Made by a program: the position numbers and the translations under genes
Assembly: GCA_027492585.1 (NCBI GenBank)
Contig: JAPUEK010000042.1
Span: 1 to 64,000 of the forward strand
Length of the DNA: 64,000 nt
Reading direction: 5' to 3'
From: Paracoccaceae bacterium
GTDB taxonomy: Bacteria; Pseudomonadota; Alphaproteobacteria; Rhodobacterales; Rhodobacteraceae
Notes under the pieces: model-generated
Told to the model about the DNA's origin: nothing
The model's input: the letters and a program-made list of their open reading frames with translations, nothing else
The model's database searches: none
In this document: positions 1-64,000 of the stretch, one piece after another
How positions within the stretch are numbered: the stretch's first letter is position 1
How the letters are laid out: every line of letters starts with the position of its first letter

Positions 1-59
1 GGTAAGGCAGCGGTTTTTGGTACCGCCATACCTAGGTTCGAATCCTAGCGCCCCAGCCA
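1..59 (+). tRNA. tRNA-Gln(UUG), 3' part
   Basis: The first bases carry the D-loop, a GCGGT/ACCGC anticodon stem with loop TTTTGGT (anticodon TTG), a T arm containing GGTTCGAATCC, and an encoded CCA at 57-59. The 5' acceptor strand and the start of the D arm, roughly 15 nt, lie before the window. The gene is the integration target of the element that follows: its 3' end forms the left attachment core, so the tRNA remains complete after integration. Confidence 0.95.
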
Positions 60-61
60 AC
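43..61 (+). repeat. attL core, 19-bp direct repeat
   Basis: TCCTAGCGCCCCAGCCAAC covers the T-stem/acceptor 3' end of tRNA-Gln including CCA. It recurs exactly at 16202-16220, just beyond the integrase gene. The flanks differ (ACAAATTT on the left, TTCTCCAA on the right), so identity ends at the core as expected for att sites. Confidence 0.95.
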
Positions 62-98
62 ACAAATTTCCCTTATAATTCAGACACTTAGCGGGTCG

Positions 99-146
99 TC
101 CGGAACAGTCCTCCGGAACACTTTTCCGCGCCACATCACCGGAACA
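99..146 (+). repeat. Left array of TCCGGAACA repeats, 13-bp period
   Basis: Copies start at 99 and 112, with CCGGAACA again at 139. The intervening unit at 125 is degenerate (TCCGCGCCA) but keeps the 13-bp phase. The same 9-mer with the same period lies inside the right end (16094, 16107, 16120). A position just inside both att cores is what is expected of arm-type binding sites for a tyrosine integrase; that role is inferred. Confidence 0.75.
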
Positions 147-365
147 TAGCGCCTCATCGACTCGGCAACCATGCAGAAAGGGCGAGGCTTTCGCCCCGCC
201 CCTTCCGGCGTCATGGAGTAAGTAAGCACCAGCCCCGCTAGTGAGGCGTGACCGGCTGCACCACGCGGGCAAAGTGCAAAATCCCGCCGTGCCTTGTCGG
301 GGTTATGGGCATGAGGAACCCGCGCACTCACCGACTAATCGCAACGCTTCGGCCCTGCTTGGTGG

Positions 366-408
366 CCCGGCGCGTCAACCGTGTAGGTGTTGATACGGTC
401 GCGCCGGG
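366..408. other. Long inverted repeat in gene-free left end
   Basis: Arms CCCGGCGCG (366-374) and CGCGCCGGG (400-408) enclose inner arms ACCGT/ACGGT, giving about 14 paired bases with a 3-nt bulge. The stretch 62-430 otherwise holds no ORF with a convincing start or composition. The structure could belong to an RNA, a protein-binding site or the 3' end of a transcript; nothing in the sequence decides. Confidence 0.4.
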
Positions 409-430
409 GAAGTGTCGGTTGGGATGGGAA

Positions 431-460
431 GAAAAACGGGCACCTGTGAGGGTGCCCGTT
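431..460 (-). terminator. Rho-independent terminator after the 486-971 gene
   Basis: A perfect 10-bp stem (AACGGGCACC/GGTGCCCGTT, loop TGTGAG) is followed on the minus strand by a short T tract (TTTC). It lies 26 bp downstream of the 486-971 stop codon, where leftward transcription would end. Confidence 0.75.
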
Positions 461-485
461 CTGGTCTTTGTGATGGTGCTGCCGG

Positions 486-971
486 TCAGGCGGCTTTAGT
501 GTCCATGATCTCCGCTGCAATCTCCATGGCCTCGCCGGGGCGAAGTGCATCAGCGCCGCCACGCGCCCTGATTTCCAGCGCAATCTTCGCCAGCGTCGAG
601 TCGGGCGAAAGGAAAGTGAAAGCGGGCCGACCAACAACAGGTGCCAGCTTCTCGCGGATCAGCCGTGCGGCGCTGGCGTAAGTGCAGCCTTCGCGGGTCC
701 ACGTTCTAAACCCGGCACTGTCCAGCACATCGCGCATGTCACCATGGGCGAGGTCCGGCACCTTCGTGTTGATGGTCAGCACCCAATGGGCATCCTCATA
801 AAGACGGCGCTTGGTGTCATAGCTGCCACCGCCGTAACGGTATCCACCGAGAGCGTTGTGGAAGACTTCGGTGGCGGTCATGGTTGCCGCTTCGGGATTG
901 GTCGTGGTATTCATGCGAATATCGTTTGCTTGATCGTGGGATTCGGTAGACGACTTCAGAAGATCGCTCAT
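486..971 (-). CDS. Hypothetical protein of the mobile element (161 aa)
   Basis: I do not recognise a family. ATG at 971 is preceded by GAGGTG with 7-nt spacing, and a strong terminator follows, so this is very likely a real single-gene unit. The first 35 residues are polar and Thr-rich. A compact part follows with a GGYRYGGG stretch, YEDAHWVL, and an acidic helical C-terminus ending MDTKAA. There is no signal peptide or membrane segment, so it is probably cytoplasmic. Its place just inside attL, away from the structural genes, is where regulatory, excision or cargo genes usually lie. Confidence 0.7.
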   Translation of the reverse strand: MSDLLKSSTESHDQANDIRMNTTTNPEAATMTATEVFHNALGGYRYGGGSYDTKRRLYEDAHWVLTINTKVPDLAHGDMRDVLDSAGFRTWTREGCTYASAARLIREKLAPVVGRPAFTFLSPDSTLAKIALEIRARGGADALRPGEAMEIAAEIMDTKAA

Positions 972-1134
972 GGTTCACACCTCATATTGAGCGTTACGTT
1001 CTGGCCGGTGCGCTAACACCTGCCGCTCTTGCTTCGCAGCGGCGCTAACCGCTGCGGGCAAACCTACTAGTAAGCACCTTTTTTCAAGCGCGCTCTTGGC
1101 ATTATTTCGGCTAAACCATTGATTTCACACAAAC

Positions 1135-1150
1135 TGAACTGACCAGTTCA
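1135..1150. promoter_or_regulatory. Palindrome TGAACTG-AC-CAGTTCA, operator candidate
   Basis: Perfect 7-bp arms with a 2-bp spacer lie in the gap between the two leftmost minus-strand genes (972-1169). The size and symmetry fit a dimeric repressor site controlling the 486-971 gene. No repressor gene is recognised in the element, so the cognate protein is unknown. Confidence 0.5.
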
Positions 1151-1166
1151 ATCACGTTTTCGTGAT
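1151..1166 (-). terminator. Small hairpin ATCACG-TTTT-CGTGAT
   Basis: A 6-bp stem with a TTTT loop ends 3 bp past the stop codon of the 1170-1364 gene. On the minus strand there is no clean T tract after it, so it is only a weak terminator candidate. It also abuts the palindrome at 1135-1150 and may be part of one regulatory island. Confidence 0.35.
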
Positions 1167-1169
1167 AAT

Positions 1170-1364
1170 TTACCGCGCCACCACCCGCAGCCCTTCCGGC
1201 CCGTAGTTCTCGCAGCAGACCGAAGGCAGCACGTTCGCGGCCATCAGGGCCTTCACAAGTTCGTCGTGCAGGTCGGTGGTCGCGCTGGTGGCAGCGGTGA
1301 TGAACGCCCCGGCCAGATCGGCAAGCAAGCGGTCATAAGCGTTCTGGGTGAGAAAGTGGGGCAT
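1170..1364 (-). CDS. Small hypothetical protein (64 aa)
   Basis: ATG at 1364 follows AGGAAC about 8 nt upstream. The product is a short, mostly helical cytoplasmic protein (NAYDRLLADLAGAF... HDELVKALMAAN) with a CC pair near residue 49. The family is not recognised. The upstream DNA (1420-1460) is AT-rich, consistent with a promoter. Excision-directionality proteins of phages and islands are often this size, but there is no clear helix-turn-helix, so that role would be a guess. Confidence 0.6.
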   Translation of the reverse strand: MPHFLTQNAYDRLLADLAGAFITAATSATTDLHDELVKALMAANVLPSVCCENYGPEGLRVVAR

Positions 1365-1491
1365 CGGGTGTTCCTGTGTTGCTCGATGACAGGAACCTAG
1401 CCGACCGAAGATTCAGCCGTCAATCCATTAAATTACATAAATTCAATGACTTAAATAGCTGTCTGGCTAGGTAGCTGGATAGCTACGCCAC

Positions 1492-1530
1492 AAAAGAAAA
1501 CGCCCTGCCGGTCAGGTTCACCGGCAGGGC
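1492..1530 (-). terminator. Strong minus-strand terminator
   Basis: An 11-bp perfect stem (GCCCTGCCGGT/ACCGGCAGGGC, loop CAGGTTC) is followed on the minus strand by TTTTCTTTT. It is the first clear stop signal leftward of the tape-measure gene and of the 1603-1785 ORF, and probably ends the late transcript. Confidence 0.8.
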
Positions 1531-1602
1531 ATCTATAGAGGGCGTAGTTGGAAGCCAGCCCTCCCCCGTGTGTTATATTATTACACTCAAGCCAGAATCC
1601 CT

Positions 1603-1785
1603 TCAAGGGGTTTCAGCGTGGTCGTGCAAGAAAATCACCGGGCCGGAAGCTGCATGGCGTTCAGCGATAGCCACCAGTTCAGCCGGAAGGGTGCTGCAAC
1701 TTTTCAACCTGGTCTCGCGCCGGGCCGGGTTCGCCCACGGGCCTGCAAGGGCAAGGATCAGGTCTTTCGGGTCAATACGTTTCAT
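1603..1785 (-). CDS. Possible small protein (60 aa) downstream of the tape measure
   Basis: Two adjacent ATG codons (1788, 1785) follow TAGGAG; spacing favours the second. The product begins MKRIDPKDLILALAGP and is polar to amphipathic, with no recognisable family. It ends 73 bp before the strong terminator at 1492-1530. Support is the ribosome-binding site and position only; codon composition is not decisive at this length. Confidence 0.45.
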   Translation of the reverse strand: MKRIDPKDLILALAGPWANPARRETRLKSCSTLPAELVAIAERHAASGPVIFLHDHAETP

Positions 1786-1788
1786 CAT

Positions 1789-2457
1789 CGCTCCTACACT
1801 CGCCGCCTCTGGCGGCTCCCTGCGCCTCGGCCTGCGGCCTCGTTGCTGGCCTTCGCTTCGCTCCGGCCCTCGGTTCTGTTCTCTCATCCCGCCGAAGCAT
1901 CATCTGATGTTGAACAGTGTGAATATCACCTGCGGAAATAGACTATCCCCCCCCCCTCTCCATCCCAAGACGCGAAGTGTCGCGTCTGATGTGCGGGATG
2001 AAGAAAGGGGGATGTGTTCTGCGTTTAACAGTGGTGAACCGAACCTTGCTTGTCGAGCAAACCGGGCGGCTTCCATTACCCGGCGATATTCGGCGCATCC
2101 TGATCTTGCGATCAAAAGCGGTTGCAACCTTTCGGTTGCGCGACGTGACCGGCTTTCCTTCAACCTGCATCACGCCCGGCAGTTGTCACCCCATCCTTTC
2201 GGAATTGGACATTGCTGCCGTCTATTCGTGCTTCCTTCCCCTTGCGGGCGGCGGCGGCGTTTACCCCGGAACAATCCGGGCGCGTTCCTGCGTCCTACCA
2301 ACTGGACGACTTCCCCGCACCGTCTCGTATTCGGCTTTCTGGGGTTTTTCTGGCAAGGTTGGTAACGTATTCTAGGCGATTGACGATCTGCCTAGATGTG
2401 CCGGTGAGCGTCATTCCCCTAGGGTGTCTGCTCGAACCTGACTGCTTTGTGCTTGGT
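1789..2457. other. Gene-free stretch with a C10 tract
   Basis: No ORF here has a good start signal or recognisable product. It holds a run of ten C at 1947-1956 and a small hairpin AGACGCGA/TCGCGTCT at 1968-1987. In HK97-like phages the tail-tip and fibre genes lie directly downstream of the tape measure. Here that place is taken by this apparently noncoding DNA, possibly the scar of a lost tail module. Confidence 0.5.
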
Positions 2458-2499
2458 GCTGCCCGTTAGGGTATGTTGAACATAACCGGAACGGGCAGC
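2458..2499. other. Nested stem-loop after the tape-measure gene
   Basis: Outer arms GCTGCCCGTT/AACGGGCAGC enclose an inner palindrome TATGTT-G-AACATA. It starts 13 bp past the tape-measure stop codon. It lacks a T tract on either strand, so RNA 3'-end protection or an attenuator fits better than a classical terminator. Confidence 0.45.
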
Positions 2500-2511
2500 G
2501 GATTCAAGCGC

Positions 2512-4857
2512 CTATCGGGTGAGCATCCCGCCGGGTCGCATCTGTTGAATCAATTCCTTCTGGATCAGACCCCGGAACATGCGTTCGGTCTGTTCCGCCA
2601 TCTGCCGGGCCAGGTCTCCGTTCTGTTCCTGGGTTCCGCCCGAAGCGTTCACCGTCACGGGGGCGTTGATGGTGATGGCCGGTGCCGATGCCCTCGCAGG
2701 ACTCATAGGAGAGTCACCAGCGGCCCTTGCGACTTTTCCGGCGTCACCCACCAGCCCACCGCTTGCATAGCCCTTGCGGGCGCTCCTATGGAGTCTGTCG
2801 AGATTGGCAGCCCCGAGGCGCTGGACGGTTTCCTTGCTGAACACATATTCCCCGCGATGGACAACACCGGCAGGCTCATACTTCCCGCCCTGCCCCGTGA
2901 ACCCGCCATCCGCGAACCCGAGAAGCCCGCCGATCATGCCACCGATGCCGGAGCCAGAGAACAGCCCCATCAAGCCTTGCTGAAGCTGAACCTTCGCCAT
3001 CTGAAGCAGAAGCTGCGCCAAGGCTTCCTCGGCGCTCATGCTGCCATCCAGCACCGACAGGAACACATCGGACAGGGCTTCAGCCCCGCGCTTGCCTCGT
3101 TCCTCGACCTTCTTCATATCGTCGGCGGCTTTCTCGGCGGCATTGCCTGCCGCGATCTGCGCCTGTGCCAGCCGGTCAATTTCGGCGGTCAGTTCCGGGG
3201 TGATCGCGCGGCCGTCGCGTTGCGCTGCGTTCAGAAGTTCGGCCCGGATGCGCGCATACTCGATGGCATCGCCAAACTGCATCCCGGCGTCATGGGCAGC
3301 GAGAAGCGCGACGGTTTGAGCATCAAGCGCAGCCCGCTCACGGGCCAGACCTTCAACAGCCTGTTCATACTCAGCCTGTGAACGCCCGCCACCACCGCCA
3401 CCGCCGGAAGCCTTCGGAAGATCAGGCACCCCGAAGTCAGGATCATTCGGCGCAGGCGCCGGTCGCTTGGAAGCGGTCGGGGCAAGCGCGCTTGGCGGCA
3501 ACAGGTCGCCACCAGCCCCGGTCAGAGGAATCCCGGTGTCCATCTGGGTAAGCGCGCTGATCTCGTTCCGGGCGGCACGGGCGGCGCTGGGAAGCTTGGC
3601 GATCCAGTCCAGGAGCGATTGCACCTGCCCGATAACACCACCAAGACGCGCTTGGTCGAGCGCGCCCATTTCCGCGATGGTGTTCTGCGCCTCGGTCACA
3701 ACCTCCCGCAGCCGATCGGCATATTGTTCGCCGGTAATGTCGCCTGCCTCAAAGGCGCGGGCGGCATCCCCGATCCGGCTAGCAAGATCGGTCAGGGCGG
3801 TTGCGCCCGCCTCGTTGCCGATGCCGCGCAACATCATCGAAGCATCCGACAACGCCGAAACCAGCATCCGTGCTTCGGTGGCTAGGTCGGCATACTCGAT
3901 CTTCAGACTTTCGACCTGTTGAATCGCCTCCTGCGAAACCTCGGGCAATTCCCCCAAGGCACCGGCAACACCACCCCCGAGAAGCCGGGCGGTTTCGACA
4001 GGATCGAACTTCAGCTTTTCCTGCTCCCGCTCGACCAAACCGAAGTAGGTGGCGGCCTCCACCGTTGCCGTCTGCCAGAAGGTTTGCACACGCGCGGTCA
4101 GTTCGGAGTATTTGGCATCAAGATCGGCGGCCTTCTTCACCGCCCCCTCATCCCAGACAAGGCCAAGCTCTTTCGCGCGCTCGATCTGCAACTGGATACC
4201 GGCAGCGCCCTTGTCGAGAAGGTTTGCGAATTGCTCCCCGCCGCTGCCACCGAAGATCTCTTCCAGAAGGAATGACTGGCCCGCCTGATCGAAAGACTTC
4301 AGCCGGTCGAGAATATCCACCACAAGGGCGGAAGGATCTTTCAACTTGGTCTTCAGGTCTTCGGCGGAATAGCCAAGCTTCTTGAAAGCCTCGGCCCCTG
4401 CCCCGGTGCCATCAAGGAAGAACTCCCCGGCCCGGATATGCAGTTCCTTAAAACCATCGGTCAGGGCGTCAATACTCACCCTGTTCTGATCGGCAACGAA
4501 CTTCCATTGCTGGAAGGCTTCAACCTGCATCCCTGCCCGCTTGGCGGAATCTCCGATCTCGGCAATGGCGCGGGCCTGTTGTCGCATCGAACTGACAACG
4601 CCCGCCACGCCCATGCCTGCGACAGTGCCAGCGATACCGGCAATCTTCGGCATGGCAATGGCCTTGAAGGCAGCACCGATACGCCCGCCCATGCCTTCAT
4701 AGGTGGTGGCGATCTTGTCGGCAGACTGCTTGGCCTTCGCCTCCATCTGCTTTGAGGCTTTGGCCTGAATGGAATTGGCGCGGGCGAAGTCGCGTTGAAG
4801 CTGGCGGGTCTGCGCTTCAAGCTTGATGATCAAGCCCATCATATCGGCATCGGACAT
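2512..4857 (-). CDS. Phage tail tape measure protein
   Basis: 781 aa. An N-terminal coiled coil (about residues 8-55, [13 protein letters not shown] then [13 protein letters not shown]) is followed by a hydrophobic Gly/Ala segment (about 68-95), a long helical middle, a poly-Gly linker near 485, and a lambda-type tail-protein C-terminus ([19 protein letters not shown] then [26 protein letters not shown]). Such proteins set tail length and are threaded through the tail tube. ATG at 4857 has GAGGTAA upstream; TerL ends 13 bp before. It is remarkable here because no tail tube or tail tip gene accompanies it, and the usual chaperone partners lie 6-8 kb away. Confidence 0.9.
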
Positions 4858-4870
4858 ACTCTTTACCTCA

Positions 4871-6502
4871 TCAGATACAGGTCAGCCCGAGAACATCGGG
4901 ATCGTCATAGCGGGAACGCTTGTTATGAGCGGTCACGGCTCGGGATACGGCCATTGCAGAGGCAATGGCGGCATCAATCTTGCCGTTGGATCGTTGCTTG
5001 TGCATCCGAACCAAGCCCGATTGCGGATTGGTCGAGACGGCCACATTGTCAAAGTGCTGGCGCAGAACCGGGTCGCCATTGTGGCGAATCAACTCACCGT
5101 TCACCGTGCGGATGAGGTTTCCCGTCGCCTCCGACATGATCAGCGCGCTTTGCGGATGGGTGAAGACAGGCAAGCCCGCATCGGCCAGGTTCTGTGTCAG
5201 GACGCGCGCTAGGGCCGGGTCCACCGCGATCTCCTGCACGTCATAGGTCGCGCACAACTCGCGGATATGGTCCTCAACCTGCTTCTGGTCGATCACCCCG
5301 CCGGGGCAAAGCTGGATCAGGTCCAGATCGGCCCATTGCTTGTAGGGCGCGCGGTCGCGGTGGCCTTTGGCTTCAAGATCAGCCCCCGGCACGAAACAGG
5401 TGTTGCGAAGCGTCACCTGCCCGTCAGGGTGGCGGAAGGCAATCGCAACTGCGGTCAGGTCGCCCGATTGCGACATATCCACCCCGACATAGGCCGGAAG
5501 CTGCTCAAGGTCGGCTGCGTCGTCGTCAAGCTTGCGCCGGTCATAGGACGGCATATCAAAGAGCGGATCGCGGCTGTTCCCGTGCCACTTGTTCAGGTGG
5601 TATTGCTGGAAGCCATAAGCCGCCGAAGGCATGTGCTGCGCCCGCTGCGCCTTGTTCCGCAGGTCTTTCAGATCTTGGAACCCGTCCTTCAGGCCGGGAT
5701 TGCAGCGATGCCAAACCGCTTCATCGGTCCAGTCGTCACCCTCCTGCATCTCAAAGAGGATCGGCAGAACCGAAGGGTCATGCACCTTGCCCAAGGCCAC
5801 GTCGCGCGCATAGGCGTATTGATCGGCGGCGAAGCCTTCTGCGCCACGTCCGGCGGTGGTGGCGGTGATGATCAGCCCGTTCCGGCTCTTGGACACGCCG
5901 GATTCCAGAACTTCCCACATCTCGGCCCCTGCACCTTCCTTCCATGCGTGAATCTCATCGCAAAGAACAAAGGTCGGGGTGGTGCCGTTCTGCCGGGAAC
6001 CATCCGAAGAAACAACTTCAAGCTTCGACTCGAAGCCTTTGATCAGGCTCTCAATCTCTTTGGCGGCGTTGCGCTGGTCAACGATCTTGGTCTTGGCTCC
6101 AAGCCGTAGGTCGAGCTTCACGATATTCGTTGCTTCCTTGAAGGCGATACCAGCCTGCCGCTTGTCGCAGGCTGCAAACACCAGCTCCCCGCCCGGCACC
6201 TTCTCCGGGCCGATCAGGTGCAGGAGCGACAGTGCAGCGGAAAGGCTGGTCTTCCGGTTGCCGCGCGGGATGAAGAAGAACACCCGTGTTACGATCCGGT
6301 CGCCGTCTGCATCGCGCGGCCCATAGATCGCCCTGACAATGCGCTCCTGCCATGGGTAAAGCGTGAAGGCCCGGCCCGGCTGGTCGCTCTTGATGTGGCG
6401 CAGGGCGCGCAGGAAGTTCACGGCGCGCTCACCGTGGCCCAGAGGGTCAGGAATGGGGCTGGTGTCAAACACCCATGCCGGGAAGGTGGAAGGCGCGGCC
6501 AT
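4871..6502 (-). CDS. Phage terminase large subunit
   Basis: ATP-driven DNA-packaging motor and nuclease of the HK97-type TerL family. The ATPase half has a Walker-A-like PRGNRKTS near residue 80 and a Walker-B FVLCDEIH. The nuclease half starts at [15 protein letters not shown] and includes IAVDPAL and a late Asp in [10 protein letters not shown], giving the acidic residues of an RNase-H-like fold. Length (about 543 aa) is normal. TTG at 6508 would overlap the TerS stop as TTGA; ATG at 6502 is equally possible and used here. It follows TerS with translational coupling. Confidence 0.95.
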
Positions 6503-6504
6503 CG

Positions 6505-6903
6505 TCAAATGTCCAGCGGGTTCGGGCTGGTGTCGCCGCCATCTGGATCAGAACCCGCACCGATCCGCGCCCGGCTCACCGGGTCTAGCCCTAGGGTCGC
6601 GGCGATCTGACGGGCGGTCTGCGCCGCCCGGTTCTGAACACCGAACAATTTCGGGTCGATCACCCCGCCCGCAAGTTGACGCTCAACTTCAACTTGGCGA
6701 ACCAAGCCGCTCATAAGGCAGTAAGTTTCGACCTGTGCCAGATCGGCGGCATTGATGGTTCGCCGGGCGACAAGCACCGGCAGAACCCGCTTCCACTCGG
6801 CCCGCGCATAGGTGCTGAACCACGCGGGCGCTTTGGGAACCCGAAGAATCGGCTCCTGATCGGCGGCGATCCGGGGCTTGACCCCGCGAAGGTGCTTGCT
6901 CAT
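6505..6903 (-). CDS. Phage terminase small subunit, P27 family
   Basis: 132 aa from MSKHLRG. P27-type TerS features are visible: a basic N-terminus, the PAWFSTYARAEWKRVLPVL segment, a helical ADLAQVETYCLMSGLV region and a C-terminal acidic tail. It recognises the packaging site and loads TerL. The ATG at 6903 overlaps the adaptor stop as ATGA, so the genes are translationally coupled. Confidence 0.88.
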   Translation of the reverse strand: MSKHLRGVKPRIAADQEPILRVPKAPAWFSTYARAEWKRVLPVLVARRTINAADLAQVETYCLMSGLVRQVEVERQLAGGVIDPKLFGVQNRAAQTARQIAATLGLDPVSRARIGAGSDPDGGDTSPNPLDI

Positions 6904-7211
6904 GCCGCCACCGCCCGCAGTTCCAAGCCCTTCCTGCGCCCGATCTCTGCAATGGCGACGATGTTCCATACCTTGCCGCCGTGCAGGATGCGGTCAGAGA
7001 CCGACACGCCCGGAAGCCAGCGGATCAGGAACGCGGCGGTGTTGCTGGTGCCTTCGCCGTAGCTGGTCAGGAACTCGCTGATACCGGCTTGGCGTAGTTC
7101 CGCCTTCCCGGTGGCATAGGTGGCCCAAGTCTGAACCTGTTGATGGTTCGCCCCTTTGGTCTTGGTCAGCCGCTGTAGTTCGATCACATGCTGAAGTTTC
7201 CCGGCCTGCAT
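6900..7211 (-). CDS. Phage head-tail adaptor (closure) protein
   Basis: 103 aa starting MQAGKLQHVIELQRLTK, the typical opening of the SPP1 gp16-like head-tail joining family. These form a ring under the portal/connector to close the filled head. The ATG at 7211 overlaps the preceding DUF3168 stop (ATGA) and its own stop overlaps TerS. An earlier in-frame Met at 7226 exists but lies inside the preceding gene. Confidence 0.85.
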   Translation of the reverse strand: MQAGKLQHVIELQRLTKTKGANHQQVQTWATYATGKAELRQAGISEFLTSYGEGTSNTAAFLIRWLPGVSVSDRILHGGKVWNIVAIAEIGRRKGLELRAVAA

Positions 7212-7633
7212 CAGTCGGCCCTCCACCGCAGCACCGCCCGCAGAGCGATAGCACCGTGCGTATAGGACCGCTCAGGCGCAGGATCTCGCATCCAGACCAG
7301 TTCCGGGCGCTGCCAGTCGTCAATGGCGAAGCCATCGGGCCGGGGCGCATCCATCAGGGCCAGCATGGCGGCGGCGGCAATCGCCTGCGCCACCGTAGAG
7401 CCATCTTCCACGGCCCAGAGGTGCAACATCATGCAGACCTCGGCCACGGCATGACCGCCCGCCGCATGGCCCAGGAACACCACCCGCGCCGGTGCCATCA
7501 CGATTGCAGGCATGTCAGCCGGGCGGATTGATCCGGTCGAGATGTTCAGCGGGTCAATCAGCGCCGTGATCTTCGGAACAGCAGTCAGCGTGTCACCGAT
7601 CAGCGTCTGAAGGGCAAGGGTCGGGTCCATCAT
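7211..7633 (-). CDS. DUF3168 tail-completion protein
   Basis: About 140 aa starting MMDPTLALQTLIGDTLTAVPKI. Length, N-terminal helix and conserved C-terminal beta region (THGAIALRAVLRWRAD) match DUF3168 proteins, which terminate tail tubes or join the tail to the head completion ring. The start (7633 or 7630) overlaps the gp10 stop. In this element it is one of few tail-interface parts present, consistent with a head able to accept a tail. Confidence 0.8.
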   Translation of the reverse strand: MMDPTLALQTLIGDTLTAVPKITALIDPLNISTGSIRPADMPAIVMAPARVVFLGHAAGGHAVAEVCMMLHLWAVEDGSTVAQAIAAAAMLALMDAPRPDGFAIDDWQRPELVWMRDPAPERSYTHGAIALRAVLRWRAD

Positions 7634-8088
7634 TCCGCAGCCCTCTTCACTTCGGCCCGGATCACGCGGCGCAGGCGGTTCTTCACCCTCTTCATGTTCA
7701 GCCGCCAAGCTGGCAGCAGGAAGGGTTCCGCAGGCATCTTGCCCGTGCTGGTGCCGTCCTTGTGGTGGCGCTCTTCGGTGCCGAACTCCACAAGATGTCC
7801 GTGGCGCGCATCAGGGCTGCCAGCGGTGACGAAAGCCTGCCCGTCTTCGGCGGTGCGCCTGCCGCCGTTGGCGGCATAGGCCGGTGTCGTCTCGCCGGGG
7901 CCGGTGGCATCAATCGAGTCGAGCAAGGCACCCGTGCGCCGTGAGGTTTCGGCAAGGGAGCGGGCATCAGCCGCCACTTCCTCCGCAGATCGCTTCAGCG
8001 CGGGGTTCAGCGCCTTGGCGACCTCCGCCGGGATGGCAGCGAGGCGTCGTGCCAGAGCCTCAGAGCCTTTGACATAGCGGCCCATCAT
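7630..8088 (-). CDS. HK97 gp10-like head-tail joining protein
   Basis: 152 aa. It begins MMGRYVKGSEALARRLAAIP, contains the AADARSLAETSRRTGALLDSI helix and a VEFGTEERH segment, and ends with a basic helix (RRVIRAEVKRAAE), as in HK97 gp10-family neck proteins. It overlaps the connector gene by 4 bp on one side and DUF3168 on the other. Confidence 0.85.
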   Translation of the reverse strand: MMGRYVKGSEALARRLAAIPAEVAKALNPALKRSAEEVAADARSLAETSRRTGALLDSIDATGPGETTPAYAANGGRRTAEDGQAFVTAGSPDARHGHLVEFGTEERHHKDGTSTGKMPAEPFLLPAWRLNMKRVKNRLRRVIRAEVKRAAE

Positions 8089-8387
8089 GCGGCCTCCGGC
8101 TGGGGCCGGTGGCCTGTGACGCGATCCTTCAGCGGCGACAGAAGATCATGCACCCCGAACGGAAGCTGGTAGGGGCTGGCAAAGGTGACGCCCTCGCGGC
8201 TCTCATACTGGTGCGCCACCAAGAGAAGAGCCGCCTGCACCATCAAGGCGTTGTCGGCGGTGAAGGGCTGGCCCGTGTAAGCTTGAACCCATGCCTCGGC
8301 CACGTTGCCGTAATGGGTCAGAAGTTCGGGGTCGCGGTCGTCGTCAAGGTTCAGATGCGCCCGGATCAGGGCAATTGGCAGGGGCAT
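8085..8387 (-). CDS. Phage head-tail connector, gp6-like
   Basis: 100 aa. The N-terminus (LIRAHLNLDDDRDPELLTHY) and the following helices with YTGQPF and LLLVAHQYESRE match the Phage_connect_1/gp6 family, which docks on the portal. It is the first gene of the left structural block. An AT-rich repeat shared with the portal gene lies 37 bp upstream of its start. No good Shine-Dalgarno is visible before the ATG. Confidence 0.88.
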   Translation of the reverse strand: MPLPIALIRAHLNLDDDRDPELLTHYGNVAEAWVQAYTGQPFTADNALMVQAALLLVAHQYESREGVTFASPYQLPFGVHDLLSPLKDRVTGHRPQPEAA

Positions 8388-8423
8388 ACTCGATACTCAC
8401 ACAGAGGCAGGACATGCTTATGT

Positions 8424-8463
8424 GGTATCATAATACCGCATCCGATGAAAGTTATATTGTAAC
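8424..8463 (-). promoter_or_regulatory. AT-rich control region upstream of the gp6-to-tape-measure block
   Basis: 8424-8441 carries, on the minus strand, ATGCGGTATTATGATACC, matching 17 of 18 bases of 14219-14236 upstream of the portal gene. Further upstream, GTTATATTGTAAC at 8451-8463 resembles GTTATAGTATTAC at 14262-14274. Position before the first gene of both structural blocks suggests a shared promoter or operator for late expression. Confidence 0.65.
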
Positions 8464-8644
8464 ACTTCCTGCGCGCAGCACCACACGCCGGTTCCCTGAT
8501 AGGGGTGGAAGTTGAGGGATACCCCCGTCATAACTCTCGTGGTAAAATCAAACTCAATATTCTCGAATCTTTTGACAAGATAAAGCGCCACGCCATCATT
8601 GGCAGTCAGGATTACGGGCAATAGAAATATCATCGGAGGACTAA

Positions 8645-9355
8645 ATGGGGACGCCTATCCATCAATTGCTTGCAATAGCCCTTTCTTTTGCAATGATCCT
8701 TATCAGTTCACCATCTAGCTTGCTTGCCCAAGATACCCAACTATCAAACGCAGAAATTAGCCAGATTGTAGAAATTATTGCAGATGGGTGCCATTGCAAG
8801 TCTGATGGTCGCGGCTGTGATTCAACCGGAGTATATGTTGCCCCATTTGGTTTCTCTATCGTCAACGTTAAGCCAGCAGCGCGCACCAAAAAGACTGGCA
8901 CCTTCAAAATCACAGGGCGAACCCAACCCAACTATATACTTGCCAAGAATATAACCACCACCGATGTGAGTGCATTGATCGGGGAAATGGCCAAAGAATC
9001 TAAAGACACGAACACAGAAGCTCGCCTTTTAGCCATTGCCTCAGCAGTCAACACGCTTAGGGTGATCGAATCTGCATCGTATGCAGTTATAAAATCACAA
9101 TGCCATACAAATAACCCTTTGAACTATGCAAAGGACCATCATAGAACCAAACCAGTTCGCGACGCCCCTCCAGTATCGTTCGCAAGAGGTGAAATATTTG
9201 TTAAATGGAATCTGCAATTATTAAGACAGCCTACGGTTGATGATTTCAAAAAAGTCGTAGTTGAAATTATTAAATACTCCCAAGATCAAAGCGACGATCA
9301 CTTCATTAAATCCGTTGAAACATTAGAAAAGATGATCGCCGCGAATCCAGTCTAA
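8645..9355 (+). CDS. Secreted hypothetical protein, low-GC cargo gene
   Basis: 236 aa. A Sec signal peptide is clear: short N-region, hydrophobic LLAIALSFAMILI, then SLLA-QD as a likely signal peptidase I site near residue 28. The mature part has four Cys, three of them clustered (CHCKSDGRGC) and one later, and ends in charged helices. GGAGG lies 6-7 nt before the ATG. Base and codon use are much more AT-rich than in every neighbour, and it is the only plus-strand gene between two leftward phage blocks, so it looks like a recently acquired lysogenic-conversion (moron) gene. I recognise no family. Confidence 0.85.
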   Translation: MGTPIHQLLAIALSFAMILISSPSSLLAQDTQLSNAEISQIVEIIADGCHCKSDGRGCDSTGVYVAPFGFSIVNVKPAARTKKTGTFKITGRTQPNYILAKNITTTDVSALIGEMAKESKDTNTEARLLAIASAVNTLRVIESASYAVIKSQCHTNNPLNYAKDHHRTKPVRDAPPVSFARGEIFVKWNLQLLRQPTVDDFKKVVVEIIKYSQDQSDDHFIKSVETLEKMIAANPV

Positions 9356-9359
9356 ATGC

Positions 9360-10055
9360 TCAACTATCAACCTCCACCCTCACACACTTCCCCCGCAGAT
9401 CACCAGGGCGTAGCACTTCCTCCACCGGCCAGCCCTTATCCACCCTCTCGCGGATGGTGAACCATGACAGGCCGGTGCGCTCGGCCCATTGGCGATAGGT
9501 CAGCGTCTCGCCGTTGTGGGTGATGGTGTTGGCGCGTTGTGCGCCGCGAAACTGGTGCGATTTGTCGGGGGCGACTGTCAGGGCATCGGCCACCGTCCAG
9601 CCAGAGCGAAGGCGGTTGCGTATGGCACCGGCAGATATACCCGTCAGTGCGGACCATCCCTTCACCGTCAAGCATCGCCCTGCGTGGTCGATAAGCCTGC
9701 CTCTGGTTCTAGCAGCCTTTGGCGTGATCTGCTTGGGCAGCTTAGGCGCGGTCTCAGCCTTTGGCGGTCTCCCCATTGGCTTAGGCTTGAAATTCACAAC
9801 AGGCACCGCAGCAACCTGCTTCTGCATCCGGTCTAGCAGCGCCTCCACCTCCACACCGGCAAGGGAACAAACAGTCGCAAGGTCTTTGCTTGGTGTGATC
9901 AGATAGGCGCGGGCTTCGGCGGTTTCCTGATAGGCGCTTTTCGGGATCGGCCAAGAGTCGGGTTCTAGGCGGGCGTCTGTGATGGTCTTTAGCAGAACCT
10001 CTTGCCAAAGGGCGCGCTCGCCGCTGGTGGCGCTTTCGTGGTTACGGATGACCAT
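9360..10055 (-). CDS. DNA-binding protein with two HTH repeats
   Basis: 231 aa. Residues 1-90 form a helical domain of unknown family. A GRPPK AT-hook-like motif follows near residue 95, then two homologous units: LTVKGWSALTGISAGAI...GWTVADAL (about 128-160) and LTYRQWAERTGLSWFTI...GWPVEEVL (about 185-218). This W-x-x-x-TGIS-x-x-TI-x-x-R-x-x-x-GW-x-x-x-x-AL pattern is a helix-turn-helix type common next to phage HNH proteins. The start overlaps the HNH gene by 14 bp. It may steer the nuclease or act as a regulator; which is not shown. Confidence 0.75.
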   Translation of the reverse strand: MVIRNHESATSGERALWQEVLLKTITDARLEPDSWPIPKSAYQETAEARAYLITPSKDLATVCSLAGVEVEALLDRMQKQVAAVPVVNFKPKPMGRPPKAETAPKLPKQITPKAARTRGRLIDHAGRCLTVKGWSALTGISAGAIRNRLRSGWTVADALTVAPDKSHQFRGAQRANTITHNGETLTYRQWAERTGLSWFTIRERVDKGWPVEEVLRPGDLRGKCVRVEVDS

Positions 10056-10392
10056 TCGCGGCCCGCTCCTGCCTCTGCTTCTCGGAATCGTGACAGCGCT
10101 TGCACAGGGCTTGCAGGTTGTTCCATGAGAAGATCAGCGCAGGGTCGCCCCGGTGGCGCTTGATATGGTCCACCACCTGCGCTTCAGCACCGCAGAAGGC
10201 ACAGGTCGGGTGCAGGCGCAGGAACTCGGCCCTTAGCGCTTCCCATTGGCGCGTGTAGCCCCTTTGGCGGCTGTTCGGGCGCCTCGCATCATGGCGACGG
10301 TTGCGGGCGCGTATGGTGGCCCTCTGACACGCGCAGAGGGTGCCGGAGGGAACAAGCGCACCACAGGAACAAAGGCGCGGTGGTGCAGGCAT
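10042..10392 (-). CDS. Phage HNH endonuclease
   Basis: 116 aa. The HNH fold is visible as CAFCGAEAQVVDHIKRHRGD, then a loop with WNNLQALCKRCHDSEKQ, including two CxxC zinc knuckles and the catalytic HI. Additional Cys residues lie in the N-terminal CSCGALV...CACQ. Small HNH proteins of this sort work with TerL in genome packaging of HK97-type phages and capsid-encoding satellites. It is expressed in one leftward block with the capsid gene. Confidence 0.9.
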   Translation of the reverse strand: MPAPPRLCSCGALVPSGTLCACQRATIRARNRRHDARRPNSRQRGYTRQWEALRAEFLRLHPTCAFCGAEAQVVDHIKRHRGDPALIFSWNNLQALCKRCHDSEKQRQERAANGHP

Positions 10393-10419
10393 GTCAGGTG
10401 CCTAGGAACGGTGTAGGCA

Positions 10420-11052
10420 TCAGGTCATGGCTTTCAGAGCTTGAAGGCCCTCGCGGTCGAAGGCCGGATCGAACCCCTGATCCTCGATCTGTCGCAGGCG
10501 TTCAGCGGTATATACGTCCTGACCCTTGGCGCTGTTCGCCGGGATGCTGCCGGGGGTCAGACCGGCCCGGCGAAGTTCGCGGTCAGCCTGCGCTTCCAGT
10601 GCGGTGACGATCTCAGCGACAGAAGCGTTCCAGACCTCGGACGGGGGCCAGTGCAGCCAGCTTGTCGCCCGGCTGAACAGTTCGATGAAGAACTGCGCCA
10701 AGGGCATCGGATCAGCGGGTTGCGGTGAAGGTTCTGCCTCGCCCTCTGCCGGTGCAAGGATAGCCGACAGAAGGGCGAGGCAGGCCGCTTGCGCGCATTG
10801 GGCGAACTGCACAAGCGGATGAGTTGCGGCATGGGCCAGCAGGCGTTCAGCCTCGGCCCGATCCGTCGCAGATGTCCGGATCACCGCATGAAGGGCAGTA
10901 AGTTTCAGCCGGGCGATACCATCCCAGAGGGACGCGATACCGCCCGGAAGGGCTTCAAGGGCGACTGCCACCCGCAGGGATGCCCGCAACGTCACGGCAT
11001 GGGGGCCGATCTGAAGCGGGATCTCCGATGCGGGTTGCAGCGCCGAAGGCAT
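10420..11052 (-). CDS. Tail assembly chaperone-like protein (two-part)
   Basis: 210 aa. The N-terminal half (IGPHAVTLRASLRVAVALEAL, residues 12-105) resembles GTA gp10/Phage_TAC_11-type proteins. The segment around 120-175 (FFIELFSRATSWLHWPPSEVW) resembles the second, small chaperone that normally follows. This suggests a fusion of the two chaperone parts that other phages make from adjacent genes or by frameshifting. Family assignment is from pattern only. It sits 3 bp after the capsid gene, not beside the tape measure it would be expected to serve. Confidence 0.6.
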   Translation of the reverse strand: MPSALQPASEIPLQIGPHAVTLRASLRVAVALEALPGGIASLWDGIARLKLTALHAVIRTSATDRAEAERLLAHAATHPLVQFAQCAQAACLALLSAILAPAEGEAEPSPQPADPMPLAQFFIELFSRATSWLHWPPSEVWNASVAEIVTALEAQADRELRRAGLTPGSIPANSAKGQDVYTAERLRQIEDQGFDPAFDREGLQALKAMT

Positions 11053-11055
11053 GGC

Positions 11056-12606
11056 TTAGGCCGCCACGCGCAGTTTCACGAAACGGTCGGCATGGGTCAG
11101 ATCAGCACCCACGCGGCGGCGGGCGATGAACCGGACCTGCCCTTTCGTGCCGAGCGTGTAGGGGTCGCGCAGAATGGACAGGTCCACACGGTCGAAGATG
11201 CGGTAGCCCGACATATCCCCGAACATGATCGGCGCAGCACCTGCGGCCACGTTGTCCATATCCGGCATTTCCACGATGGGATTGCCCAGAAGGCGCAGAA
11301 CACCGCCATCTTTCGGGTCGGTGACAAGATACTGCCCTTGAGCGTCCTTGAAGCGCCGGATGGTCGAAAGCGTGGAGCGGTTCATCAGCCAGACCGCGCT
11401 GCGCGCGTGGAAGGACGGGATCGCGTGTTGCATGGCGATCAGCACATCGAGCGGGTTCGTCGCCGGGAAGGTTGCGGCCACGCCGGTCTTCACCTCGGCA
11501 ATGCCGGTTGCGGTCATCAGCCCGCGCGGCTGGTTGGTGCCGGTGCCTTTGACAAAGGCCAGCCCCTCCACCTTGGCGAAGCCCGAAGCGATTTCCCGGC
11601 TCATCACCCCTTCAAGGTCATAGGCGTTGTCTTCCAGAACCTTGTTCGTGGCGACGTAGAAGCTGGAAAGTTCGTGGTTGGCGATCTTGACCTGGCCGAA
11701 GGTCGGCTCGCTCGCGGTCATGTCGGCGCCTTCCTCGGTCCAGAAAGCGTTCACGCCGGTCAGCAGGGTCGGGAAGGTGATTTCCGGGCCGGTGACGGTC
11801 TGCACATCGGCATATTGCCGAAGCGGCGACATCTCGGTCAGGAGCTTCAGGATCTCGGCGCTGTATTCGGGCGGCACCAGATAGCCGCCATTGGCATTGG
11901 ATGCGATGGCAAGCGCCTTCGTCTCGGTGGCATCCATGCGGGCTTCGCCAAGGCGCAGATAATTGCCGAAGGCCTTGCGCTCAGGGGCGCCCTGCACGAC
12001 GACAGGCGCGCCGAGGCGCTGGCCTTTGGCCTCAAGCTTGTCGATGCGCTTCGCTTCGGCATCAAGCCGCGACAGGACCGCGTTGAAAGCCTTGGTGTCG
12101 ATCTCCGGCGCATTGGCCGGAACTTGGGATTCGTCTTCGTTTTCCACTTGGGGAACTCCGTTACTCGGGACAGATTTGACAGAGGTGATCCGCGCGCCCG
12201 GATGAGACGGGACGGCAACAATGCTGATTTCGTGCAGTTCAAGGGCGCTGATCGTGCGCCCCTTGGCATGGCGCTTGGCGCCTTTGGTGACGAAGCTGAT
12301 AGAAAGGCCCGAGACGGCACCCGCCTTGACCATCGCGCGGACCTCGCGGGCGCGCTCCACATCCTCCACCAGCAGGCGACCTTTGACGGTCAGGCCCTCG
12401 GGCGTCTCTGCAATCTCATCCCAAACCCCGATCACCTGTGCATGGTCATGGCTGAAGAGCATCGGCAGGGTCGCAGGCCCGGTGAAGGCCCCCTTCTCGA
12501 TCACATCACCCACGCGGTCAGGACCGGAGAAGGGCCACGCAAGGCCCGTGATCTCGCCCGCATCGGTGACGGAAAGCGCGGCCTTGATCTCGATACGGTC
12601 GGTCAT
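11056..12606 (-). CDS. Prohead protease-major capsid fusion
   Basis: 516 aa. Residues 1-145 are an HK97-type (U35) prohead protease: GLAWPF, SHDHAQVIGVWDE with the catalytic His, and VSGLSISF with the nucleophile Ser. An acidic linker and coiled coil (about 150-200) act as the scaffold-like delta region. Residues 215-516 are an HK97 major capsid protein (GGYLVPPEYSAEILKLL, FYVATNKVLED, GTGTNQPRGLM, GDMSGYRIFDRVD). The protease thus cuts itself from the capsid domain during head maturation. ATGA overlap with the preceding gene. Confidence 0.95.
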   Translation of the reverse strand: MTDRIEIKAALSVTDAGEITGLAWPFSGPDRVGDVIEKGAFTGPATLPMLFSHDHAQVIGVWDEIAETPEGLTVKGRLLVEDVERAREVRAMVKAGAVSGLSISFVTKGAKRHAKGRTISALELHEISIVAVPSHPGARITSVKSVPSNGVPQVENEDESQVPANAPEIDTKAFNAVLSRLDAEAKRIDKLEAKGQRLGAPVVVQGAPERKAFGNYLRLGEARMDATETKALAIASNANGGYLVPPEYSAEILKLLTEMSPLRQYADVQTVTGPEITFPTLLTGVNAFWTEEGADMTASEPTFGQVKIANHELSSFYVATNKVLEDNAYDLEGVMSREIASGFAKVEGLAFVKGTGTNQPRGLMTATGIAEVKTGVAATFPATNPLDVLIAMQHAIPSFHARSAVWLMNRSTLSTIRRFKDAQGQYLVTDPKDGGVLRLLGNPIVEMPDMDNVAAGAAPIMFGDMSGYRIFDRVDLSILRDPYTLGTKGQVRFIARRRVGADLTHADRFVKLRVAA

Positions 12607-12983
12607 GCGACCACCTGTAGGGCTGCAAAGTCGGCCTCTGCGTTGCGCGCCACATCCTCGGGCGTCTCGTCGGAGGCGGTGCCGGTCCAGCGCGCAGCCA
12701 TGATCTCGAAGGCCAGTCCCAGAACCTCGGCCAGCGGACGATTGACGCCATAGGCATCACAGAAGCGCTTGGCCTGTTCCGGGTTCATCCCGCCGCCGAT
12801 CAGACCAAGCCGGATGATCTCGCGCAGATATTCGGCGGGATAGGCCAGGTTCAGCATCTGGAAATAGAGCGCACCCACACCAAGGCCGGTGATCTTTTCC
12901 AGTTCGGCCAGCATGGGGTCGGTCAGGCAGAAGGTATATTCAGCATCACCGAAGAAAGCACGGTGCTGGATCAGGTCATTCAT
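12603..12983 (-). CDS. GTA gp10/TAC_11-like protein
   Basis: 126 aa from MNDLIQHRAFF; an upstream in-frame Met lies inside the portal gene. A short N-terminal beta part (FGDAEYTFCLTDPMLAELEKITG) and helical middle (YPAEYLREIIRLGLIGGG) resemble the GTA-gp10/Phage_TAC_11 family implicated in tail assembly. It overlaps the portal stop by 8 bp and the capsid start by 4 bp. Its place between portal and capsid is unusual for that family. Confidence 0.65.
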   Translation of the reverse strand: MNDLIQHRAFFGDAEYTFCLTDPMLAELEKITGLGVGALYFQMLNLAYPAEYLREIIRLGLIGGGMNPEQAKRFCDAYGVNRPLAEVLGLAFEIMAARWTGTASDETPEDVARNAEADFAALQVVA

Positions 12984-14196
12984 CTTTGGGTTCCTCGGGT
13001 GCAGCCGGTGCGGGTGCAGCGCCGGGCGCGGTGGTGAAAGGATTGGTGATCTCATTGCCTTCGGGCAGCGCGGGCAGGTTCAGCCCGCCCCTCACCTCGT
13101 TCGCGGTCATGGCCCCCATGGCGCGATATTGGCTGTAAGCGGTGGCGCGGGCGGCGAACTCCACCGACAACAGGTCATCGGGCGTGGCCTCGATGTAGAG
13201 CGAACCGCGCTCCTCGGGTGCCAGCAGCACCCGCGTATAAGCCGCCTGCCAGCGGGCGATCCAAGGCCGCAGGGTGCCGGTCAGGAAGTCGCGGTGCGAT
13301 TGCTCGAAGTTCGACCAAGTGGCCCGGCTGGTCTCATAGAGAAGCGCAGGCGGCACGTTGAAGGCACGAGCGATCTCGCGGATTTGTTCAAGGCGATTTT
13401 CAAGGAATTGTGCATCGGTGTTGTTGCCGCTGATTACCTGATAGGTCATGCCTTCATCAAGAATAGCGGTCTTGCCCGACTGTTCCCCGCCGTGGGTGTT
13501 GAACCAAGAGACGACAATCTTCTTCTGCGCTTCGGCGTCCAGCCTTTCTGGCCGAAGGATCACACCCGAGGGACGCCCGCCATTCTTGAAGAAACCGGCA
13601 AGATGGCCTTCAGCAGCAAGGCAAAGGCCAATGGCCTCGCGGGCCAGCACGACAGGCGACAGGCCCCGCAGCCCTTGGATATGCAGAACGTCATGGAAGG
13701 GCAGCACGATGTTGCCGCCGCTCTTCAACTGAACCCGATAGGAGGGTTCGCCGAAGTCGTCATATTCGACAGAGACCGCGCCGGGGTCCATCCGGTGCAG
13801 TTCCATCGCGCGGCCATCAACGCGAACGACATGAGCGAAGCCGTTGCCGGTCAGCAGGGCATCGGCGGTAAGCTGTTCCCGCAGTTCCTCGGCGCTGGTC
13901 CAGTCGTTTGCCCAGTCATGCACCAGCCGATAGGACGGATGGTCCTTCGCGGCTTCCTTGTTCTCGGCATAGGTCTTGAACGGCAGGGTGGCGACAGATT
14001 CAGCAATCAGCGACACGGCCCGACGAACAGCAGGAACCCGCATGGCACTTGCGGCGGTGACGGTCACACCAGAGGCAGAAGGCGTGATGCCGAACAGCGG
14101 AAAGGCTTCAGGGCTGGTCAGCGTGACCGGTTGAACCGACTTCGTTTCTGAAGCGCCTCGCCCGGCAATTCGGGCGAGGCTGGACATGATACCCAT
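12976..14196 (-). CDS. Phage portal protein, HK97 family
   Basis: 406 aa. Portal landmarks: AMRVPAVRRAVSLIAESVATLP near residue 50, LTGNGFAHVVR, the stem/wing region with VLHIQGL, and the clip/crown segment RAFNVPPALLYE followed by WSNFEQSHRDF. The C-terminus is Pro/Ala/Glu-rich and probably flexible. The dodecameric portal is the DNA gate of the head. It is the first gene of the right structural block. The sequence around the ATG (GTATACC-ATG-GGTATC) is itself nearly palindromic and lacks an obvious Shine-Dalgarno. Confidence 0.94.
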   Translation of the reverse strand: MGIMSSLARIAGRGASETKSVQPVTLTSPEAFPLFGITPSASGVTVTAASAMRVPAVRRAVSLIAESVATLPFKTYAENKEAAKDHPSYRLVHDWANDWTSAEELREQLTADALLTGNGFAHVVRVDGRAMELHRMDPGAVSVEYDDFGEPSYRVQLKSGGNIVLPFHDVLHIQGLRGLSPVVLAREAIGLCLAAEGHLAGFFKNGGRPSGVILRPERLDAEAQKKIVVSWFNTHGGEQSGKTAILDEGMTYQVISGNNTDAQFLENRLEQIREIARAFNVPPALLYETSRATWSNFEQSHRDFLTGTLRPWIARWQAAYTRVLLAPEERGSLYIEATPDDLLSVEFAARATAYSQYRAMGAMTANEVRGGLNLPALPEGNEITNPFTTAPGAAPAPAAPEEPKDE

Positions 14197-14218
14197 GGTA
14201 TACTCGTAAACGCACTAC

Positions 14219-14274
14219 GGTATCATAATACCACATGCAAGAATCCGCCCGCAAGGGAATTGTTATAGTATTAC
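14219..14274 (-). promoter_or_regulatory. AT-rich control region upstream of the portal block
   Basis: 14219-14236 on the minus strand reads ATGTGGTATTATGATACC, nearly identical to the copy at 8424-8441. GTTATAGTATTAC follows at 14262-14274, overlapping the integrase stop codon. TTGCAT on the minus strand, 17 nt before TAGTGC, could be a promoter spanning the repeat. Shared use by two structural blocks is inferred. Confidence 0.65.
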
Positions 14275-16070
14275 GTCACTAGATGATCCAGCTTCAGACC
14301 GGGATAGGCAATCGCGTTCACCAGTTCCACGCGCTGCTCCAGCATCCCTTGGGGCATGATGCCGTATTTGCCTGTCATGGTCGGTTCTGTATGTCCTAAA
14401 ATGAAGCCGAAGTGCTGATCCAAGAAACCACCCCGGCGCAAGGCATCAGCCGCCCCATGGCGGAAGGAATAGAGGCTAAGCCCCCTACCCTGCTTCAAGC
14501 CGATGCGGGTCATGTAGCGTCCGAACTCGCGGGACATATCCGCCATCATCTGCCCTCGACCATTGCGCTTGGCATCGGGGAACAGGGCGCTACCGCCATC
14601 CTTCACCCTGCCTTCGTGGTAACGGATGAAGCCGATCCGGATCAGTTCAGGGTGAACAGGCACCACTCGCATTGAACCTTTGGTCTTCACCGACTTGCCC
14701 TCATTGGTTTCATCGCCTTCGGTGGTGATGTGCATGATCCAATGACCATGCTCCTGCCGAACATCGTTTACCGCAAGCTGGCCTATCTCTCCCGGACGCG
14801 CGCCGGAGAAGAGCATGATCAAAGGCACCCAGAAGCGATGATCCCTGATCAGCACATCGCCGGGCTTGGCGACATTGCGCCATTCATCGGCACTCTGACA
14901 GCCCGCGAACCATGGCGAGTTGAACAGAGTGGTTAGTTGTTCCGTCTTGAAGGGCAAGGTCGGGGCCTTAGCCTCCTTCTTCAACATCAGCCCTTCAGTT
15001 GGATTGCTGGTCAGGTAGCCGTTGTTTACCGCCCATGACAGGAAAGCCCCGAGGCTGGACAGGTAGCGGTTCACCGTCCGGTCGGCCAGAACAGGCTTAC
15101 CAACTTCCTCGTTCGCCTTGACGGTCTGTTGAATGTTCATCCCGGCAAAAGCTTTGGTCTCGGTGGCCTTGACCGGATACTTCACCAGAAGCTGTTTCCA
15201 AGTGCGAACCTCGGCCTTGGTGATCATCGCAATGGGGAAGCTGGCTCCGACAAGTTCAACAAAGGTGCCAATGTCGCGGCGGCACTGGTCCACGCGATCT
15301 TTCGCCACCCCGCGCGGGTTCTCGCTGGCGAAGATCTCGAATATCTCCATGATCGTCTCGCCCGGCTTCGCAAACTCGCGGCGGGCGCCCATGGCAGGCT
15401 TCACCAGCGGGTCCGCAGGCAGACCACCATAATCACCACGATCACGCTCTAGGGTGCGCTGTAGGGCCTCCACCTCGGCGCGCATCATGTGCCGGGCAAG
15501 GCTGACCCACTCGGGCGTTCCTCGCGGCACCAGAAGGCGGTTCGCGTCAAGGTAAGCGTCAACTTCATGGGCGATCAGAGCGGTTTCACCCTTAGCCAGG
15601 TGTTTGCGAAGTTCGGCCAGCTTGATCTTGCGATGTTCGGACGAAACTTCCCCGGCACGTTGCGCGACCATCAGGTCAAGGCTCACATCCAGCACCTTCA
15701 AGGGTTCCAGCCCGCTCACGTCTTCCTTCTCGATCCGGTCGAGTGCAGCGGCCCGCGCAGCGTCAATGTCAGCTTGCGTCGGAAGGCTCGCCCGCTCTTT
15801 ATCGTCACGCTCCACAGTCGCGGTGTAGTGGTCCCAGACCGCATGTTCCCGGTCGGCAGGAACAAGCGCGCGGCGGGCGCGCAGGTCGTCAAACTCGCGC
15901 TGCCATCCTGCGATCACCGGGTTCAGCAGGCGCTTCGCAGCGGCCACGTCCTTCGTCTTCAGAGACTGCTTCAAGGTCGGCTTTTTCAGCACCGACACCA
16001 GATCAAGCGGAACATCCATGCGGGCGTAATAGACCGCTCCACGCCGCCACAGATACGAAACACCGGCCAT
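14271..16070 (-). CDS. Tyrosine recombinase/integrase (phage type)
   Basis: About 599 aa. The N-terminus (YLWRRGAVYYARMDVP) is the DUF6538 domain of phage integrases. A core-binding domain precedes the catalytic part: ARPGEIGQL (first Arg), YSFRHGAADAL (second Arg; the usual His of HxxR is Tyr here), GHTEPTMTGKYG with the late His and the nucleophile Tyr. ATG at 16070 has GGAGG 7 nt upstream; a TTG at 16076 is less likely. It catalyses integration at tRNA-Gln. The 13-bp-period repeats lie directly upstream and may autoregulate it. Confidence 0.93.
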   Translation of the reverse strand: MAGVSYLWRRGAVYYARMDVPLDLVSVLKKPTLKQSLKTKDVAAAKRLLNPVIAGWQREFDDLRARRALVPADREHAVWDHYTATVERDDKERASLPTQADIDAARAAALDRIEKEDVSGLEPLKVLDVSLDLMVAQRAGEVSSEHRKIKLAELRKHLAKGETALIAHEVDAYLDANRLLVPRGTPEWVSLARHMMRAEVEALQRTLERDRGDYGGLPADPLVKPAMGARREFAKPGETIMEIFEIFASENPRGVAKDRVDQCRRDIGTFVELVGASFPIAMITKAEVRTWKQLLVKYPVKATETKAFAGMNIQQTVKANEEVGKPVLADRTVNRYLSSLGAFLSWAVNNGYLTSNPTEGLMLKKEAKAPTLPFKTEQLTTLFNSPWFAGCQSADEWRNVAKPGDVLIRDHRFWVPLIMLFSGARPGEIGQLAVNDVRQEHGHWIMHITTEGDETNEGKSVKTKGSMRVVPVHPELIRIGFIRYHEGRVKDGGSALFPDAKRNGRGQMMADMSREFGRYMTRIGLKQGRGLSLYSFRHGAADALRRGGFLDQHFGFILGHTEPTMTGKYGIMPQGMLEQRVELVNAIAYPGLKLDHLVT

Positions 16071-16093
16071 GTCCAAGCCTCCAAAAGGGGGCG

Positions 16094-16128
16094 TCCGGAA
16101 CTCGATTCCGGAACACCTGTCCGGAACA
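16094..16128 (+). repeat. Right array of TCCGGAAC(A) repeats, 13-bp period
   Basis: Copies start at 16094, 16107 and 16120, exactly 13 bp apart and in the same orientation as the left array. They lie 18-58 bp upstream of the integrase ATG and about 75 bp inside the right att core. The likely role is integrase arm sites, with possible autoregulation of the integrase promoter. Confidence 0.78.
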
Positions 16129-16201
16129 CTTATGCTAAAAAAATCCTTTATATGTCAATAATATACAGGAAAATAAGGACTTACAAAAAGTTGGAAGAAT
16201 G

Positions 16202-16220
16202 TCCTAGCGCCCCAGCCAAC
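16202..16220 (+). repeat. attR core, 19-bp direct repeat
   Basis: Exact copy of 43-61, the 3' end of tRNA-Gln including CCA. Chromosomal sequence resumes after it, with a terminator 47 bp downstream that probably belonged to the uninterrupted tRNA gene. Confidence 0.95.
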
Positions 16221-16267
16221 TTCTCCAAGCATCGCCTCAGGCCGCCGCAAACGGCGCAAGCCATTGA

Positions 16268-16289
16268 AAAGCCGCCCGAAGGCGGCTTT
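16268..16289. terminator. Bidirectional terminator beyond attR
   Basis: A 9-bp stem AAAGCCGCC/GGCGGCTTT with a CGAA tetraloop, 14 bp past the aroB stop codon. It can end aroB on the minus strand and would have ended tRNA-Gln on the plus strand before the element inserted. Confidence 0.75.
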
Positions 16290-16302
16290 CCGGTCTCTTC
16301 GG

Positions 16303-17433
16303 TCAGCGCCCGTGCAACGCCTCGGCCAGCAGGTCCAGCACCTTTTCCGGCGGCACGTCCCCGGCCACGAAGGCCTCGCCGATCCCGCGGGCGAGAATGA
16401 AGCGCAGCTTGCCGTCCACGACCTTCTTGTCCTGCCCCATCAGCGCCAGAAGCGCCTCCGCCCCCGGCAGATCACCCGGAATATCGGCGAGGTCGGTCTT
16501 CATCCCCATGGCCTTCAGATGGGCGCGCACCCGGCTCGGCGCCTCCTGCGAACAGAGGCCGAGCCGCTGCGACAGCTCGAAGGCCAAGGCGCAGCCGATC
16601 GCCACCCCCTCGCCATGCAGAAGCCGGTCCGAATAGCCCGTGGCCTTCTCAAGCGCGTGGCAGAAGGTATGGCCGAGGTTCAGGAGCGCCCGCTCCCCCT
16701 CCTCCGTCTCGTCGCGCGAGACGATCCCGGCCTTCATCTCGACCGAGCGGCGCACGGCATATTGGCGCTTGACCGCATCGCCGGACAGAGCCGGCCCGTT
16801 CGCCTCCAGCCAGTCGAAGAAGGCCGCATCCCCGAGAAGGCCATATTTCACCACCTCGCCGTAACCCGCGCGGAAATCGCGCGGCGGCAGGCTTTGCAGG
16901 ACGCCGATATCGGCCAGAACGAGGCTCGGCTGATGGAAGGCGCCGATCAGGTTCTTGCCGGCGACGGAATTGATCCCGGTCTTGCCGCCGACGGAGCTGT
17001 CCACCTGCGCCAGAAGAGTCGTCGGGATCTGCACGAAGCGCACCCCGCGCCGCAACACCGCCGCGGCAAAGCCGACCAGATCGCCGACCACGCCGCCGCC
17101 GAAGGCGATGACGATATCGCGCCGCTCCACCTTCTGCTCCAGCAGCCATTCGACGCAGCGCCCGAACTGCTCCCATCCTTTCGAGCCCTCGCCCGGCGGA
17201 ATGGTCAGCGCGGTGAGGGCGATGCCCTCGGCCTCAAGCGCGGCGGCGAGGCGCAGCAGGTGATGGGCCGCCACCGTGTCGTCGGTGATCACCGCCACGC
17301 GCTTGCGGCGCAGGAGGGGGGCGATCTCCGCCCCGGCGCGGTCGATCAGGCCCGGCCCGATCCGCACCTCATAGCTGCGCGCGCCAAGATCCACGGCGAC
17401 CACATCCGTCACCAGATCGGCATCCATGACCAT
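16303..17433 (-). CDS. aroB: 3-dehydroquinate synthase
   Basis: 376 aa, normal length. It converts DAHP to 3-dehydroquinate with NAD and a metal in the shikimate pathway. Seen: VAVITDDTVAAHHL, the NAD-binding FGGGVVGDLVGFAA, PTTLLAQVDSSVGGKTGIN, and the metal-binding His in LLNLGHTFCHALE and LLHGEGVAIG. Start at 17433 has AAAGGAA 7 nt upstream. It lies 3 bp after aroK and is surely cotranscribed with it. Confidence 0.97.
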   Translation of the reverse strand: MVMDADLVTDVVAVDLGARSYEVRIGPGLIDRAGAEIAPLLRRKRVAVITDDTVAAHHLLRLAAALEAEGIALTALTIPPGEGSKGWEQFGRCVEWLLEQKVERRDIVIAFGGGVVGDLVGFAAAVLRRGVRFVQIPTTLLAQVDSSVGGKTGINSVAGKNLIGAFHQPSLVLADIGVLQSLPPRDFRAGYGEVVKYGLLGDAAFFDWLEANGPALSGDAVKRQYAVRRSVEMKAGIVSRDETEEGERALLNLGHTFCHALEKATGYSDRLLHGEGVAIGCALAFELSQRLGLCSQEAPSRVRAHLKAMGMKTDLADIPGDLPGAEALLALMGQDKKVVDGKLRFILARGIGEAFVAGDVPPEKVLDLLAEALHGR

Positions 17434-17436
17434 GGC

Positions 17437-17976
17437 TCAGTTCCTTTCGATGATGTCGGGCCGCTGGCTCAGCGCCTCGACCACGCGGCGGGCCATGTCC
17501 TCCACCGAATAATCGGAGGCGGAATCGACCGCAATTTCCGCCTGCTGGTAGAAAGGCAGCCGGGCTTCGTAAAGGGCGCGCAGGGTTTCGCGCGGATTGG
17601 CGGTGCGGAGAAGCGGACGGGTGGTCTTGTGGCGGACGCGGTTCCACAGAAGGTCAAGATCGACCCGCAGCCAGACCGACACCCCGGCTTCGGCGATCAG
17701 CTTGCGGTTGGCCTCCGCCAGAAAGGCCCCGCCGCCGGTGGACAGGATGCAGGGCGTGCCGCGCAGAAGCCGGCCGAGCACCTCCGTCTCCCGCGCGCGG
17801 AAGAACGGCTCGCCGTCGCGCTCGAAAATCTCGGCGATGGAGGCATTGGCGGCGCGGACGATCTCTTCGTCCGAATCAAGGAAAGGGACCCCAAGATGCC
17901 GGGCCACCGCCGTTCCCACGGCAGTCTTGCCTGCCCCCATCATGCCGACCATCGCCACGGTTTTCTTCAGTCGCAC
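17437..17976 (-). CDS. aroK: Shikimate kinase
   Basis: 179 aa, GTG start with GGGGGA upstream. It phosphorylates shikimate at O3. Walker A is GMMGAGKTAVG near residue 11; the shikimate-binding DSDEEI, FRARE and STGGGAF follow, then the lid Arg region KTTRPLL. It is followed immediately by aroB, the usual alphaproteobacterial order. Confidence 0.97.
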   Translation of the reverse strand: MRLKKTVAMVGMMGAGKTAVGTAVARHLGVPFLDSDEEIVRAANASIAEIFERDGEPFFRARETEVLGRLLRGTPCILSTGGGAFLAEANRKLIAEAGVSVWLRVDLDLLWNRVRHKTTRPLLRTANPRETLRALYEARLPFYQQAEIAVDSASDYSVEDMARRVVEALSQRPDIIERN

Positions 17977-18181
17977 CGTTCCCCCGCAAACATTTCGTTG
18001 CCGCGCCCCGCGCCCTTACACTTTGTTGTGACAGGCGATCTCCGGCTCAAGCCGAACTTTCTTCCTTGAATGGCGTGAACTCGGCGCGAAAGCCATATAT
18101 ATTCGGCGGAAGTCGGGCGGAAGACCTGCCGGATCAAGGACAGAAGGCGCGGGCAGAACCGGGCCGGGACGAGGGGCGCAG

Positions 18182-18319
18182 ATGATGGGGCGATTGATCA
18201 AGCTGTTGGTCGTGGTGGTTGTTCTCGGTTTCGCCGGGCTTGTTGCCTATGCCTATCTGGCCGATCTGTCGCCCGTGGCGCAGGAAGTGCGGCTTCCGGT
18301 GACGCTTCATGCCGATTGA
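18182..18319 (+). CDS. Small single-pass membrane protein (45 aa)
   Basis: MMGRLIKLLVVVVVLG begins a hydrophobic helix of about 22 residues, followed by AYAYLADLSPVAQEVR and a short polar tail. No Shine-Dalgarno is clear, but the composition is coding-like and the following gene overlaps or abuts it. It is divergent from aroK across 205 bp. Probably an inner-membrane microprotein working with the next gene; function unknown. Confidence 0.65.
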   Translation: MMGRLIKLLVVVVVLGFAGLVAYAYLADLSPVAQEVRLPVTLHAD

Positions 18320-18332
18320 GCCTGGCCGGGCC

Positions 18333-19952
18333 ATGAAGGGTCTGGCAAGAAATCTGGTTCGGGGAAGCCGCACCGGCGCATTGATTTCCGGCGCGCTGCT
18401 GGTCTGCGCCCTGCCTGCGGCGGCCGAGGAGCCGTTGTCCGCCATCGACTGGCTTTCGCAATCGGTTGCGGCTCCGGCGCATGGGGCGGCCCCCGCCAAG
18501 GTGGAAACCGGGATTGCCGTGCCGCAGAAGCCCGATCCGTCGGAGCCCCCTGTCGCCGCCACCGGCGCCCTTCCGGAAAGCGTCGCGGTCAGCGTGCTCG
18601 ATGGCCCGTCGCTGGACGGGGTGGGTCTGCTGTCGCCGGAGACCACGGGTTTCCCGCGCAATCTCTGGGGTCTTGCCAAGGCCTCCGAGGCGGTCAGCGC
18701 CATTGCGGCGACCGGCACCGATGGTCTGCCGGCCCTTCAGGGTCTGCTCGTCACCGTGCTTCTGGCCGAGGCGGAGCCTCCGGCCGATGCGGGGGATGCC
18801 GGGGCTCTGCTGATCGCGCGGATCGACAAATTGCTGGAGATCGGCGCGCTCGATCAGGCCGAGGCGCTGCTGGAAGCGGCAGGCCCCGCCCCCAATGCCG
18901 AGCTCTTCCGCCGCAGTTTCGACGTGGCGCTGCTGACCGGGATGGAGGATCGCGCCTGCGCCGAGATGTCCGGCGCGCCCGAGCTTGCCCCGACGCTGAT
19001 CACCCGTGTCTTCTGCCTCGCCCGCGCCGGGGACTGGAACGCCGCCGCGCTGACCCTGCGGACCGCACAGGCGCTCGGCCATGTGACCGGCACCGAAGAA
19101 GAGCTGCTGTCGCGCTTTCTCGACCCCGACCTGTACGAGGGCGAGGAGGTGCCGGAGCCGCCGAAACCCGTGACCCCGCTGATCTGGCGGCTTTACGATG
19201 CCATCGGGGAGCCGCTGCCGACCGCCACCCTGCCCCTCGCCTTCGCCCATGCGGAACTGTCGAACCGCGCCGGCTGGAAGGCGCAGGTGGAGGCGGCCGA
19301 AAGGCTCGCCCGCGCCGGGGCGATCACGCCGAACCTGCTCCTCGGGCTTTACACGCAGCGCAGCCCGGCGGCTTCGGGCGGCGTGTGGGACCGGGTGGAT
19401 GCCTTCCAACGCTTCGATTCCGCCCTGACGAGCGGCGAACTCAGCGCCGTGGAACAGCGCCTGCCGCTGGCCTATGCCCGGATGACCGATGTGGAAATCG
19501 AGGTGCCGTTTTCGGAGCTTTTCGCCGAAAAGCTGTCGAAACTGCCGCTGACCGGGGATGCGGCGCGGATCGCCTATGAGATGGGCCTTCTGTCCACCGA
19601 CTTCGAGAGCCTGTCGAAATCCCCGCTCGCCGGGGACGACGAGCGCCAGCTTTTCCTCGCCGGCGTGGCGCAGGGCGATGTGACCGGCCTGCGTGCGCCC
19701 GACAGCATGGCCCGCGCCATCGCCCCGGCCTTTCAGGCCGCTCCGCCGGCCGTGAGCGAAGAGGCGCAGGCGCTTCTCGACCAGCACCGCATCGGCGAGG
19801 CGATCCTGCTGGCGATCTCGCAGGTGCAGACCGGGCTGCATGGCGAGCTGACCAAGGTGACGACGGGGCTCGTGCTTCTGCGCCATCTGGGGCTGGAGGA
19901 ACCCGCGCGGCGGGTGGCGCTGGAGCTGATGCTGCTGGAGCGGCGGGGCTGA
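18333..19952 (+). CDS. Exported protein of unknown function upstream of xerD
   Basis: 539 aa from MKGLARNLVRG, chosen because it gives a good signal peptide (ALISGALLVCALPAAAEE); an earlier ATG at 18309 overlaps the preceding microprotein. A Pro/Ala-rich stretch (about 40-95) is followed by a long helical, Ala/Leu-rich region with repeated helix pairs (ARIDKLLEIGALDQAEALLEA), resembling a TPR-like solenoid. Probably periplasmic. It ends 1 bp before xerD, so it is cotranscribed with it. The family is not recognised. Confidence 0.8.
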   Translation: MKGLARNLVRGSRTGALISGALLVCALPAAAEEPLSAIDWLSQSVAAPAHGAAPAKVETGIAVPQKPDPSEPPVAATGALPESVAVSVLDGPSLDGVGLLSPETTGFPRNLWGLAKASEAVSAIAATGTDGLPALQGLLVTVLLAEAEPPADAGDAGALLIARIDKLLEIGALDQAEALLEAAGPAPNAELFRRSFDVALLTGMEDRACAEMSGAPELAPTLITRVFCLARAGDWNAAALTLRTAQALGHVTGTEEELLSRFLDPDLYEGEEVPEPPKPVTPLIWRLYDAIGEPLPTATLPLAFAHAELSNRAGWKAQVEAAERLARAGAITPNLLLGLYTQRSPAASGGVWDRVDAFQRFDSALTSGELSAVEQRLPLAYARMTDVEIEVPFSELFAEKLSKLPLTGDAARIAYEMGLLSTDFESLSKSPLAGDDERQLFLAGVAQGDVTGLRAPDSMARAIAPAFQAAPPAVSEEAQALLDQHRIGEAILLAISQVQTGLHGELTKVTTGLVLLRHLGLEEPARRVALELMLLERRG

Positions 19953-19953
19953 C

Positions 19954-20901
19954 ATGGCGCCCTCCGGCCGCGACCGCTGGATTTCCGCCTTTCTGGACGC
20001 GCAGGCGGCCGAACGCGATGCGGCCCGCAACACGCGCCTTGCCTATGGCCGCGACCTGATCGACTTTTCCGATTGGCTGGCGCGCAAGGGCGGCGGTTTC
20101 CCGACGGCAAGCCGCGCCGATGTCGAGGCCTATCTGGTCTTCTGCGAGGCGCAGGGCCTGTCGAAACCCACCCGCGCGCGGCGGCTGTCGGCGATCCGCC
20201 AGCTTTACCGCTTCGCCCATGAGGAGGGCTGGCGCGAGGACAACCCGGCTCTGCGGCTCAAAGGCCCCGGCGCCAGCCAGCGGCTGCCGGTCACGCTCAG
20301 CGAGACGGAGGTGACGCGGCTCCTGACCGCCGCCCATGACCACGGCCGCCATCCGGGCGAAAAGCTGCGGAACGGCGCGCTGCTGGAACTGCTTTACGCC
20401 ACCGGGCTGCGGGTGAGCGAACTCGTCAGCCTGCCCGTCGCGGCGCTGCGCGGCGATCCGCGGATGATCCTTGTGACCGGCAAGGGCAACAAGGACCGGA
20501 TGGTGCCGCTTTCCACCCCGGCACGGGCGGCGGTCACCGCCTGGCTCGCCTTCCGCGATGCCGAGGAGGATCGCCGGCGGCAGGAGGGCAAGGCAGCCTC
20601 GCGCTTTCTCTTCCCCGGTCCGGGGGCGGAAGGCCATGTGACGCGCCAGCATTTCCACCTTCTGCTGAAGGACATCGCCGCCCGCGCCGATGTGGCGCTT
20701 GAGAAGGTCACGCCGCACACCCTTCGTCATGCCTTCGCCACCCATCTGCTGGCGGGGGGCGCCGATCTGCGGGTGATCCAGACCCTGCTCGGCCATGCCG
20801 ATGTGGCGACGACCGAGATCTATACCCATGTTCTGGACGAACAGCTCCGCGATCTGGTGCTGACCAGGCATCCGCTCGCAAAACCCGAGGGCAAGGCTTG
20901 A
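19954..20901 (+). CDS. xerD: Tyrosine recombinase XerD
   Basis: 315 aa, typical Xer length. An N-terminal SAM-like core-binding domain (NTRLAYGRDLIDFSDWL) is followed by a catalytic domain with all five residues: ATGLRVSEL (Arg), GKGNKDR (Lys), HTLRHAFATHL (HxxR), LLGHADVATTEIY (His, Tyr nucleophile). It resolves chromosome dimers at dif with XerC. XerC is the alternative, but the aroKB neighbourhood is usual for alphaproteobacterial xerD. Confidence 0.88.
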   Translation: MAPSGRDRWISAFLDAQAAERDAARNTRLAYGRDLIDFSDWLARKGGGFPTASRADVEAYLVFCEAQGLSKPTRARRLSAIRQLYRFAHEEGWREDNPALRLKGPGASQRLPVTLSETEVTRLLTAAHDHGRHPGEKLRNGALLELLYATGLRVSELVSLPVAALRGDPRMILVTGKGNKDRMVPLSTPARAAVTAWLAFRDAEEDRRRQEGKAASRFLFPGPGAEGHVTRQHFHLLLKDIAARADVALEKVTPHTLRHAFATHLLAGGADLRVIQTLLGHADVATTEIYTHVLDEQLRDLVLTRHPLAKPEGKA

Positions 20902-20931
20902 CCCGGCGCGGCTTTGGTCTTTGAAAGAGCC

Positions 20932-21783
20932 ATGCTGATCGTTGCCCCCTTCCTCGCCCGCCTCAACCGCCTTCTGGGTCGCACCGATCCCGACCGCGCC
21001 CGCGAAGTGTTCCGCGAGGAGATTGCCGGAGCCATCGCCCTCGGCCATTCCGGCGGCGCCATGCAGAAGGAGGACCGCGACCGCCTTCTGGGTGCGCTCG
21101 ACCTCGGCGACCGCACGGTCGAAGAAATCATGCGCCCCCGCCGTCAGATCGAGATGATCGACGCCGAAGCCGCGCCGGAGGCGATCATCGCCCAGATGCT
21201 CGCCTCGCCCTTCTCGCGCCTGCCGATCTACCGGGAGAATGAGGAAAACATCCTCGGCGTCATCCATGCCAAGGATCTCTGGCGCGAGCTGGACAGGCTG
21301 GTGCGCGGCGGAGAGGGGATCGCGGCGCTCGATATCGTCAGGCCGGCGATGAAGCCCTATTTCATCCCCGACACCACGGCGCTTGACGAGCAGATGCGCG
21401 AATTCCTGAAGCGACGCACCCATTTCGCCTTGGTCGTGGATGAATACGGCAGCCTCAAGGGCCTGATCACGCTGGAGGATATTCTGGAGGAGATCGTCGG
21501 CGAGATCACCGACGAATTCGACGTGATCGCCCGCGACACGCGGCTGAAACCGGATGGCGCGGGCGGCTGGCAGGTCGATGGCGCCATGACGATCCGCGAC
21601 CTCAACCGCGCGCTCGACTGGGCGCTGCCGGATGACGAGGCCAATACGATTGCCGGTCTGGTGATCCACGAAGCGCAGATGATCCCGGTCGAGGGCCAGG
21701 TCTTCAGCTTCCACGGCTTCCGCTTCGAGGTGACGGGCCGGCAGGAGAACCGGCTGACGAAGGTGCGGATCCGCCCGCTCTGA
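20932..21783 (+). CDS. CorC/TlyC-type CBS-domain protein
   Basis: About 283 aa from MLIVAPFLARL; TTG at 20914 gives six more residues. Two CBS domains (RTVEEIMRPRRQIEMI near 60-125; IVRPAMKPYFIPDTTALDE near 135-195) and a C-terminal CorC_HlyC domain (DLNRALDW to RLTKVRIRPL). The N-terminal membrane DUF21/CNNM domain of the longer relatives is absent, as in E. coli CorC and rickettsial TlyC. Annotated family roles are in Mg/Co efflux or, doubtfully, haemolysis. It lies 30 bp after xerD. Confidence 0.85.
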   Translation: MLIVAPFLARLNRLLGRTDPDRAREVFREEIAGAIALGHSGGAMQKEDRDRLLGALDLGDRTVEEIMRPRRQIEMIDAEAAPEAIIAQMLASPFSRLPIYRENEENILGVIHAKDLWRELDRLVRGGEGIAALDIVRPAMKPYFIPDTTALDEQMREFLKRRTHFALVVDEYGSLKGLITLEDILEEIVGEITDEFDVIARDTRLKPDGAGGWQVDGAMTIRDLNRALDWALPDDEANTIAGLVIHEAQMIPVEGQVFSFHGFRFEVTGRQENRLTKVRIRPL

Positions 21784-21797
21784 CGCGCAGGAACCTG

Positions 21798-21829
21798 CTC
21801 TGGAAGGATTTCGCAAACGCCTTCCAGAG
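21798..21829. terminator. Hairpin between convergent genes
   Basis: Perfect 10-bp arms CTCTGGAAGG (21798-21807) and CCTTCCAGAG (21820-21829) lie between two convergent stop codons. There is no T tract, so it may act as a bidirectional barrier rather than an intrinsic terminator. Confidence 0.5.
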
Positions 21830-21848
21830 AATTCGGGCGCCCCGCCCC

Positions 21849-23255
21849 TCAGATGATGTCGATCAGCCCTGCGAGACCGTTGGTCGATTTGATGCCGGTC
21901 AGCGTGATCGTATCGCCATCGCCGAAATCAAAGACCATGTTGTTGCCCACCCGGTGAGCGAACTGGCTGACAACCTGCGCGGCCGTCAGGGGGCGATTGT
22001 CCCAGAGGGCATCGTCGAAGACCAGCCGGTCCTTTTCCTTGGTCTTGAAGTCGGTGACCACGTCGCCGCCGTCGCCAAGCGAGAAGATGAAGGCATCGGC
22101 CCCGGCGCCGCCGGTCAGCCGATCGGCCCCCGCCCCGCCCGAGAGCCGGTCGTTTTCGGTGCCGCCGATCAGGATGTCATTGCCGTCTCCGCCGAAAAGC
22201 AGGTCGATCCCGGCCTCCCCCAGAAGCGAATCCGCACCCTCTCCGCCATAGAGACGGTCCGCTCCGGCCCCGCCGGTCAGCGTGTCATTGCCGGCATCGC
22301 CCATCAGCGTGTCATTGCCGGCCCAGCCGAAGAGATTGTCATTGCCCCCCTCGCCGTCGAGAAGGTTCGCAGCACCGTTGCCATCCATGCGGTTCGCGGC
22401 GGCATTGCCGGTCGCATCGAGCGTATCGGCCCCCAGAAGCCGCACATTGTTGATCCCGGTGCCGAGGGTCAGATCCCCGGAAGTGAAGAAGGTGTTGCCG
22501 CCCACCACGTCGAGCTTCACATTGCCGGTATTGGCGGCAAGGGTCGCGGTGAAGCCGAGAGCGCCGACGCTGCCCGAAACCTCCAGCGGGGCGCCGGTGC
22601 CGATGGCAAGCGCATAGCCGCCCGCTTCTCCGGTGGTCGCCGTGGCGTCCCCCACGGTCAGGACCACGCCGGCCGCACCTTCCCCCACATTGTAGAAGGC
22701 ATTGCCGTTGCGGTCGGTATAGGCCACGCCGGTCAGGAAGTAATCCGTCCCCGAGCGCCCGAATTCCTGCGAGACCATCGAGGCATTGTAGTTGCGCCCG
22801 CCGGTGGTGAAGAGGCCGGTCTCCTGCGCGATGCCGATCTCGCGGAAACGGTCGTTGAGGATGTTGAGCCGGTGCGAGGCGCTTTTGAAGAGGTCGTTGT
22901 GCTGCTGCTCGATCAGCAGGGTCAGGTCGATGCGCCCGGTCGAACCGCGCCAGGAAATGTTCTCGCCGATGGAATTCCAGTCATAGCCGGCGGCCTTCGC
23001 CCGTTGCGCCATGGAACTGCCGCCCGCGCCGACATGGGAAAAGACATCCGCCGCCAGCATCCATTGCGAATGGCCGATGGCCGCCGCTTCCAGCTCCGCA
23101 TTGGAGGCGAGCGGCGCGCGGATTTCGGTGCCGAGCGTTCCTGCCGCCAGCCCCTGATTGAGCGCGATGCCCTGTCGTGCAGCCTCCCCCGCCGGGTCCA
23201 TCCGCGCCCGGTTGACGAGTTCCAGCATATATTGCTCAGCCGCAGACAAGGACAT
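21849..23255 (-). CDS. CAP/SCP-domain protein with RTX calcium-binding repeats
   Basis: About 468 aa from MSLSAAEQYML. Residues 5-160 are a CAP (SCP/PR-1) domain: LVNRARMDP, AAIGHSQWMLAADVFSHVG, ENISWRG, and the HRLNIL segment. Residues 165-275 form a beta-rich CNA-B-like part. From about 300, RTX nonapeptides (GGEGNDxLxGxxGNDTL type) bind Ca2+, and the C-terminus (TITLTGI...GLAGLIDII) suits type I secretion. There is no N-terminal signal peptide, consistent with type I export. No ABC/MFP exporter genes are adjacent. Probably secreted; target unknown. Confidence 0.9.
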   Translation of the reverse strand: MSLSAAEQYMLELVNRARMDPAGEAARQGIALNQGLAAGTLGTEIRAPLASNAELEAAAIGHSQWMLAADVFSHVGAGGSSMAQRAKAAGYDWNSIGENISWRGSTGRIDLTLLIEQQHNDLFKSASHRLNILNDRFREIGIAQETGLFTTGGRNYNASMVSQEFGRSGTDYFLTGVAYTDRNGNAFYNVGEGAAGVVLTVGDATATTGEAGGYALAIGTGAPLEVSGSVGALGFTATLAANTGNVKLDVVGGNTFFTSGDLTLGTGINNVRLLGADTLDATGNAAANRMDGNGAANLLDGEGGNDNLFGWAGNDTLMGDAGNDTLTGGAGADRLYGGEGADSLLGEAGIDLLFGGDGNDILIGGTENDRLSGGAGADRLTGGAGADAFIFSLGDGGDVVTDFKTKEKDRLVFDDALWDNRPLTAAQVVSQFAHRVGNNMVFDFGDGDTITLTGIKSTNGLAGLIDII

Positions 23256-23329
23256 GATGCAAACCTTTCCCCCAATCGTGACGGGCAAGGCTTAACGGAG
23301 AAATAAGGCAGACTGGCGGCAGCTTCTTG

Positions 23330-24898
23330 TCAGCGCTTGCCAAAAATGGTGCCGAGCACCCCCCGGATGATGGCCTGACCGCTGCGCGACCCGAGCTGTC
23401 TTGCGAAACTTTTCGCAAAAACCTCGCCAACCGAATCGGAACGCGAGCTGCGGGTCTTGCCCGTACCGCCGCTGCGGGTGCCGCCTGCGCCGCTGTCATA
23501 GCGGCGGGCATTGCGGAACTCGCGGTCGGCCTGCTGATCGGCGTCCTTCTGGCGGGCGGCCTGTTCCTCTTCCGCCGCCGCCTGCCGTGCCGCAGCATCG
23601 GCGCGGGCGCGCAGCCGTTCATAGGCGCTGTCGCGGTCGATGGCCGTGTCATATTTCGCGCCGAGCCCCGACGCCGCCACCAGTTGCGCCCGCTGGCCCG
23701 CGTCGATCGGCCCGATCTGCGAGGACGGCGGGCGGACAAGGGTGCGCTCCACCACCGAGGGGATGCCCTTTGCCTCAAGGAAGGAGGTCACGGCCTCGCC
23801 GGTGCCGACATCGCGGATCGCATCCTCTGTCGCAAAGCGCGGATTGGCGCGGTAGGTCTCGGCGGCCATCCGCAGGTCCTTCTGGTCCTTGGCGGTGAAG
23901 GCGCGCAGGGCGTGCTGCACCCGGTTGCCCAGCTGGCCGAGGATCACATCCGGCACGTCCGCCGGGTTCTGGGTGATGAAATAGACCCCGACCCCCTTGG
24001 AGCGGATCAGCCGCGCCACCTGTTCCACCTTGGAAATCAGCGCCTTCGGGGCGTCGGTGAAAAGAAGATGCGCCTCGTCGAAGAAGAAGACCAGCTTCGG
24101 TTTCTCCGGGTCGCCCACCTCCGGCAGTTCCTCGAAAAGCTCGGAGAGAAGCCACAGCAGGAAGGTCGCATAAAGCCGCGGGCTGTTCATCAGCTTGTCG
24201 GCGGCGAGGATGTTGATCATCCCCGCACCGGAGGCATCCGTCCGCATCAGATCGGCAAGCTGGAGCGCGGGCTCCCCGAACATCCGGGCCGCCCCCTGGT
24301 TTTCCAGCACCAGAAGCCGCCGCTGGATCGCCCCGACGGAGGTGGTGGAGACAAGGCCGTAGCGCGCCGAAATCTCGTCGGCATGTTCGGCGATGAAGGT
24401 CAGCAGCGCCTGAAGGTCCTTGAGGTCGAGAAGCGGCAGTTGTTCCTCGTCCGACAGGCGGAAGGCCACGTTCAGCACGCCCTCCTGCGGCTCGGTCAGT
24501 TCCAGGAGGCGGGAGAGGAGAAGCGGCCCCATCTCCGCCACCGTGGCGCGGATCGGATGGCCCTGCGTGCCGAACATGTCCCAGAAGGTCACCGGAAAGG
24601 CGCGGTATTGCAGATCGAGCCCGATGGTCGCGGCACGCTTGGTGAAAGCGTCATGGAGCTTGCCCGCCGCCGAGCCCGCCGCACCAAGCCCCGACAGATC
24701 GCCCTTCACATCGGCGAGAAAGACCGGCACGCCCTCGGCCGAAAAGCCCTCGGCGAGGATCTGGAGCGTCACCGTCTTGCCGGTCCCCGTCGCTCCGGCG
24801 ATCAGCCCGTGGCGGTTGCCGTATTTCAGAAGGAGGTTCTGCGGCACGCCGTAGCCTTCACCACCGCCACCCACGAAAATCGTCTCACCCATCATCAT
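23330..24898 (-). CDS. HerA-like ATPase, DUF853 (YjgR) family
   Basis: 522 aa. Walker A is IAGATGTGKTVTLQ near residue 32, then FLADVKGDLSGL, and Walker B LVFFFDEAHLLF near 268 and ITQNPADVPD (sensor). The C-terminal 100 residues are a charged coiled coil rich in Ala, Arg, Gln (AARQAAAEEEQAARQ) followed by a Ser/Gly/Arg-rich tail. Family members are predicted hexameric helicase-like ATPases with no settled role. Monocistronic in appearance. Confidence 0.85.
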   Translation of the reverse strand: MMMGETIFVGGGGEGYGVPQNLLLKYGNRHGLIAGATGTGKTVTLQILAEGFSAEGVPVFLADVKGDLSGLGAAGSAAGKLHDAFTKRAATIGLDLQYRAFPVTFWDMFGTQGHPIRATVAEMGPLLLSRLLELTEPQEGVLNVAFRLSDEEQLPLLDLKDLQALLTFIAEHADEISARYGLVSTTSVGAIQRRLLVLENQGAARMFGEPALQLADLMRTDASGAGMINILAADKLMNSPRLYATFLLWLLSELFEELPEVGDPEKPKLVFFFDEAHLLFTDAPKALISKVEQVARLIRSKGVGVYFITQNPADVPDVILGQLGNRVQHALRAFTAKDQKDLRMAAETYRANPRFATEDAIRDVGTGEAVTSFLEAKGIPSVVERTLVRPPSSQIGPIDAGQRAQLVAASGLGAKYDTAIDRDSAYERLRARADAAARQAAAEEEQAARQKDADQQADREFRNARRYDSGAGGTRSGGTGKTRSSRSDSVGEVFAKSFARQLGSRSGQAIIRGVLGTIFGKR

Positions 24899-24984
24899 CC
24901 CCTTGCAGCGTTCCTGCCGCTTCGTTTCCAGGACTGCCGCGCCGCCGCCCGGCCGTCGGCCGCAGTCTGTCGTCCGGTCTCAAA

Positions 24985-25102
24985 ATACATTCTTAACCTT
25001 ATGATGCCAGTGTCCTTGTCATCGGGTGTGCGTTTCCTCGCCCGGTGATGACTTCCTCCCTGTCTGACTGGCCGCGCCCCTTGAAAAGGCGCGGCTTTTT
25101 TT
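24985..25102 (+). ncRNA. Candidate short transcript with terminator
   Basis: A strong intrinsic terminator lies at 25071-25102 (GCCGCGCC/GGCGCGGC plus T7), with no plus-strand gene upstream for kilobases. The preceding 90 nt contain an imperfect stem around GTCATCGGG...CCCGGTGATGAC and a 15-codon ORF (25001-25048, MMPVSLSSGVRFLAR). A small RNA or peptide-encoding mRNA is therefore likely. The promoter and 5' end are not clear; the start given is approximate. Confidence 0.5.
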
Positions 25103-25161
25103 CGGTATTTCATGCCGCAGTCCGGGGCCGGACGGTGCCGCAACCCTCCCCCGAATCCTAG

Positions 25162-25275
25162 TTGACGATTGTGTGAAACCACCGTAGCTTCTGCGCCATG
25201 AAGTCGGCCAGTCCGACAGGGAGCAAAAAATAAATTGTAAAAGGGCCGGGTCCTCCTGGCCCTTTTGCTTTTTCT
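25162..25275 (+). ncRNA. Candidate sRNA/mini-mRNA with promoter, CCTCCT loop and terminator
   Basis: TTGACG (25162-25167), 17 bp, then TAGCTT (25185-25190) make a plausible sigma-70 promoter. The RNA would start near 25197, contain a GTCGG/CCGAC hairpin, and end at AAAAGGGCC/GGCCCTTTT plus a T-rich tail (to about 25275). The terminator loop carries TCCTCCT, an anti-Shine-Dalgarno-like sequence seen in rhodobacterial sRNAs. An 11-codon ORF (25198-25233, MKSASPTGSKK) begins at the predicted 5' end. Length is about 75-80 nt. Confidence 0.6.
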
Positions 25276-25429
25276 CCCGCTCCCTGTCAGGGGATGGCCG
25301 GCGTCCCCCTTGCATTTCCGGTGATCACGGTTTCTCTATGCCGGGATTCCGCCGGCCCGGCATTTCGGGCCTGACACAGATCGCCACCCATGTTAGAGGC
25401 AGCGCGGCACAACCAAGGAAGTGACAGAA

Positions 25430-26137
25430 ATGTCCATGACGGAAACTTCGCGCAAACTGGCCCTTTCGCTGGGTCTCGGGCTTGGCCTTCTGGCGGCTCC
25501 GGCGCTCTTCGCACAGGAAACCACCGCTCCGGCGGCCGATGCCGCGGCACCTGCCGAAGGCACGGTGACGGCGGATCAGGCCTCTCCCGACGGGCTGTCG
25601 ATGGGGGCGGAACCCGTGGCCACGCCCGAGAGCCTGACCCAGGAGACGGCAGAGGTCGGCCAGACCTACATGCTGAAGAAGTTCGAGCTCTGGGAGCAGC
25701 GCTGCGTGAAGATGGCCGACGGCTCCGATCCCTGCCAGCTCTATCAGCTCCTGAAGGACAAGGACGGCAATTCGGTCGCCGAGATCAGCCTCTTCGGCCT
25801 GCCCGCCGGTGGTCAGGCCGCGGCGGGGGCGACGATCATCGCGCCGCTGGAAACCCTGCTGACCGCCAATCTGGCCATTGCCATCGACACCGGCAAGGCC
25901 AAGATCTACCCGTTCACCTTCTGCGCGGCCATCGGCTGCGTGGCGCGCGTCGGCTTCACCGCCGATGAGGTCGCCCAGTTCAAGAAGGGCGCCAATGCGG
26001 TGATCACCATCGTCCCGGCCGTGGCGCCGGATCAGAAAGTGGTGCTGGACGCCTCGCTGAAAGGTTTCACCGCCGGGTTCGAGGCCGTGAAGGCCACGAC
26101 GCCCGCTCCGGCGCCCGCCGCTCCGGCTGCGCCCTGA
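25430..26137 (+). CDS. Invasion-associated locus B (IalB) family protein
   Basis: 235 aa from MSMTETS; AAGGAAG lies upstream with suitable spacing. Signal peptide LALSLGLGLGLLAAPALFA-QE, then a Pro/Ala/Thr-rich linker and the IalB domain: FELWEQRCVKM, DPCQLYQLL, the Gly/Pro-rich ISLFGLPAG, and FCAAIGCVARVGF with paired Cys. The family is periplasmic and named from Bartonella invasion, but is common in free-living alphaproteobacteria where its role is unknown. The C-terminus is a Pro/Ala repeat. A terminator follows. Confidence 0.85.
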   Translation: MSMTETSRKLALSLGLGLGLLAAPALFAQETTAPAADAAAPAEGTVTADQASPDGLSMGAEPVATPESLTQETAEVGQTYMLKKFELWEQRCVKMADGSDPCQLYQLLKDKDGNSVAEISLFGLPAGGQAAAGATIIAPLETLLTANLAIAIDTGKAKIYPFTFCAAIGCVARVGFTADEVAQFKKGANAVITIVPAVAPDQKVVLDASLKGFTAGFEAVKATTPAPAPAAPAAP

Positions 26138-26160
26138 TCCTTCCGGCAGCGCAAACAGGA

Positions 26161-26185
26161 AACCCCGCCCTTCGGCGGGGTTTTT
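26161..26185 (+). terminator. Rho-independent terminator after the IalB-family gene
   Basis: AACCCCGCC/GGCGGGGTT with a CTTC tetraloop, followed by a T tract. It lies 24 bp past the stop codon, and its mirror structure may also end the convergent ketosynthase operon. Confidence 0.9.
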
Positions 26186-26221
26186 CATTGGGGAAGGCCC
26201 TGTCTCCGAGAAAGCCGCGCC

Positions 26222-27430
26222 TCACACCTTTCGCAGCGCGATCACCGCATTGAGACCGCCAAAGGCGAAGGCATTGGACAGCACCACCTGCACCCGTGCC
26301 TGCCGCGCCACGTTCGGCACCACGTCGAGCGCACATTCCGGGTCCGGCTCCTCATAGCCGATGGTCGGGGCGATCACGCCCTTCGTGAGCGCCATCAGGC
26401 AGGCGAGCAGCTCCACCGCCCCCGTGCCGCCGATCAGATGGCCGTGCATGGATTTGGTGGAGGAAATCATCAGCCGGTCCGCATGGGCGCCGAAGACATC
26501 GGCCACCGCCGCACATTCGGTCTTGTCATTGGCCGCCGTGCCGGTGCCATGGGCGTTGATATAGCCCACGTCCTCGGGGTTGATGCGCCCATCCTGCAAG
26601 GCCCCGGCAATCGCCCGCGCCGCCCCCTGTTTCGAGGGCATGACGATATCGGCGGCATCCGAGGTCATGGCGAAACCCACCACCTCGCCCAGAATCTCCG
26701 CCCCCCGCGCCCGCGCATGGTCGAATTCCTCGAAGACGAAGACCGCCGCCCCCTCCCCCTGAACCATGCCGGAACGGTTGAGGCTGAAGGGCCGGCAGGC
26801 CTCCTTCGACATGACCCGCAGACCCTCCCAGGCCTTGATCCCGCCGAAGCACAGCATGGATTCCGACCCGCCGGTCAGCATGACCTTCGCCCCGCCGGAA
26901 CGGATCATCTGGAAGGCCAGCCCCATGGCGTGATTGGAACTCGCGCAGGCCGTGGCCACCGAAAAGGCCGGTCCCTTGAGGTTGAACTCCATCGAGACAT
27001 GGCTGGCGGCGGCATTGTTCATCAGCTTCGGCACGACGAAGGGATGGACGCGGTTCTTCCCCTCCTCATAGACGGTGCGGTAATTCTCGTCCCAGGTATT
27101 GACCCCGCCCGCCGCCGTGCCGAGCACCACGCCCGAGGCATAGCCGAGATGCCCGTCGAAGTTCAGCCCCGACTGCGCCACCGCCTGCCGGGCGGCCAGA
27201 AGGGTGAACTGGGTGAACTTGTCGTAGAAGGTGATCTGCTGGCGGTTGAAATGCGCCTCCGGGTCCCAGCCATGGACCTGCCCGCCGATGCGGATGGCCA
27301 GCCGGTCCTTGTCGCGGATGTCGAGTTCGGTGATCCCGCAGCGCCCGTCGGCAAAGGCGTCATAGGTGCCGGAAACATCCTGGGCGAGCGCGTTGATCGT
27401 GCCGGCGCCGGTGATCGCCACCCGCTTCAT
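26222..27430 (-). CDS. Beta-ketoacyl-ACP synthase (FabF-like)
   Basis: 402 aa thiolase-fold condensing enzyme. Cys nucleophile in TACASSNHA (near 165), catalytic His in NAHGTGT and in SMHGHLIGGTGA, and the C-terminal FGGLNAVIAL motif. It condenses malonyl-ACP with an acyl primer. Its start overlaps the stop of a dedicated ACP gene by 4 bp, and lpxD lies upstream, so a role in making a special acyl chain for lipid A is likely rather than bulk fatty-acid synthesis. The exact chain is unknown. Confidence 0.92.
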   Translation of the reverse strand: MKRVAITGAGTINALAQDVSGTYDAFADGRCGITELDIRDKDRLAIRIGGQVHGWDPEAHFNRQQITFYDKFTQFTLLAARQAVAQSGLNFDGHLGYASGVVLGTAAGGVNTWDENYRTVYEEGKNRVHPFVVPKLMNNAAASHVSMEFNLKGPAFSVATACASSNHAMGLAFQMIRSGGAKVMLTGGSESMLCFGGIKAWEGLRVMSKEACRPFSLNRSGMVQGEGAAVFVFEEFDHARARGAEILGEVVGFAMTSDAADIVMPSKQGAARAIAGALQDGRINPEDVGYINAHGTGTAANDKTECAAVADVFGAHADRLMISSTKSMHGHLIGGTGAVELLACLMALTKGVIAPTIGYEEPDPECALDVVPNVARQARVQVVLSNAFAFGGLNAVIALRKV

Positions 27431-27735
27431 CTTGCGGCGACCAGCCCTTCGACGGCGGCGATGATCGCGGCCACCGAGGAGATGTCGAACTCCGAAGCCG
27501 TGGGGTCATTGGCGTTGAACGGCACGGAGATGTCGAAGGCTTCCTCGATGGCGAAGATGGATTCCACCAGACCGAGGCTGTCGATGCCGAGGCTTTCGGG
27601 CGTCGCTTCCGGGGTCACGTCCGCGAGGTCCAGAACCGCCTGTTCGGCAATGATGGCCCGCACCCGCTCTGCGATGCTCGTGGTTTCGGTATGGCTGTTC
27701 CTGCCAGTGTCGCTCGCTGTCCCGGTCGCAGTCAT
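27427..27735 (-). CDS. Dedicated acyl carrier protein
   Basis: 102 aa. The phosphopantetheine site is GIDSLGLVE (Ser near residue 51) in an acidic four-helix fold. A polar, Thr/Ser-rich extension of about 20 residues precedes the domain. It differs from housekeeping AcpP (DSLDTVE type) and is coupled to the ketosynthase by ATGA overlap, so it is probably its private carrier. Confidence 0.9.
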   Translation of the reverse strand: MTATGTASDTGRNSHTETTSIAERVRAIIAEQAVLDLADVTPEATPESLGIDSLGLVESIFAIEEAFDISVPFNANDPTASEFDISSVAAIIAAVEGLVAAR

Positions 27736-27766
27736 CTAGGCCCTTTCTTCGGCTTCCTCCGGCGGT

Positions 27767-28858
27767 CTAGTCGGTCTCCGTGACGGTTCCGTGACCCTTC
27801 TCAAGCGCGGCAACCCGTGCCGCCAGACGCGGCAGACGGCGCAGCGCCTTCTGGATCTCGACATGGGATTCCATCTTCACCGCCGGATAGCCCAGAAGCA
27901 CCCGCCCGGCGGGCGCGTTGGTGAAGACCTTGGTGGCCCCGCCGCAGATCACATCGTCACCGATGAAGATGTTGTCATTGACCCCGCATTGCCCGGCCAG
28001 CACCACGCGGTCGCCGATGCGGCTCGACCCGGCAATGCCGACCTGCCCGCAGAGCAGGCAATCGCGCCCGACCTGAACGTTGTGACCGACATGCACGAGA
28101 TTGTCGAGCTTGGTGCCGGAGCCGATCACCGTATCGCGGATCGTGCCGCGGTCGATGGCGCAATTGGCGCCGATCTCCACGTCATCCCCGATGCTCACGG
28201 CGCCGAGAGAATGGATACGGGTCCAGCTTTGCTGGCGGATTTCCTCACGATGCCCAAGGGTTGCGCGGATTTCCTCAACCCCCGACCTCTCGGGCGTCAC
28301 AAAGGAGAAGCCGTCAGAACCGATCACCGCCCCCGGCTGGCAGATGAAACGGTCGCCGATCTTCACCCGCGCCCCGATCCGCGCGCCTTGCAGGATCAGC
28401 GCATCGGAGCCGATCACCGCGCCTTCGGCGATGGAGACATGGCTGGCGATCCGCGCGCCCGGCCCGATCCTTGCACCCGCACCGATGGTCACGAAGGGAC
28501 CGACGGCCGCACCCGCGCCCAGCTGCGCCGAAGGGTCCACCACCGCCATCGGATGCACGCCTGCGGCGATCTGCGGTCCCGGATCGAGCATCCGCGACAG
28601 CCCCGCCATGGCAAGCCGCCCGCGCGGCGCGAAGATCGCGGCCTTCAGCCCCAACCCCTGCCAATCCGCCCCCGGCCAAAGGAGCGCCACCTGCGCCTGC
28701 CCCTGCGCCAGCCCCGCCGCATATTTCGGGTCCATGGCAAGCGCGAGCGCCCCCTCCCCGGCCGAGGCCGGTTCGGAGGCATGGGTCACGGTCAGATCAA
28801 GATCGCCCGCCGCCTCCGCCCCGAGGGCGGTCGCAATTTCACGGATGCTGTGGGCCAT
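27767..28858 (-). CDS. lpxD: UDP-3-O-acylglucosamine N-acyltransferase
   Basis: 363 aa. An N-terminal LpxD domain (residues 1-100) is followed by left-handed beta-helix hexapeptide repeats (AQLGAGAAVGPFVTIGAGARIG), the catalytic His region LVHVGHNVQVG, and a C-terminal helical tail (IQKALRRLPRLAARVAALEKG). It adds the N-linked 3-hydroxyacyl chain in lipid A synthesis from acyl-ACP. GGAGG lies 5 nt before the ATG. It leads the ACP-ketosynthase pair in one leftward operon. Confidence 0.93.
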   Translation of the reverse strand: MAHSIREIATALGAEAAGDLDLTVTHASEPASAGEGALALAMDPKYAAGLAQGQAQVALLWPGADWQGLGLKAAIFAPRGRLAMAGLSRMLDPGPQIAAGVHPMAVVDPSAQLGAGAAVGPFVTIGAGARIGPGARIASHVSIAEGAVIGSDALILQGARIGARVKIGDRFICQPGAVIGSDGFSFVTPERSGVEEIRATLGHREEIRQQSWTRIHSLGAVSIGDDVEIGANCAIDRGTIRDTVIGSGTKLDNLVHVGHNVQVGRDCLLCGQVGIAGSSRIGDRVVLAGQCGVNDNIFIGDDVICGGATKVFTNAPAGRVLLGYPAVKMESHVEIQKALRRLPRLAARVAALEKGHGTVTETD

Positions 28859-28888
28859 GGCGTCCTCCGGTCCTGACGGGCGGAAGGA

Positions 28889-30529
28889 TTAGCCCTGAAC
28901 GCCGTCCAAGACCACCCCGGCCTTGGTCAGCGCCTCGAAAATCGCGGCGTCACGCCCGTAGACATCGCGGCGATAGCTCATCCCGCCCTTGGCCGTGGGC
29001 CAGGCGGTGAAATACACCAGATGCACCGGCACCCCGTTGGTCAGCGTGACATTGCTTTCCCGCCCGCCGTCCAGCTCCGACTGGAACAGGCCCTTCGGAT
29101 CGTCGCTTTGCGCCGACAGGAGCGTATAGGCGAAGTCGAAGGGATCGCCGAGCCGGATGCAGCCGTGGCTGTAGGCCCGCACCTCGTTGGCGAAAAGGTT
29201 CTTGGCCGGGGTGTCATGCAGGTAGATGTTGTAGGGGTTCGGGAACATGAACTTCACCTTGCCGAGCGCATTGCCGTCCGAAGGCGGCTGGCGCAGGCCG
29301 AAGGGGAAGGAAGAGGCGGAATAGGCCGCGAAATTCACCGCCCCGCGCGGCACCACCCGGCCCTTGCTGTCCACCACCTGAAGATGGCCGACCGCATTGG
29401 GGTTGCGCTGCAGAAGCGGCAGATATTCCTTGACGATGATGGACCGCGGCACGCCCCAGCTCGGGTTCACCACCATATATTCCATCTTGTCGGAAAATTC
29501 CGGGGTGCGCTGATCGGGAACGTTCTTGCCGATCACCGCGCGGGTCTCGAAGGTCACGCGGCCCTGATCGACGATGCGGGCGACGAAATCGGGCAGGTTC
29601 ACCCAGATATGGCGGCTGCCGCGCGGGGCGTCGCCCATCCAGCGGAGCCGTTCAAGCGCCACCACCACCGATTTCAGCCGCGCCTCCGGCGGCTGGTTGA
29701 TCGCGGCGATCGTCGCCTCGGAGGCGATGCCGTCGGCGGTCAGCCCCATATCCACCTGAAAGCGCTGCACGGCCCGCGACAGCGCCCGGTCATAGCTGCC
29801 GCTCGCCGAATGGCCGAGGTAGCCGAGCGCCACCAGCCGGTCGCGCAGCGCCACGACCGCAGGCCCCTTCTGCCCCGGCTGAAGCGCGCCCGCCGGAACC
29901 GGCGCCCCCCAGAGGTTGCCGGCGATCACCGCCTCCAGCCGCATCTTCTCTTTCATCAGCCGGGCATATTCCGGCCCGCGCGGCGTCAGCGCGTGCAGGT
30001 AGCGCGCAGGTTCCGACCCCGCGATCCCGGCCAGAAGGGCGGCGGGCTCCGGCCGGACGATCTCGCGCACGATGGTCGGGTCGATCTTCGACGGCACGAG
30101 CGCGCCGCTTTTCACATCCCGCGCATAGGCGAGATAGGCCGTGGTCATCGCCACTTCGAGCCGGCCCCGGTCGCCTTCCGTGACGGCCGAGCGGAAGGCA
30201 TGGATCAGCCCGGCGCGGTCATAGCGTTCCACCGGCAGCCCCTGCACGGAGGCCTCGTCGAGCGCGTCAAGGAAGGCGGCGCGGCGGGCGACATCCTCCG
30301 GCCCGGTCCAGAGCGGTGCGTAGGCGCGGGTACGGTAGAACTCGGCAACCGATTCCTGCGCCGCTGCCGCCTCGGCGACGGCGCGGGTGAAGGAGGGATT
30401 CTGCCCCTGAACCACCGCCTGCGCCCGCGCAGCGCCCGCGAAAGAGAGTGTCAAGGCCGTTGCCGCCACAAAACTGAGCAGGCTTCCGCGCAGCGAGAAG
30501 GAAAAGGACGGGGAGAAAGTCTTGGTCAC
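28889..30529 (-). CDS. L,D-transpeptidase, YcbB type
   Basis: 546 aa, GTG start with AAGGA 6 nt upstream. A signal peptide (SLLSFVAATALTLSFAGAARA) is followed by a helical region and a peptidoglycan-binding domain (LRDRLVALGYLGHSASGSYDRALSRAVQRFQ, shown here only as location about 220-260). The YkuD catalytic domain has IYLHDTPAKNLF and YSHGCIRLGDP with the active Cys. It makes 3-3 peptidoglycan crosslinks in the periplasm. It is divergent from another wall enzyme. Confidence 0.92.
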   Translation of the reverse strand: MTKTFSPSFSFSLRGSLLSFVAATALTLSFAGAARAQAVVQGQNPSFTRAVAEAAAAQESVAEFYRTRAYAPLWTGPEDVARRAAFLDALDEASVQGLPVERYDRAGLIHAFRSAVTEGDRGRLEVAMTTAYLAYARDVKSGALVPSKIDPTIVREIVRPEPAALLAGIAGSEPARYLHALTPRGPEYARLMKEKMRLEAVIAGNLWGAPVPAGALQPGQKGPAVVALRDRLVALGYLGHSASGSYDRALSRAVQRFQVDMGLTADGIASEATIAAINQPPEARLKSVVVALERLRWMGDAPRGSRHIWVNLPDFVARIVDQGRVTFETRAVIGKNVPDQRTPEFSDKMEYMVVNPSWGVPRSIIVKEYLPLLQRNPNAVGHLQVVDSKGRVVPRGAVNFAAYSASSFPFGLRQPPSDGNALGKVKFMFPNPYNIYLHDTPAKNLFANEVRAYSHGCIRLGDPFDFAYTLLSAQSDDPKGLFQSELDGGRESNVTLTNGVPVHLVYFTAWPTAKGGMSYRRDVYGRDAAIFEALTKAGVVLDGVQG

Positions 30530-30893
30530 GGCACATCCTTCACATCAACAGCGGCGCCGCGACGAACTCCGTCCAAACGGCCAATTTCCTTAACTTTCCT
30601 TCAAATCCGGCGGAGTGTAAACCGCCCCGCTCCCGCGGTCCGCGGGAAAACCGGCCCGCTTGCGGCGATTGTCTCATTTCGAACACGAATAGGCAGCCTG
30701 CGGAATTCCCCACTTGCAACTTTGGTGTTCAGCAAAAATTTGCCGATTGGCGCGAGACTCGAGTCGAAACGGTTGATCTGGCCTTTGGAACTTCACGCGT
30801 CTGTGTCATAAAGCTCAGGCACTTGGGGATAAGTGGCAGAACAACCGCCGGCACAGGCGGTCAGAAAGACCAGCGACGGGACAGGCGCAAAGA
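30530..30893. promoter_or_regulatory. Divergent intergenic region between two peptidoglycan genes
   Basis: 364 bp without a gene, more AT-rich than its surroundings, especially 30700-30760 (CAGCAAAAATTTGCC). It must hold the promoters of both the L,D-transpeptidase and the DUF882 gene. I see no single convincing -35/-10 pair or operator, so no site is called. Confidence 0.5.
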
Positions 30894-31463
30894 ATGGCGA
30901 ACATGAAATCTATGGGTATGACGCGGCGTGGGCTGCTGGGTGCTTTTGCAGCGACCGCCGTAATCGCAGCCCCCACCTATTCGAACGCTTTCGGGCTGCT
31001 GCGCGGGGCGGGCGACATCCGGCGGATCAACATGTATTCGGGGCGGACGGGCGAAAGCATCGACACGATCTACTGGATCGAAGGGGAATACATCCCGGAG
31101 GTTCTGAAGGAAATCAACCGCTTCATGCGCGACTGGCGCTCCGATGATGTGGTCACCATGGACCCGCGCAACTTCGACATCATCGCCGCCTCGCATCGGC
31201 TGATGGATGTGAGCGAGCCTTACATGCTGCTCTCCGGCTACCGGAGCCCGGCGACCAATGCGATGCTGCGCTCGCATTCGCGCGGCGTGGCGAAGAACTC
31301 CCTGCATATGAAGGGTCAGGCGGCGGATCTGCGGCTGAAGTCGCGCTCGGTCGGCCAGATGGCCAAGGCGGCGAAGGCCTGCGCTTCGGGCGGGGTCGGG
31401 ACCTATCCGCGCTCCAACTTCGTCCATATGGATTGCGGCCCGGTCCGCACCTGGGGCGGCTGA
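30894..31463 (+). CDS. DUF882 (YcbK/M15A-like) Tat-exported peptidase
   Basis: 189 aa. Twin-arginine signal MTRRGLLGAFAATAV, then a domain with metal-binding HxxxxxxD (SLHMKGQAADL) and FVHMDCG, as in M15-type murein peptidases. MLLSGYRSPATN and RSHSRGVAKN are family hallmarks. It probably cleaves peptidoglycan peptides in the periplasm, complementing the divergent L,D-transpeptidase. The start could be 30894 or a Met a few codons later; the Tat motif is kept either way. Confidence 0.9.
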   Translation: MANMKSMGMTRRGLLGAFAATAVIAAPTYSNAFGLLRGAGDIRRINMYSGRTGESIDTIYWIEGEYIPEVLKEINRFMRDWRSDDVVTMDPRNFDIIAASHRLMDVSEPYMLLSGYRSPATNAMLRSHSRGVAKNSLHMKGQAADLRLKSRSVGQMAKAAKACASGGVGTYPRSNFVHMDCGPVRTWGG

Positions 31464-31488
31464 GCGGCAACAGACCGGAAGTCAGGCA

Positions 31489-31513
31489 AAAGGGCGCCCC
31501 CGTGGCGCCCTTT
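31489..31513 (+). terminator. Terminator after the DUF882 gene
   Basis: AAAGGGCGCC/GGCGCCCTTT, a 10-bp stem with a CCCGT loop, ends in a short T run 25 bp past the stop codon. Confidence 0.85.
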
Positions 31514-31651
31514 GTCATTTGCCGATGCGGGGATTGTCCCCGAAGTGGAGACAATTGGGGTAGCTTTTGAGGAGGTTTGCCGGGATGGCGTGATGGTGCC
31601 GAGGCTCAGGGTCCATCGACATTTGGCAAGCCTTGCGACCCTCTTGCGCCC

Positions 31652-31709
31652 CCGGAGGGGTTTTGCACCCCTCCGGACCTCCCCGCAGGATATTTGAGGC
31701 AAGATGAAG
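31652..31709 (+). repeat. Intergenic element copy 1 (hairpin + GGATATTT + ATGAAG)
   Basis: CCGGAGGGGT/ACCCCTCCGG forms a 10-bp hairpin (31652-31676), followed by CCCCGCAGGATATTT and, about 10 bp on, AAGATGAAG. The same modular layout recurs between 43 and 57 kb in this window, always between genes. The rest of the 31514-31999 gap holds no recognisable gene. Confidence 0.75.
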
Positions 31710-31999
31710 GGGGAGGAGGCGCGCTCGTGCTGGCCGCCTCCATTCGGACCGTGGATCATGTCCGGCCCTCCGCCACAGGGGGAGGAAACGCGCGCCTGAT
31801 CGCTTGGCGCCCTTGTGGCCATTGTGAGCCGCCCCGGCCGTGGCGGAGGGCCGTGCCTCACATTTCACCTTGCACCAGGGTCGTGCCGCCGCGTGCGCCG
31901 TGGAGGGACAATGGCACGCCTCATCCCATGGCAGCCTTGGCCATTCCACGCGCGCCCTGTGGGGAAGGATGGGGGCATGGCCTCGGCCGAAGCCGCGCC

Positions 32000-32755
32000 C
32001 TACTCCTCCTCCGGCATCTCGCCGTTATCCGCCGCCCGCCCGGCATCGGGATGGCCACGGAACCCCTGCGCCACCACGAATTTCTCCGAACTGTCGGCGC
32101 GCGAGGCCGGGGGTTTCACATTGGCGACCTTCTTGAAGGCCCGCTTCAGGATCGACTGGAGTTCGTTCTCCGCCCCGCCCGCCAGCACCTTGGCGACGAA
32201 GGTGCCGCCCTCCTCCAGCACGTCGAAGGCGAAATAGGCCGCCGCCTCGCAAAGCGCGATGATCCGCAAATGGTCCGTCCCCTTGTGGCCGGAGGCCGCC
32301 GCCGCCATGTCGGACATGACCACATCCGCCCGCCCGCCGAGCCAGCCCTTGACCAGATCATCGGCCTCGTCAGAGAGGAAATCGAGCTGGTGGATCTGCG
32401 CGCCCTGGATCGGTTCCACCTCCTGAAGGTCCACCCCCAGAACCGTGCCGATGGGCTTCGAGACCCGCTCGCCGAGCGCATTGACCCGCCCGACCGCGAC
32501 CTGGCACCAGCCCCCCGGCGCGCAGCCGAGGTCCACCACCCGCGCCCCCGGCTTCAGGAAGCCGAACTTGTCGTCCAGCTCCAGGATCTTGAAGGCCGCG
32601 CGCCCGCGGTAGCCCTCCTTCTTGGCGCGCTGAACGTAAGGGTCGTTCAACTGCCGCTCAAGCCAGAGCGTCGAAGACAGCTTGCGCCCCTTCGCCGTCT
32701 TGACCCGCACGCGCAATTCCCGCTGTCCGCGGCCGGAGGTGTTCTTTTCGGTCAT
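32000..32755 (-). CDS. rlmE: 23S rRNA (uridine-2'-O)-methyltransferase
   Basis: 251 aa. FtsJ/RrmJ fold with SAM motif [11 protein letters not shown] near residue 75 and the K-D-K-E tetrad: RAAFKILEL (Lys), VVMSDMA (Asp), GTFVAKV (Lys), SSEKFVV (Glu). It methylates U2552 of 23S rRNA late in 50S assembly. The C-terminal acidic tail (DNGEMPEEE) is extra. Its start overlaps the upstream phosphatase stop (ATGA). Confidence 0.95.
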
Positions 32756-33888
32756 AGGTAAGGTCCGTCATCCAGAACGCCATCTGCGCTCATCTGTGCA
32801 TAAAGAAGGCCCTCGCGCAGCCCGCGATCGGCCACGGAAAGGCGGTCGGTCGGCCAGATCCGCATCAGTGCCTGAAGAATTGCCGCGCCGGACATGATCA
32901 GCGTGTGCCGGTCGCGTCCGATGCGCGGGTCGGTGCGCCGCCCCTCCGGCCCGAGGGAGAGGTAATCGCGGATCACGAGGTCGATCTGGTCGGAGGTCAT
33001 CTGCAACCCGTCCACCTTGGTCCGGTCATAGCGGCGCAGGCCGAGGTGGCTCGCCGCCACCGTCGTCACCGTGCCGGAGGTGCCGATGATCTGGAACCCG
33101 TCGCGCGGCTGGGCGGCATTGTAGGGCGAGAAGGAGGAGAGGTTTTCCTCGAAGAACCAGCTCATCAGCGCAAAGCGCGCACCGTCGTCCTCCACGTCCT
33201 GAAACTGGTCCTTGAGCGTCGCCACCCCGAGCGGGACCGAGATCCAGTCCACCACTCGCGCTCCCCCCTCCGGCTGGGCGGCAAACCCCCGGTGCAGCCG
33301 CATGATGGCGCGGGAGCGGTCCTCCGGCGCCACGGAGGAAATGTCGATCCACACGAGTTCGGTGGAGCCGCCGCCGATGTCCACGATCAGAAGCTGCTCG
33401 GTCCGCGCCGAGACCAGCGGCGCACAGGAGATGACGGCCAGCCGCGCCTCCTCCTCTGCCGTGATCACCTCGACGTTGAGCCCGGTTTCCCGCCGTACCT
33501 GCCGCATGAACTCCTTGCCGTTGCGCGCGCGCCGGCAGGCCTCGGTCGCCACCAGCCGGAAGCGGCCGACGCCGTGCTGCTCGATCTTCTTCTGGCAGAT
33601 CCGCAGGGCCTGGATCGTGCGGCCCATGGAGGCGCGCGACAGCCGGCCGGATGCCTCCAGCCCCGCGCCAAGCTGCACGGTCTTGGAAAAGGAATCCACG
33701 ACCTGAAACTGACTGCCCCGCGGCTGGGCAATCAGCATCCGGCACGAATTCGTGCCGAGGTCCAAAGCCGCATAAAGCTGCCCGGACCCGGCTTTGGGGG
33801 GAGCCGACGTTGCAACGCTGCGAGAAGCGACGGGCGCCTCGACCGCAAGCTCTTTCGCGTCCGCCCCCCGGGGACGCTCGGGCGCCAT
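32752..33888 (-). CDS. Ppx/GppA-family phosphatase
   Basis: 378 aa. ASKHA-type ATPase fold: [14 protein letters not shown] near residue 42, [15 protein letters not shown] near 170, and [11 protein letters not shown]. The family hydrolyses polyphosphate or pppGpp; which substrate cannot be told from sequence. An N-terminal 35 residues rich in Ala/Ser/Pro are likely disordered. It is coupled to rlmE, a common alphaproteobacterial pair. Confidence 0.9.
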
Positions 33889-34171
33889 TTTCGCCCTCCA
33901 TAGGTGGTTGTCCTCAAGGTAACCCCGATACCCGTTTGTGACAAGGACCCGATCCCGCGCTTTCCGCCGCGACAGGCCAAGACGCTCATCCTGCTGGTGA
34001 AAAAAGTGCCGATCCGCATCCCCTGCCCCCTTGGCCGGAACGCCGCTTTGCGGCTAGCTCCTTCCCATCCGCAACGCGGGTCGCATCAGGTCGCCGCCAT
34101 GTCGAAAATCGACCCTGCATGTCGCGGACGGGTGATTAGAACAGGGTCAACGGGCAAGGGGGAATCAACGG

Positions 34172-34474
34172 ATGCCGGATGTGGTTGTGGTCTACTGGCG
34201 CGATATTCCCGCGCAGGTGATCGTCGGCAAGGGCCGGCGCGGCGCCAAGGTCCAGCTTTCGGAGCGGTTCGAGCAGGCCATCGACCGCTGCGCCATGAAG
34301 ATCGGCGCAAGGGATGCCGATGCCTATCTCGCCGAATGGCGCAAGGCCGAACCCTATGAGGTCGAGGGCGAGCAGGAGGCGGTCGCCGCCGCCGAGGCCG
34401 CCCGACTGGAAGCCGAATTCGACACCGAGCGCCTGAAGGCGCTGATCCAATCCGAAGGCTGGGCGAAAGCCTGA
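34172..34474 (+). CDS. Virulence_fact-domain small protein of the methyl-transfer cluster
   Basis: 100 aa. VVYWRDIPAQVIVGKGRRGAKV and FEQAIDRCAMKIGARDADAYL match the Virulence_fact domain (PF13769). The C-terminal half is a charged helix (EAARLEAEFDTERLKAL). Despite the name there is no virulence link here. It leads an operon with the MTHFR-like and corrinoid methyltransferase genes, so a role in C1/cobalamin-dependent methyl transfer is inferred. Confidence 0.85.
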   Translation: MPDVVVVYWRDIPAQVIVGKGRRGAKVQLSERFEQAIDRCAMKIGARDADAYLAEWRKAEPYEVEGEQEAVAAAEAARLEAEFDTERLKALIQSEGWAKA

Positions 34475-34495
34475 CCGCATCACGAAAGACCTGAC

Positions 34496-35413
34496 ATGGC
34501 TCTCTTCAGCTTCCGCCGCGACACCACCGCCCCCACCTCCGCTTCGGCCGAGGTCGAGGCCTTCCTCAAGGGCTATTCCATCGAGGTGATGCCCCGCACC
34601 GCCGAAAAGGTGGAGGATTTCCGCGCCCTCCTGCCCAAGGGAACCCGCGTCTACATCGCCCATATCGAAGGCACGCCGATCGAGGACATGGTGGCGACCG
34701 CCAGGCGCATCGCGGGCGAAGGCTTTGATGTCATGCCGCATTTCCCGGCGCGCATCATCCCCGACAAGGCCACGCTCGCCGACTGGATCGCGCGCTACAA
34801 GGGCGAGGCGGGGGTGAAGCAGGCGCTTCTCCTCGGCGGCGGGGTGAACACGCCGGCCGGTGAATTCGACGCTTCCATGCAGCTTGTGGAAACCGGGCTC
34901 TTCGACGGGTTCGAGCGGCTGCATGTCGCCGGCCATCCCGAGGGCAACAAGGATATCGACAAGGACGGCGGCGACCGCATCATCATGCAGGCGCTGAAGT
35001 GGAAGCAGGCCTTCTCCGAACGTTCGGATGCGAAAATGGCGATTGCCACCCAGTTCTGCTTCGAGGCCGAGCCGGTCATCGCCTGGGCCGACAAGCTGGC
35101 CGCCGAGGGCATCTCGCTGCCGATCCATATCGGCATCGCCGGCCCCGCCAAGCTCCAGACCCTGATCAAATTCGCCATCGCCTGCGGCGTCGGCCCCTCG
35201 CTGCGCGTGCTGCAGAAGCGGGCCATGGATGTGACGAAACTCCTGCTGCCCTATGAGCCGACCGATGTGGTCGCGGCCCTGGCCGCCCACAAGGCCGCCA
35301 ACCCGGCCTTCGGCATCGAGCAGGTGCATTTCTTCCCCCTCGGCGGTATCAAGACCAATGCCACCTGGGCCACCGAAAACGGCGGCGCCTCGGGCGTGCC
35401 TGCAAACGCCTGA
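34496..35413 (+). CDS. Methylenetetrahydrofolate reductase-like protein
   Basis: 305 aa TIM-barrel. Seen: YSIEVMPRTAEKV, VYIAHIEGTPIEDMV, VMPHFPARII, LLLGGGVNTPAG, GHPEGNKDI, FCFEAEPVI, IHIGIAGPAKLQTL. These match the short, divergent MTHFR family found with methyltransferase genes in Rhodobacterales. It is expected to reduce 5,10-methylene-THF to 5-methyl-THF for the downstream methyltransferase. The lack of classical MetF features leaves the cofactor open. Confidence 0.88.
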   Translation: MALFSFRRDTTAPTSASAEVEAFLKGYSIEVMPRTAEKVEDFRALLPKGTRVYIAHIEGTPIEDMVATARRIAGEGFDVMPHFPARIIPDKATLADWIARYKGEAGVKQALLLGGGVNTPAGEFDASMQLVETGLFDGFERLHVAGHPEGNKDIDKDGGDRIIMQALKWKQAFSERSDAKMAIATQFCFEAEPVIAWADKLAAEGISLPIHIGIAGPAKLQTLIKFAIACGVGPSLRVLQKRAMDVTKLLLPYEPTDVVAALAAHKAANPAFGIEQVHFFPLGGIKTNATWATENGGASGVPANA

Positions 35414-35437
35414 AACGCTTCACTCAAAGGTTTAAGA

Positions 35438-36418
35438 ATGACCCGCACCGTTATTGAATCCAAAACGAAAACCGTTGTGATCGGCTTTGACGAGCCCTTC
35501 TGCGTCATCGGCGAGCGCATCAACCCGACCGGCCGCAAGAAGCTCGCGGCGGAGCTGGAGGCCGGGAACTTCGAGACCGTGCTGAAGGATGCTCTCGAAC
35601 AGGTGGCCTGCGGCGCCAATGTGCTCGACGTGAACTCCGGTGCGGTCTTCACCAACAAGATGGCCGAAGACCCGCGTTATGCCGACAACAACTTTGTCGA
35701 GCCGCCGCTGATGCGCGAGCTTATCCTGCGGATTCAAGAGGTTGTGGATGTGCCTTTGTGCATCGACTCCTCGGTTCCCGGCGCGTTGGAAGAGGGCTTG
35801 CGCGCCTGCGAAGGCCGCCCGCTCCTGAACTCCGTCACCGGCGAGGAGGAGCGGCTGGAGCTGGTGCTGCCGCTCGTCAAGAAATACAACGTGCCGGTCG
35901 TGGCGATTTCCAACGATGACACCGGCATTTCGCAGGACCCGGACGTGCGCTTTGCCGTGGCCAAGAAGATCGTCGAGCGTGCCGCCGATTTCGGAATTCC
36001 GGCCCATGACATCGTGGTCGATCCGCTGGTGATGCCGGTCGGCGCCATGGCGACGGCAGGCCAGCAGGTCTTCGCCCTCGTGCGCCGCCTGCGTGAGGAG
36101 CTGGGCGTGAACACCACCTGCGGCGCCTCCAACATCTCCTTCGGGCTGCCGCATCGCCACGGGATCAACGCCGCCTTCCTGCCGATGGCGATCGGCGCGG
36201 GGATGACCTCGGCGATCATGAACCCCGTCCGTCAGGTGGAGATGGAGGCGATCCGCGCCGCCAACTTCCTGATGAACCATGATGCGAATGGCGGGGAATG
36301 GATCCGCTTTTCCAAGGTTCTGGAAGCGGTCGAGGCCGGGACCAGCTTTGCCGAGGCCTCCGCTGCGGCTTCGGCGGCGACCTCTGGCCGGCGCGGCGGG
36401 CGTCGCGCACGCGGGTAA
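35438..36418 (+). CDS. Methyltetrahydrofolate:corrinoid methyltransferase (pterin-binding domain)
   Basis: 326 aa. Pterin-binding TIM barrel: CVIGERINPTGRKKL, GANVLDVNSGAVF, CIDSSVPGALEEGL, LNSVTGEEERLELV, VAISNDDTG, VVDPLVMPVG, TTCGASNISFGLP. It equals the folate domain of MetH as a stand-alone protein. The homocysteine and B12 domains are not in this window. The C-terminus ends in a basic GRRGGRRARG tail. Probably one part of a split methionine synthase. Confidence 0.92.
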   Translation: MTRTVIESKTKTVVIGFDEPFCVIGERINPTGRKKLAAELEAGNFETVLKDALEQVACGANVLDVNSGAVFTNKMAEDPRYADNNFVEPPLMRELILRIQEVVDVPLCIDSSVPGALEEGLRACEGRPLLNSVTGEEERLELVLPLVKKYNVPVVAISNDDTGISQDPDVRFAVAKKIVERAADFGIPAHDIVVDPLVMPVGAMATAGQQVFALVRRLREELGVNTTCGASNISFGLPHRHGINAAFLPMAIGAGMTSAIMNPVRQVEMEAIRAANFLMNHDANGGEWIRFSKVLEAVEAGTSFAEASAAASAATSGRRGGRRARG

Positions 36419-36434
36419 TGCGGATGGCGGCGGC

Positions 36435-36638
36435 TCAGAAGAGCCGCCGCGTCGCCTGACGGACCTGTTTCACACGCTTGGTCAGATCCTGGGCGTTGCG
36501 GGCTTCGGCCTTTTCCGCCTCCGTCATCTCCGACTTCGGCTTGCCGCTGCGGGTCGCATAGTCGATCCCGCTGTCCACCGCGCGGTTCACCACCCGGTTC
36601 AGGATCTTGTTCAGGATCATCTGCAAGATGCGGTCCAT
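36435..36638 (-). CDS. Small basic helical protein (67 aa)
   Basis: MDRILQMILNKILNRVVNRAVDSGIDYATRSG is an amphipathic helix, followed by a charged second helix (AEKAEARNAQDLTKRVKQVRQATRRLF). AGAGG lies 7 nt before the ATG, and it starts 13 bp after scpB, so it is the last gene of that operon. No known family. It could bind membranes or nucleic acid by its basic C-terminus; unproven. Confidence 0.75.
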   Translation of the reverse strand: MDRILQMILNKILNRVVNRAVDSGIDYATRSGKPKSEMTEAEKAEARNAQDLTKRVKQVRQATRRLF

Positions 36639-36651
36639 CGTTTAACCTCTT

Positions 36652-37299
36652 TCAATCCTCAAACAATTCGCTTTGACCGCTCTGGGATTCCTCCTCCTCG
36701 GAGGGGGAGCCGAGCGATCCCGGCAGGGGCCGGCTGTCCAGAAGCCCCGCCGCCCGCAACTCCTTCAGACCCGGCAGGTCACGGGCCGATTCCAGCCCGA
36801 AATGGTCAAGGAAATGCTCTGTCACCACAAAGGTCACAGGGCGGCCCGGCGTCATGCGGCGGCGGCCGAGGCGGATCCAGTCCAGTTCCATCAACTGGTC
36901 CACCGTGCCACGGCTGACCGCAACCCCCCGGATTTCCTCGATTTCCGCCCGTGTGACCGGCTGGTGATAGGCAACGATGGCCAGCGTCTCGATGGCGGCG
37001 CGGGAGAGTTTGCGGGTCTCTTCCTGCTCTTTCTGCATCAGATGGCCAAGGTCGGGCGCGGTGCGGAAGGCCCAGGCATCGCCGACCCGCACCAGTTGAA
37101 CCCCGCGCCCCTCGTACCGGCGGCGGAGCGTCACCAGAGCCTCCGCCGGATCGCAGCCATGGGGCAACCGCGCGACAAGCTCCGCCAGCGTCACAGGCGT
37201 TGCAGAGGCGAAGAGGACGGCTTCCACCATCCGCTCCTGCTCGGCCATGACGGGCGCTTCGAAAAGCGTCTTTTCAATGGGTTCCGGCGCGTCATTCAT
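36652..37299 (-). CDS. scpB: Segregation and condensation protein B
   Basis: 215 aa from MNDAPEPIE, chosen because ATGA overlaps the scpA stop. Two winged-helix domains: EAVLFASATPVTLAEL near 25 and KLSRAAIETLAIVAYHQPVTRAEIEEIRG near 95. It partners ScpA as kleisin-associated subunit of the Smc condensin. The C-terminus is acidic and Ser-rich. Confidence 0.93.
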   Translation of the reverse strand: MNDAPEPIEKTLFEAPVMAEQERMVEAVLFASATPVTLAELVARLPHGCDPAEALVTLRRRYEGRGVQLVRVGDAWAFRTAPDLGHLMQKEQEETRKLSRAAIETLAIVAYHQPVTRAEIEEIRGVAVSRGTVDQLMELDWIRLGRRRMTPGRPVTFVVTEHFLDHFGLESARDLPGLKELRAAGLLDSRPLPGSLGSPSEEEESQSGQSELFED

Positions 37300-38096
37300 G
37301 TGATGTCGCTCCGCCGGATCTGGATCGGGGCGAAGGTCTCCCCCTGTTTCAGGCGGATCTGGCCGCGCTTGGCCATTTCCAGCACCGCCGCGAAATGGGC
37401 AGCGGTGACGGAGCGGCGCCGGGCGGGCGTCGCATCCCAGCCTTCGGGCAGAAAGCTGGTCAGATCGGACCATTCGCCCACATAGCCGAGCATCCCGCGC
37501 AGCCGCTCCAGAGCCTCTTCCATCGTGAAGATGTCTTTGCGGTCAAAGGCATAGGGACGGAACTCATCCTTGGTCCTGATCCGCGCATAGGCGCGCATCA
37601 GATCCAGCAGCGTCGCCGCATAGGTCACGGTGACCCGCCGCGTCACATCCTCGGGCAAGCCGCGGGGAAAGAAATCGCGCCCGCGCTGATCGCGCGCCAT
37701 GAGCCGGGCCGCCGCCTCGCGCATCGCCGAAAGCCGTTCGAGCTGGAAGGCCAGATGGGCGGCGAGATCCTCGGCGGAGGGGCCATCCTCCCCCGGTTCC
37801 GGCGGCAGCAGCAGTCGGGATTTCAGGAAGGCGAGCCAGGCCGCCATCACCAGGTAATCCGCGGCAAGTTCGATCCGCAATGCCTGCGCCCGCTGCACGA
37901 ATCCCAGATATTGTTCGGCCAGTTGCAGCACGGAAATGCGCCGCAGATCGACCTTCTGCGTCCGCGAAAGCGTCAACAGCAGGTCGAGCGGCCCCTCGAA
38001 ACCATCGACATCGACGATCAGCGCCTCTGCCTCCAGCCGGTCCGCGGGGGGCAGACGGTCGGGTTGGCCCCAATCGTCGGTCTCGGTTTCAGTCAT
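37296..38096 (-). CDS. scpA: Segregation and condensation protein A
   Basis: 266 aa. Kleisin N-terminus FEGPLDLLLTLSRTQKVDLRRI near residue 33, the ADYLVMAAWLAFLKSRLLLP helix, and a C-terminal winged helix (AARRRSVTAAHFAAVLEMAKRG). It bridges Smc heads. It overlaps nagZ by 8 bp and scpB by 4 bp. Confidence 0.94.
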   Translation of the reverse strand: MTETETDDWGQPDRLPPADRLEAEALIVDVDGFEGPLDLLLTLSRTQKVDLRRISVLQLAEQYLGFVQRAQALRIELAADYLVMAAWLAFLKSRLLLPPEPGEDGPSAEDLAAHLAFQLERLSAMREAAARLMARDQRGRDFFPRGLPEDVTRRVTVTYAATLLDLMRAYARIRTKDEFRPYAFDRKDIFTMEEALERLRGMLGYVGEWSDLTSFLPEGWDATPARRRSVTAAHFAAVLEMAKRGQIRLKQGETFAPIQIRRSDIT

Positions 38097-39102
38097 TCAG
38101 CGGCTCATCCAGAAGAGCTGAAAGCTCCGCTTCCAGAGCCGCAATGTCAACGGTTTCGTCCCGGTGCCGCCGGGCAAGCGCCGATCTTGCGCGGGCAAGC
38201 GCCGCTGGCCCCATCTCCCCCGCTTCGGAGGCGACCTCCAGCATCTCGGCCATCACCCCCTTGCAATGCAGGGCAATGTCGCAGCCCGCCGCCATGGAGG
38301 CCGCCGTCCGCTCCGCCAGCGTGCCTTTCAGCGCCTGCATGTTGAGATCGTCGGTCAACAGAAGACCCTGAAAGCCGATCTCCTCGCGGATCACCCGGAT
38401 CATCTCCGGCGACTGGGTGGCGGGACGGCTGTCATAGGCGGCAAAGATGATATGCGCGGTCATCGCCATCGGCAGGTCGGCAAGGGCGCGGAAGGGGGCG
38501 AAGTCGGTGGCCGCAAGACTGTCGCGGTCCGCCGTGACCGTGGGCAGGTCGAGATGGGTGTCGTTTTCAGACCGGCCATGACCGGGCAGATGCTTCATCA
38601 CCGGCAGAACGCCCTCGGCAAGATGGGCCTCGGCAACGGCGCGGGCAATCTCCGTCACCCGCTCCGCCGTTTCGCCATAGCAGCGGTTCCGCAGGAAGGG
38701 ATGGGTGAGCGGTCCGGCGATGTCGGCAACCGGCGCGCAATTGGCGTCGATGCCGACGGCGCGCAATTCCCGCGCGATGAGGCGGGAGCGCAGGGCCATG
38801 GCGCGGGCGGCGGCGGGACCGGCCGCCTGCACGGTGTCGAGCGGTGGGCTCCATTCCCGCCAATGCGGTGCGCGCAGGCGCTGCACCCGCCCGCCCTCCT
38901 GATCGACCAGAACCGGGGCATCGCGGCCCACGGCCTCCCGCAGGTCGGAGGTCAGGCGCCGGAGTTGCTCCGGGTCCTGAACATTGCGGGCGAAAAGGAT
39001 GAAGCCCAGAGGATCGGCCTCACGGAAGAAGGCCGCCTCCTCGGGCAGCAGCACCGGGCCATCGCAGCCGAAAACGGCGGCGAGGCGGCCAAGTTCGCTC
39101 AT
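38089..39102 (-). CDS. nagZ: Beta-N-acetylhexosaminidase (GH3)
   Basis: 337 aa, cytosolic. GH3 signatures GFILFARNV, DQEGGRVQRLR, VMKHLPGHGRSENDTHLDLP (catalytic His/Asp loop) and LLLTDDLNMQAL with the nucleophile Asp. It removes GlcNAc from anhydromuropeptides in cell-wall recycling. Its start overlaps the SPOR gene stop. Confidence 0.94.
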   Translation of the reverse strand: MSELGRLAAVFGCDGPVLLPEEAAFFREADPLGFILFARNVQDPEQLRRLTSDLREAVGRDAPVLVDQEGGRVQRLRAPHWREWSPPLDTVQAAGPAAARAMALRSRLIARELRAVGIDANCAPVADIAGPLTHPFLRNRCYGETAERVTEIARAVAEAHLAEGVLPVMKHLPGHGRSENDTHLDLPTVTADRDSLAATDFAPFRALADLPMAMTAHIIFAAYDSRPATQSPEMIRVIREEIGFQGLLLTDDLNMQALKGTLAERTAASMAAGCDIALHCKGVMAEMLEVASEAGEMGPAALARARSALARRHRDETVDIAALEAELSALLDEPLND

Positions 39103-40103
39103 CGCTGGGTAACCGGGATGCAGGTGGCGTTTTCGGCCAGAAGCGCCGTGCAGAAGCGGCGCGATTCGTCATCGGCGCCGAAGCCCATGGCGCGCAGGCG
39201 GTAGAAGGTGCGCCCGCCGCTTTGCGCGGCCTGCACCACCATCGACTTGCCGGCCATCAGATCGCCGAAGCGCTGACCGAGCCGCGCCCATTCGCCGCGC
39301 GCGGCATCGGCATCATCGAAAGCGCCAAGCTGCACCAGCCGGGTGCCGGCGGTGATCGTGGCGGCATCGACCTCGACCGGAGCGACGGCAGCCACGGTTT
39401 CGACGGCGGAGACCTCACCCGCGCCGGGGCGCAGCCTGGGGCGCGGCGAGGCGGTGGGGCTTTGGCCTTCGGGCAGGAGGGCCACATCCACGGGCTCGGC
39501 GGCAGGACCATCCTCTGCCTCGACGGGCGCCTGACCAAGCGCCTCGGCCAGAGCCATGGCCACGGCATCCTGACTGCCTTCCGGCACCGGCGCAGGCAAG
39601 GCGGCGGAGGCCATGCTGTCATCCTCGGTCTCGATGGGCGCCATATCCGCCGTCTGCACGGCTTCCGGCGCCATGTCGGCAGCCTCGGAGGCCATCACAT
39701 CCGGCAAGGCAGCAGGATCGGCGGGAAGCGCCCCGTCCGTCTCCGGGTCGATCAGCCCGGCGGCATCCTCATCCGTCAGCTCGACCGGGCGCGGCGCGAG
39801 GCGCAGGCTTTCCGGGATCGGCAGCGCCGTTCCCGCCGCGGCAACAGCATTGACCGAAAGGCCCTGGTGCATCACCACCTCGCCCCCCGGATTTTCCGGC
39901 GAAATCCGCAGCGGCCCGGCCAGAGCGCGGATCACCGGGATGCCGTTCACATCCCGCACCGCCAGCTTGTAACCCCAGACCCCAAGCCCGACGATGAGCG
40001 CGACCGAACAGACCGCCCCCGCCATATTGACCATCCGCGTCGTGCGGCCCGCTGCCGTATAGGCATAGCCGCCTTCGAGATGCTCGAATTCCATATCCGC
40101 CAT
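39099..40103 (-). CDS. SPOR-domain membrane protein
   Basis: 334 aa from MADMEFEHLEGG. One transmembrane helix (MAGAVCSVALIVGLGVWGY, about 26-46), a long Pro/Ala/acidic periplasmic linker, and a C-terminal SPOR domain (VQLGAFDDADAARGEW... FYRLRAMGFGADDESRRFC) that binds denuded glycan at the division site. It lies between argS and nagZ, a conserved alphaproteobacterial placement. Confidence 0.88.
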   Translation of the reverse strand: MADMEFEHLEGGYAYTAAGRTTRMVNMAGAVCSVALIVGLGVWGYKLAVRDVNGIPVIRALAGPLRISPENPGGEVVMHQGLSVNAVAAAGTALPIPESLRLAPRPVELTDEDAAGLIDPETDGALPADPAALPDVMASEAADMAPEAVQTADMAPIETEDDSMASAALPAPVPEGSQDAVAMALAEALGQAPVEAEDGPAAEPVDVALLPEGQSPTASPRPRLRPGAGEVSAVETVAAVAPVEVDAATITAGTRLVQLGAFDDADAARGEWARLGQRFGDLMAGKSMVVQAAQSGGRTFYRLRAMGFGADDESRRFCTALLAENATCIPVTQR

Positions 40104-40171
40104 GTTCGCCTCGCCTGCGGGGGCGATACATGCCACCCCTGCTTCATTGCTGCCCGAACCGGCGGGGCGCT

Positions 40172-41917
40172 TCAGCGCATTTCCTCGACCGGCACGACCC
40201 CAAGGATACCCAAGCCCGAGGCAATGACAACGCCGGTGGCGCGGGCAAGAGCAATTTTCGCCGCAGATGTTGCCGCATTGCCCTCCTGCACGAAGCGCAG
40301 CGAGGGATCGTCATTGCCGCGGTTCCAGAGCCCGTGGAAATCGGAGGCGAGTTCGTAAAGATAGAAGGCGATCCGGTGCGGCTCGTTGGAGCGGGCGGCG
40401 ATCTCCACCAGACGCGGCCATTCGGCGATCTTGCGGGCCATGGCCAGTTCCGCCTCATGGGAAAGCTGGCTCAGATCGGCAAGCTCCAGCGTGGCATCGT
40501 CGCAGGCGATCCCCGCCTCCGCCGCCTTGCGGAGCACGGAATTCACCCGCGCATTGGCATATTGGACGTAGAAGACCGGGTTGTCCTTCGACTGCTCCAG
40601 CACCTTGTCGAAATCGAAGTCGAGCGCCACGTCGTTCTTGCGGGTCAGCATCATGAAGCGGGTGACGCCCGCGCCCGCCTGCTCCACCACGTCGCGCAGG
40701 GTAACGAAGGTCCCTGCCCGCTTCGACATCTTGAAGGGCTCGCCGTTCTTGTAAAGCTTCACGAGCTGGATCAGCTTGATGTCGAGCGGCACCCGCCCCC
40801 CGGACAGCGCCGAGACCGCCGCCTTCATCCGCTTCACATAGCCGCCGTGATCGGCCCCGAAAATGTCGATCAGCTCGTCGAAGCCGCGCTGCACCTTGTC
40901 GAAGTGATAGGCGATGTCGGGGGCGAAATAGGTCCAGCTTCCGTCCGATTTCATCACCGGACGATCCACGTCATCGCCATGGGCGGTGGAGCGGAACAGC
41001 GTCTGGACCCGCGGCTCCCAGTCGTCCGGCTCCTTGCCCTTCGGGGGCTCCAGCGTGCCTTCGTAGATCAGCCCCTGATCGCGCAGCGCCTGAATGGCGG
41101 CCTCGATCTTGCCGGTGCCGTAAAGCGCCTTCTCGCTGGAATAGAGATCCATCTCGACGCCGAGCAGCGCCAGATCGGCACGGATCTCGGCCATCATCAT
41201 CGCGGTGGCGAAGTCGCGGATCTCGGCCAGCCAATGCTCCTCGCCCTTGTCGAGCAGGCTGGCGCCGTATTTCGCCTTGAGCGCCTCGCCGACCGGGATG
41301 AGGTAGTCGCCGGGGTAGAGCCCCTCGGCAATCGCAGGCTCCAGCCCGTTGGCCTCGCGGTAGCGCTCATAGGCGGACCGGGCGAGCACATTCACCTGCG
41401 CGCCGCCATCGTTGATGTAATATTCGCGCGTCACCTGCCAGCCGGCAAAGGCCAGAAGCCGGGCAAGCGCATCGCCCACCACCGCGCCGCGCACATGGCC
41501 GACATGCATCGGCCCGGTCGGGTTGGCGGAGACGAATTCCACATTGACCTTCCGCCCCGCCCCGAGCGTCGAGCGGCCATAGCCCACCCCCTGCCCCAGC
41601 ACCGAGCGCACCAGCCCCTGCCAGACCGAGGGCGCGAGCCGCAGGTTGAGGAACCCCGGCCCCGCCACCTCGGCCGCGATCACCCGCGGATCGGCGGCAA
41701 GCTTCTCGGCCAAAGCCTCGGCAATGGCGCGCGGCTGCATCCCCGCGGGCTTTGCCAGCACCATGGCCGCATTGGTCGCCATATCGCCATGGGCGGCATC
41801 GCGCGGCGGCTCCACCGCCACGGCGGCAAGGTCGAGCCCGGCGGGCAGGCGGCCCTCGGCGGCCAGAGCGGCAAGGGAATCCGTCACCAGAACGCGGATT
41901 TCGGCAAAGAGGTTCAT
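40172..41917 (-). CDS. argS: Arginyl-tRNA synthetase
   Basis: 581 aa from [11 protein letters not shown]. Class I signature [17 protein letters not shown] (HVGH as HIGH), KMSKRAGTF, the N-terminal Add1 domain and the C-terminal anticodon domain ([13 protein letters not shown]). It charges tRNA-Arg. It heads the operon argS-SPOR-nagZ-scpA-scpB. Confidence 0.97.
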
Positions 41918-41986
41918 TTGATCAAGTCCTGACTGTCTGGCTTCGGGATGCCAGAGCCGCAAGGCCGGGTCAAGCGAGGCCAGGCC

Positions 41987-42484
41987 TCAGCGGCGGGCGT
42001 AGCGGGCCTTCAGCGCCAGTTCCACCGCCGGCGGCACGAATTTCGACACATCGCCCTGCAACCGCGCGATCTCTTTCACGAGCTTGGAGGCGATCGCCTG
42101 CCGCCGCGCATCGGCCATGAGGAAGACCGTCTCGACCGAGGCATCCATGGCCCGGTTCATGCCGACCATCTGGAATTCATATTCGAAATCGGCGACGGCG
42201 CGCAGCCCGCGGACGATGACGCTTGCCCCCACGTCGCGGGCGCAATCGATCAGCAGGTTCTCGAACGGGTGGACGACGATCTCGCCGCCGATCCGGGCGA
42301 GGATCGGCGCACATTCGGCCTCCACCATCGCCACCCGCTCCTCCAGCGTGAAAAGCGGCCCCTTGTCGCGGTTGATGGCCACGCCGATCACCAGCCTGTC
42401 GACCAGCGGCAAGGCCCGCTGGATGATATCGACATGGCCGAGCGTGATCGGGTCGAAAGTGCCGGGGTAAAGACCGATACGCAT
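41987..42484 (-). CDS. coaD: Phosphopantetheine adenylyltransferase
   Basis: 165 aa from MRIGLYPGTFDPITLGHVDI, with the T/HxGH nucleotidyltransferase motif, NRDKGPLF, and VRGLRAVADFEYEFQM. It is the penultimate step of coenzyme A synthesis. It lies 69 bp upstream of argS and may share its transcript. Confidence 0.96.
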   Translation of the reverse strand: MRIGLYPGTFDPITLGHVDIIQRALPLVDRLVIGVAINRDKGPLFTLEERVAMVEAECAPILARIGGEIVVHPFENLLIDCARDVGASVIVRGLRAVADFEYEFQMVGMNRAMDASVETVFLMADARRQAIASKLVKEIARLQGDVSKFVPPAVELALKARYARR

Positions 42485-42584
42485 CTGGGGCCTCCTGCCG
42501 TTTGCGCGCACACGCAACAATATTGCGCGGCGGGTTGCAAGCGGGAATTGCCGCAGCAGAAACGGACCCGCTGCGGCATCTTGC

Positions 42585-43019
42585 TCAGAAGCCCTTGATC
42601 ATGCCCTCAAGCGCATCCTTCTCCATGGCCAGCTCCGCCAGCCGCGCCTTGACCACATCGCCGATGGAGATCAGGCCGACCATCTCCGCCCCCTCGACCA
42701 CGGGGATATGGCGGAACCGCCCATCGGTCATCTTCTGGAGCACGTCATTGGCCCGCTCCCCCCGCGCGCAGGTGACGACACGGGCGGTCATCAGGCTCTC
42801 GACCGGATCGGTCAGGCAGGCCGGACCGCGCCGGCCAAGCTCGCGCACCACGTCGCGTTCCGAGATGATGCCGGCGAGATGCTTGCCATCCGCCGAGACG
42901 ATCACCGCCCCGATCCGGCGGGCGGACAGGACCTCCGCCACCTCCGCGACGGTGGTGCCGGGGGGAACGGTCACAACCCCCTGGTCCGGTTTCGATTTCA
43001 GGATCTGGCTGACAAGCAT
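42585..43019 (-). CDS. CBS-domain pair protein
   Basis: 144 aa from MLVSQILKSKP, with GGGAGGAG just upstream. Two CBS motifs: VTVPPGTTVAEVAEVLSARRIGAVIV and TARVVTCARGERANDVLQKMTDGRFRHIPVV. Such stand-alone CBS proteins sense adenosine nucleotides. No fused effector domain; target unknown. Confidence 0.88.
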   Translation of the reverse strand: MLVSQILKSKPDQGVVTVPPGTTVAEVAEVLSARRIGAVIVSADGKHLAGIISERDVVRELGRRGPACLTDPVESLMTARVVTCARGERANDVLQKMTDGRFRHIPVVEGAEMVGLISIGDVVKARLAELAMEKDALEGMIKGF

Positions 43020-43127
43020 GGGCTCCTCCCTTGTTGTCCCCCGAAGGGTCGGCCCCGCGCAAGATTCTGTCAAGGGAATGGTGCGGCGGGCGGAGTTTCT
43101 GTCGTGCAGGCCGCAGGACGCTCCGCG

Positions 43128-43179
43128 GGGGATATTTGGAAAGAGAAGAAAGCCCTTTCATACTGGCTCAAATATCCCC
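43128..43179. repeat. Inverted pair of GGGGATATTTG elements (copies 2 and 2b)
   Basis: GGGGATATTTG (43128-43138) and CAAATATCCCC (43169-43179) are perfect 11-bp inverted arms 30 bp apart. Each is followed outward-to-inward by the AAGAAG/ATGAAA-type tail of the family. They separate the CBS gene from the LysR gene and could form a bidirectional terminator-like hairpin. Confidence 0.75.
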
Positions 43180-43206
43180 GCCGGAGGCTTCCCCGGCCCA
43201 TGCCGC

Positions 43207-44103
43207 TCACATCGCCGCCGTCTGCGCCTCCAGCCGCGCCATCTCGGCCCGCGCTTCGCGGATGAGCTGATCGGCAAAGCGGTTCAGCCGCAGCACCCGG
43301 CCGTCATCGGCATGGCGGATGAGCCAGAAGGCGCGGGTCAGATGAACCTCCGCCGACAGGATGCGGCGCAGATCGGGGGCGGCGGGAAGGGCGAAGTCAT
43401 GGACCACCCCCACCCCGGCCCCATGGCGCAGGAAGTTGAGCTGCACGGACACCGAATTCGAGGCGAGCGCCGGGGCGCGCAGCCCTATTCCGGCGAGATA
43501 ATCCAGTTCCTTGTCGAAGATCATGTCGGGGATATAGCCGACGATCCGGTGATCCTTCAGATCCTCCGTCCCGAGGATCGGCGGGTGGCGGGCGAGATAG
43601 TCGCGCGAGGCGGCGAGGTGGAGGTGGTAATCGGTCAGCTTCTGCACCGTCAGCCGTCCGGCCTCGGGGCGCGAGACCGCGATGGCCATATCCGCCTCGC
43701 GCCGCGACAGGTTGAAGACCCGCGGCAGGGCGACGATCTGCACCTCCAGCCCCGGATTGGCATCGCAGATCCGGGCGATCACCTGCGGCAGCAGGTAATT
43801 CGCGCAGCCGTCCGGCGCGCCGAGGCGGATCTGGCCGGTCAGCCCCTCCGGCCCGCTCAGAACCTCGGAGGCGCCCTCGATCGCCGTCTCCGCCCGCTCC
43901 GCCTGGGCGAGCAGCCTGCCCCCCGCCTCGGTCAGCCCGTAGCCCTGCGGCGTCTTGGAGAAAAGCCGCGCGCCCAGGGCCTCTTCCAGCCGGGCGATGC
44001 GGCGGCCGACGGTGGCCGGGTCGATCTTCAGCACCCGCCCCGCGCCCGAAAGGCTTTCGCGCCGCGCCACCGCGAGGAATATCCGCAGGTCGTCCCAGTC
44101 CAT
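43207..44103 (-). CDS. LysR-family transcriptional regulator
   Basis: 298 aa from MDWDDLRIFL. N-terminal winged HTH (SLSGAGRVLKIDPATVGRRIARLEEALG), then a periplasmic-binding-like effector domain. It is divergent from mmsA across 100 bp that contain a TTTGC-N6-GCAAA repeat, so it probably controls mmsA. The effector is likely a metabolite of the mmsA pathway, by analogy only. Confidence 0.92.
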   Translation of the reverse strand: MDWDDLRIFLAVARRESLSGAGRVLKIDPATVGRRIARLEEALGARLFSKTPQGYGLTEAGGRLLAQAERAETAIEGASEVLSGPEGLTGQIRLGAPDGCANYLLPQVIARICDANPGLEVQIVALPRVFNLSRREADMAIAVSRPEAGRLTVQKLTDYHLHLAASRDYLARHPPILGTEDLKDHRIVGYIPDMIFDKELDYLAGIGLRAPALASNSVSVQLNFLRHGAGVGVVHDFALPAAPDLRRILSAEVHLTRAFWLIRHADDGRVLRLNRFADQLIREARAEMARLEAQTAAM

Positions 44104-44113
44104 CGCCGCCACC

Positions 44114-44145
44114 TTTGCATTTTCGCAAAACACTTTTGGTATATT
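44114..44145 (+). promoter_or_regulatory. LysR operator and mmsA promoter
   Basis: TTTGC (44114-44118) and GCAAA (44125-44129) form a T-N11-A-like inverted repeat with 6-bp spacing. TATATT at 44140-44145 is a good -10, but no strong -35 is seen 17 bp before it, where the repeat lies. This fits activation by the LysR protein. Confidence 0.6.
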
Positions 44146-44203
44146 GCCGCTTTATCCGGCATTTCCGCAAGGCTATCCTTGCCGCGAACATTGGGAGGAT
44201 TCC

Positions 44204-45703
44204 ATGAAAGAGATCGGTCACTGGATCAACGGCAAGCATGTTCCCGGCACCTCGGGGCGCTTTGCCGATGTCTTCAACCCCGCCACCGGCGAAGTGCAGG
44301 CGCGCGTGGCGCTCGCCACCAGGGCCGAGCTCGACGCCGCGACCGCCGATGCCGCGAAGGCCCAGGTGAAATGGGGCGCCACCAATCCGCAGCGCCGCGC
44401 CCGCGTGATGATGGAGATGGTCCGGCTCATCAACCGCGACATGGAGAAGCTGGCGCTTGTCCTTTCCTCCGAGCATGGCAAGACGGTTCCCGATGCCAAG
44501 GGCGACATTCAGCGCGGGCTGGAGGTGATCGAATTCTGCATCGGCGCGCCGCAGATGCTGAAGGGCGAATTCACCGACAGCGCCGGGCCGGGGATCGACA
44601 TGTATTCGATGCGCCAGCCGATCGGCGTGGCGGCGGGGATCACGCCCTTCAACTTCCCGGCCATGATCCCCTTGTGGAAGATGGGTCCGGCGCTCGCCTG
44701 CGGCAATGCCTTCATCCTGAAGCCTTCGGAGCGTGACCCCTCGGTGCCGCTGATGCTGGCGGAACTGTTCAAGGAAGCCGGGCTGCCGGATGGCGTCCTT
44801 CAGGTGATCAACGGCGACAAGGATTCGGTCGATGCGATCCTCGACAATCCGGTCATTTCGGGGATCGGTTTCGTCGGTTCCACCCCGATTGCCGAATATA
44901 TCTACGGGCGCGGCTGTTCCAACGGCAAGCGGGTGCAATGTTTCGGCGGCGCCAAGAACCACATGATCATCATGCCGGATGCCGATATGGATCAGGCGGC
45001 GGATGCGCTTGTCGGCGCGGGCTATGGGGCTGCGGGCGAGCGCTGCATGGCGATCTCGGTCGCGCTGCCGGTGGGTGAGAAGACCGCCGATCTCCTGATC
45101 GAAAAGCTGATCCCGCGGATCGAGAAGCTGAAGGTCGGCCCCTATACCGCCGGCAATGACGTGGATTACGGCCCGGTGGTGACCGCCGCCGCCAAGGCCA
45201 ACATCCTGCGGCTGGTCGAATCCGGCGTGGCGCAGGGGGCCAAGCTGGTCGTCGATGGCCGCAATTTCGCATTGCAGGGCTATGAGGACGGCTTCTTCGT
45301 CGGCCCGCATCTCTTCGACCATGTGACCACCGACATGGACATCTACCGCAAGGAGATCTTCGGGCCGGTCCTGTCCACGGTACGCTGCGCGACCTATGAA
45401 GAGGCGCTCGGCCATGCGATGGACCATGAATACGGCAACGGCACCGCGATCTTCACCCGCGACGGCGACACGGCGCGCGATTTCGCCAACCGGGTCAATG
45501 TGGGCATGATCGGCATCAACGTGCCGATCCCGGTGCCGCTGGCCTACCATACGTTCGGCGGCTGGAAGAAATCGGCCTTCGGCGACCTGAACCAGCACGG
45601 GCCAGATGCCTTCCGCTTCTACACGCGGACGAAGACCATCACCTCGCGGTGGCCGAGCGGCATCAAGGAAGGCGCGTCGCTGAACTTCAAGCAGATGGAC
45701 TGA
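44204..45703 (+). CDS. mmsA: CoA-acylating (methyl)malonate-semialdehyde dehydrogenase
   Basis: 499 aa, start chosen by GGGAGG before ATG 44204. Aldehyde dehydrogenase fold with GVAAGITPFNFPAMIPLW, KPSERDPSVPLMLAELF, GFVGSTPIAEYI, and catalytic Cys in GAAGERCMAISVA. It oxidises malonate semialdehyde or methylmalonate semialdehyde to acetyl/propionyl-CoA in valine, beta-alanine, inositol or pyrimidine breakdown. The adjacent NCS1 permease suggests the pyrimidine/beta-alanine branch here. Confidence 0.93.
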   Translation: MKEIGHWINGKHVPGTSGRFADVFNPATGEVQARVALATRAELDAATADAAKAQVKWGATNPQRRARVMMEMVRLINRDMEKLALVLSSEHGKTVPDAKGDIQRGLEVIEFCIGAPQMLKGEFTDSAGPGIDMYSMRQPIGVAAGITPFNFPAMIPLWKMGPALACGNAFILKPSERDPSVPLMLAELFKEAGLPDGVLQVINGDKDSVDAILDNPVISGIGFVGSTPIAEYIYGRGCSNGKRVQCFGGAKNHMIIMPDADMDQAADALVGAGYGAAGERCMAISVALPVGEKTADLLIEKLIPRIEKLKVGPYTAGNDVDYGPVVTAAAKANILRLVESGVAQGAKLVVDGRNFALQGYEDGFFVGPHLFDHVTTDMDIYRKEIFGPVLSTVRCATYEEALGHAMDHEYGNGTAIFTRDGDTARDFANRVNVGMIGINVPIPVPLAYHTFGGWKKSAFGDLNQHGPDAFRFYTRTKTITSRWPSGIKEGASLNFKQMD

Positions 45704-45712
45704 GGAGAGGCC

Positions 45713-45794
45713 GGGGGGCTTTGCCCCCCAAGCCAGCGGTGTTCGAACCCATGGCGCATCGCTGGCTTGCCCCCCAGGATATTTTGCACAGGGG
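45713..45794 (+). repeat. Intergenic element copy 3
   Basis: Hairpin GGGGGG-CTTTG-CCCCCC (45713-45729) is followed 40 bp on by CCCCCCAGGATATTTTGCACAGGGG (positions about 45770-45794). It occupies the convergent gap after mmsA, with the same hairpin-plus-GGATATTT layout as copy 1. Confidence 0.65.
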
Positions 45795-45828
45795 ACGGGG
45801 AAGGAGCGCAGGCTCCTTCCCCGTTCTT
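45795..45828. terminator. Bidirectional terminator between mmsA and the NCS1 permease
   Basis: A perfect 13-bp stem ACGGGGAAGGAGC/GCTCCTTCCCCGT with a GCAG loop, then TCTTC, lies between the two convergent stop codons. Confidence 0.85.
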
Positions 45829-47258
45829 CATTTGGCACCCATGCGGAGCAGGTAATAGGTGCCGCCGCCGATGGCCACGCCGAAGAACCAGCCATAGGTT
45901 CCCCACCAGCCGGGCAGAAGGGTGGTGAAGGTCGGCAGGATCGAGGAGAAGACGATGCCGATGGCAAGGGCGACGAAGGCCTTCACATGCCAGCCGCCGT
46001 CGAAGCGGAACTCGCCCTCCTCCTGATAGAGCGCGTTCACGTTCAGCTTGCCCTGCCGGATCAGGTAGTAATCCACCATCATGATCCCGAAGATCGGTCC
46101 CATGGCCGAGCCGATGAAGTTCACGAAATGCGCCGCCCCCGTTTCCCAGGGCGCCCAGGGGTAGAGCACGAGCGCGATCAGCGCCGCGATCAGGCCACCA
46201 CCCTTGAAGCTGATCTTCGAGGGGAAGGTGTTGGAGATGTCGAAGGCCGCAGAGACGAAATTCGCCACGACGTTGATGCCGAGCGTCGCCACGGTGAAGG
46301 TCAGCGCGGCAAGAAGCGCAAGGAACCAGCTGTCGAACTTGGCGCTGATCTGGTCGGGGTGGAGCAGGACTTCGCCATAGACGGCGAAGGCGGCGGTGGT
46401 GGTGACGCCCGCGACGAGGCAGAAGGCCAAGAGGTTCACCGGCAGCCCCCAGAGGTTGCCCCGGCGCAGCGCCGCCTCATCGGTGGCATAGCGGCTGAAG
46501 TCGCAGAAGTTGAGGTAGAGCGCCGCGAAATAGGTGATCCAGGTCGCGGCGACGGCGGCCAGGGCCGCGAAGCTGCCCGGCGCGCCGGGAACGCCGGCAT
46601 CCCTGGTGGCGGCGAGCAGGACCTCCTGCGGGATCTCGGCGCCGAAGCTGAAGGTGCCGGATTTGATCACGAGGTAGATGGCGAGGATCAGCATCATGAT
46701 CCAGACCGCGGGGCCGGCCCAGTCCTGGAACTTCCGCACCGTCTCCATGCCGCGCTGAATGATCATCAGTTGCGCCGCCCAGACGAGGACATAGCAGATC
46801 ACCTCCAGCGTCGAGTGGCCGAGGATATGGCTGGTCTGGTGGAACTCCAGCATCCCCGGCGAGCGGATCAGCAGCGCCACGATGGCGCCCGAGGCCGCTG
46901 CCGTCTGCGCGCCATACCAGAAGCAGGCGACGATGGCGCGGATCAGCGCCGGAGCATTGGCACCGAAGGTCCCGAAGGAGGCGCGGGCCAGAACCGGGAA
47001 CGGCACCCCCGTCCGCACGCCGGCATTGCCGACGAGGCTCATCAGGAAGAAGATCACCAGAGATCCGATGCCGATGGCGATGACGAAGTTCAGGAAACTG
47101 CCGCAGAGCAGGAAAAGGCTGGCGGCGAGGTAATAGCCCCAGAGGCTGTGAACGTCCGAGGTCCAGACGTTGAAGATCGAAAACGCCCCCCACTTCCTTT
47201 CGGTCGCGGGGGCGAGGTCCTCGTTGTGCAACGAGGGTGAGGGATTGGTAAGCTGCAT
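45828..47258 (-). CDS. NCS1-family nucleobase/hydantoin permease
   Basis: 476 aa, about 12 transmembrane helices. NCS1 features: WTSDVHSLWGYYLAASL, the GVPFPVLARASFG loop, FWYGAQTA, and a substrate-site NFCDFSRY. It imports purines, pyrimidines, allantoin or hydantoins with Na+ or H+. Together with mmsA it suggests uptake and reductive breakdown of a pyrimidine; the exact substrate is not decided by sequence. Confidence 0.92.
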   Translation of the reverse strand: MQLTNPSPSLHNEDLAPATERKWGAFSIFNVWTSDVHSLWGYYLAASLFLLCGSFLNFVIAIGIGSLVIFFLMSLVGNAGVRTGVPFPVLARASFGTFGANAPALIRAIVACFWYGAQTAAASGAIVALLIRSPGMLEFHQTSHILGHSTLEVICYVLVWAAQLMIIQRGMETVRKFQDWAGPAVWIMMLILAIYLVIKSGTFSFGAEIPQEVLLAATRDAGVPGAPGSFAALAAVAATWITYFAALYLNFCDFSRYATDEAALRRGNLWGLPVNLLAFCLVAGVTTTAAFAVYGEVLLHPDQISAKFDSWFLALLAALTFTVATLGINVVANFVSAAFDISNTFPSKISFKGGGLIAALIALVLYPWAPWETGAAHFVNFIGSAMGPIFGIMMVDYYLIRQGKLNVNALYQEEGEFRFDGGWHVKAFVALAIGIVFSSILPTFTTLLPGWWGTYGWFFGVAIGGGTYYLLRMGAK

Positions 47259-47452
47259 GGACTGTCCCTTCCGGTTGACGGGTAGCGCAGACCTCTTCTG
47301 AGCGGGTCTTGACGCTACGGCAGGTTGCGCCGCGAAATGACGCAGGGCAATTGCCGCTTTGGAGATAGGATTTTTCGGGAATTTTTGAAAAAGTTTCGAA
47401 AACTTGCGGAAACTGCCGTCTGGTGAGGGGGGATCTTCCCTGCCGGACGCCG

Positions 47453-47731
47453 ATGAAACGGAAGGGCAAGCGCTTGATCGGAAAGGGCGAATCGGACAGG
47501 CTTCGGACCATGGCCTTTGCTGGCCTGTCGCAAGCGGCAGGGGCCGGGCTTCAGGCGCTGCCGATCCTGTCGCTTGACAGAGACGTGGTGCTCTTTCGAC
47601 CCGGAGATCAGGCGCAGGGATTCGTCCCGGTGCTGTCGGGGCGGATCAAGGAGCTGCTGACCGGGCTGGCCGGCACCTGCCCGCTTTGCAGTCTCTTTGG
47701 CCTGTCCACCTGCCCGCTCAGGCGCGGCTGA
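47453..47731 (+). pseudogene. Truncated Crp/Fnr-family regulator
   Basis: About 92 codons. LQALPILSL, VVLFRPGDQAQGFVPVLSGRIKELLTG matches the start of a Crp/Fnr cyclic-nucleotide-binding domain, after a basic N-terminus. It then turns into unrelated GTCPLCSLFGLSTCPLRRG and stops; the rest of the sensor domain and the HTH are missing. It is probably a 5' fragment left by deletion and/or frameshift. Confidence 0.65.
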
Positions 47732-47763
47732 GCTCCTGCTGAGCTCCTCGGGGTAACGAGTGC

Positions 47764-47795
47764 CGCGTGGCTGCTATTCAGCGGCCACGCGTTTT
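47764..47795 (+). terminator. Terminator overlapping the uvrA 3' end
   Basis: CGCGTGGC/GCCACGCG stem followed on the plus strand by TTTT, 33 bp past the Crp/Fnr remnant. It lies largely in the last uvrA codons. Confidence 0.45.
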
Positions 47796-50632
47796 GCATC
47801 CAGCATCGGCTTCAGATAGCGCCCGGTATGACTGGCCTCGACCTTGGCCACCTCTTCCGGCGTCCCGGTCGCCACGATCTGCCCGCCGCCGTCGCCGCCT
47901 TCAGGCCCGATGTCGATCAGCCAGTCGGCGGTCTTGATCACATCGAGATTGTGCTCGATCACCACCACCGTATTGCCCTGATCGACCAGCGAATGGAGCA
48001 CTTCCAGCAGCTTTCGCACATCCTCGAAATGCAGGCCGGTCGTCGGCTCGTCGAGAATGTAGAGCGTCTTGCCGGTGGCGCGGCGCGACAGCTCCTTGGA
48101 GAGTTTCACCCTTTGCGCCTCCCCGCCTGAAAGGGTCGTCGCCTGCTGGCCGACCTTGATATAGCCAAGGCCCACCTCGCAGAGCGCCTCCATCTTTTCG
48201 CGGATGGCGGGAACGGCGGAAAAGAACTCGCGCGCATCTTCACAGGTCATGTCAAGAACATCGGCGATGCTCTTGTTCTTGAACTTGATTTCCAGCGTTT
48301 CCCGGTTGTAGCGATGGCCCTTGCAGGTCTCGCAGGTCACATAGACATCGGGCAGGAAGTGCATCTCGATCTTGATGACGCCATCGCCCTGGCAGGCCTC
48401 GCAGCGCCCGCCCTTCACGTTGAAGGAAAACCGCCCCGGCCCATAGCCGCGCGCCTTGGATTCCGGCAGGCCCGCGAACCAGTCACGAATGGGCGTGAAG
48501 GCGCCGGTATAGGTCGCGGGGTTGGAGCGCGGCGTGCGTCCGATCGCCCGCTGGTCGATGTCGATCACCTTGTCCAGATGCTCGAAGCCGCTGATCGTCT
48601 CGCAGGGGGCCGGGGTCTCATGGGCGCCATTGAGCCGCGTGGCCGCGGTCTTGAACAGGGTCTCGATGGTCAGCGTGGATTTGCCGCCGCCCGAAACGCC
48701 GGTCACGCAGACGAACTTGCCGAGCGGGAATTCCGCCGTGACATTCTTGAGGTTGTTGCCGGTGGCGCCCACCACCTTCAGCTTCTTGCCGCTGCCCTTG
48801 CGCCGGGTCTTCGGCACCGAGATTTCCCGCGCGCCCGACAGATATTGCCCGGTGAGGCTGGCGGGATCGGCGGCGATTTCCGCCGGAGTGCCGCGCGCCA
48901 CCACCTGACCGCCATGCACCCCCGCCCCCGGCCCGATGTCGAAGACATAATCGGCCTCGCGGATCGCATCCTCGTCATGCTCGACGACCAGAACCGTATT
49001 GCCCTGATCGCGCAGGTTTTTCAGCGTGGTCAGCAGCCGGTCGTTGTCGCGCTGGTGCAGCCCGATGGAGGGCTCGTCCAGCACATAGAGCACCCCGGTC
49101 AGGCCCGAGCCGATCTGGCTCGCCAGCCGGATCCGCTGGCTTTCCCCGCCCGAGAGCGTGCCGGCATTGCGGCTCATCGTCAGGTAGTTCAGCCCGACAT
49201 TGACGAGGAACCCCAGACGCTCGCGGATCTCCTTCAGGATGGCGCGGGCGATCTCCTGCTTCTGCGGGCTGAGGCTTTCGGGAACCGAGGCGATCCAGGC
49301 ATGGGCCTCGGCAATCGACATCTGCACCACCTGCCCCGCATGAAGCCCCGCGATCTTCACCGCGAGCGCCTCCGGGCGCAGCCGGTAGCCGTGACAGGTG
49401 CCGCAGGGCCGGTTGTTCTGAAACCGCTCCATCTCCTCGCGGCTCCAGGCGCTGTCGGTCTCGCGGTAGCGGCGCTCCATGTTGGGGATGACCCCCTCGA
49501 ACACGCGCGAGACCTGATAGATCCGCCCGGCCTCGTCATAGCGGAAGGAAATCTCCTCCCCGCCGGAGCCGTAGAGAAAGACCTTCTTCACCGCCTCCGG
49601 CAGGTCCTTCCACTTCTTCTTGCGGTCGAAATTGTAATGCAGGGCAATGGCTTCGATGGTCTGGAGGAAATAGGGCGACTTCGACTTGGCCCAGGGCGCA
49701 AGCGCCCCCTGCGCCAGCGTCAGCCCCTGATCCGGCACCACCAGACGCTCGTCGAAGAACAGCTCCACCCCCAGCCCGTCGCAGACCGGGCAGGCCCCGA
49801 AGGGCGCGTTGAAGGAGAAAAGCCGCGGCTCGATCTCGGCGATGGTGAAGCCGGAAACCGGGCAGGCGAATTTCTCGGAATAGGTGGTGCGCGTCCCCTC
49901 CCCCTCCGCCGGGGCGGTTTCCAGCACCGCGATCCCGTCGGCAAGGTCGAGCGCGGTGCGGAAGCTGTCGGCAAGCCGGGTCTCCAGCCCCTCGCGCACC
50001 ACGATCCGGTCCACCACCACGTCGATGTTGTGGCGCAGCTTCTTGTCGAGCACCGGCGGCTCTTCCAGCTCATGGAAGGTGCCGTTGACCTTGACCCGCT
50101 GGAACCCCTGCTTCCGCAGCTCAAGGAATTCCTTTTTGTATTCGCCCTTGCGGTCGCGGACGATGGGCGCCAGCAGATAGGCCCGCGTCCCTTCCGGCAT
50201 CGCCATGACCGCATCTACCATGTCCTGCACCTGCATCGCCGTGATCGGCAGGCCGGTGGCCGGGCTGAAGGGGGTGCCGACGCGGGCAAAGAGCAGCCGC
50301 AGGTAGTCGTAGATCTCCGTCACCGTGCCGACGGTGGAACGGGGGTTCTTCGAGGTGGTCTTCTGCTCGATGGAAATCGCCGGTGAGAGGCCGGAGATAT
50401 GATCCACGTCCGGCTTGCCGGCCATGTCGAGGAACTGCCGCGCATAGGCCGAGAGCGATTCGACATAGCGCCGCTGCCCCTCGGCATAGATCGTGTCGAA
50501 GGCGAGGCTCGACTTGCCGGAGCCGGACAGCCCGGTGATCACAACGAACTGGTCGCGGGGAATGTCTACATCCACCCCCTTGAGGTTATGCTCGCGCGCG
50601 CCGCGCACTTCGATGAACTTCTGCTCGACCAT
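47774..50632 (-). CDS. uvrA: Excinuclease ABC subunit A
   Basis: 952 aa. Two ABC halves: [13 protein letters not shown] near residue 34 and [10 protein letters not shown] near 645; signatures [12 protein letters not shown] and [12 protein letters not shown]; zinc-finger CPVCDGLG...CGTCHG and CEACQGDG...CETCKG. It scans DNA and loads UvrB in nucleotide-excision repair. Normal full length. Confidence 0.98.
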
Positions 50633-50745
50633 GATCCACCCCGTAAGCCGGGATCAGAGATAGGGCGGATCACAGGTATTTCCAACCGGAAAATGTGAAC
50701 GAAGAATGAACACATGCCGGTTTTGTGGTTTCCGCAGCGGCGGGC

Positions 50746-50775
50746 TTTACATATTCAATTTATCGCACATATATG
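50746..50775 (+). promoter_or_regulatory. Promoter of the rhodanese gene
   Basis: TTTACA (50746-50751), 18 bp, TATATG (50770-50775), then the ATG 27 bp downstream. It stands out as an AT island in GC-rich DNA. Confidence 0.6.
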
Positions 50776-50801
50776 AGGCACCCCAGCAGAGGACCCATCC
50801 C

Positions 50802-51101
50802 ATGACCCCGCAAGATGCCATCGCCAAAGCCGCCCGTGGCGAGATCACCCTCGTCGATGTGCGCGAGGCCAAGGAGCTGGCCGCCAGCGGCACCGCCGCA
50901 GGCGCGCTGCACATTCCTCTGGCCCTGATCGGCCTGCAGGCGGCAGAGAAAATCCCGAAGACCCGGCCCGTGGTGCTTTTCTGCGCCGTCGGCGGCCGCG
51001 CCGGGATGGCGGCGCAGGCGCTGAGCGGCATGGGCTATGAGGCCCACAACATCGGCGGTTTCGGCGACTGGGCGCAGGCCGGCGGTCCCGTCACCCGCTG
51101 A
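50802..51101 (+). CDS. Rhodanese-domain protein
   Basis: 99 aa from MTPQDAIAKAARGE. Rhodanese features VDVREAKELAASGTAAGALHIPL... and the active-site loop VLFCAVGGRAGMAA with the persulfide Cys. A single-domain sulfurtransferase, cytosolic. It converges with the MFS gene, overlapping by 11 bp. Confidence 0.92.
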   Translation: MTPQDAIAKAARGEITLVDVREAKELAASGTAAGALHIPLALIGLQAAEKIPKTRPVVLFCAVGGRAGMAAQALSGMGYEAHNIGGFGDWAQAGGPVTR

Positions 51102-52257
51102 ACGCGCGCCGCCGCCGCGCCAGCAGCGCGTGGATGGCGATGCCCAGCCCGGAAAACCCGAGCACGAAGAGCGCCAGCCCCGCGGCCCCCGCCCGTTCGA
51201 CCAGATAGGCCAGCAAGGGCGTCCCCGTGGTCGTGCCGAGATTGCCGAGTTGCGCGATGGCCCCGGCGGCGCGGGCGCGGTCCTCCGGCCGGGGGTTCAG
51301 TTGCGGGATCGCGGCAAAGCTCGCCCCCTGCACGATGCCCAGCGAGGCCGCCACCATCAGCGCGAACGCCGCCTCGGCCGCCCCCTGCCCCCAGGTGAGC
51401 CACAGCCCCAGGGCGCCCAGCACCGCAAAGGCGAACCCCGCCTGCACCAGCCGCACCGCCGGAAACTTCCCCAGAAGCCAGACCCCCAGCGTCAGCGACA
51501 CGGTGATCGACACCAGCGGCATCGCCACTCCGATGAAGCGGCCCCAATCGGGGCTGGCCAGCCCCGGCAGCAGCGTCAGCACGGCAACGTAAGTCACGGT
51601 GTAGCAGACGAACCCCATCGCCGGCGCCGCCAGAAAGGGCGAGGCATAGATGGCCAGATGCTGCGCCAGCAGCCCGCCCTGTCCCGGCTGTGGCGTCTCG
51701 CGCCGGTCGGCCGGCATCAGCCCCCAAAGCAGCGCGGCACAGGCCAGCATCCAGAGGGCATGGGCCTGAAACAGCGCCCCCGCTCCGGCGACCGCGATCA
51801 GCTTCGGCCCGAGCCAGAACAGCAGCGCATAGGTCAGCCCGAAAAAGCTCGACCACAGCGTCATCGCCGCCCCCTGCCGCGCCGGAGGCGCCGCCGCCGC
51901 GATCGCCGTCGGCCCCACCACCACGATGGCGAGATGCGAGACCCCCTCCAGCACGCGCGTCAGCATCATCACCGGATAGGGCGGGAACACCGACTGCACC
52001 AGCGACACCACCGCCCCCAGCACGAGCGCCGCCAGAATCGCCCGCCGCGGCCCGACCCGCGCCACCAGAAGCCCCGCCGTGGTGCCGAAGACCAGCCCGA
52101 CCATGCCCACGACCGAGACCATCAGCCCCAGCCAGACACCTTCATAGCCCGCATAAGCTGCCCCGAGCGACGGATAGACCACAGAAATCTTGCCGAATTG
52201 CGCCGCCGCCCCAAGGCCCGCCAGCCAGAGCGCCACAATCGTCAGAACCGCGCGCAT
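51091..52257 (-). CDS. MFS transporter
   Basis: 388 aa from MRAVLTIVALWLAG, twelve predicted helices with a conserved loop RVGPRRA between helices 2 and 3. Likely a drug/metabolite antiporter; the substrate is unknown. Its Shine-Dalgarno GAGGTGAAGG is the tail of intergenic element copy 4. Confidence 0.88.
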   Translation of the reverse strand: MRAVLTIVALWLAGLGAAAQFGKISVVYPSLGAAYAGYEGVWLGLMVSVVGMVGLVFGTTAGLLVARVGPRRAILAALVLGAVVSLVQSVFPPYPVMMLTRVLEGVSHLAIVVVGPTAIAAAAPPARQGAAMTLWSSFFGLTYALLFWLGPKLIAVAGAGALFQAHALWMLACAALLWGLMPADRRETPQPGQGGLLAQHLAIYASPFLAAPAMGFVCYTVTYVAVLTLLPGLASPDWGRFIGVAMPLVSITVSLTLGVWLLGKFPAVRLVQAGFAFAVLGALGLWLTWGQGAAEAAFALMVAASLGIVQGASFAAIPQLNPRPEDRARAAGAIAQLGNLGTTTGTPLLAYLVERAGAAGLALFVLGFSGLGIAIHALLARRRRAFSG

Positions 52258-52261
52258 GTCC

Positions 52262-52291
52262 TTCACCTCTGCACAAATATCCTCGGGGGGG
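52262..52291 (-). repeat. Intergenic element copy 4
   Basis: On the minus strand CCCCCCCGAGGATATTTGTGC is followed by AGAGGTGAAGG, which serves as ribosome-binding site of the MFS gene. This shows the 3' end of the element is close to a translation start in this copy. The remaining 50 bp to lpd is C/G-rich. Confidence 0.75.
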
Positions 52292-52357
52292 TGCCGAAGG
52301 CACGAAGGGGGGCAGACAGCCCCCCTCCCCTTTTTCCCGGATCTGCTCGCAAACCGC

Positions 52358-53752
52358 TCAGATATGCAAGGCCCGGCCATAGGCGTCGAGCACCGCTTCG
52401 TGCATCATCTCCGACAGGGTGGGATGCGGGAAGACGGTGTTCATCAGATCCTGCTCGGTGGTTTCGAGCGCGCGGCCCACCACATAGCCCTGGATCAGCT
52501 CGGTCACTTCGGCGCCGATCATGTGCGCGCCGAGAAGCTCCCCGGTTTTCGCGTCGAAGACGGTCTTGATCATGCCCTCGGCCTCGCCAAGCGCAATCGC
52601 CTTGCCGTTGCCGATGAAGGGGAAGCGGCCGACCCTGATCTCGAAGCCCGCGTCCTTCGCCTTCTGCTCGGTCAGCCCGACAGAGGCCACCTGCGGGTGG
52701 CAATAGGTGCAGCCGGCGATGGAGCCGGGCTTGATCGGATGCGGATGGCCACCGGCGATCAGCTCGGCCACCATCACGCCCTCATGGCTGGCCTTGTGGG
52801 CAAGCCAGGGCGCGCCGGCGATGTCGCCGATGGCATAAAGCCCCGGAACCCCGGTGCGGCAGAATTCATCGGTCACCACATGGGTCCGGTCGATCTTGAC
52901 GCCAAGCGCCTCCAGCCCCAGCCCCTCGACATTGCCGAGGATGCCGACGGCGGAGATCACCGTGTCGAACTCCTGGGTGGTGGTGCCTTTGGCATCTTCG
53001 AGATGCGCCACGACCTTGCCGGGAGAGCGGTCCAGCTTCTTCACCGTGGTCTTTTCGAGGATCTTCATCCCCTGCTTGACGAAAGCCTTCTTGGCAAAGG
53101 CGGAAATCTCCGCATCTTCCACCGGCAGCACGCGGTCCATCACCTCGACCACGGTGGTCTCGGCGCCGAGCGTGTTGAAGAAGCTGGCGAATTCGATGCC
53201 GATGGCGCCGGAGCCGATGACGAGGAGCTTCTTCGGCATCCGCTTCGGTTGCAGGGCGTGCTTGTAGGTCCAGACCAGATCGCCGTCCGCCTCCAGCCCC
53301 GGCAGCTCGCGCGCCCGCGCGCCGGTGGCAAGGATGATCGACTTCGCGGTCAGCTCCTCCACCCCCTTCTCGGTCTTGACCGAGACGACGCCCTGTTTCG
53401 GCAGGGTCGCGGCGCCCATGAAGACCGTGACCTTGTTCTTCTTCATCAGATGGCCGATGCCGCCCGACAATTGCTTGGCCACCCCGCGCGAACGGGCAAC
53501 GACGGCATCGAGATCGAAGGACGCGCCCTCGACCTTCAGGCCGAATTCCTTGGCGCGGTGCATGAGGTGGAACACCTCGGCCGAGCGCAGAAGCGCCTTG
53601 GTCGGGATGCAGCCCCAGTTCAGGCAGATGCCGCCGAGATGCTCACGCTCGACAATCGCCACCTTCAATCCCAGTTGCGAGGCCCGGATCGCGGCCACAT
53701 AGCCCCCCGGACCTGCGCCGATCACCACCACATCAAAGCTTTGGCCAGCCAT
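52358..53752 (-). CDS. lpd: Dihydrolipoyl dehydrogenase
   Basis: 464 aa flavoprotein. FAD motif VIGAGPGGYVAAI, redox-active GGICLNWGCIPTKALL, NAD motif VIGSGAIGIEFASFF, and C-terminal VFPHPTLSEMMHEAV with the catalytic His-Glu. E3 of a 2-oxoacid dehydrogenase complex. GGGAGG precedes the ATG. No E1/E2 genes are nearby, so which complex it serves is open. Confidence 0.95.
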   Translation of the reverse strand: MAGQSFDVVVIGAGPGGYVAAIRASQLGLKVAIVEREHLGGICLNWGCIPTKALLRSAEVFHLMHRAKEFGLKVEGASFDLDAVVARSRGVAKQLSGGIGHLMKKNKVTVFMGAATLPKQGVVSVKTEKGVEELTAKSIILATGARARELPGLEADGDLVWTYKHALQPKRMPKKLLVIGSGAIGIEFASFFNTLGAETTVVEVMDRVLPVEDAEISAFAKKAFVKQGMKILEKTTVKKLDRSPGKVVAHLEDAKGTTTQEFDTVISAVGILGNVEGLGLEALGVKIDRTHVVTDEFCRTGVPGLYAIGDIAGAPWLAHKASHEGVMVAELIAGGHPHPIKPGSIAGCTYCHPQVASVGLTEQKAKDAGFEIRVGRFPFIGNGKAIALGEAEGMIKTVFDAKTGELLGAHMIGAEVTELIQGYVVGRALETTEQDLMNTVFPHPTLSEMMHEAVLDAYGRALHI

Positions 53753-53828
53753 CTTTCCCTCCCTCAGAAAAAGTAGTTTGCCATTAAACTATATCCAAAA
53801 CCCAAGCAATAAAGCTGTTGCCTTGCCC

Positions 53829-54416
53829 CTATGCGCCGGCTGCATGGCTTTTCCGCAGACGCTCCACCACCGCGCCATAGGCCCCTTCGGCAAGGAAAGC
53901 GGCCTCCTCCGGGGTGGTTTCGCGGCCAAGGGCGGCATTGCGGAAGGGAAAGCGGCCGAAGCGGGCAATGATTTCCCGGTGGGCGCGGGCATGAAGCGCC
54001 ATCTCCGGTTCGGAGGAGAGACGCTCGCTCAGCAGGCTGACGGAAAGATCCTGATCGGCCATGTCTTCGGAATGCTCGAACGGCATGTAGAAGAACTGCC
54101 GCTCCGGCTCCGGCGCGGCCATGTCCCAGCCCTCGGCAAGGGCGCGGCGGGCGGCGGCGCGGGCGCGGGGATCGGTGGCGAAGGCCTCCGCCTTGCCGCG
54201 GTGCATGTTGCGCGCCATCTGGTCGCAGAGGATCAGATAGGCGAGCGTCCCGACCGTGCCTTCGGCCCAATGCTCCAGACCGCCCTCATTGGCCGCCTGC
54301 CAAAGATCGGCAAAGCGCTCCCTCACCTCGCCGTCAAGCGTCTCGCCCCCGGCGTACCAGCCTTCGGGGCCGACCTCTCCCAGCCAGTAGTCCAGCACTT
54401 CGATCGGGTCCGACAT
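53829..54416 (-). CDS. DUF924-family protein
   Basis: 195 aa. EVLDYWLGEVGPEGWYAG, LAYLILCDQMARNMHRG, FFYMPFEHSEDMADQ and FGRFPFRN match DUF924, an all-helical family of unknown function. Cytosolic. No operon partner; MFS gene lies upstream. Confidence 0.9.
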   Translation of the reverse strand: MSDPIEVLDYWLGEVGPEGWYAGGETLDGEVRERFADLWQAANEGGLEHWAEGTVGTLAYLILCDQMARNMHRGKAEAFATDPRARAAARRALAEGWDMAAPEPERQFFYMPFEHSEDMADQDLSVSLLSERLSSEPEMALHARAHREIIARFGRFPFRNAALGRETTPEEAAFLAEGAYGAVVERLRKSHAAGA

Positions 54417-54470
54417 GAGATCCTCCGCCCTTTCCGGGGAGCCTGACAGGTTCGCGCCCGGCCCGCAACC

Positions 54471-55694
54471 TCAGCGCTTCTCCTGATCGAGCACCGCCCC
54501 CACGGCCAGCGACGAGGCATTGGGGCTGAGCCCGGCGAAGCCTCCCGTCCCCTGCGGCGCGGCCCGGCGGGTCATCCGCCAGCCGATATAGGCGGCCTGT
54601 GCCGCATAGAGGAGACCGATGAACAGGAAGAACCCGTGCGGCCCGACGACGCCCATCAGCCAGCCCGTCACCAGCGGCCCGAAGATCGCCCCGAAACCGT
54701 TGAGAAAGATCAGCCCCGCCGAGGCCGCCGCCATCTGCTCCTTCGGCAGGTAGTCGTTGGTATAGGCGATGATCAGCGAATACATCGGATAGGTGATCCC
54801 GCCGAGCAGCGCCGCCACCACCAGCAGCGCCGGATAGGGCAGGTTCACGAAGGCCGCGAGCGCCATCACCACCGTGGCCAGCACCGCGAGCCACAGCATG
54901 ATCCGCCGCCGGTCCACCCGGTCCGAGAGCCAGCCGACCGGATATTGCAGGATCAGCCCGCCGACATAGAGCGCCGAGGTGAAGAGCGCGATCTGCTTGA
55001 AGCTCAGAAGGCTCAGCGTCCCCCAGACCGAGGCCATCCCGAACATGGCCGAGAACACCCCGCCCGAAATCAGCATCCCGACGCAGCCGACCGGAGAGAT
55101 GCGGAACAGCTCCCGGAACCCCAGCCGCTCGGCGCTGTCGAAGGTCGGCGCGGGGCTGTCGGCCAGCAGGATCGGCAGGAAGGCCAGCGACACCAGCACC
55201 GAGGGAATGAGGAAAAGATCGTAGCCGAACGGGTCCCCGAAGGCCATCAGCACCTGGCTTGCGACGATCCCCAGCATCTGCACGATCATATAGGCGGACA
55301 GCGCCTGCCCCCGCGTCTCGTTGGTTGCGGTGTTGTTCAGCCAGCTTTCGGCGGTGATGTAGATGCCCGCAAAGCCGAAGCCGATGATCACGCGCATCAC
55401 CGCCCAGACCTGCCATTCGACCAGCATCGGATAGAGCACCAACACCGCCGAGATCAGCGAGCCGAGCGCGGCGAAGACCCGCACATGGCCGACGTTGCGG
55501 ATCATGATGGGGGCGAGCCGCGATCCGATCAGGAAGCCCAGGAAGTAGGCCGACATGACGATGGAAAGGTGGAAGGTCGAAAACGCCTCCAGCGTGCCGC
55601 GGATGCCGAGGAGCGAGCCCTGCACCCCGTTGCCGACCATCATCAGCATCACACCCAGAAGCAGCGGCCAAGAATGGGCCAGAACCTTCAGCAT
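54471..55694 (-). CDS. MFS transporter (YcaD-like)
   Basis: 407 aa from MLKVLAHSWPLLLGVMLMMVGNG. Twelve helices, with LGFLIGSRLAPIMIRNVGHVRVFAA between helices 2 and 3 and YTNDYLPKEQMAAASAGL in the middle. It resembles the YcaD-type branch of MFS. Substrate unknown. Confidence 0.88.
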   Translation of the reverse strand: MLKVLAHSWPLLLGVMLMMVGNGVQGSLLGIRGTLEAFSTFHLSIVMSAYFLGFLIGSRLAPIMIRNVGHVRVFAALGSLISAVLVLYPMLVEWQVWAVMRVIIGFGFAGIYITAESWLNNTATNETRGQALSAYMIVQMLGIVASQVLMAFGDPFGYDLFLIPSVLVSLAFLPILLADSPAPTFDSAERLGFRELFRISPVGCVGMLISGGVFSAMFGMASVWGTLSLLSFKQIALFTSALYVGGLILQYPVGWLSDRVDRRRIMLWLAVLATVVMALAAFVNLPYPALLVVAALLGGITYPMYSLIIAYTNDYLPKEQMAAASAGLIFLNGFGAIFGPLVTGWLMGVVGPHGFFLFIGLLYAAQAAYIGWRMTRRAAPQGTGGFAGLSPNASSLAVGAVLDQEKR

Positions 55695-55862
55695 CGCGCA
55701 ATCCCCGTCTGTTCGCCGCGACCCTATCATGCCGGAAGTCGCCGCACAGCCCGATTGCGACACGGGCCGGGGCGAAGCGCCATTCCTTCGCATGACCTGT
55801 GAAGGCGGCAAGGCCGGGAGAGAGCGGGCTGAACCGGGCGGGGCCAGAAAAGGCAGGGCAAG

Positions 55863-56099
55863 ACCGGGGCGCTGCCCCGGACCCCGGGATATTTATGACC
55901 GGATGATGAGGCAGCCGGCCTGTCAGGACGACGGCAGCAAGGACTGTCACAGGCGACGCCCTGCCCCGAGCCAACGGAGCAGGGAATCATCACCCGGTGC
56001 CGCCATCGGGATCCCTCCCTGTTCGGCGCTTCCGGTATCGGACAAAAGGGTTAACAAATCCCCAAGCCCTCTCATCCTGTCATGAACATCCTCGGGGGA
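55863..56099. repeat. Gene-free gap with intergenic elements 5 (+) and 6 (-)
   Basis: Copy 5 has hairpin CCGGGGC-GCT-GCCCCGG and CCCCGGGATATTTATGACCGGATGATGAG (about 55863-55908). Copy 6 (56072-56099, minus) reads CCCCCGAGGATGTTCATGAC then AGGATGAG. Nothing else recognisable lies between 55695 and 56139. Confidence 0.65.
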
Positions 56100-56139
56100 A
56101 GGCGGGGAGGCCCCCCGCCCTCCGCTCCGCAAGGACGGC

Positions 56140-57171
56140 TCAGGGGATCAGCAGCGAGGCGTCGCCATAGGAGAAGAAGCGGTAGGTTTCGGCAATCGCA
56201 TGGGCATAGATGCGGTCGATCCTCTCCTTGCCCATCAGGGCGGAGACCAGCATCAGTAGCGTCGATTTCGGCAGGTGGAAATTGGTCATCAGCGCATCGG
56301 CCACGCGGAAGCGGTAGCCGGGATAGATGAAGATGTCGGTCGTCCCCTGCCAGGGCTCCAGCCGGCCGGAGGCGGCCGCGCTCTCGATCAGCCGCAACGC
56401 CGTGGTGCCGACCGGGATCACCCGCCCGCCCGCGGCCTTGGTGGCATTGATCTCCGCCGCCGCCGCCGCCGTCACCTCGCCCCATTCGGAATGCATCCGG
56501 TGGGTGGTCACATCCTCGACCTTTACCGGCAGGAAGGTCCCCGCCCCCACATGCAGCGTGACCTCGGTGAAGGTCACCCCGCGCGCGGCGAGCGCCGCCA
56601 ACAGCGCCGCATCGAAATGCAGGCTCGCCGTCGGCGCGGCCACGGCGCCGGAATGGCGCGCGAAGACCGTCTGGTAATCCTCGGCATCGCGCGCATCCGC
56701 CGGACGCCTGGCCGCGATATAGGGCGGCAGCGGCATCTTGCCCGCCGCCGCCAGAGCCGCATCGAAATCACCGCCGGTCAGGTTGAAACGCAGCCGCAGA
56801 TCGGTCTCGGATCTCTCCGCCACTTCCGCCGAAAGCTGATCGGAAAAGCGGATCACCTCGCCCACCGCCACCTTCCGCAAGGGCTTGGCCAAGGCGCGCC
56901 ACCCCTCCGCCTGCGGCTCCAGCAGCGTGATCTCCACCTTCGCCACCGCCTCCCCCCGCGCCCGCGTGCCGAACAATCGCGCCGGAATGACGCGGGTGTT
57001 GTTCAGCACCAGCCGGTCGCCGGGCCGGAAGATCTCCACCAGATCGCGCACATGGGCATCGCGGATCGCCTCGCCCTCGGCCACCAGAAGACGCGCCGCG
57101 CTGCGCGGCACCGCCGGTCGGGTGGCGATCAGCGCCTCCGGCAGATCGAAATCGAAATCGCTCAGCTTCAT
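56140..57171 (-). CDS. queA: S-adenosylmethionine:tRNA ribosyltransferase-isomerase
   Basis: 343 aa from [19 protein letters not shown], the usual N-terminus. [60 protein letters not shown] and [15 protein letters not shown] are family motifs. It makes epoxyqueuosine in tRNA from preQ1 and SAM. Confidence 0.97.
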
Positions 57172-57244
57172 CGCCGCCCCATATCCGTCAAGACCGCGCC
57201 CTCCTAAGCAAGCCAAACCCGGAAAACAACGCCGAACCTGCGCC

Positions 57245-57277
57245 TTCATCCCCTGTGCGGAAATATCCTCGGGGGGA
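57245..57277 (-). repeat. Intergenic element copy 7
   Basis: On the minus strand CCTCCCCCCGAGGATATTT, then CCGCACAGGGGATGAAGG, the best match to the family consensus. It lies between queA (start 57171) and the AsmA-family gene (end 57326). Confidence 0.75.
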
Positions 57278-57325
57278 GGCCGCAGGCCGTGGGGGGCGGA
57301 AAGCCCCCCGCCCGGCAGCCCCCGC

Positions 57326-60300
57326 TCATTCGCCGGCAGGACGCTCCCCAAGCACCGGCGGCGCGCTGCGGAAGATCTCGCGGAACATCCCCGGCGTCAG
57401 GATCGACAGCGGGTTCACATCGACCTGCGGATTGTCCGCCGTGCCGCGCAGGGAATAGTTGAAGCCGAAGACGCCCTCGCCGCGCCGCGTCACCACCGAG
57501 CCGATGCCGTTCAGGAGATAGACCGGAGAGACCACACCCTGCATGGACAGCTGCCCGCTGCCGCTCTGGTAGACCCCCGCCATCGACACGCCCAGCGAAG
57601 CCCCCGTTGCCGAGCCATGGGTGATCTGCACCGCCTGCGGGGTCAGGAGGAAATCCGCCTCCGCCTCGTTGAAGACCAGCCCCTCGCCGTTGAGCTGTTC
57701 CAGAATCCCCACGACCGAGATCGCGTTGAGCAGTTCCGCCAGCACCGAGGCATTGCGGACCCGGATGTTCTTCAGCCGCGCCCGGCCATCATATTGGCCG
57801 GACTTCGCCCTCGGCACCAGTTGCAGGTCAAGCGTCCCGCCCCGCGCACTGGAAAAGAGGCCCGCTGCGGCCAAAGTCGCCCCGGCATCCTCGGAAAGCA
57901 GGCGCACGGAGGTTCCGCTCCTGGCCGGAACCACCGTGCCGCGCACCTTGGTCAGCCCGTTCACGCGGGCGGAGAAATCGCCGCTGATCCCGCCCGCAAG
58001 GCTGAACCCGCCGCGAAAGGCGGTCAGCGAGATCCCCCGGCTGACGATCAGCCGGTCGATGGCAAGGTCGAGCGGCCCGCCCGAACCGCCCGTTCCGCCG
58101 CCGCCCGACCGCCGCTGCTCCGGTCCCGGCATCTTCCGCATGTCCACCGTGCCGCCGGTCATGGCGAGCGCGACAGACCGCCCGGCCCCCCGCCCGGTGA
58201 TGCTGACGGAGCCGTCGAGCCAGCCATCGAGCTTCACCTTGCCGAAGCGCGCCACCTCCAGCCCGCCGCCGGAGCGCATGGTGACGCTGCCCTCCGCCTC
58301 CAGACCCGAGGCCGACAGCGCCAGCCGCTCCACCTTCGCCGGCTGGCCGAGCCGCACCTGCGCCTCCAGCTTGCCGCTGGCGGCGGCGGGTTTCGCCCAG
58401 CCGAGTTCGGGGATGGCCAGCCCGATGCCGCCGAGACCCGAGCGCAGATGCAGCTCCCCCGGCTGGCCCTTCACGAGGTCGATCTCCACCTGACCGCGCC
58501 CGGAACCGGAGACCATGCCGCGCGGCAGGCCGAGGCCGAATTCCTCTGCCGTCTTCTGCGAAAGTTCGACCGAGCCTTCGATCCGCGCCTTGCCGCGCTG
58601 CGCGGGCGCGAAGCCCTGCGTATAGGTCACGTCGAACGGTACCGCCCCGATCCGCCCCGGCCCGGTGATCCGCAGCCCCTCGGGCGTTGCGGCCACCGCC
58701 ATCTCCTGCGCGGTGATCACCCGCCCCGGCACCAGCACATCGGACCGAAAGCCCGTGACCCGCCCGCTGACGCTGTAATCCACATCGCTGAGCAGGATCT
58801 TCTTCTGCAACGGCAGGCGCAGCGTGGTGTCGATCCGCGCCTGCCCTTGCCCCAGATCCACCGGCTTGTCGGCCTTGGTCATGAAGTTGAAGGGCGGCTG
58901 GTCGAGCAGCGACAGCGCCGCGGTCAGGCTGCTCGCCGTATGCAGGGTCACATCGGCGATCGCGGGCTTGCGGGTAATGTCGGCGACCTTGAAGACCGAG
59001 CCGGACACGTCGATCGCGCCGCCCTCCGGCGGGGTGACGCGGCCGCGCGTCATCACCACCGTATAGGTCTGCCCGTCGATGGTCGAATAGCCGTAGCCAT
59101 CCTGAATGGGCGGCAGGGTGGCGATGAAGCGCACATCGGCATCCGAGAAGCTGTAGCCGAGATGCAGGCGCGGATCGGTCCCCGGCGCGATGCGGAGCGC
59201 GGCCTTCACGTCGAAAAGCGTGCCTTTCAGCAGGTTGCGCCCCAACCAGTCGCGGGTGCGCGGCAAAAGCGTCACCGGCCAGAGCGCGATCAGCCGGTCA
59301 TGGGCGATCTCGTTGAGGTCGAGGTCCACAGACCCGGACCACCCCTCGGCATCCGCGCCGATGCGCCCCCGTGCGGTCAGGCGGCGCGCCTCCTCGGCCA
59401 GCGAAAGCTGTCCGATCTCCAGCGAGAAGGGATCGAGCCTGAGCCGCAGGTCGAGCGCGCCGTCCGAAAAACGCACCGGCTCCTGGAACAGGCCCTCGGG
59501 GTCCACCATGACCTGCGTGAAGCGGATCTGCGACAGGAAGGCCGCCGGCAATTCCCCGGCGAGCGCGCCGGAGATATGGCTGCCATCGGCGCGCATGAGA
59601 TAGGTCTGCCCCTCGGCCTTGACGCGCAGCGACGGGCTTTCCACCGAGAGCCCGCTCAGGAGCACCCGCCCCGTCGGCGCGTCATAGCCGAGCGACAGGC
59701 TCGCCCGGTCGAAGGGAATGGGCGCCGCCGCCGGGGTCGGGCGCAGCGCACCGGCAGCGATCTGCAACTGGCCTTCGAGCGCCTCGATCCCGTCGTTGCC
59801 GAGCGTGGCCGCCAGCCGCCCGGAGATCGGCGCATCGAGCACTCCGAAGGGCGCGAGCGGTGCCGATTGCGAGGCGAGGTCCTGCGCCGCGATATTCTCG
59901 ATGGCGGCGGAGAACCGGGCGCTGTCGCGGCCCTTTTCGGTCACCAGCGTCAGCACCGCCGTTGCAGGCGCCGGGACAGGAACCGCCGCACTGTCGCCGA
60001 CCAGCGACAGGCCCAGCTCCGCCGCCAGTTGCTCGGGCCGGTTGTCGAGCCGGAAGCGGCCGTCGCCCACCTCCCAGTTGCGGCCGGTGCGCTCGTCGCG
60101 CAGCGAAAGGGTCAGCGCCTCGGCCTCGATCCCGCGCAGCGAGGCGGCGGCGGGGGTGGCGAAGATCCGGTCGGCGAGGTCGAAGATCTGGGCAAAGCTG
60201 TCGATGCGCGGCAGGCCCTGCCCGGTGCCGAAGGCAAGGTCGAAATGCCCCTCGCGGTCGCGCCGCACCGCCACCCGCGCCCCGATCACCCGCAGGTCCC

Positions 60301-61162
60301 GCGCCCGGAACTTGCCGGACAGGATCGCGGCGGGGTCAAGCTCCACCCGCAGGTCGGGCAGCGCCAGAAGCGCATCGCCATTGGGCTTCAGGAGCCGCAG
60401 ATCTTCGAGCCTGAGGCGCGGCACCCAATCCTCCTCCACCCCCACTTCGACCGCGCCGATGGCCACGGCGCTGTCGGGAAGCGCGGGCGCAAGGGCGGTG
60501 TTGATCCGCGCCTCGATCTCGGCGACGGCCCAGACCGGCAGGCGAATGGTCTTGCCGATCAGCGCATAGCCGCCGAAGATCACCGCGACGACAAGGGCAA
60601 GCAGGAAGAGCCGCCCGCCAAGCCCGGTCCTGTGGCGTTTGCGCGGCGCGGGGCGGCGGCGGGGCTTTCCGCCGGGTGGCGGAGCCGCCTCCGGCGTCGC
60701 ATCGGACGGGCGGCCGTCCGGCATGGCGGCGAGGGTCGGCGGTTCGACTTCTTCCGCCGGCGCGAGGTCTTCGGAAAGAGAAACCGGAGGCGAGGCGTCA
60801 CCTTCCCCTTCTTCGCTTCCGTCCTGCGCTGCGAGAACCTCGTCAGGCATCGGGATCGCGTCATCATCCTGCGGCGAAGCACCGGGCCGTCCGGAATACG
60901 CGGCAGGCCCCATTGGACCGGCCGCTCCCCCTCCGCTGCTGAACGCAAAGCGCCGCCCCGAGAAACCCGGTGAACCGCCGGACGAGGGGGCATCGGCGCT
61001 TTGCCTGCCTCCGTCGAGCCCGTCTCTGTCCAACCAGCCTCCGTCCAGCCCGTCAGCGCCCTGCGGATCGCCCGGCACATCCTGCGCGCGGCTCCCGGCA
61101 TCGTCCGGCAGCGGCGCCCCGGCATCCTGCCGACCGCTTTCCCCTTCCCCTGCCGCTGTCAT
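57326..61162 (-). CDS. AsmA/DUF3971-like large envelope protein
   Basis: 1278 aa. Residues 1-175 are a disordered, acidic, Pro/Gly/Ser-rich cytoplasmic region with imperfect repeats ([17 protein letters not shown]). A basic stretch ([11 protein letters not shown]) and one membrane helix ([19 protein letters not shown]) follow, then about 1080 residues of periplasmic beta-rich DUF3971/AsmA-like C-terminal domain ([55 protein letters not shown]). Proteins of this class form bridge-like lipid conduits between membranes, by analogy with YhdP/TamB. It ends in a Pro-containing tail. Confidence 0.88.
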
Positions 61163-61284
61163 GCTGCGCCCAAATCCGTCTTCCCGACCACACCAACCGC
61201 TTTTGCACCGGGCTTGCCTTTATCTTTGCCGGAAGGCAACTAGATCGCCAAGGGTCGCCCCCCGGAAAAGGCAAGGAGCCGCGC

Positions 61285-61767
61285 ATGACCGCAGAGATCG
61301 CCCCGGAAATCGCCGAAGGCCGCATGGCCCCGGATTTCACCCTGCCCCGCGACGGCGGAGGCAGCGTCACCCTGTCCTCCTTCCGGCCCGGCCGGGTGGT
61401 GCTGGTCACCTATGGCGGCGACGGCACGCCCACCTGCACCAATGAGGTGATGGAGTTCAACGCGCTTCTCCCGGCCTTTGCCGCGGCAGGCTGCACGGTG
61501 ATCGGCCTGTCCAAGGACAGCGTGAAAAAGCACGACCAGTTCATCGCCAAGATGGGGATCGGCCTGATCCTCGCCTCCGACGAGGGCGGCCGGGTGATGG
61601 AGGATTGGGGCGCCTTCGGCGACAAGATCTTCTTCGGCAAGCCGGTGAAGGGGGTGCTGCGGACCACCTTCCTCATCGACGGCGACGGCAAGGTGGCGCG
61701 GATCTGGAAGGTGGACCGGGTGAAGGGCCATGCCGCCGAGGTTCTCGCCGCCGTCGAGGCGGGCTGA
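61285..61767 (+). CDS. Peroxiredoxin (BCP/PrxQ type)
   Basis: 160 aa; AAGGAG precedes ATG 61285. Thioredoxin-fold AhpC/TSA: MAPDFTLPRDGG, then the peroxidatic loop reads DGTPTCTNEVMEF where the family usually has DDTPGCTTEA, and SKDSVKKHDQF, FLIDGDGKVARIWKVDRVKGH. It reduces hydroperoxides with thioredoxin. The next gene starts within its stop codon. Confidence 0.9.
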   Translation: MTAEIAPEIAEGRMAPDFTLPRDGGGSVTLSSFRPGRVVLVTYGGDGTPTCTNEVMEFNALLPAFAAAGCTVIGLSKDSVKKHDQFIAKMGIGLILASDEGGRVMEDWGAFGDKIFFGKPVKGVLRTTFLIDGDGKVARIWKVDRVKGHAAEVLAAVEAG

Positions 61768-62588
61768 TGGCGTCGCTGGCGGAGCGCGCGGTCGAGGTGC
61801 TGACCACCGCCGATGGCCGCACGAAAGCCGCGCTGACCCACCGCCACGCCGCCGACTGGCGGGCCTCCCGCGCGGCGGGCGCCCCGCTGCCCCTCGGCCG
61901 GGCGGAGCCGCCCCTGCGCCCCGCCCGCCCCGAGAAGCCGGAACTGCTGCCGCCCCGCGACGTGCCGCGCCGCCGCCCCGGCAGCCCGCAGGGGCGCATC
62001 GCCCTTCTCCACGCCCTCGCCCATATCGAGCTGAACGCGGTAGATCTCCATTGGGACGTGATCGCCCGGTTCACCGACCACCCGATGCCGCCCGGCTTCT
62101 ATGACGACTGGGTGCAGGCCGCCGATGACGAGGCCAAGCATTTCAACCTGATCTGCGATTGCCTCGAAGCCATGGGCAGCCATTACGGCGCCCTGCCCGC
62201 CCATGCCGGCATGTGGCGCGCCGCCGAGGATACCGTCGGCGACCTGATGGGCCGGCTCGCCGTGGTGCCGATGGTGCTGGAGGCGCGCGGGCTGGATGTC
62301 TCGCCCGCGATGATCGAGCTCTTCCGCAAGACCGGCGAGACGCGGGCGCTCGCCGCCCTGGAAGTGATCTATGCCGAAGAGGTCGCCCATGTCGCTTATG
62401 GGTCCAAATGGTTCAACTGGCTCTGCGGGCGCGAGGGCAGCGATCCGAAGGACGTGTTCCATGCCCTTGTCCGCCGCTATTTCCACGGCGGGCTGAAGCC
62501 GCCCTTCAACGTCGAAAAGCGCGCCGAGGCCGGTCTGCCGCCGGATTTCTACTGGCCGCTCGTCACCGGCGACGACGAGCAGGGCTGA
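61767..62588 (+). CDS. DUF455 ferritin-like protein
   Basis: 273 aa from ATG overlapping the peroxiredoxin stop (TGATG), hence translationally coupled. Iron-ligand-like motifs in a four-helix bundle: LAHIELNAVDLHWDV, AADDEAKHFNLI, and EEVAHVAYGSKWF. Family DUF455 (PF04305); role unknown. Coupling with a peroxiredoxin suggests oxidative-stress or iron handling. Confidence 0.9.
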   Translation: MASLAERAVEVLTTADGRTKAALTHRHAADWRASRAAGAPLPLGRAEPPLRPARPEKPELLPPRDVPRRRPGSPQGRIALLHALAHIELNAVDLHWDVIARFTDHPMPPGFYDDWVQAADDEAKHFNLICDCLEAMGSHYGALPAHAGMWRAAEDTVGDLMGRLAVVPMVLEARGLDVSPAMIELFRKTGETRALAALEVIYAEEVAHVAYGSKWFNWLCGREGSDPKDVFHALVRRYFHGGLKPPFNVEKRAEAGLPPDFYWPLVTGDDEQG

Positions 62589-62764
62589 GGTTCCATCGGC
62601 GGGAATCTGCCGATGGTTTCGCCCTGCAAGCGGGTTTCAGCGGTGAATTCGTCAAAGGAGTTGCCTGCCGGGGGGCTGCTGGCTAATCAGATCACGCTCC
62701 TCCCGGCCTTGGCGCGGAGAGGCCATTTCATCCTGCAACCTTTCGGATAACGGAACTGCCCCCT

Positions 62765-64000
62765 GTGATCAGCCGGCTTGCCTATCGGATCAACACCCTG
62801 CTGGAGAGGCGCTTTCCCGAACGGCGGCTCTTCCTGAAATCCGAAACGGAAACGCGGTTCATCCGGCTGAAGCCCTCGACGCAGGCGATCGCCGTGGTGA
62901 TCGGCGGGCTTGCTCTCGGCTGGACCATCCTTGCCACCGCGATCCTCCTTTTCGATTCCATCTCCGCCGGAACCTCGCGCGATCAGGTGCAGCGCCAGCA
63001 GGCGCTTTACGAGCAGCGCCTCAACGCCCTGTCGCAGGACCGCGACCTGCGGGTCGAGGAAGCGGCCTCCGCACAGGCGCGCTTCAACCTCGCCCTCGCG
63101 CAGGTCTCCTCCATGCAGTCGCGGCTTCTCGCTTCCGAGGATCGCCGGCGGGAGCTGGAGACCGGCATCGACGTGATCCAGAACACCCTGCGCCGCACCA
63201 TCAAGGAACGCGACGAGGCGCGCGGCGAGGCGAGCCGCGCCACCCTGGCGCTGCATGAAAAGCCCGGCTCCGGCCATACCGAGGCGGGCGAGGTGCGCGA
63301 CACGGTGGCCACGCTTGAATTCCTGACGACACGGCTCGACGATACGGCGGGCGAGCGCGATGCGATGGAAGTGACGGCGGAACGCGCCGCCGACCGCGCC
63401 GACAAGATCGCCGCCGAGAAGAAGGCGCTCGAACTCCGCAACGATGCGATCTTCACCCAGCTTGAAGAGGCGCTGACGGTTTCGGTGGAGCCGCTCGACA
63501 AGATGTTCCGCGAGGCGGGGCTGGCCCCCGACGATCTGCTGAAGGCCGTCCGCAAGGGGTATTCCGGGCAGGGCGGGCCGCTGACGCCGATCTCGCTCTC
63601 GACCTCCGGCCAGCCGCCTTCGGTCGAAGAGCTGCGCGCCAATGCGATTCTGACCGGGCTCGACCAGATGAACCTTTACCGTCTGGCCGCGTTCAAGGCG
63701 CCCTTCGGGATGCCGCTCAGGACCTCCTTCCGCTACACCTCCGGCTTCGGCGGCCGCAACGACCCGCTCGGCCGCGGCTACCGCCAGCATGAGGGGCAGG
63801 ACATGGCGGGCGATTACGGCTCGCCGATCTATGCCACCGCTGACGGGGTTGTGACCTATGCCGGCTGGGAAAACGGCTATGGACGGCTCATCAAGATCCA
63901 GCACGCTTTCGGCATCGAAACCCGCTTTGGCCATCTTTCGCAGATCAGGGTCGAGGTTGGCCAAAGGGTATCGCGCGGCGACAGGATCGGTGATATGGGC
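62765..64000 (+). CDS. M23-family peptidase, 3' end beyond window
   Basis: 412 codons to the window end, no stop reached. GTG start at 62765 (no better ATG). N-terminus: basic, then one membrane helix (AIAVVIGGLALGWTILATAILLF), long coiled coil (about 80-235), and an M23 domain: TSGFGGRNDPLGRG, HEGQDMAG and FGHLS as zinc ligands. Such proteins cleave peptidoglycan peptides or regulate amidases (EnvC/MepM-like). Confidence 0.92.
   Translation, partial: MISRLAYRINTLLERRFPERRLFLKSETETRFIRLKPSTQAIAVVIGGLALGWTILATAILLFDSISAGTSRDQVQRQQALYEQRLNALSQDRDLRVEEAASAQARFNLALAQVSSMQSRLLASEDRRRELETGIDVIQNTLRRTIKERDEARGEASRATLALHEKPGSGHTEAGEVRDTVATLEFLTTRLDDTAGERDAMEVTAERAADRADKIAAEKKALELRNDAIFTQLEEALTVSVEPLDKMFREAGLAPDDLLKAVRKGYSGQGGPLTPISLSTSGQPPSVEELRANAILTGLDQMNLYRLAAFKAPFGMPLRTSFRYTSGFGGRNDPLGRGYRQHEGQDMAGDYGSPIYATADGVVTYAGWENGYGRLIKIQHAFGIETRFGHLSQIRVEVGQRVSRGDRIGDMG

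Follow-up and report, generated by a model that had tools for sequence, protein, structure and literature searches.

A probable capsid-forming phage satellite of Alphaproteobacteria with its own tape measure and chaperone-like genes

The window analysed here, a stretch of 64,000 nucleotides from the Paracoccaceae bacterium contig JAPUEK010000042.1, contains a 16.16-kb integrative element at a tRNA-Gln site, bounded by att cores at 43-61 and 16202-16220. We consider it likely that this is an intact capsid-forming phage satellite belonging to an alphaproteobacterial lineage, and we infer that it depends on a helper. A capsid-forming satellite equipped with its own tape measure protein (TMP) and tail chaperones had been proposed in an original prediction, and the conservation of the gene set in more than 100 loci supports it. 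Because head genes and a TMP are present and the other main tail parts and lysis genes are not recognised, the particles are probably finished with stolen tail parts.

Boundaries and gene content of the element

Genes were assigned by Pfam and PHROG searches of the window and are listed with the other features by coordinates and strand.

1..59, +, tRNA-Gln used as host attachment gene, 3' part only, its 5' end lost at the contig start; Rfam RF00005, 33.5 bits
43..61, +, att core, left copy, 19 bp, exact repeat, coinciding with the tRNA 3' end
99..120, +, two TCCGGAACA motifs (99, 112), 13 bp apart, at the left end; candidate integrase arm sites
486..971, -, 161-aa ORF, with a 45% identical copy at the corresponding end of a P. 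versutus element
1170..1364, -, 64-aa ORF, with homologues in 22 of 126 relatives
1603..1887, -, 94-aa ORF, weakly supported
2512..4857, -, TMP, 781 aa; phrog_10574, E=2.6e-121, nearly full length
4871..6502, -, terminase large subunit (TerL); PF03354, PF20441
6505..6903, -, terminase small subunit (TerS), P27 family; PF05119, phrog_83
6900..7211, -, head closure (stopper), 103 aa; 34-46% identity to annotated or syntenic head-closure genes
7211..7633, -, tail terminator (DUF3168, gp17-like); PF11367
7630..8088, -, HK97-gp10-like neck/tail completion protein; PF04883, phrog_5
8085..8387, -, head-tail adaptor Ad1 (gp6-like); PF05135, phrog_40
8645..9355, +, 236-aa cargo ORF, signal-peptide-like start, low G+C, on the strand opposite to its neighbours
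9360..10055, -, 231-aa DNA-binding-like protein with a repeat common to HNH-associated proteins; phrog_3377, E=2.8e-14
10042..10392, -, HNH endonuclease; PF01844, phrog_144
10420..11052, -, tail assembly chaperone-like, TAC_6-like C-terminus; PF09550 slightly under its cut-off
11056..12606, -, S78 prohead protease fused to HK97 major capsid protein; PF04586, PF05065
12603..12983, -, GTA-gp10-like, probable tail assembly chaperone; PF11836, E=4e-22
12976..14196, -, portal; PF04860, E=5.6e-94
14271..16070, -, tyrosine integrase, DUF6538 N-terminus; PF20172, PF00589
16107..16128, +, two TCCGGAACA motifs (16107, 16120), 13 bp apart, at the right end; candidate integrase arm sites
16202..16220, +, att core, right copy, 19 bp, exact repeat

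The att core, TCCTAGCGCCCCAGCCAAC, is the perfect 19-bp repeat that had been claimed and has only these two copies in the whole window. The tRNA fragment at the left end can be aligned to the tRNA-Gln(TTG) of the nearest relative, and the TCCGGAACA motifs are candidate arm sites because they are paired and lie immediately inside each element end. The integrase that had been called intact is confirmed by its PF20172 and PF00589 matches. The nearest relative occupies the same tRNA-Gln, and its integrase is 81% identical. G+C content is mostly 53-65% inside the element versus mostly 62-72% outside.

Each of the packaging and head genes that had been described as intact is confirmed by its family match (Pfam, PHROG). 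The head-closure gene at 6900-7211 is easy to overlook and was added to the initial gene list, in which the calls for the 12603 and 10420 genes were also refined, to GTA-gp10-like and TAC_6-like respectively. Although Pfam and PHROG name the gp10-like protein a tail tube, we reject this assignment, since its AF2 model (pLDDT 86) consists of a beta hairpin and helices without a tail tube match in the PDB, and the RcGTA tube is g9. The AF2 model of the 10420 product, again a beta hairpin plus helices, has the same topology and no PDB match, and in phage VW-6S a profile of this gene matches the immediate neighbour of the tail tube gene. From family, position and exclusion, both products are probably tail-assembly chaperones.

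Searches of the element with Pfam and PHROG recognised no tail tube, tail tip or fibre, lysis, replication or repressor gene, in agreement with the absences noted earlier, nor the AlpA/Stl-type regulator and primase usual in PICIs. The element therefore lacks recognisable forms of the tail tube, tip/fibre and lysis genes of an autonomous temperate siphophage; given the diversity of tube proteins, an unrecognised tail tube might in principle still hide among the small ORFs. The 161-, 94- and 64-aa ORFs match no Pfam or PHROG family, and the cargo ORF, which matches nothing in Pfam, PHROG or PADLOC, is unique to this element among the loci compared. A defence function for the cargo was considered and set aside, the matches being weak and confined to a single relative. 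With the exception of the 64-aa ORF, these genes are rare in relatives; homologues of the 231-aa protein, which also gives a weak Cox-like match (E 3e-4), occur in 106 of 126.

Distribution and conservation among relatives

A genome scan using TMP peptides gave no matches and relatives were instead sought by capsid alignment. They comprise 126 loci with portal and TerL, from IMG/VR and from genomes of Rhodobacterales and Hyphomicrobiales. The gene set and its order are kept in 119 of these, and each chaperone-like gene is found in 125. Of the 111 loci in which a TMP would show, 109 have one. The compact gene set is conserved at more than 100 further loci, as had been anticipated. Median dN/dS values for related pairs are 0.15 for the TMP, 0.14 for the gp10-like gene and 0.24 for the TAC_6-like gene (capsid, 0.09; TerL, 0.08), and the TMP and chaperone-like genes are, judging from these values of about 0.14-0.24, under purifying selection. 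TMP length ranges from 519 to 945 aa among relatives, and we note that the annotation given to this gene in Sinorhizobium relatives is D-Ala-D-Ala carboxypeptidase family protein.

Other relatives are integrated at tRNA-Leu, Val, Thr or Gln, and several exist as circular plasmids, about 16-23 kb in size. The P. marcusii relative is a 17.5-kb plasmid with a replication initiator in place of the integrase, and a metagenome contig of 16.5 kb carrying a terminal repeat of 99 bp represents a circular form. If these are satellites, capsid-forming satellites with plasmid forms would extend beyond Vibrio.

A lambda-type tail tube gene is present in three relatives, and some carry single tail parts, either gpI-like, gpM-like or in rare cases a tail tube gene, which fits a supply of the missing parts from outside. 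Relatives with a full tail or lysis module were sought, and queries for tail hub, lambda L/K, NlpC, fibre, holin, chitinase and GTA g12-g15 gave 0 matches in the capsid-selected loci; the phage-derived queries match as many as 20 other loci, most of them full-length phages. A recent deletion from a full prophage is ruled out by the conservation in more than 100 loci together with purifying selection. No isolated phage qualifies as a close relative, the best TerL matches being about 32% and the gp10 matches none.

The conserved and selected set thus keeps the tail-templating parts (TMP and chaperones) and almost never the tube. At least some short Rhodobacterales and Hyphomicrobiales prophages are probably intact satellites, although they would pass for incomplete remnants.

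Source of the missing tail parts

A plausible scenario is that an active tailed helper phage would lead to excision of the satellite, whose terminase would package satellite DNA into satellite-made heads. The satellite TMP and chaperones would recruit helper tail tube protein onto the helper tail tip, giving a tail whose length is dictated by the satellite, and the satellite terminator and stopper would couple this tail to the satellite head. Tail tube, tip and fibres, as well as lysis and the signal for induction, would come from the helper. That this is a widespread alphaproteobacterial lineage, independent of the known cf-PICIs, with integrated and plasmid forms and chimeric virions of satellite-set tail length, is a possibility we put forward tentatively. 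Because the set combines a TMP and chaperones without a tube, it is testable whether a parasite re-specifies the tail of its helper. A resident lambda-type helper is rejected: 13 genomes carrying related TMP genes lack lambda gpL and a Phage_tail_3-type tail tube gene is absent from the host genome, which argues that such a helper is not resident there. These absences, like the lack of a recognised AlpA or primase, count against the satellite reading.

The TMP of the satellite might act in DNA ejection or wall degradation and not set tail length, and both the carboxypeptidase annotation in Sinorhizobium and the spread of lengths are consistent with such a role. We regard it as unlikely, however, as the TMP is retained alongside two genes resembling the chaperones that load tail tube protein on TMPs. 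It is rather improbable that the element is instead a reduced prophage, the main alternative in the original prediction, in which a temperate phage was stripped of its tail and lysis modules and is now decaying or domesticated. Every structural gene does have phage homologues, a few relatives still have single tail genes and some are broken, as in L036, where a transposase-like insertion splits TerL; but the compact set and its order recur across Rhodobacterales and Hyphomicrobiales at varied integration sites and on plasmids, the TMP and chaperones are under apparent purifying selection, and tail hub and lysis genes of the kinds queried are found in no capsid-selected relative.

A satellite could also use the tails of the host GTA and not those of a phage, given that the PF11836 gp10-like family is common to both, that the capsids are related and that both Rhodobacterales and Rhizobiales have RcGTA-like clusters (PMC11409702). 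This seems very doubtful, since terminator, stopper, neck, chaperone and TMP profiles find no match in the host GTA cluster, the RcGTA TMP has about 216 residues (PMC7296036) versus 781 in the element, and the host GTA hub gene g15 is interrupted by another element; the host GTA tail is not supported as a partner. Least credible is a complete minimal phage with merely unrecognised tail tube, tip and lysis proteins, for although tail proteins diverge fast and three small ORFs and the 236-aa cargo ORF have no family, nothing else is left over, all except the 64-aa ORF are rare, a hub or fibre typically requires much longer sequence, and the gp10-like protein called 'tail tube' in databases is helical in its AF2 model.

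Relationship to known systems

The element, which we favour as a satellite, encodes the capsid, protease, portal, head-tail connectors, TerS, TerL and HNH protein of cf-PICIs together with a site-specific integrase and att sites, and its gene content suggests that it works like one, with dependence on a helper. In the published description drawn on here, cf-PICIs take the tail wholly from the helper and have no tail genes of their own (PMC10690885), whereas this element encodes a TMP, a terminator and chaperone-like genes.

The E. coli EDL933 element compared here is, we presume, EcCIEDL933. It shares head genes first and terminase last, a size of about 14-18 kb and the lack of tail tip or lysis genes. 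The likeness extends to integrase, HK97-type capsid, prohead protease, portal, head closure, connector, HNH, P27 TerS and TerL (PMC10690885; PMC10803314). The window element differs in adding a TMP, a terminator, a neck protein and two chaperone-like genes, in the fusion of protease and capsid, and in having no recognised AlpA or primase; it is also alphaproteobacterial, outside the groups given as main cf-PICI carriers (PMC10803314). Of the proposed relationship to cf-PICIs, the likeness in gene content stands; kinship does not follow from TerL, as EcCIEDL933 groups with isolate phages apart from the lineage of the element in a tree containing one cf-PICI only and long branches.

The cf-PISP satellite-plasmids of Vibrio resemble several relatives in being plasmid forms of a capsid-forming satellite, but the excerpted account reports them in Vibrio only and makes no mention of a tape measure (PMC13230959), and the window element is integrative. 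MulchRoom and MiniFlayer of Streptomyces are similar, by description, in that they encode capsid, portal, terminases and HNH themselves and lack recognised replication genes, but they are actinobacterial with virulent helpers; MulchRoom tails have the tail length of the helper, and its authors detected no tail components beyond those of the helper (PMC10690885). RcGTA-like GTAs share the gp10 family, HK97-type head genes and a tail terminator, but have a tail tube, baseplate genes g12-g15 and a far shorter TMP and lack integrase and att sites; the element has an integrase, and g12-g15 are absent from the capsid-selected loci. Rhodobacter phage RcapNL and Sinorhizobium phage phi2LM21 are 40-47 kb siphophages with hub and fibre genes and different heads, yet both share TMP homology with the element (for phi2LM21, 52.7% over residues 91-272).

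Ends and gene content of the element

The window opens at the end of a contig, inside a tRNA-Gln gene, and a perfect 19 bp repeat (TCCTAGCGCCCCAGCCAAC) is present at 43-61, where it forms the tRNA 3' end, and at 16202-16220, with no third copy in the window. Pairs of TCCGGAACA motifs lie directly inside each end of the element. Between the repeats, from the right end leftwards, the integrase is followed by an operon-like row of mostly overlapping genes.

Genes of the operon-like row, right to left, and the cargo gene
Portal
GTA (gene transfer agent)-gp10-like protein, 12603-12983
S78 protease fused to HK97 capsid
TAC_6-like protein
HNH
DNA-binding-like protein
Ad1 connector
HK97-gp10 neck protein
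DUF3168 terminator
Head closure
P27 small terminase subunit (TerS)
Large terminase subunit (TerL)
Tape measure protein (TMP), 781 aa
8645-9355, strand opposite to the row: cargo ORF, 236 aa, low G+C, signal-peptide-like start

Beyond the TMP there are only ORFs of 94, 64 and 161 aa, which belong to no known family. The cargo ORF has no family match and among the compared loci is present in the window element alone. Genes for a tail tube or tail tip, for lysis, or for a primase or repressor were not recognised in the element.

Conservation and selection among relatives

The matching gene order was first met in S. meliloti pSymB and P. versutus pTAV4, and recurs in a 17,494 bp circular P. marcusii plasmid with a replication initiator in place of the integrase. 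Scans with a capsid profile yielded 306 IMG/VR relatives and 245 from GTDB genomes, the best 80 of each being kept. Named relative genomes are Rhodobacterales and Hyphomicrobiales with few exceptions, and among 398 genomes sampled from the phylum strong matches were confined to the class. The comparison set comprises 126 window-type loci in which both portal and TerL are present; counted as loci, not independent events (near-copies and loci common to both collections are included), gene order is kept in 119, HNH is present in all 126, gp10-like and TAC_6-like genes in 125 each, connectors in 124 and an integrase in 101, while a Phage_tail_3-type tail tube gene is found in three. Of 111 loci in which TerL is followed by at least 2.5 kb, 109 encode a TMP. 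The nearest relative with flanks (L025, on the same Szabonella alba contig as L228) is an 18.0 kb element in tRNA-Gln(TTG), with a 31 bp repeat and an integrase 81% identical to the window's; further relatives of 15.0-18.5 kb are integrated at tRNA-Leu, Val, Thr and Gln.

Median dN/dS in related pairs is 0.15 for the TMP, 0.14 for gp10-like and 0.24 for TAC_6-like genes, compared with 0.09 for capsid and 0.08 for TerL. Some sequences are shared between pairs, so the values describe a consistent trend without amounting to a formal test. They show purifying selection on all three, as on capsid and TerL, and point to function and not decay.

Several other features of the relatives are worth recording. 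Of 77 relatives, 35 encode a recurring small protein resembling a ribbon-helix-helix regulator downstream of the TMP (21154-21603 in L003 is an example); it is absent from the window element. Three 16-23 kb circular plasmids of Methylorubrum and Roseomonas, pB146-3, pTT14-8 and pMPOP02 (L284-L286), carry related head and terminase genes; no TMP was seen in pTT14-8. CP059262, titled Exiguobacterium profundum, carries a typical alphaproteobacterial member of this family, and its organism name is probably wrong. The Sinorhizobium TMP genes (L005, 17986-20703; L287, 15644-18361) have PLSDB entries that predict glycopeptide resistance (vanY), a call that looks spurious since they are TMPs with a carboxypeptidase-like annotation.

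Tail genes, probable chaperones and possible partners

Every ORF of every locus was queried with tail-hub proteins (from phi2LM21, RcapNL and a prophage of the host itself), with the lambda proteins L and K, with NlpC, fibre, chitinase and holin proteins, and with g12-g15 of the GTA. No capsid-selected locus matched except L051, in which a peptidoglycan-binding match is located within a TMP; in the same search phage-derived hub queries matched up to 20 other loci, a positive control for these negatives, and g12-g15 matched no locus of either kind. A minority of loci carry individual tail genes of lambda type: a gpI-like gene is present in 16 of the 126, and a gpM-like gene in roughly two dozen of the capsid-selected set. 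A second, sister group, with seven capsid-selected loci and four from a family search, encodes both a tail tube protein and a chaperone of the TAC_18 family (members include L029, L030, L031, L121, L260, L264, L272 and L281-L283; two loci are from Bartonella). Some members also have a distal tail protein and some a primase-polymerase; hub and lysis genes were not found in its capsid-selected loci. The group reads as an intermediate stage of tail independence.

The gp10 family is named 'tail tube' by Pfam and PHROGs (PF11836, phrog_8985), a label that is probably wrong, given the helical predicted fold and that the RcGTA tube protein is g9. Tail tubes have a beta-rich fold, whereas the AF2 models of the gp10-like (pLDDT 86) and TAC_6-like (pLDDT 88) proteins each consist of a beta hairpin plus helices; Foldseek searches of both against PDB gave no match whatsoever. 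A TAC_6-like homologue directly follows the tail tube gene in phage VW-6S and plasmid pMPOP02. By family, position and exclusion, we therefore infer that both are tail assembly chaperones.

The sequences show that genes for head building, packaging and closure are present, conserved and selected, together with those for the terminator, the TMP and the chaperone-like proteins. The tail tube, tip and lysis functions would be supplied by a helper, and the element's TMP would determine tail length. A possible helper is the host prophage on contig C94 (18-37.6 kb; L301, L302), which has different, Mu-like-looking head genes and a complete-looking tail, and encodes a TMP-like protein of 1078 aa, an NlpC protein and a hub of the J type. 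On host contig C1 (~45,885-61,262; L290, L300) hub gene g15 of the RcGTA-like cluster is interrupted by a ~15 kb integrative element, an insertion that would disable the host GTA; this element encodes a tyrosine integrase, an HTH protein resembling AlpA/MerR and a primase/polymerase-like protein.

Relationship to known capsid-forming satellites

No isolate phage TerL more than about 32% identical to that of the window element's lineage was found. In a TerL tree, for which RcapNL is too distant to place, the group of the window element stands with the tube-carrying loci and pB146-3 apart from four alignable isolate phages, pTT14-8 and the EDL933 element, which we take to be EcCIEDL933 (support 96/96, with long branches). 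The latter element is similar in plan to that of the window, with the head first and terminase last (capsid, protease, portal, closure, connector, HNH, TerS, TerL).

The open-access literature searched contained no report of such a lineage in Alphaproteobacteria that encodes a tape measure itself. Capsid-forming phage-inducible islands (cf-PICIs) are described as helper-dependent for tails only (PMC10690885), their carriers as mainly Enterobacteriaceae and Firmicutes groups (PMC10803314), and plasmid forms of capsid-forming satellites are reported for Vibrio (PMC13230959).
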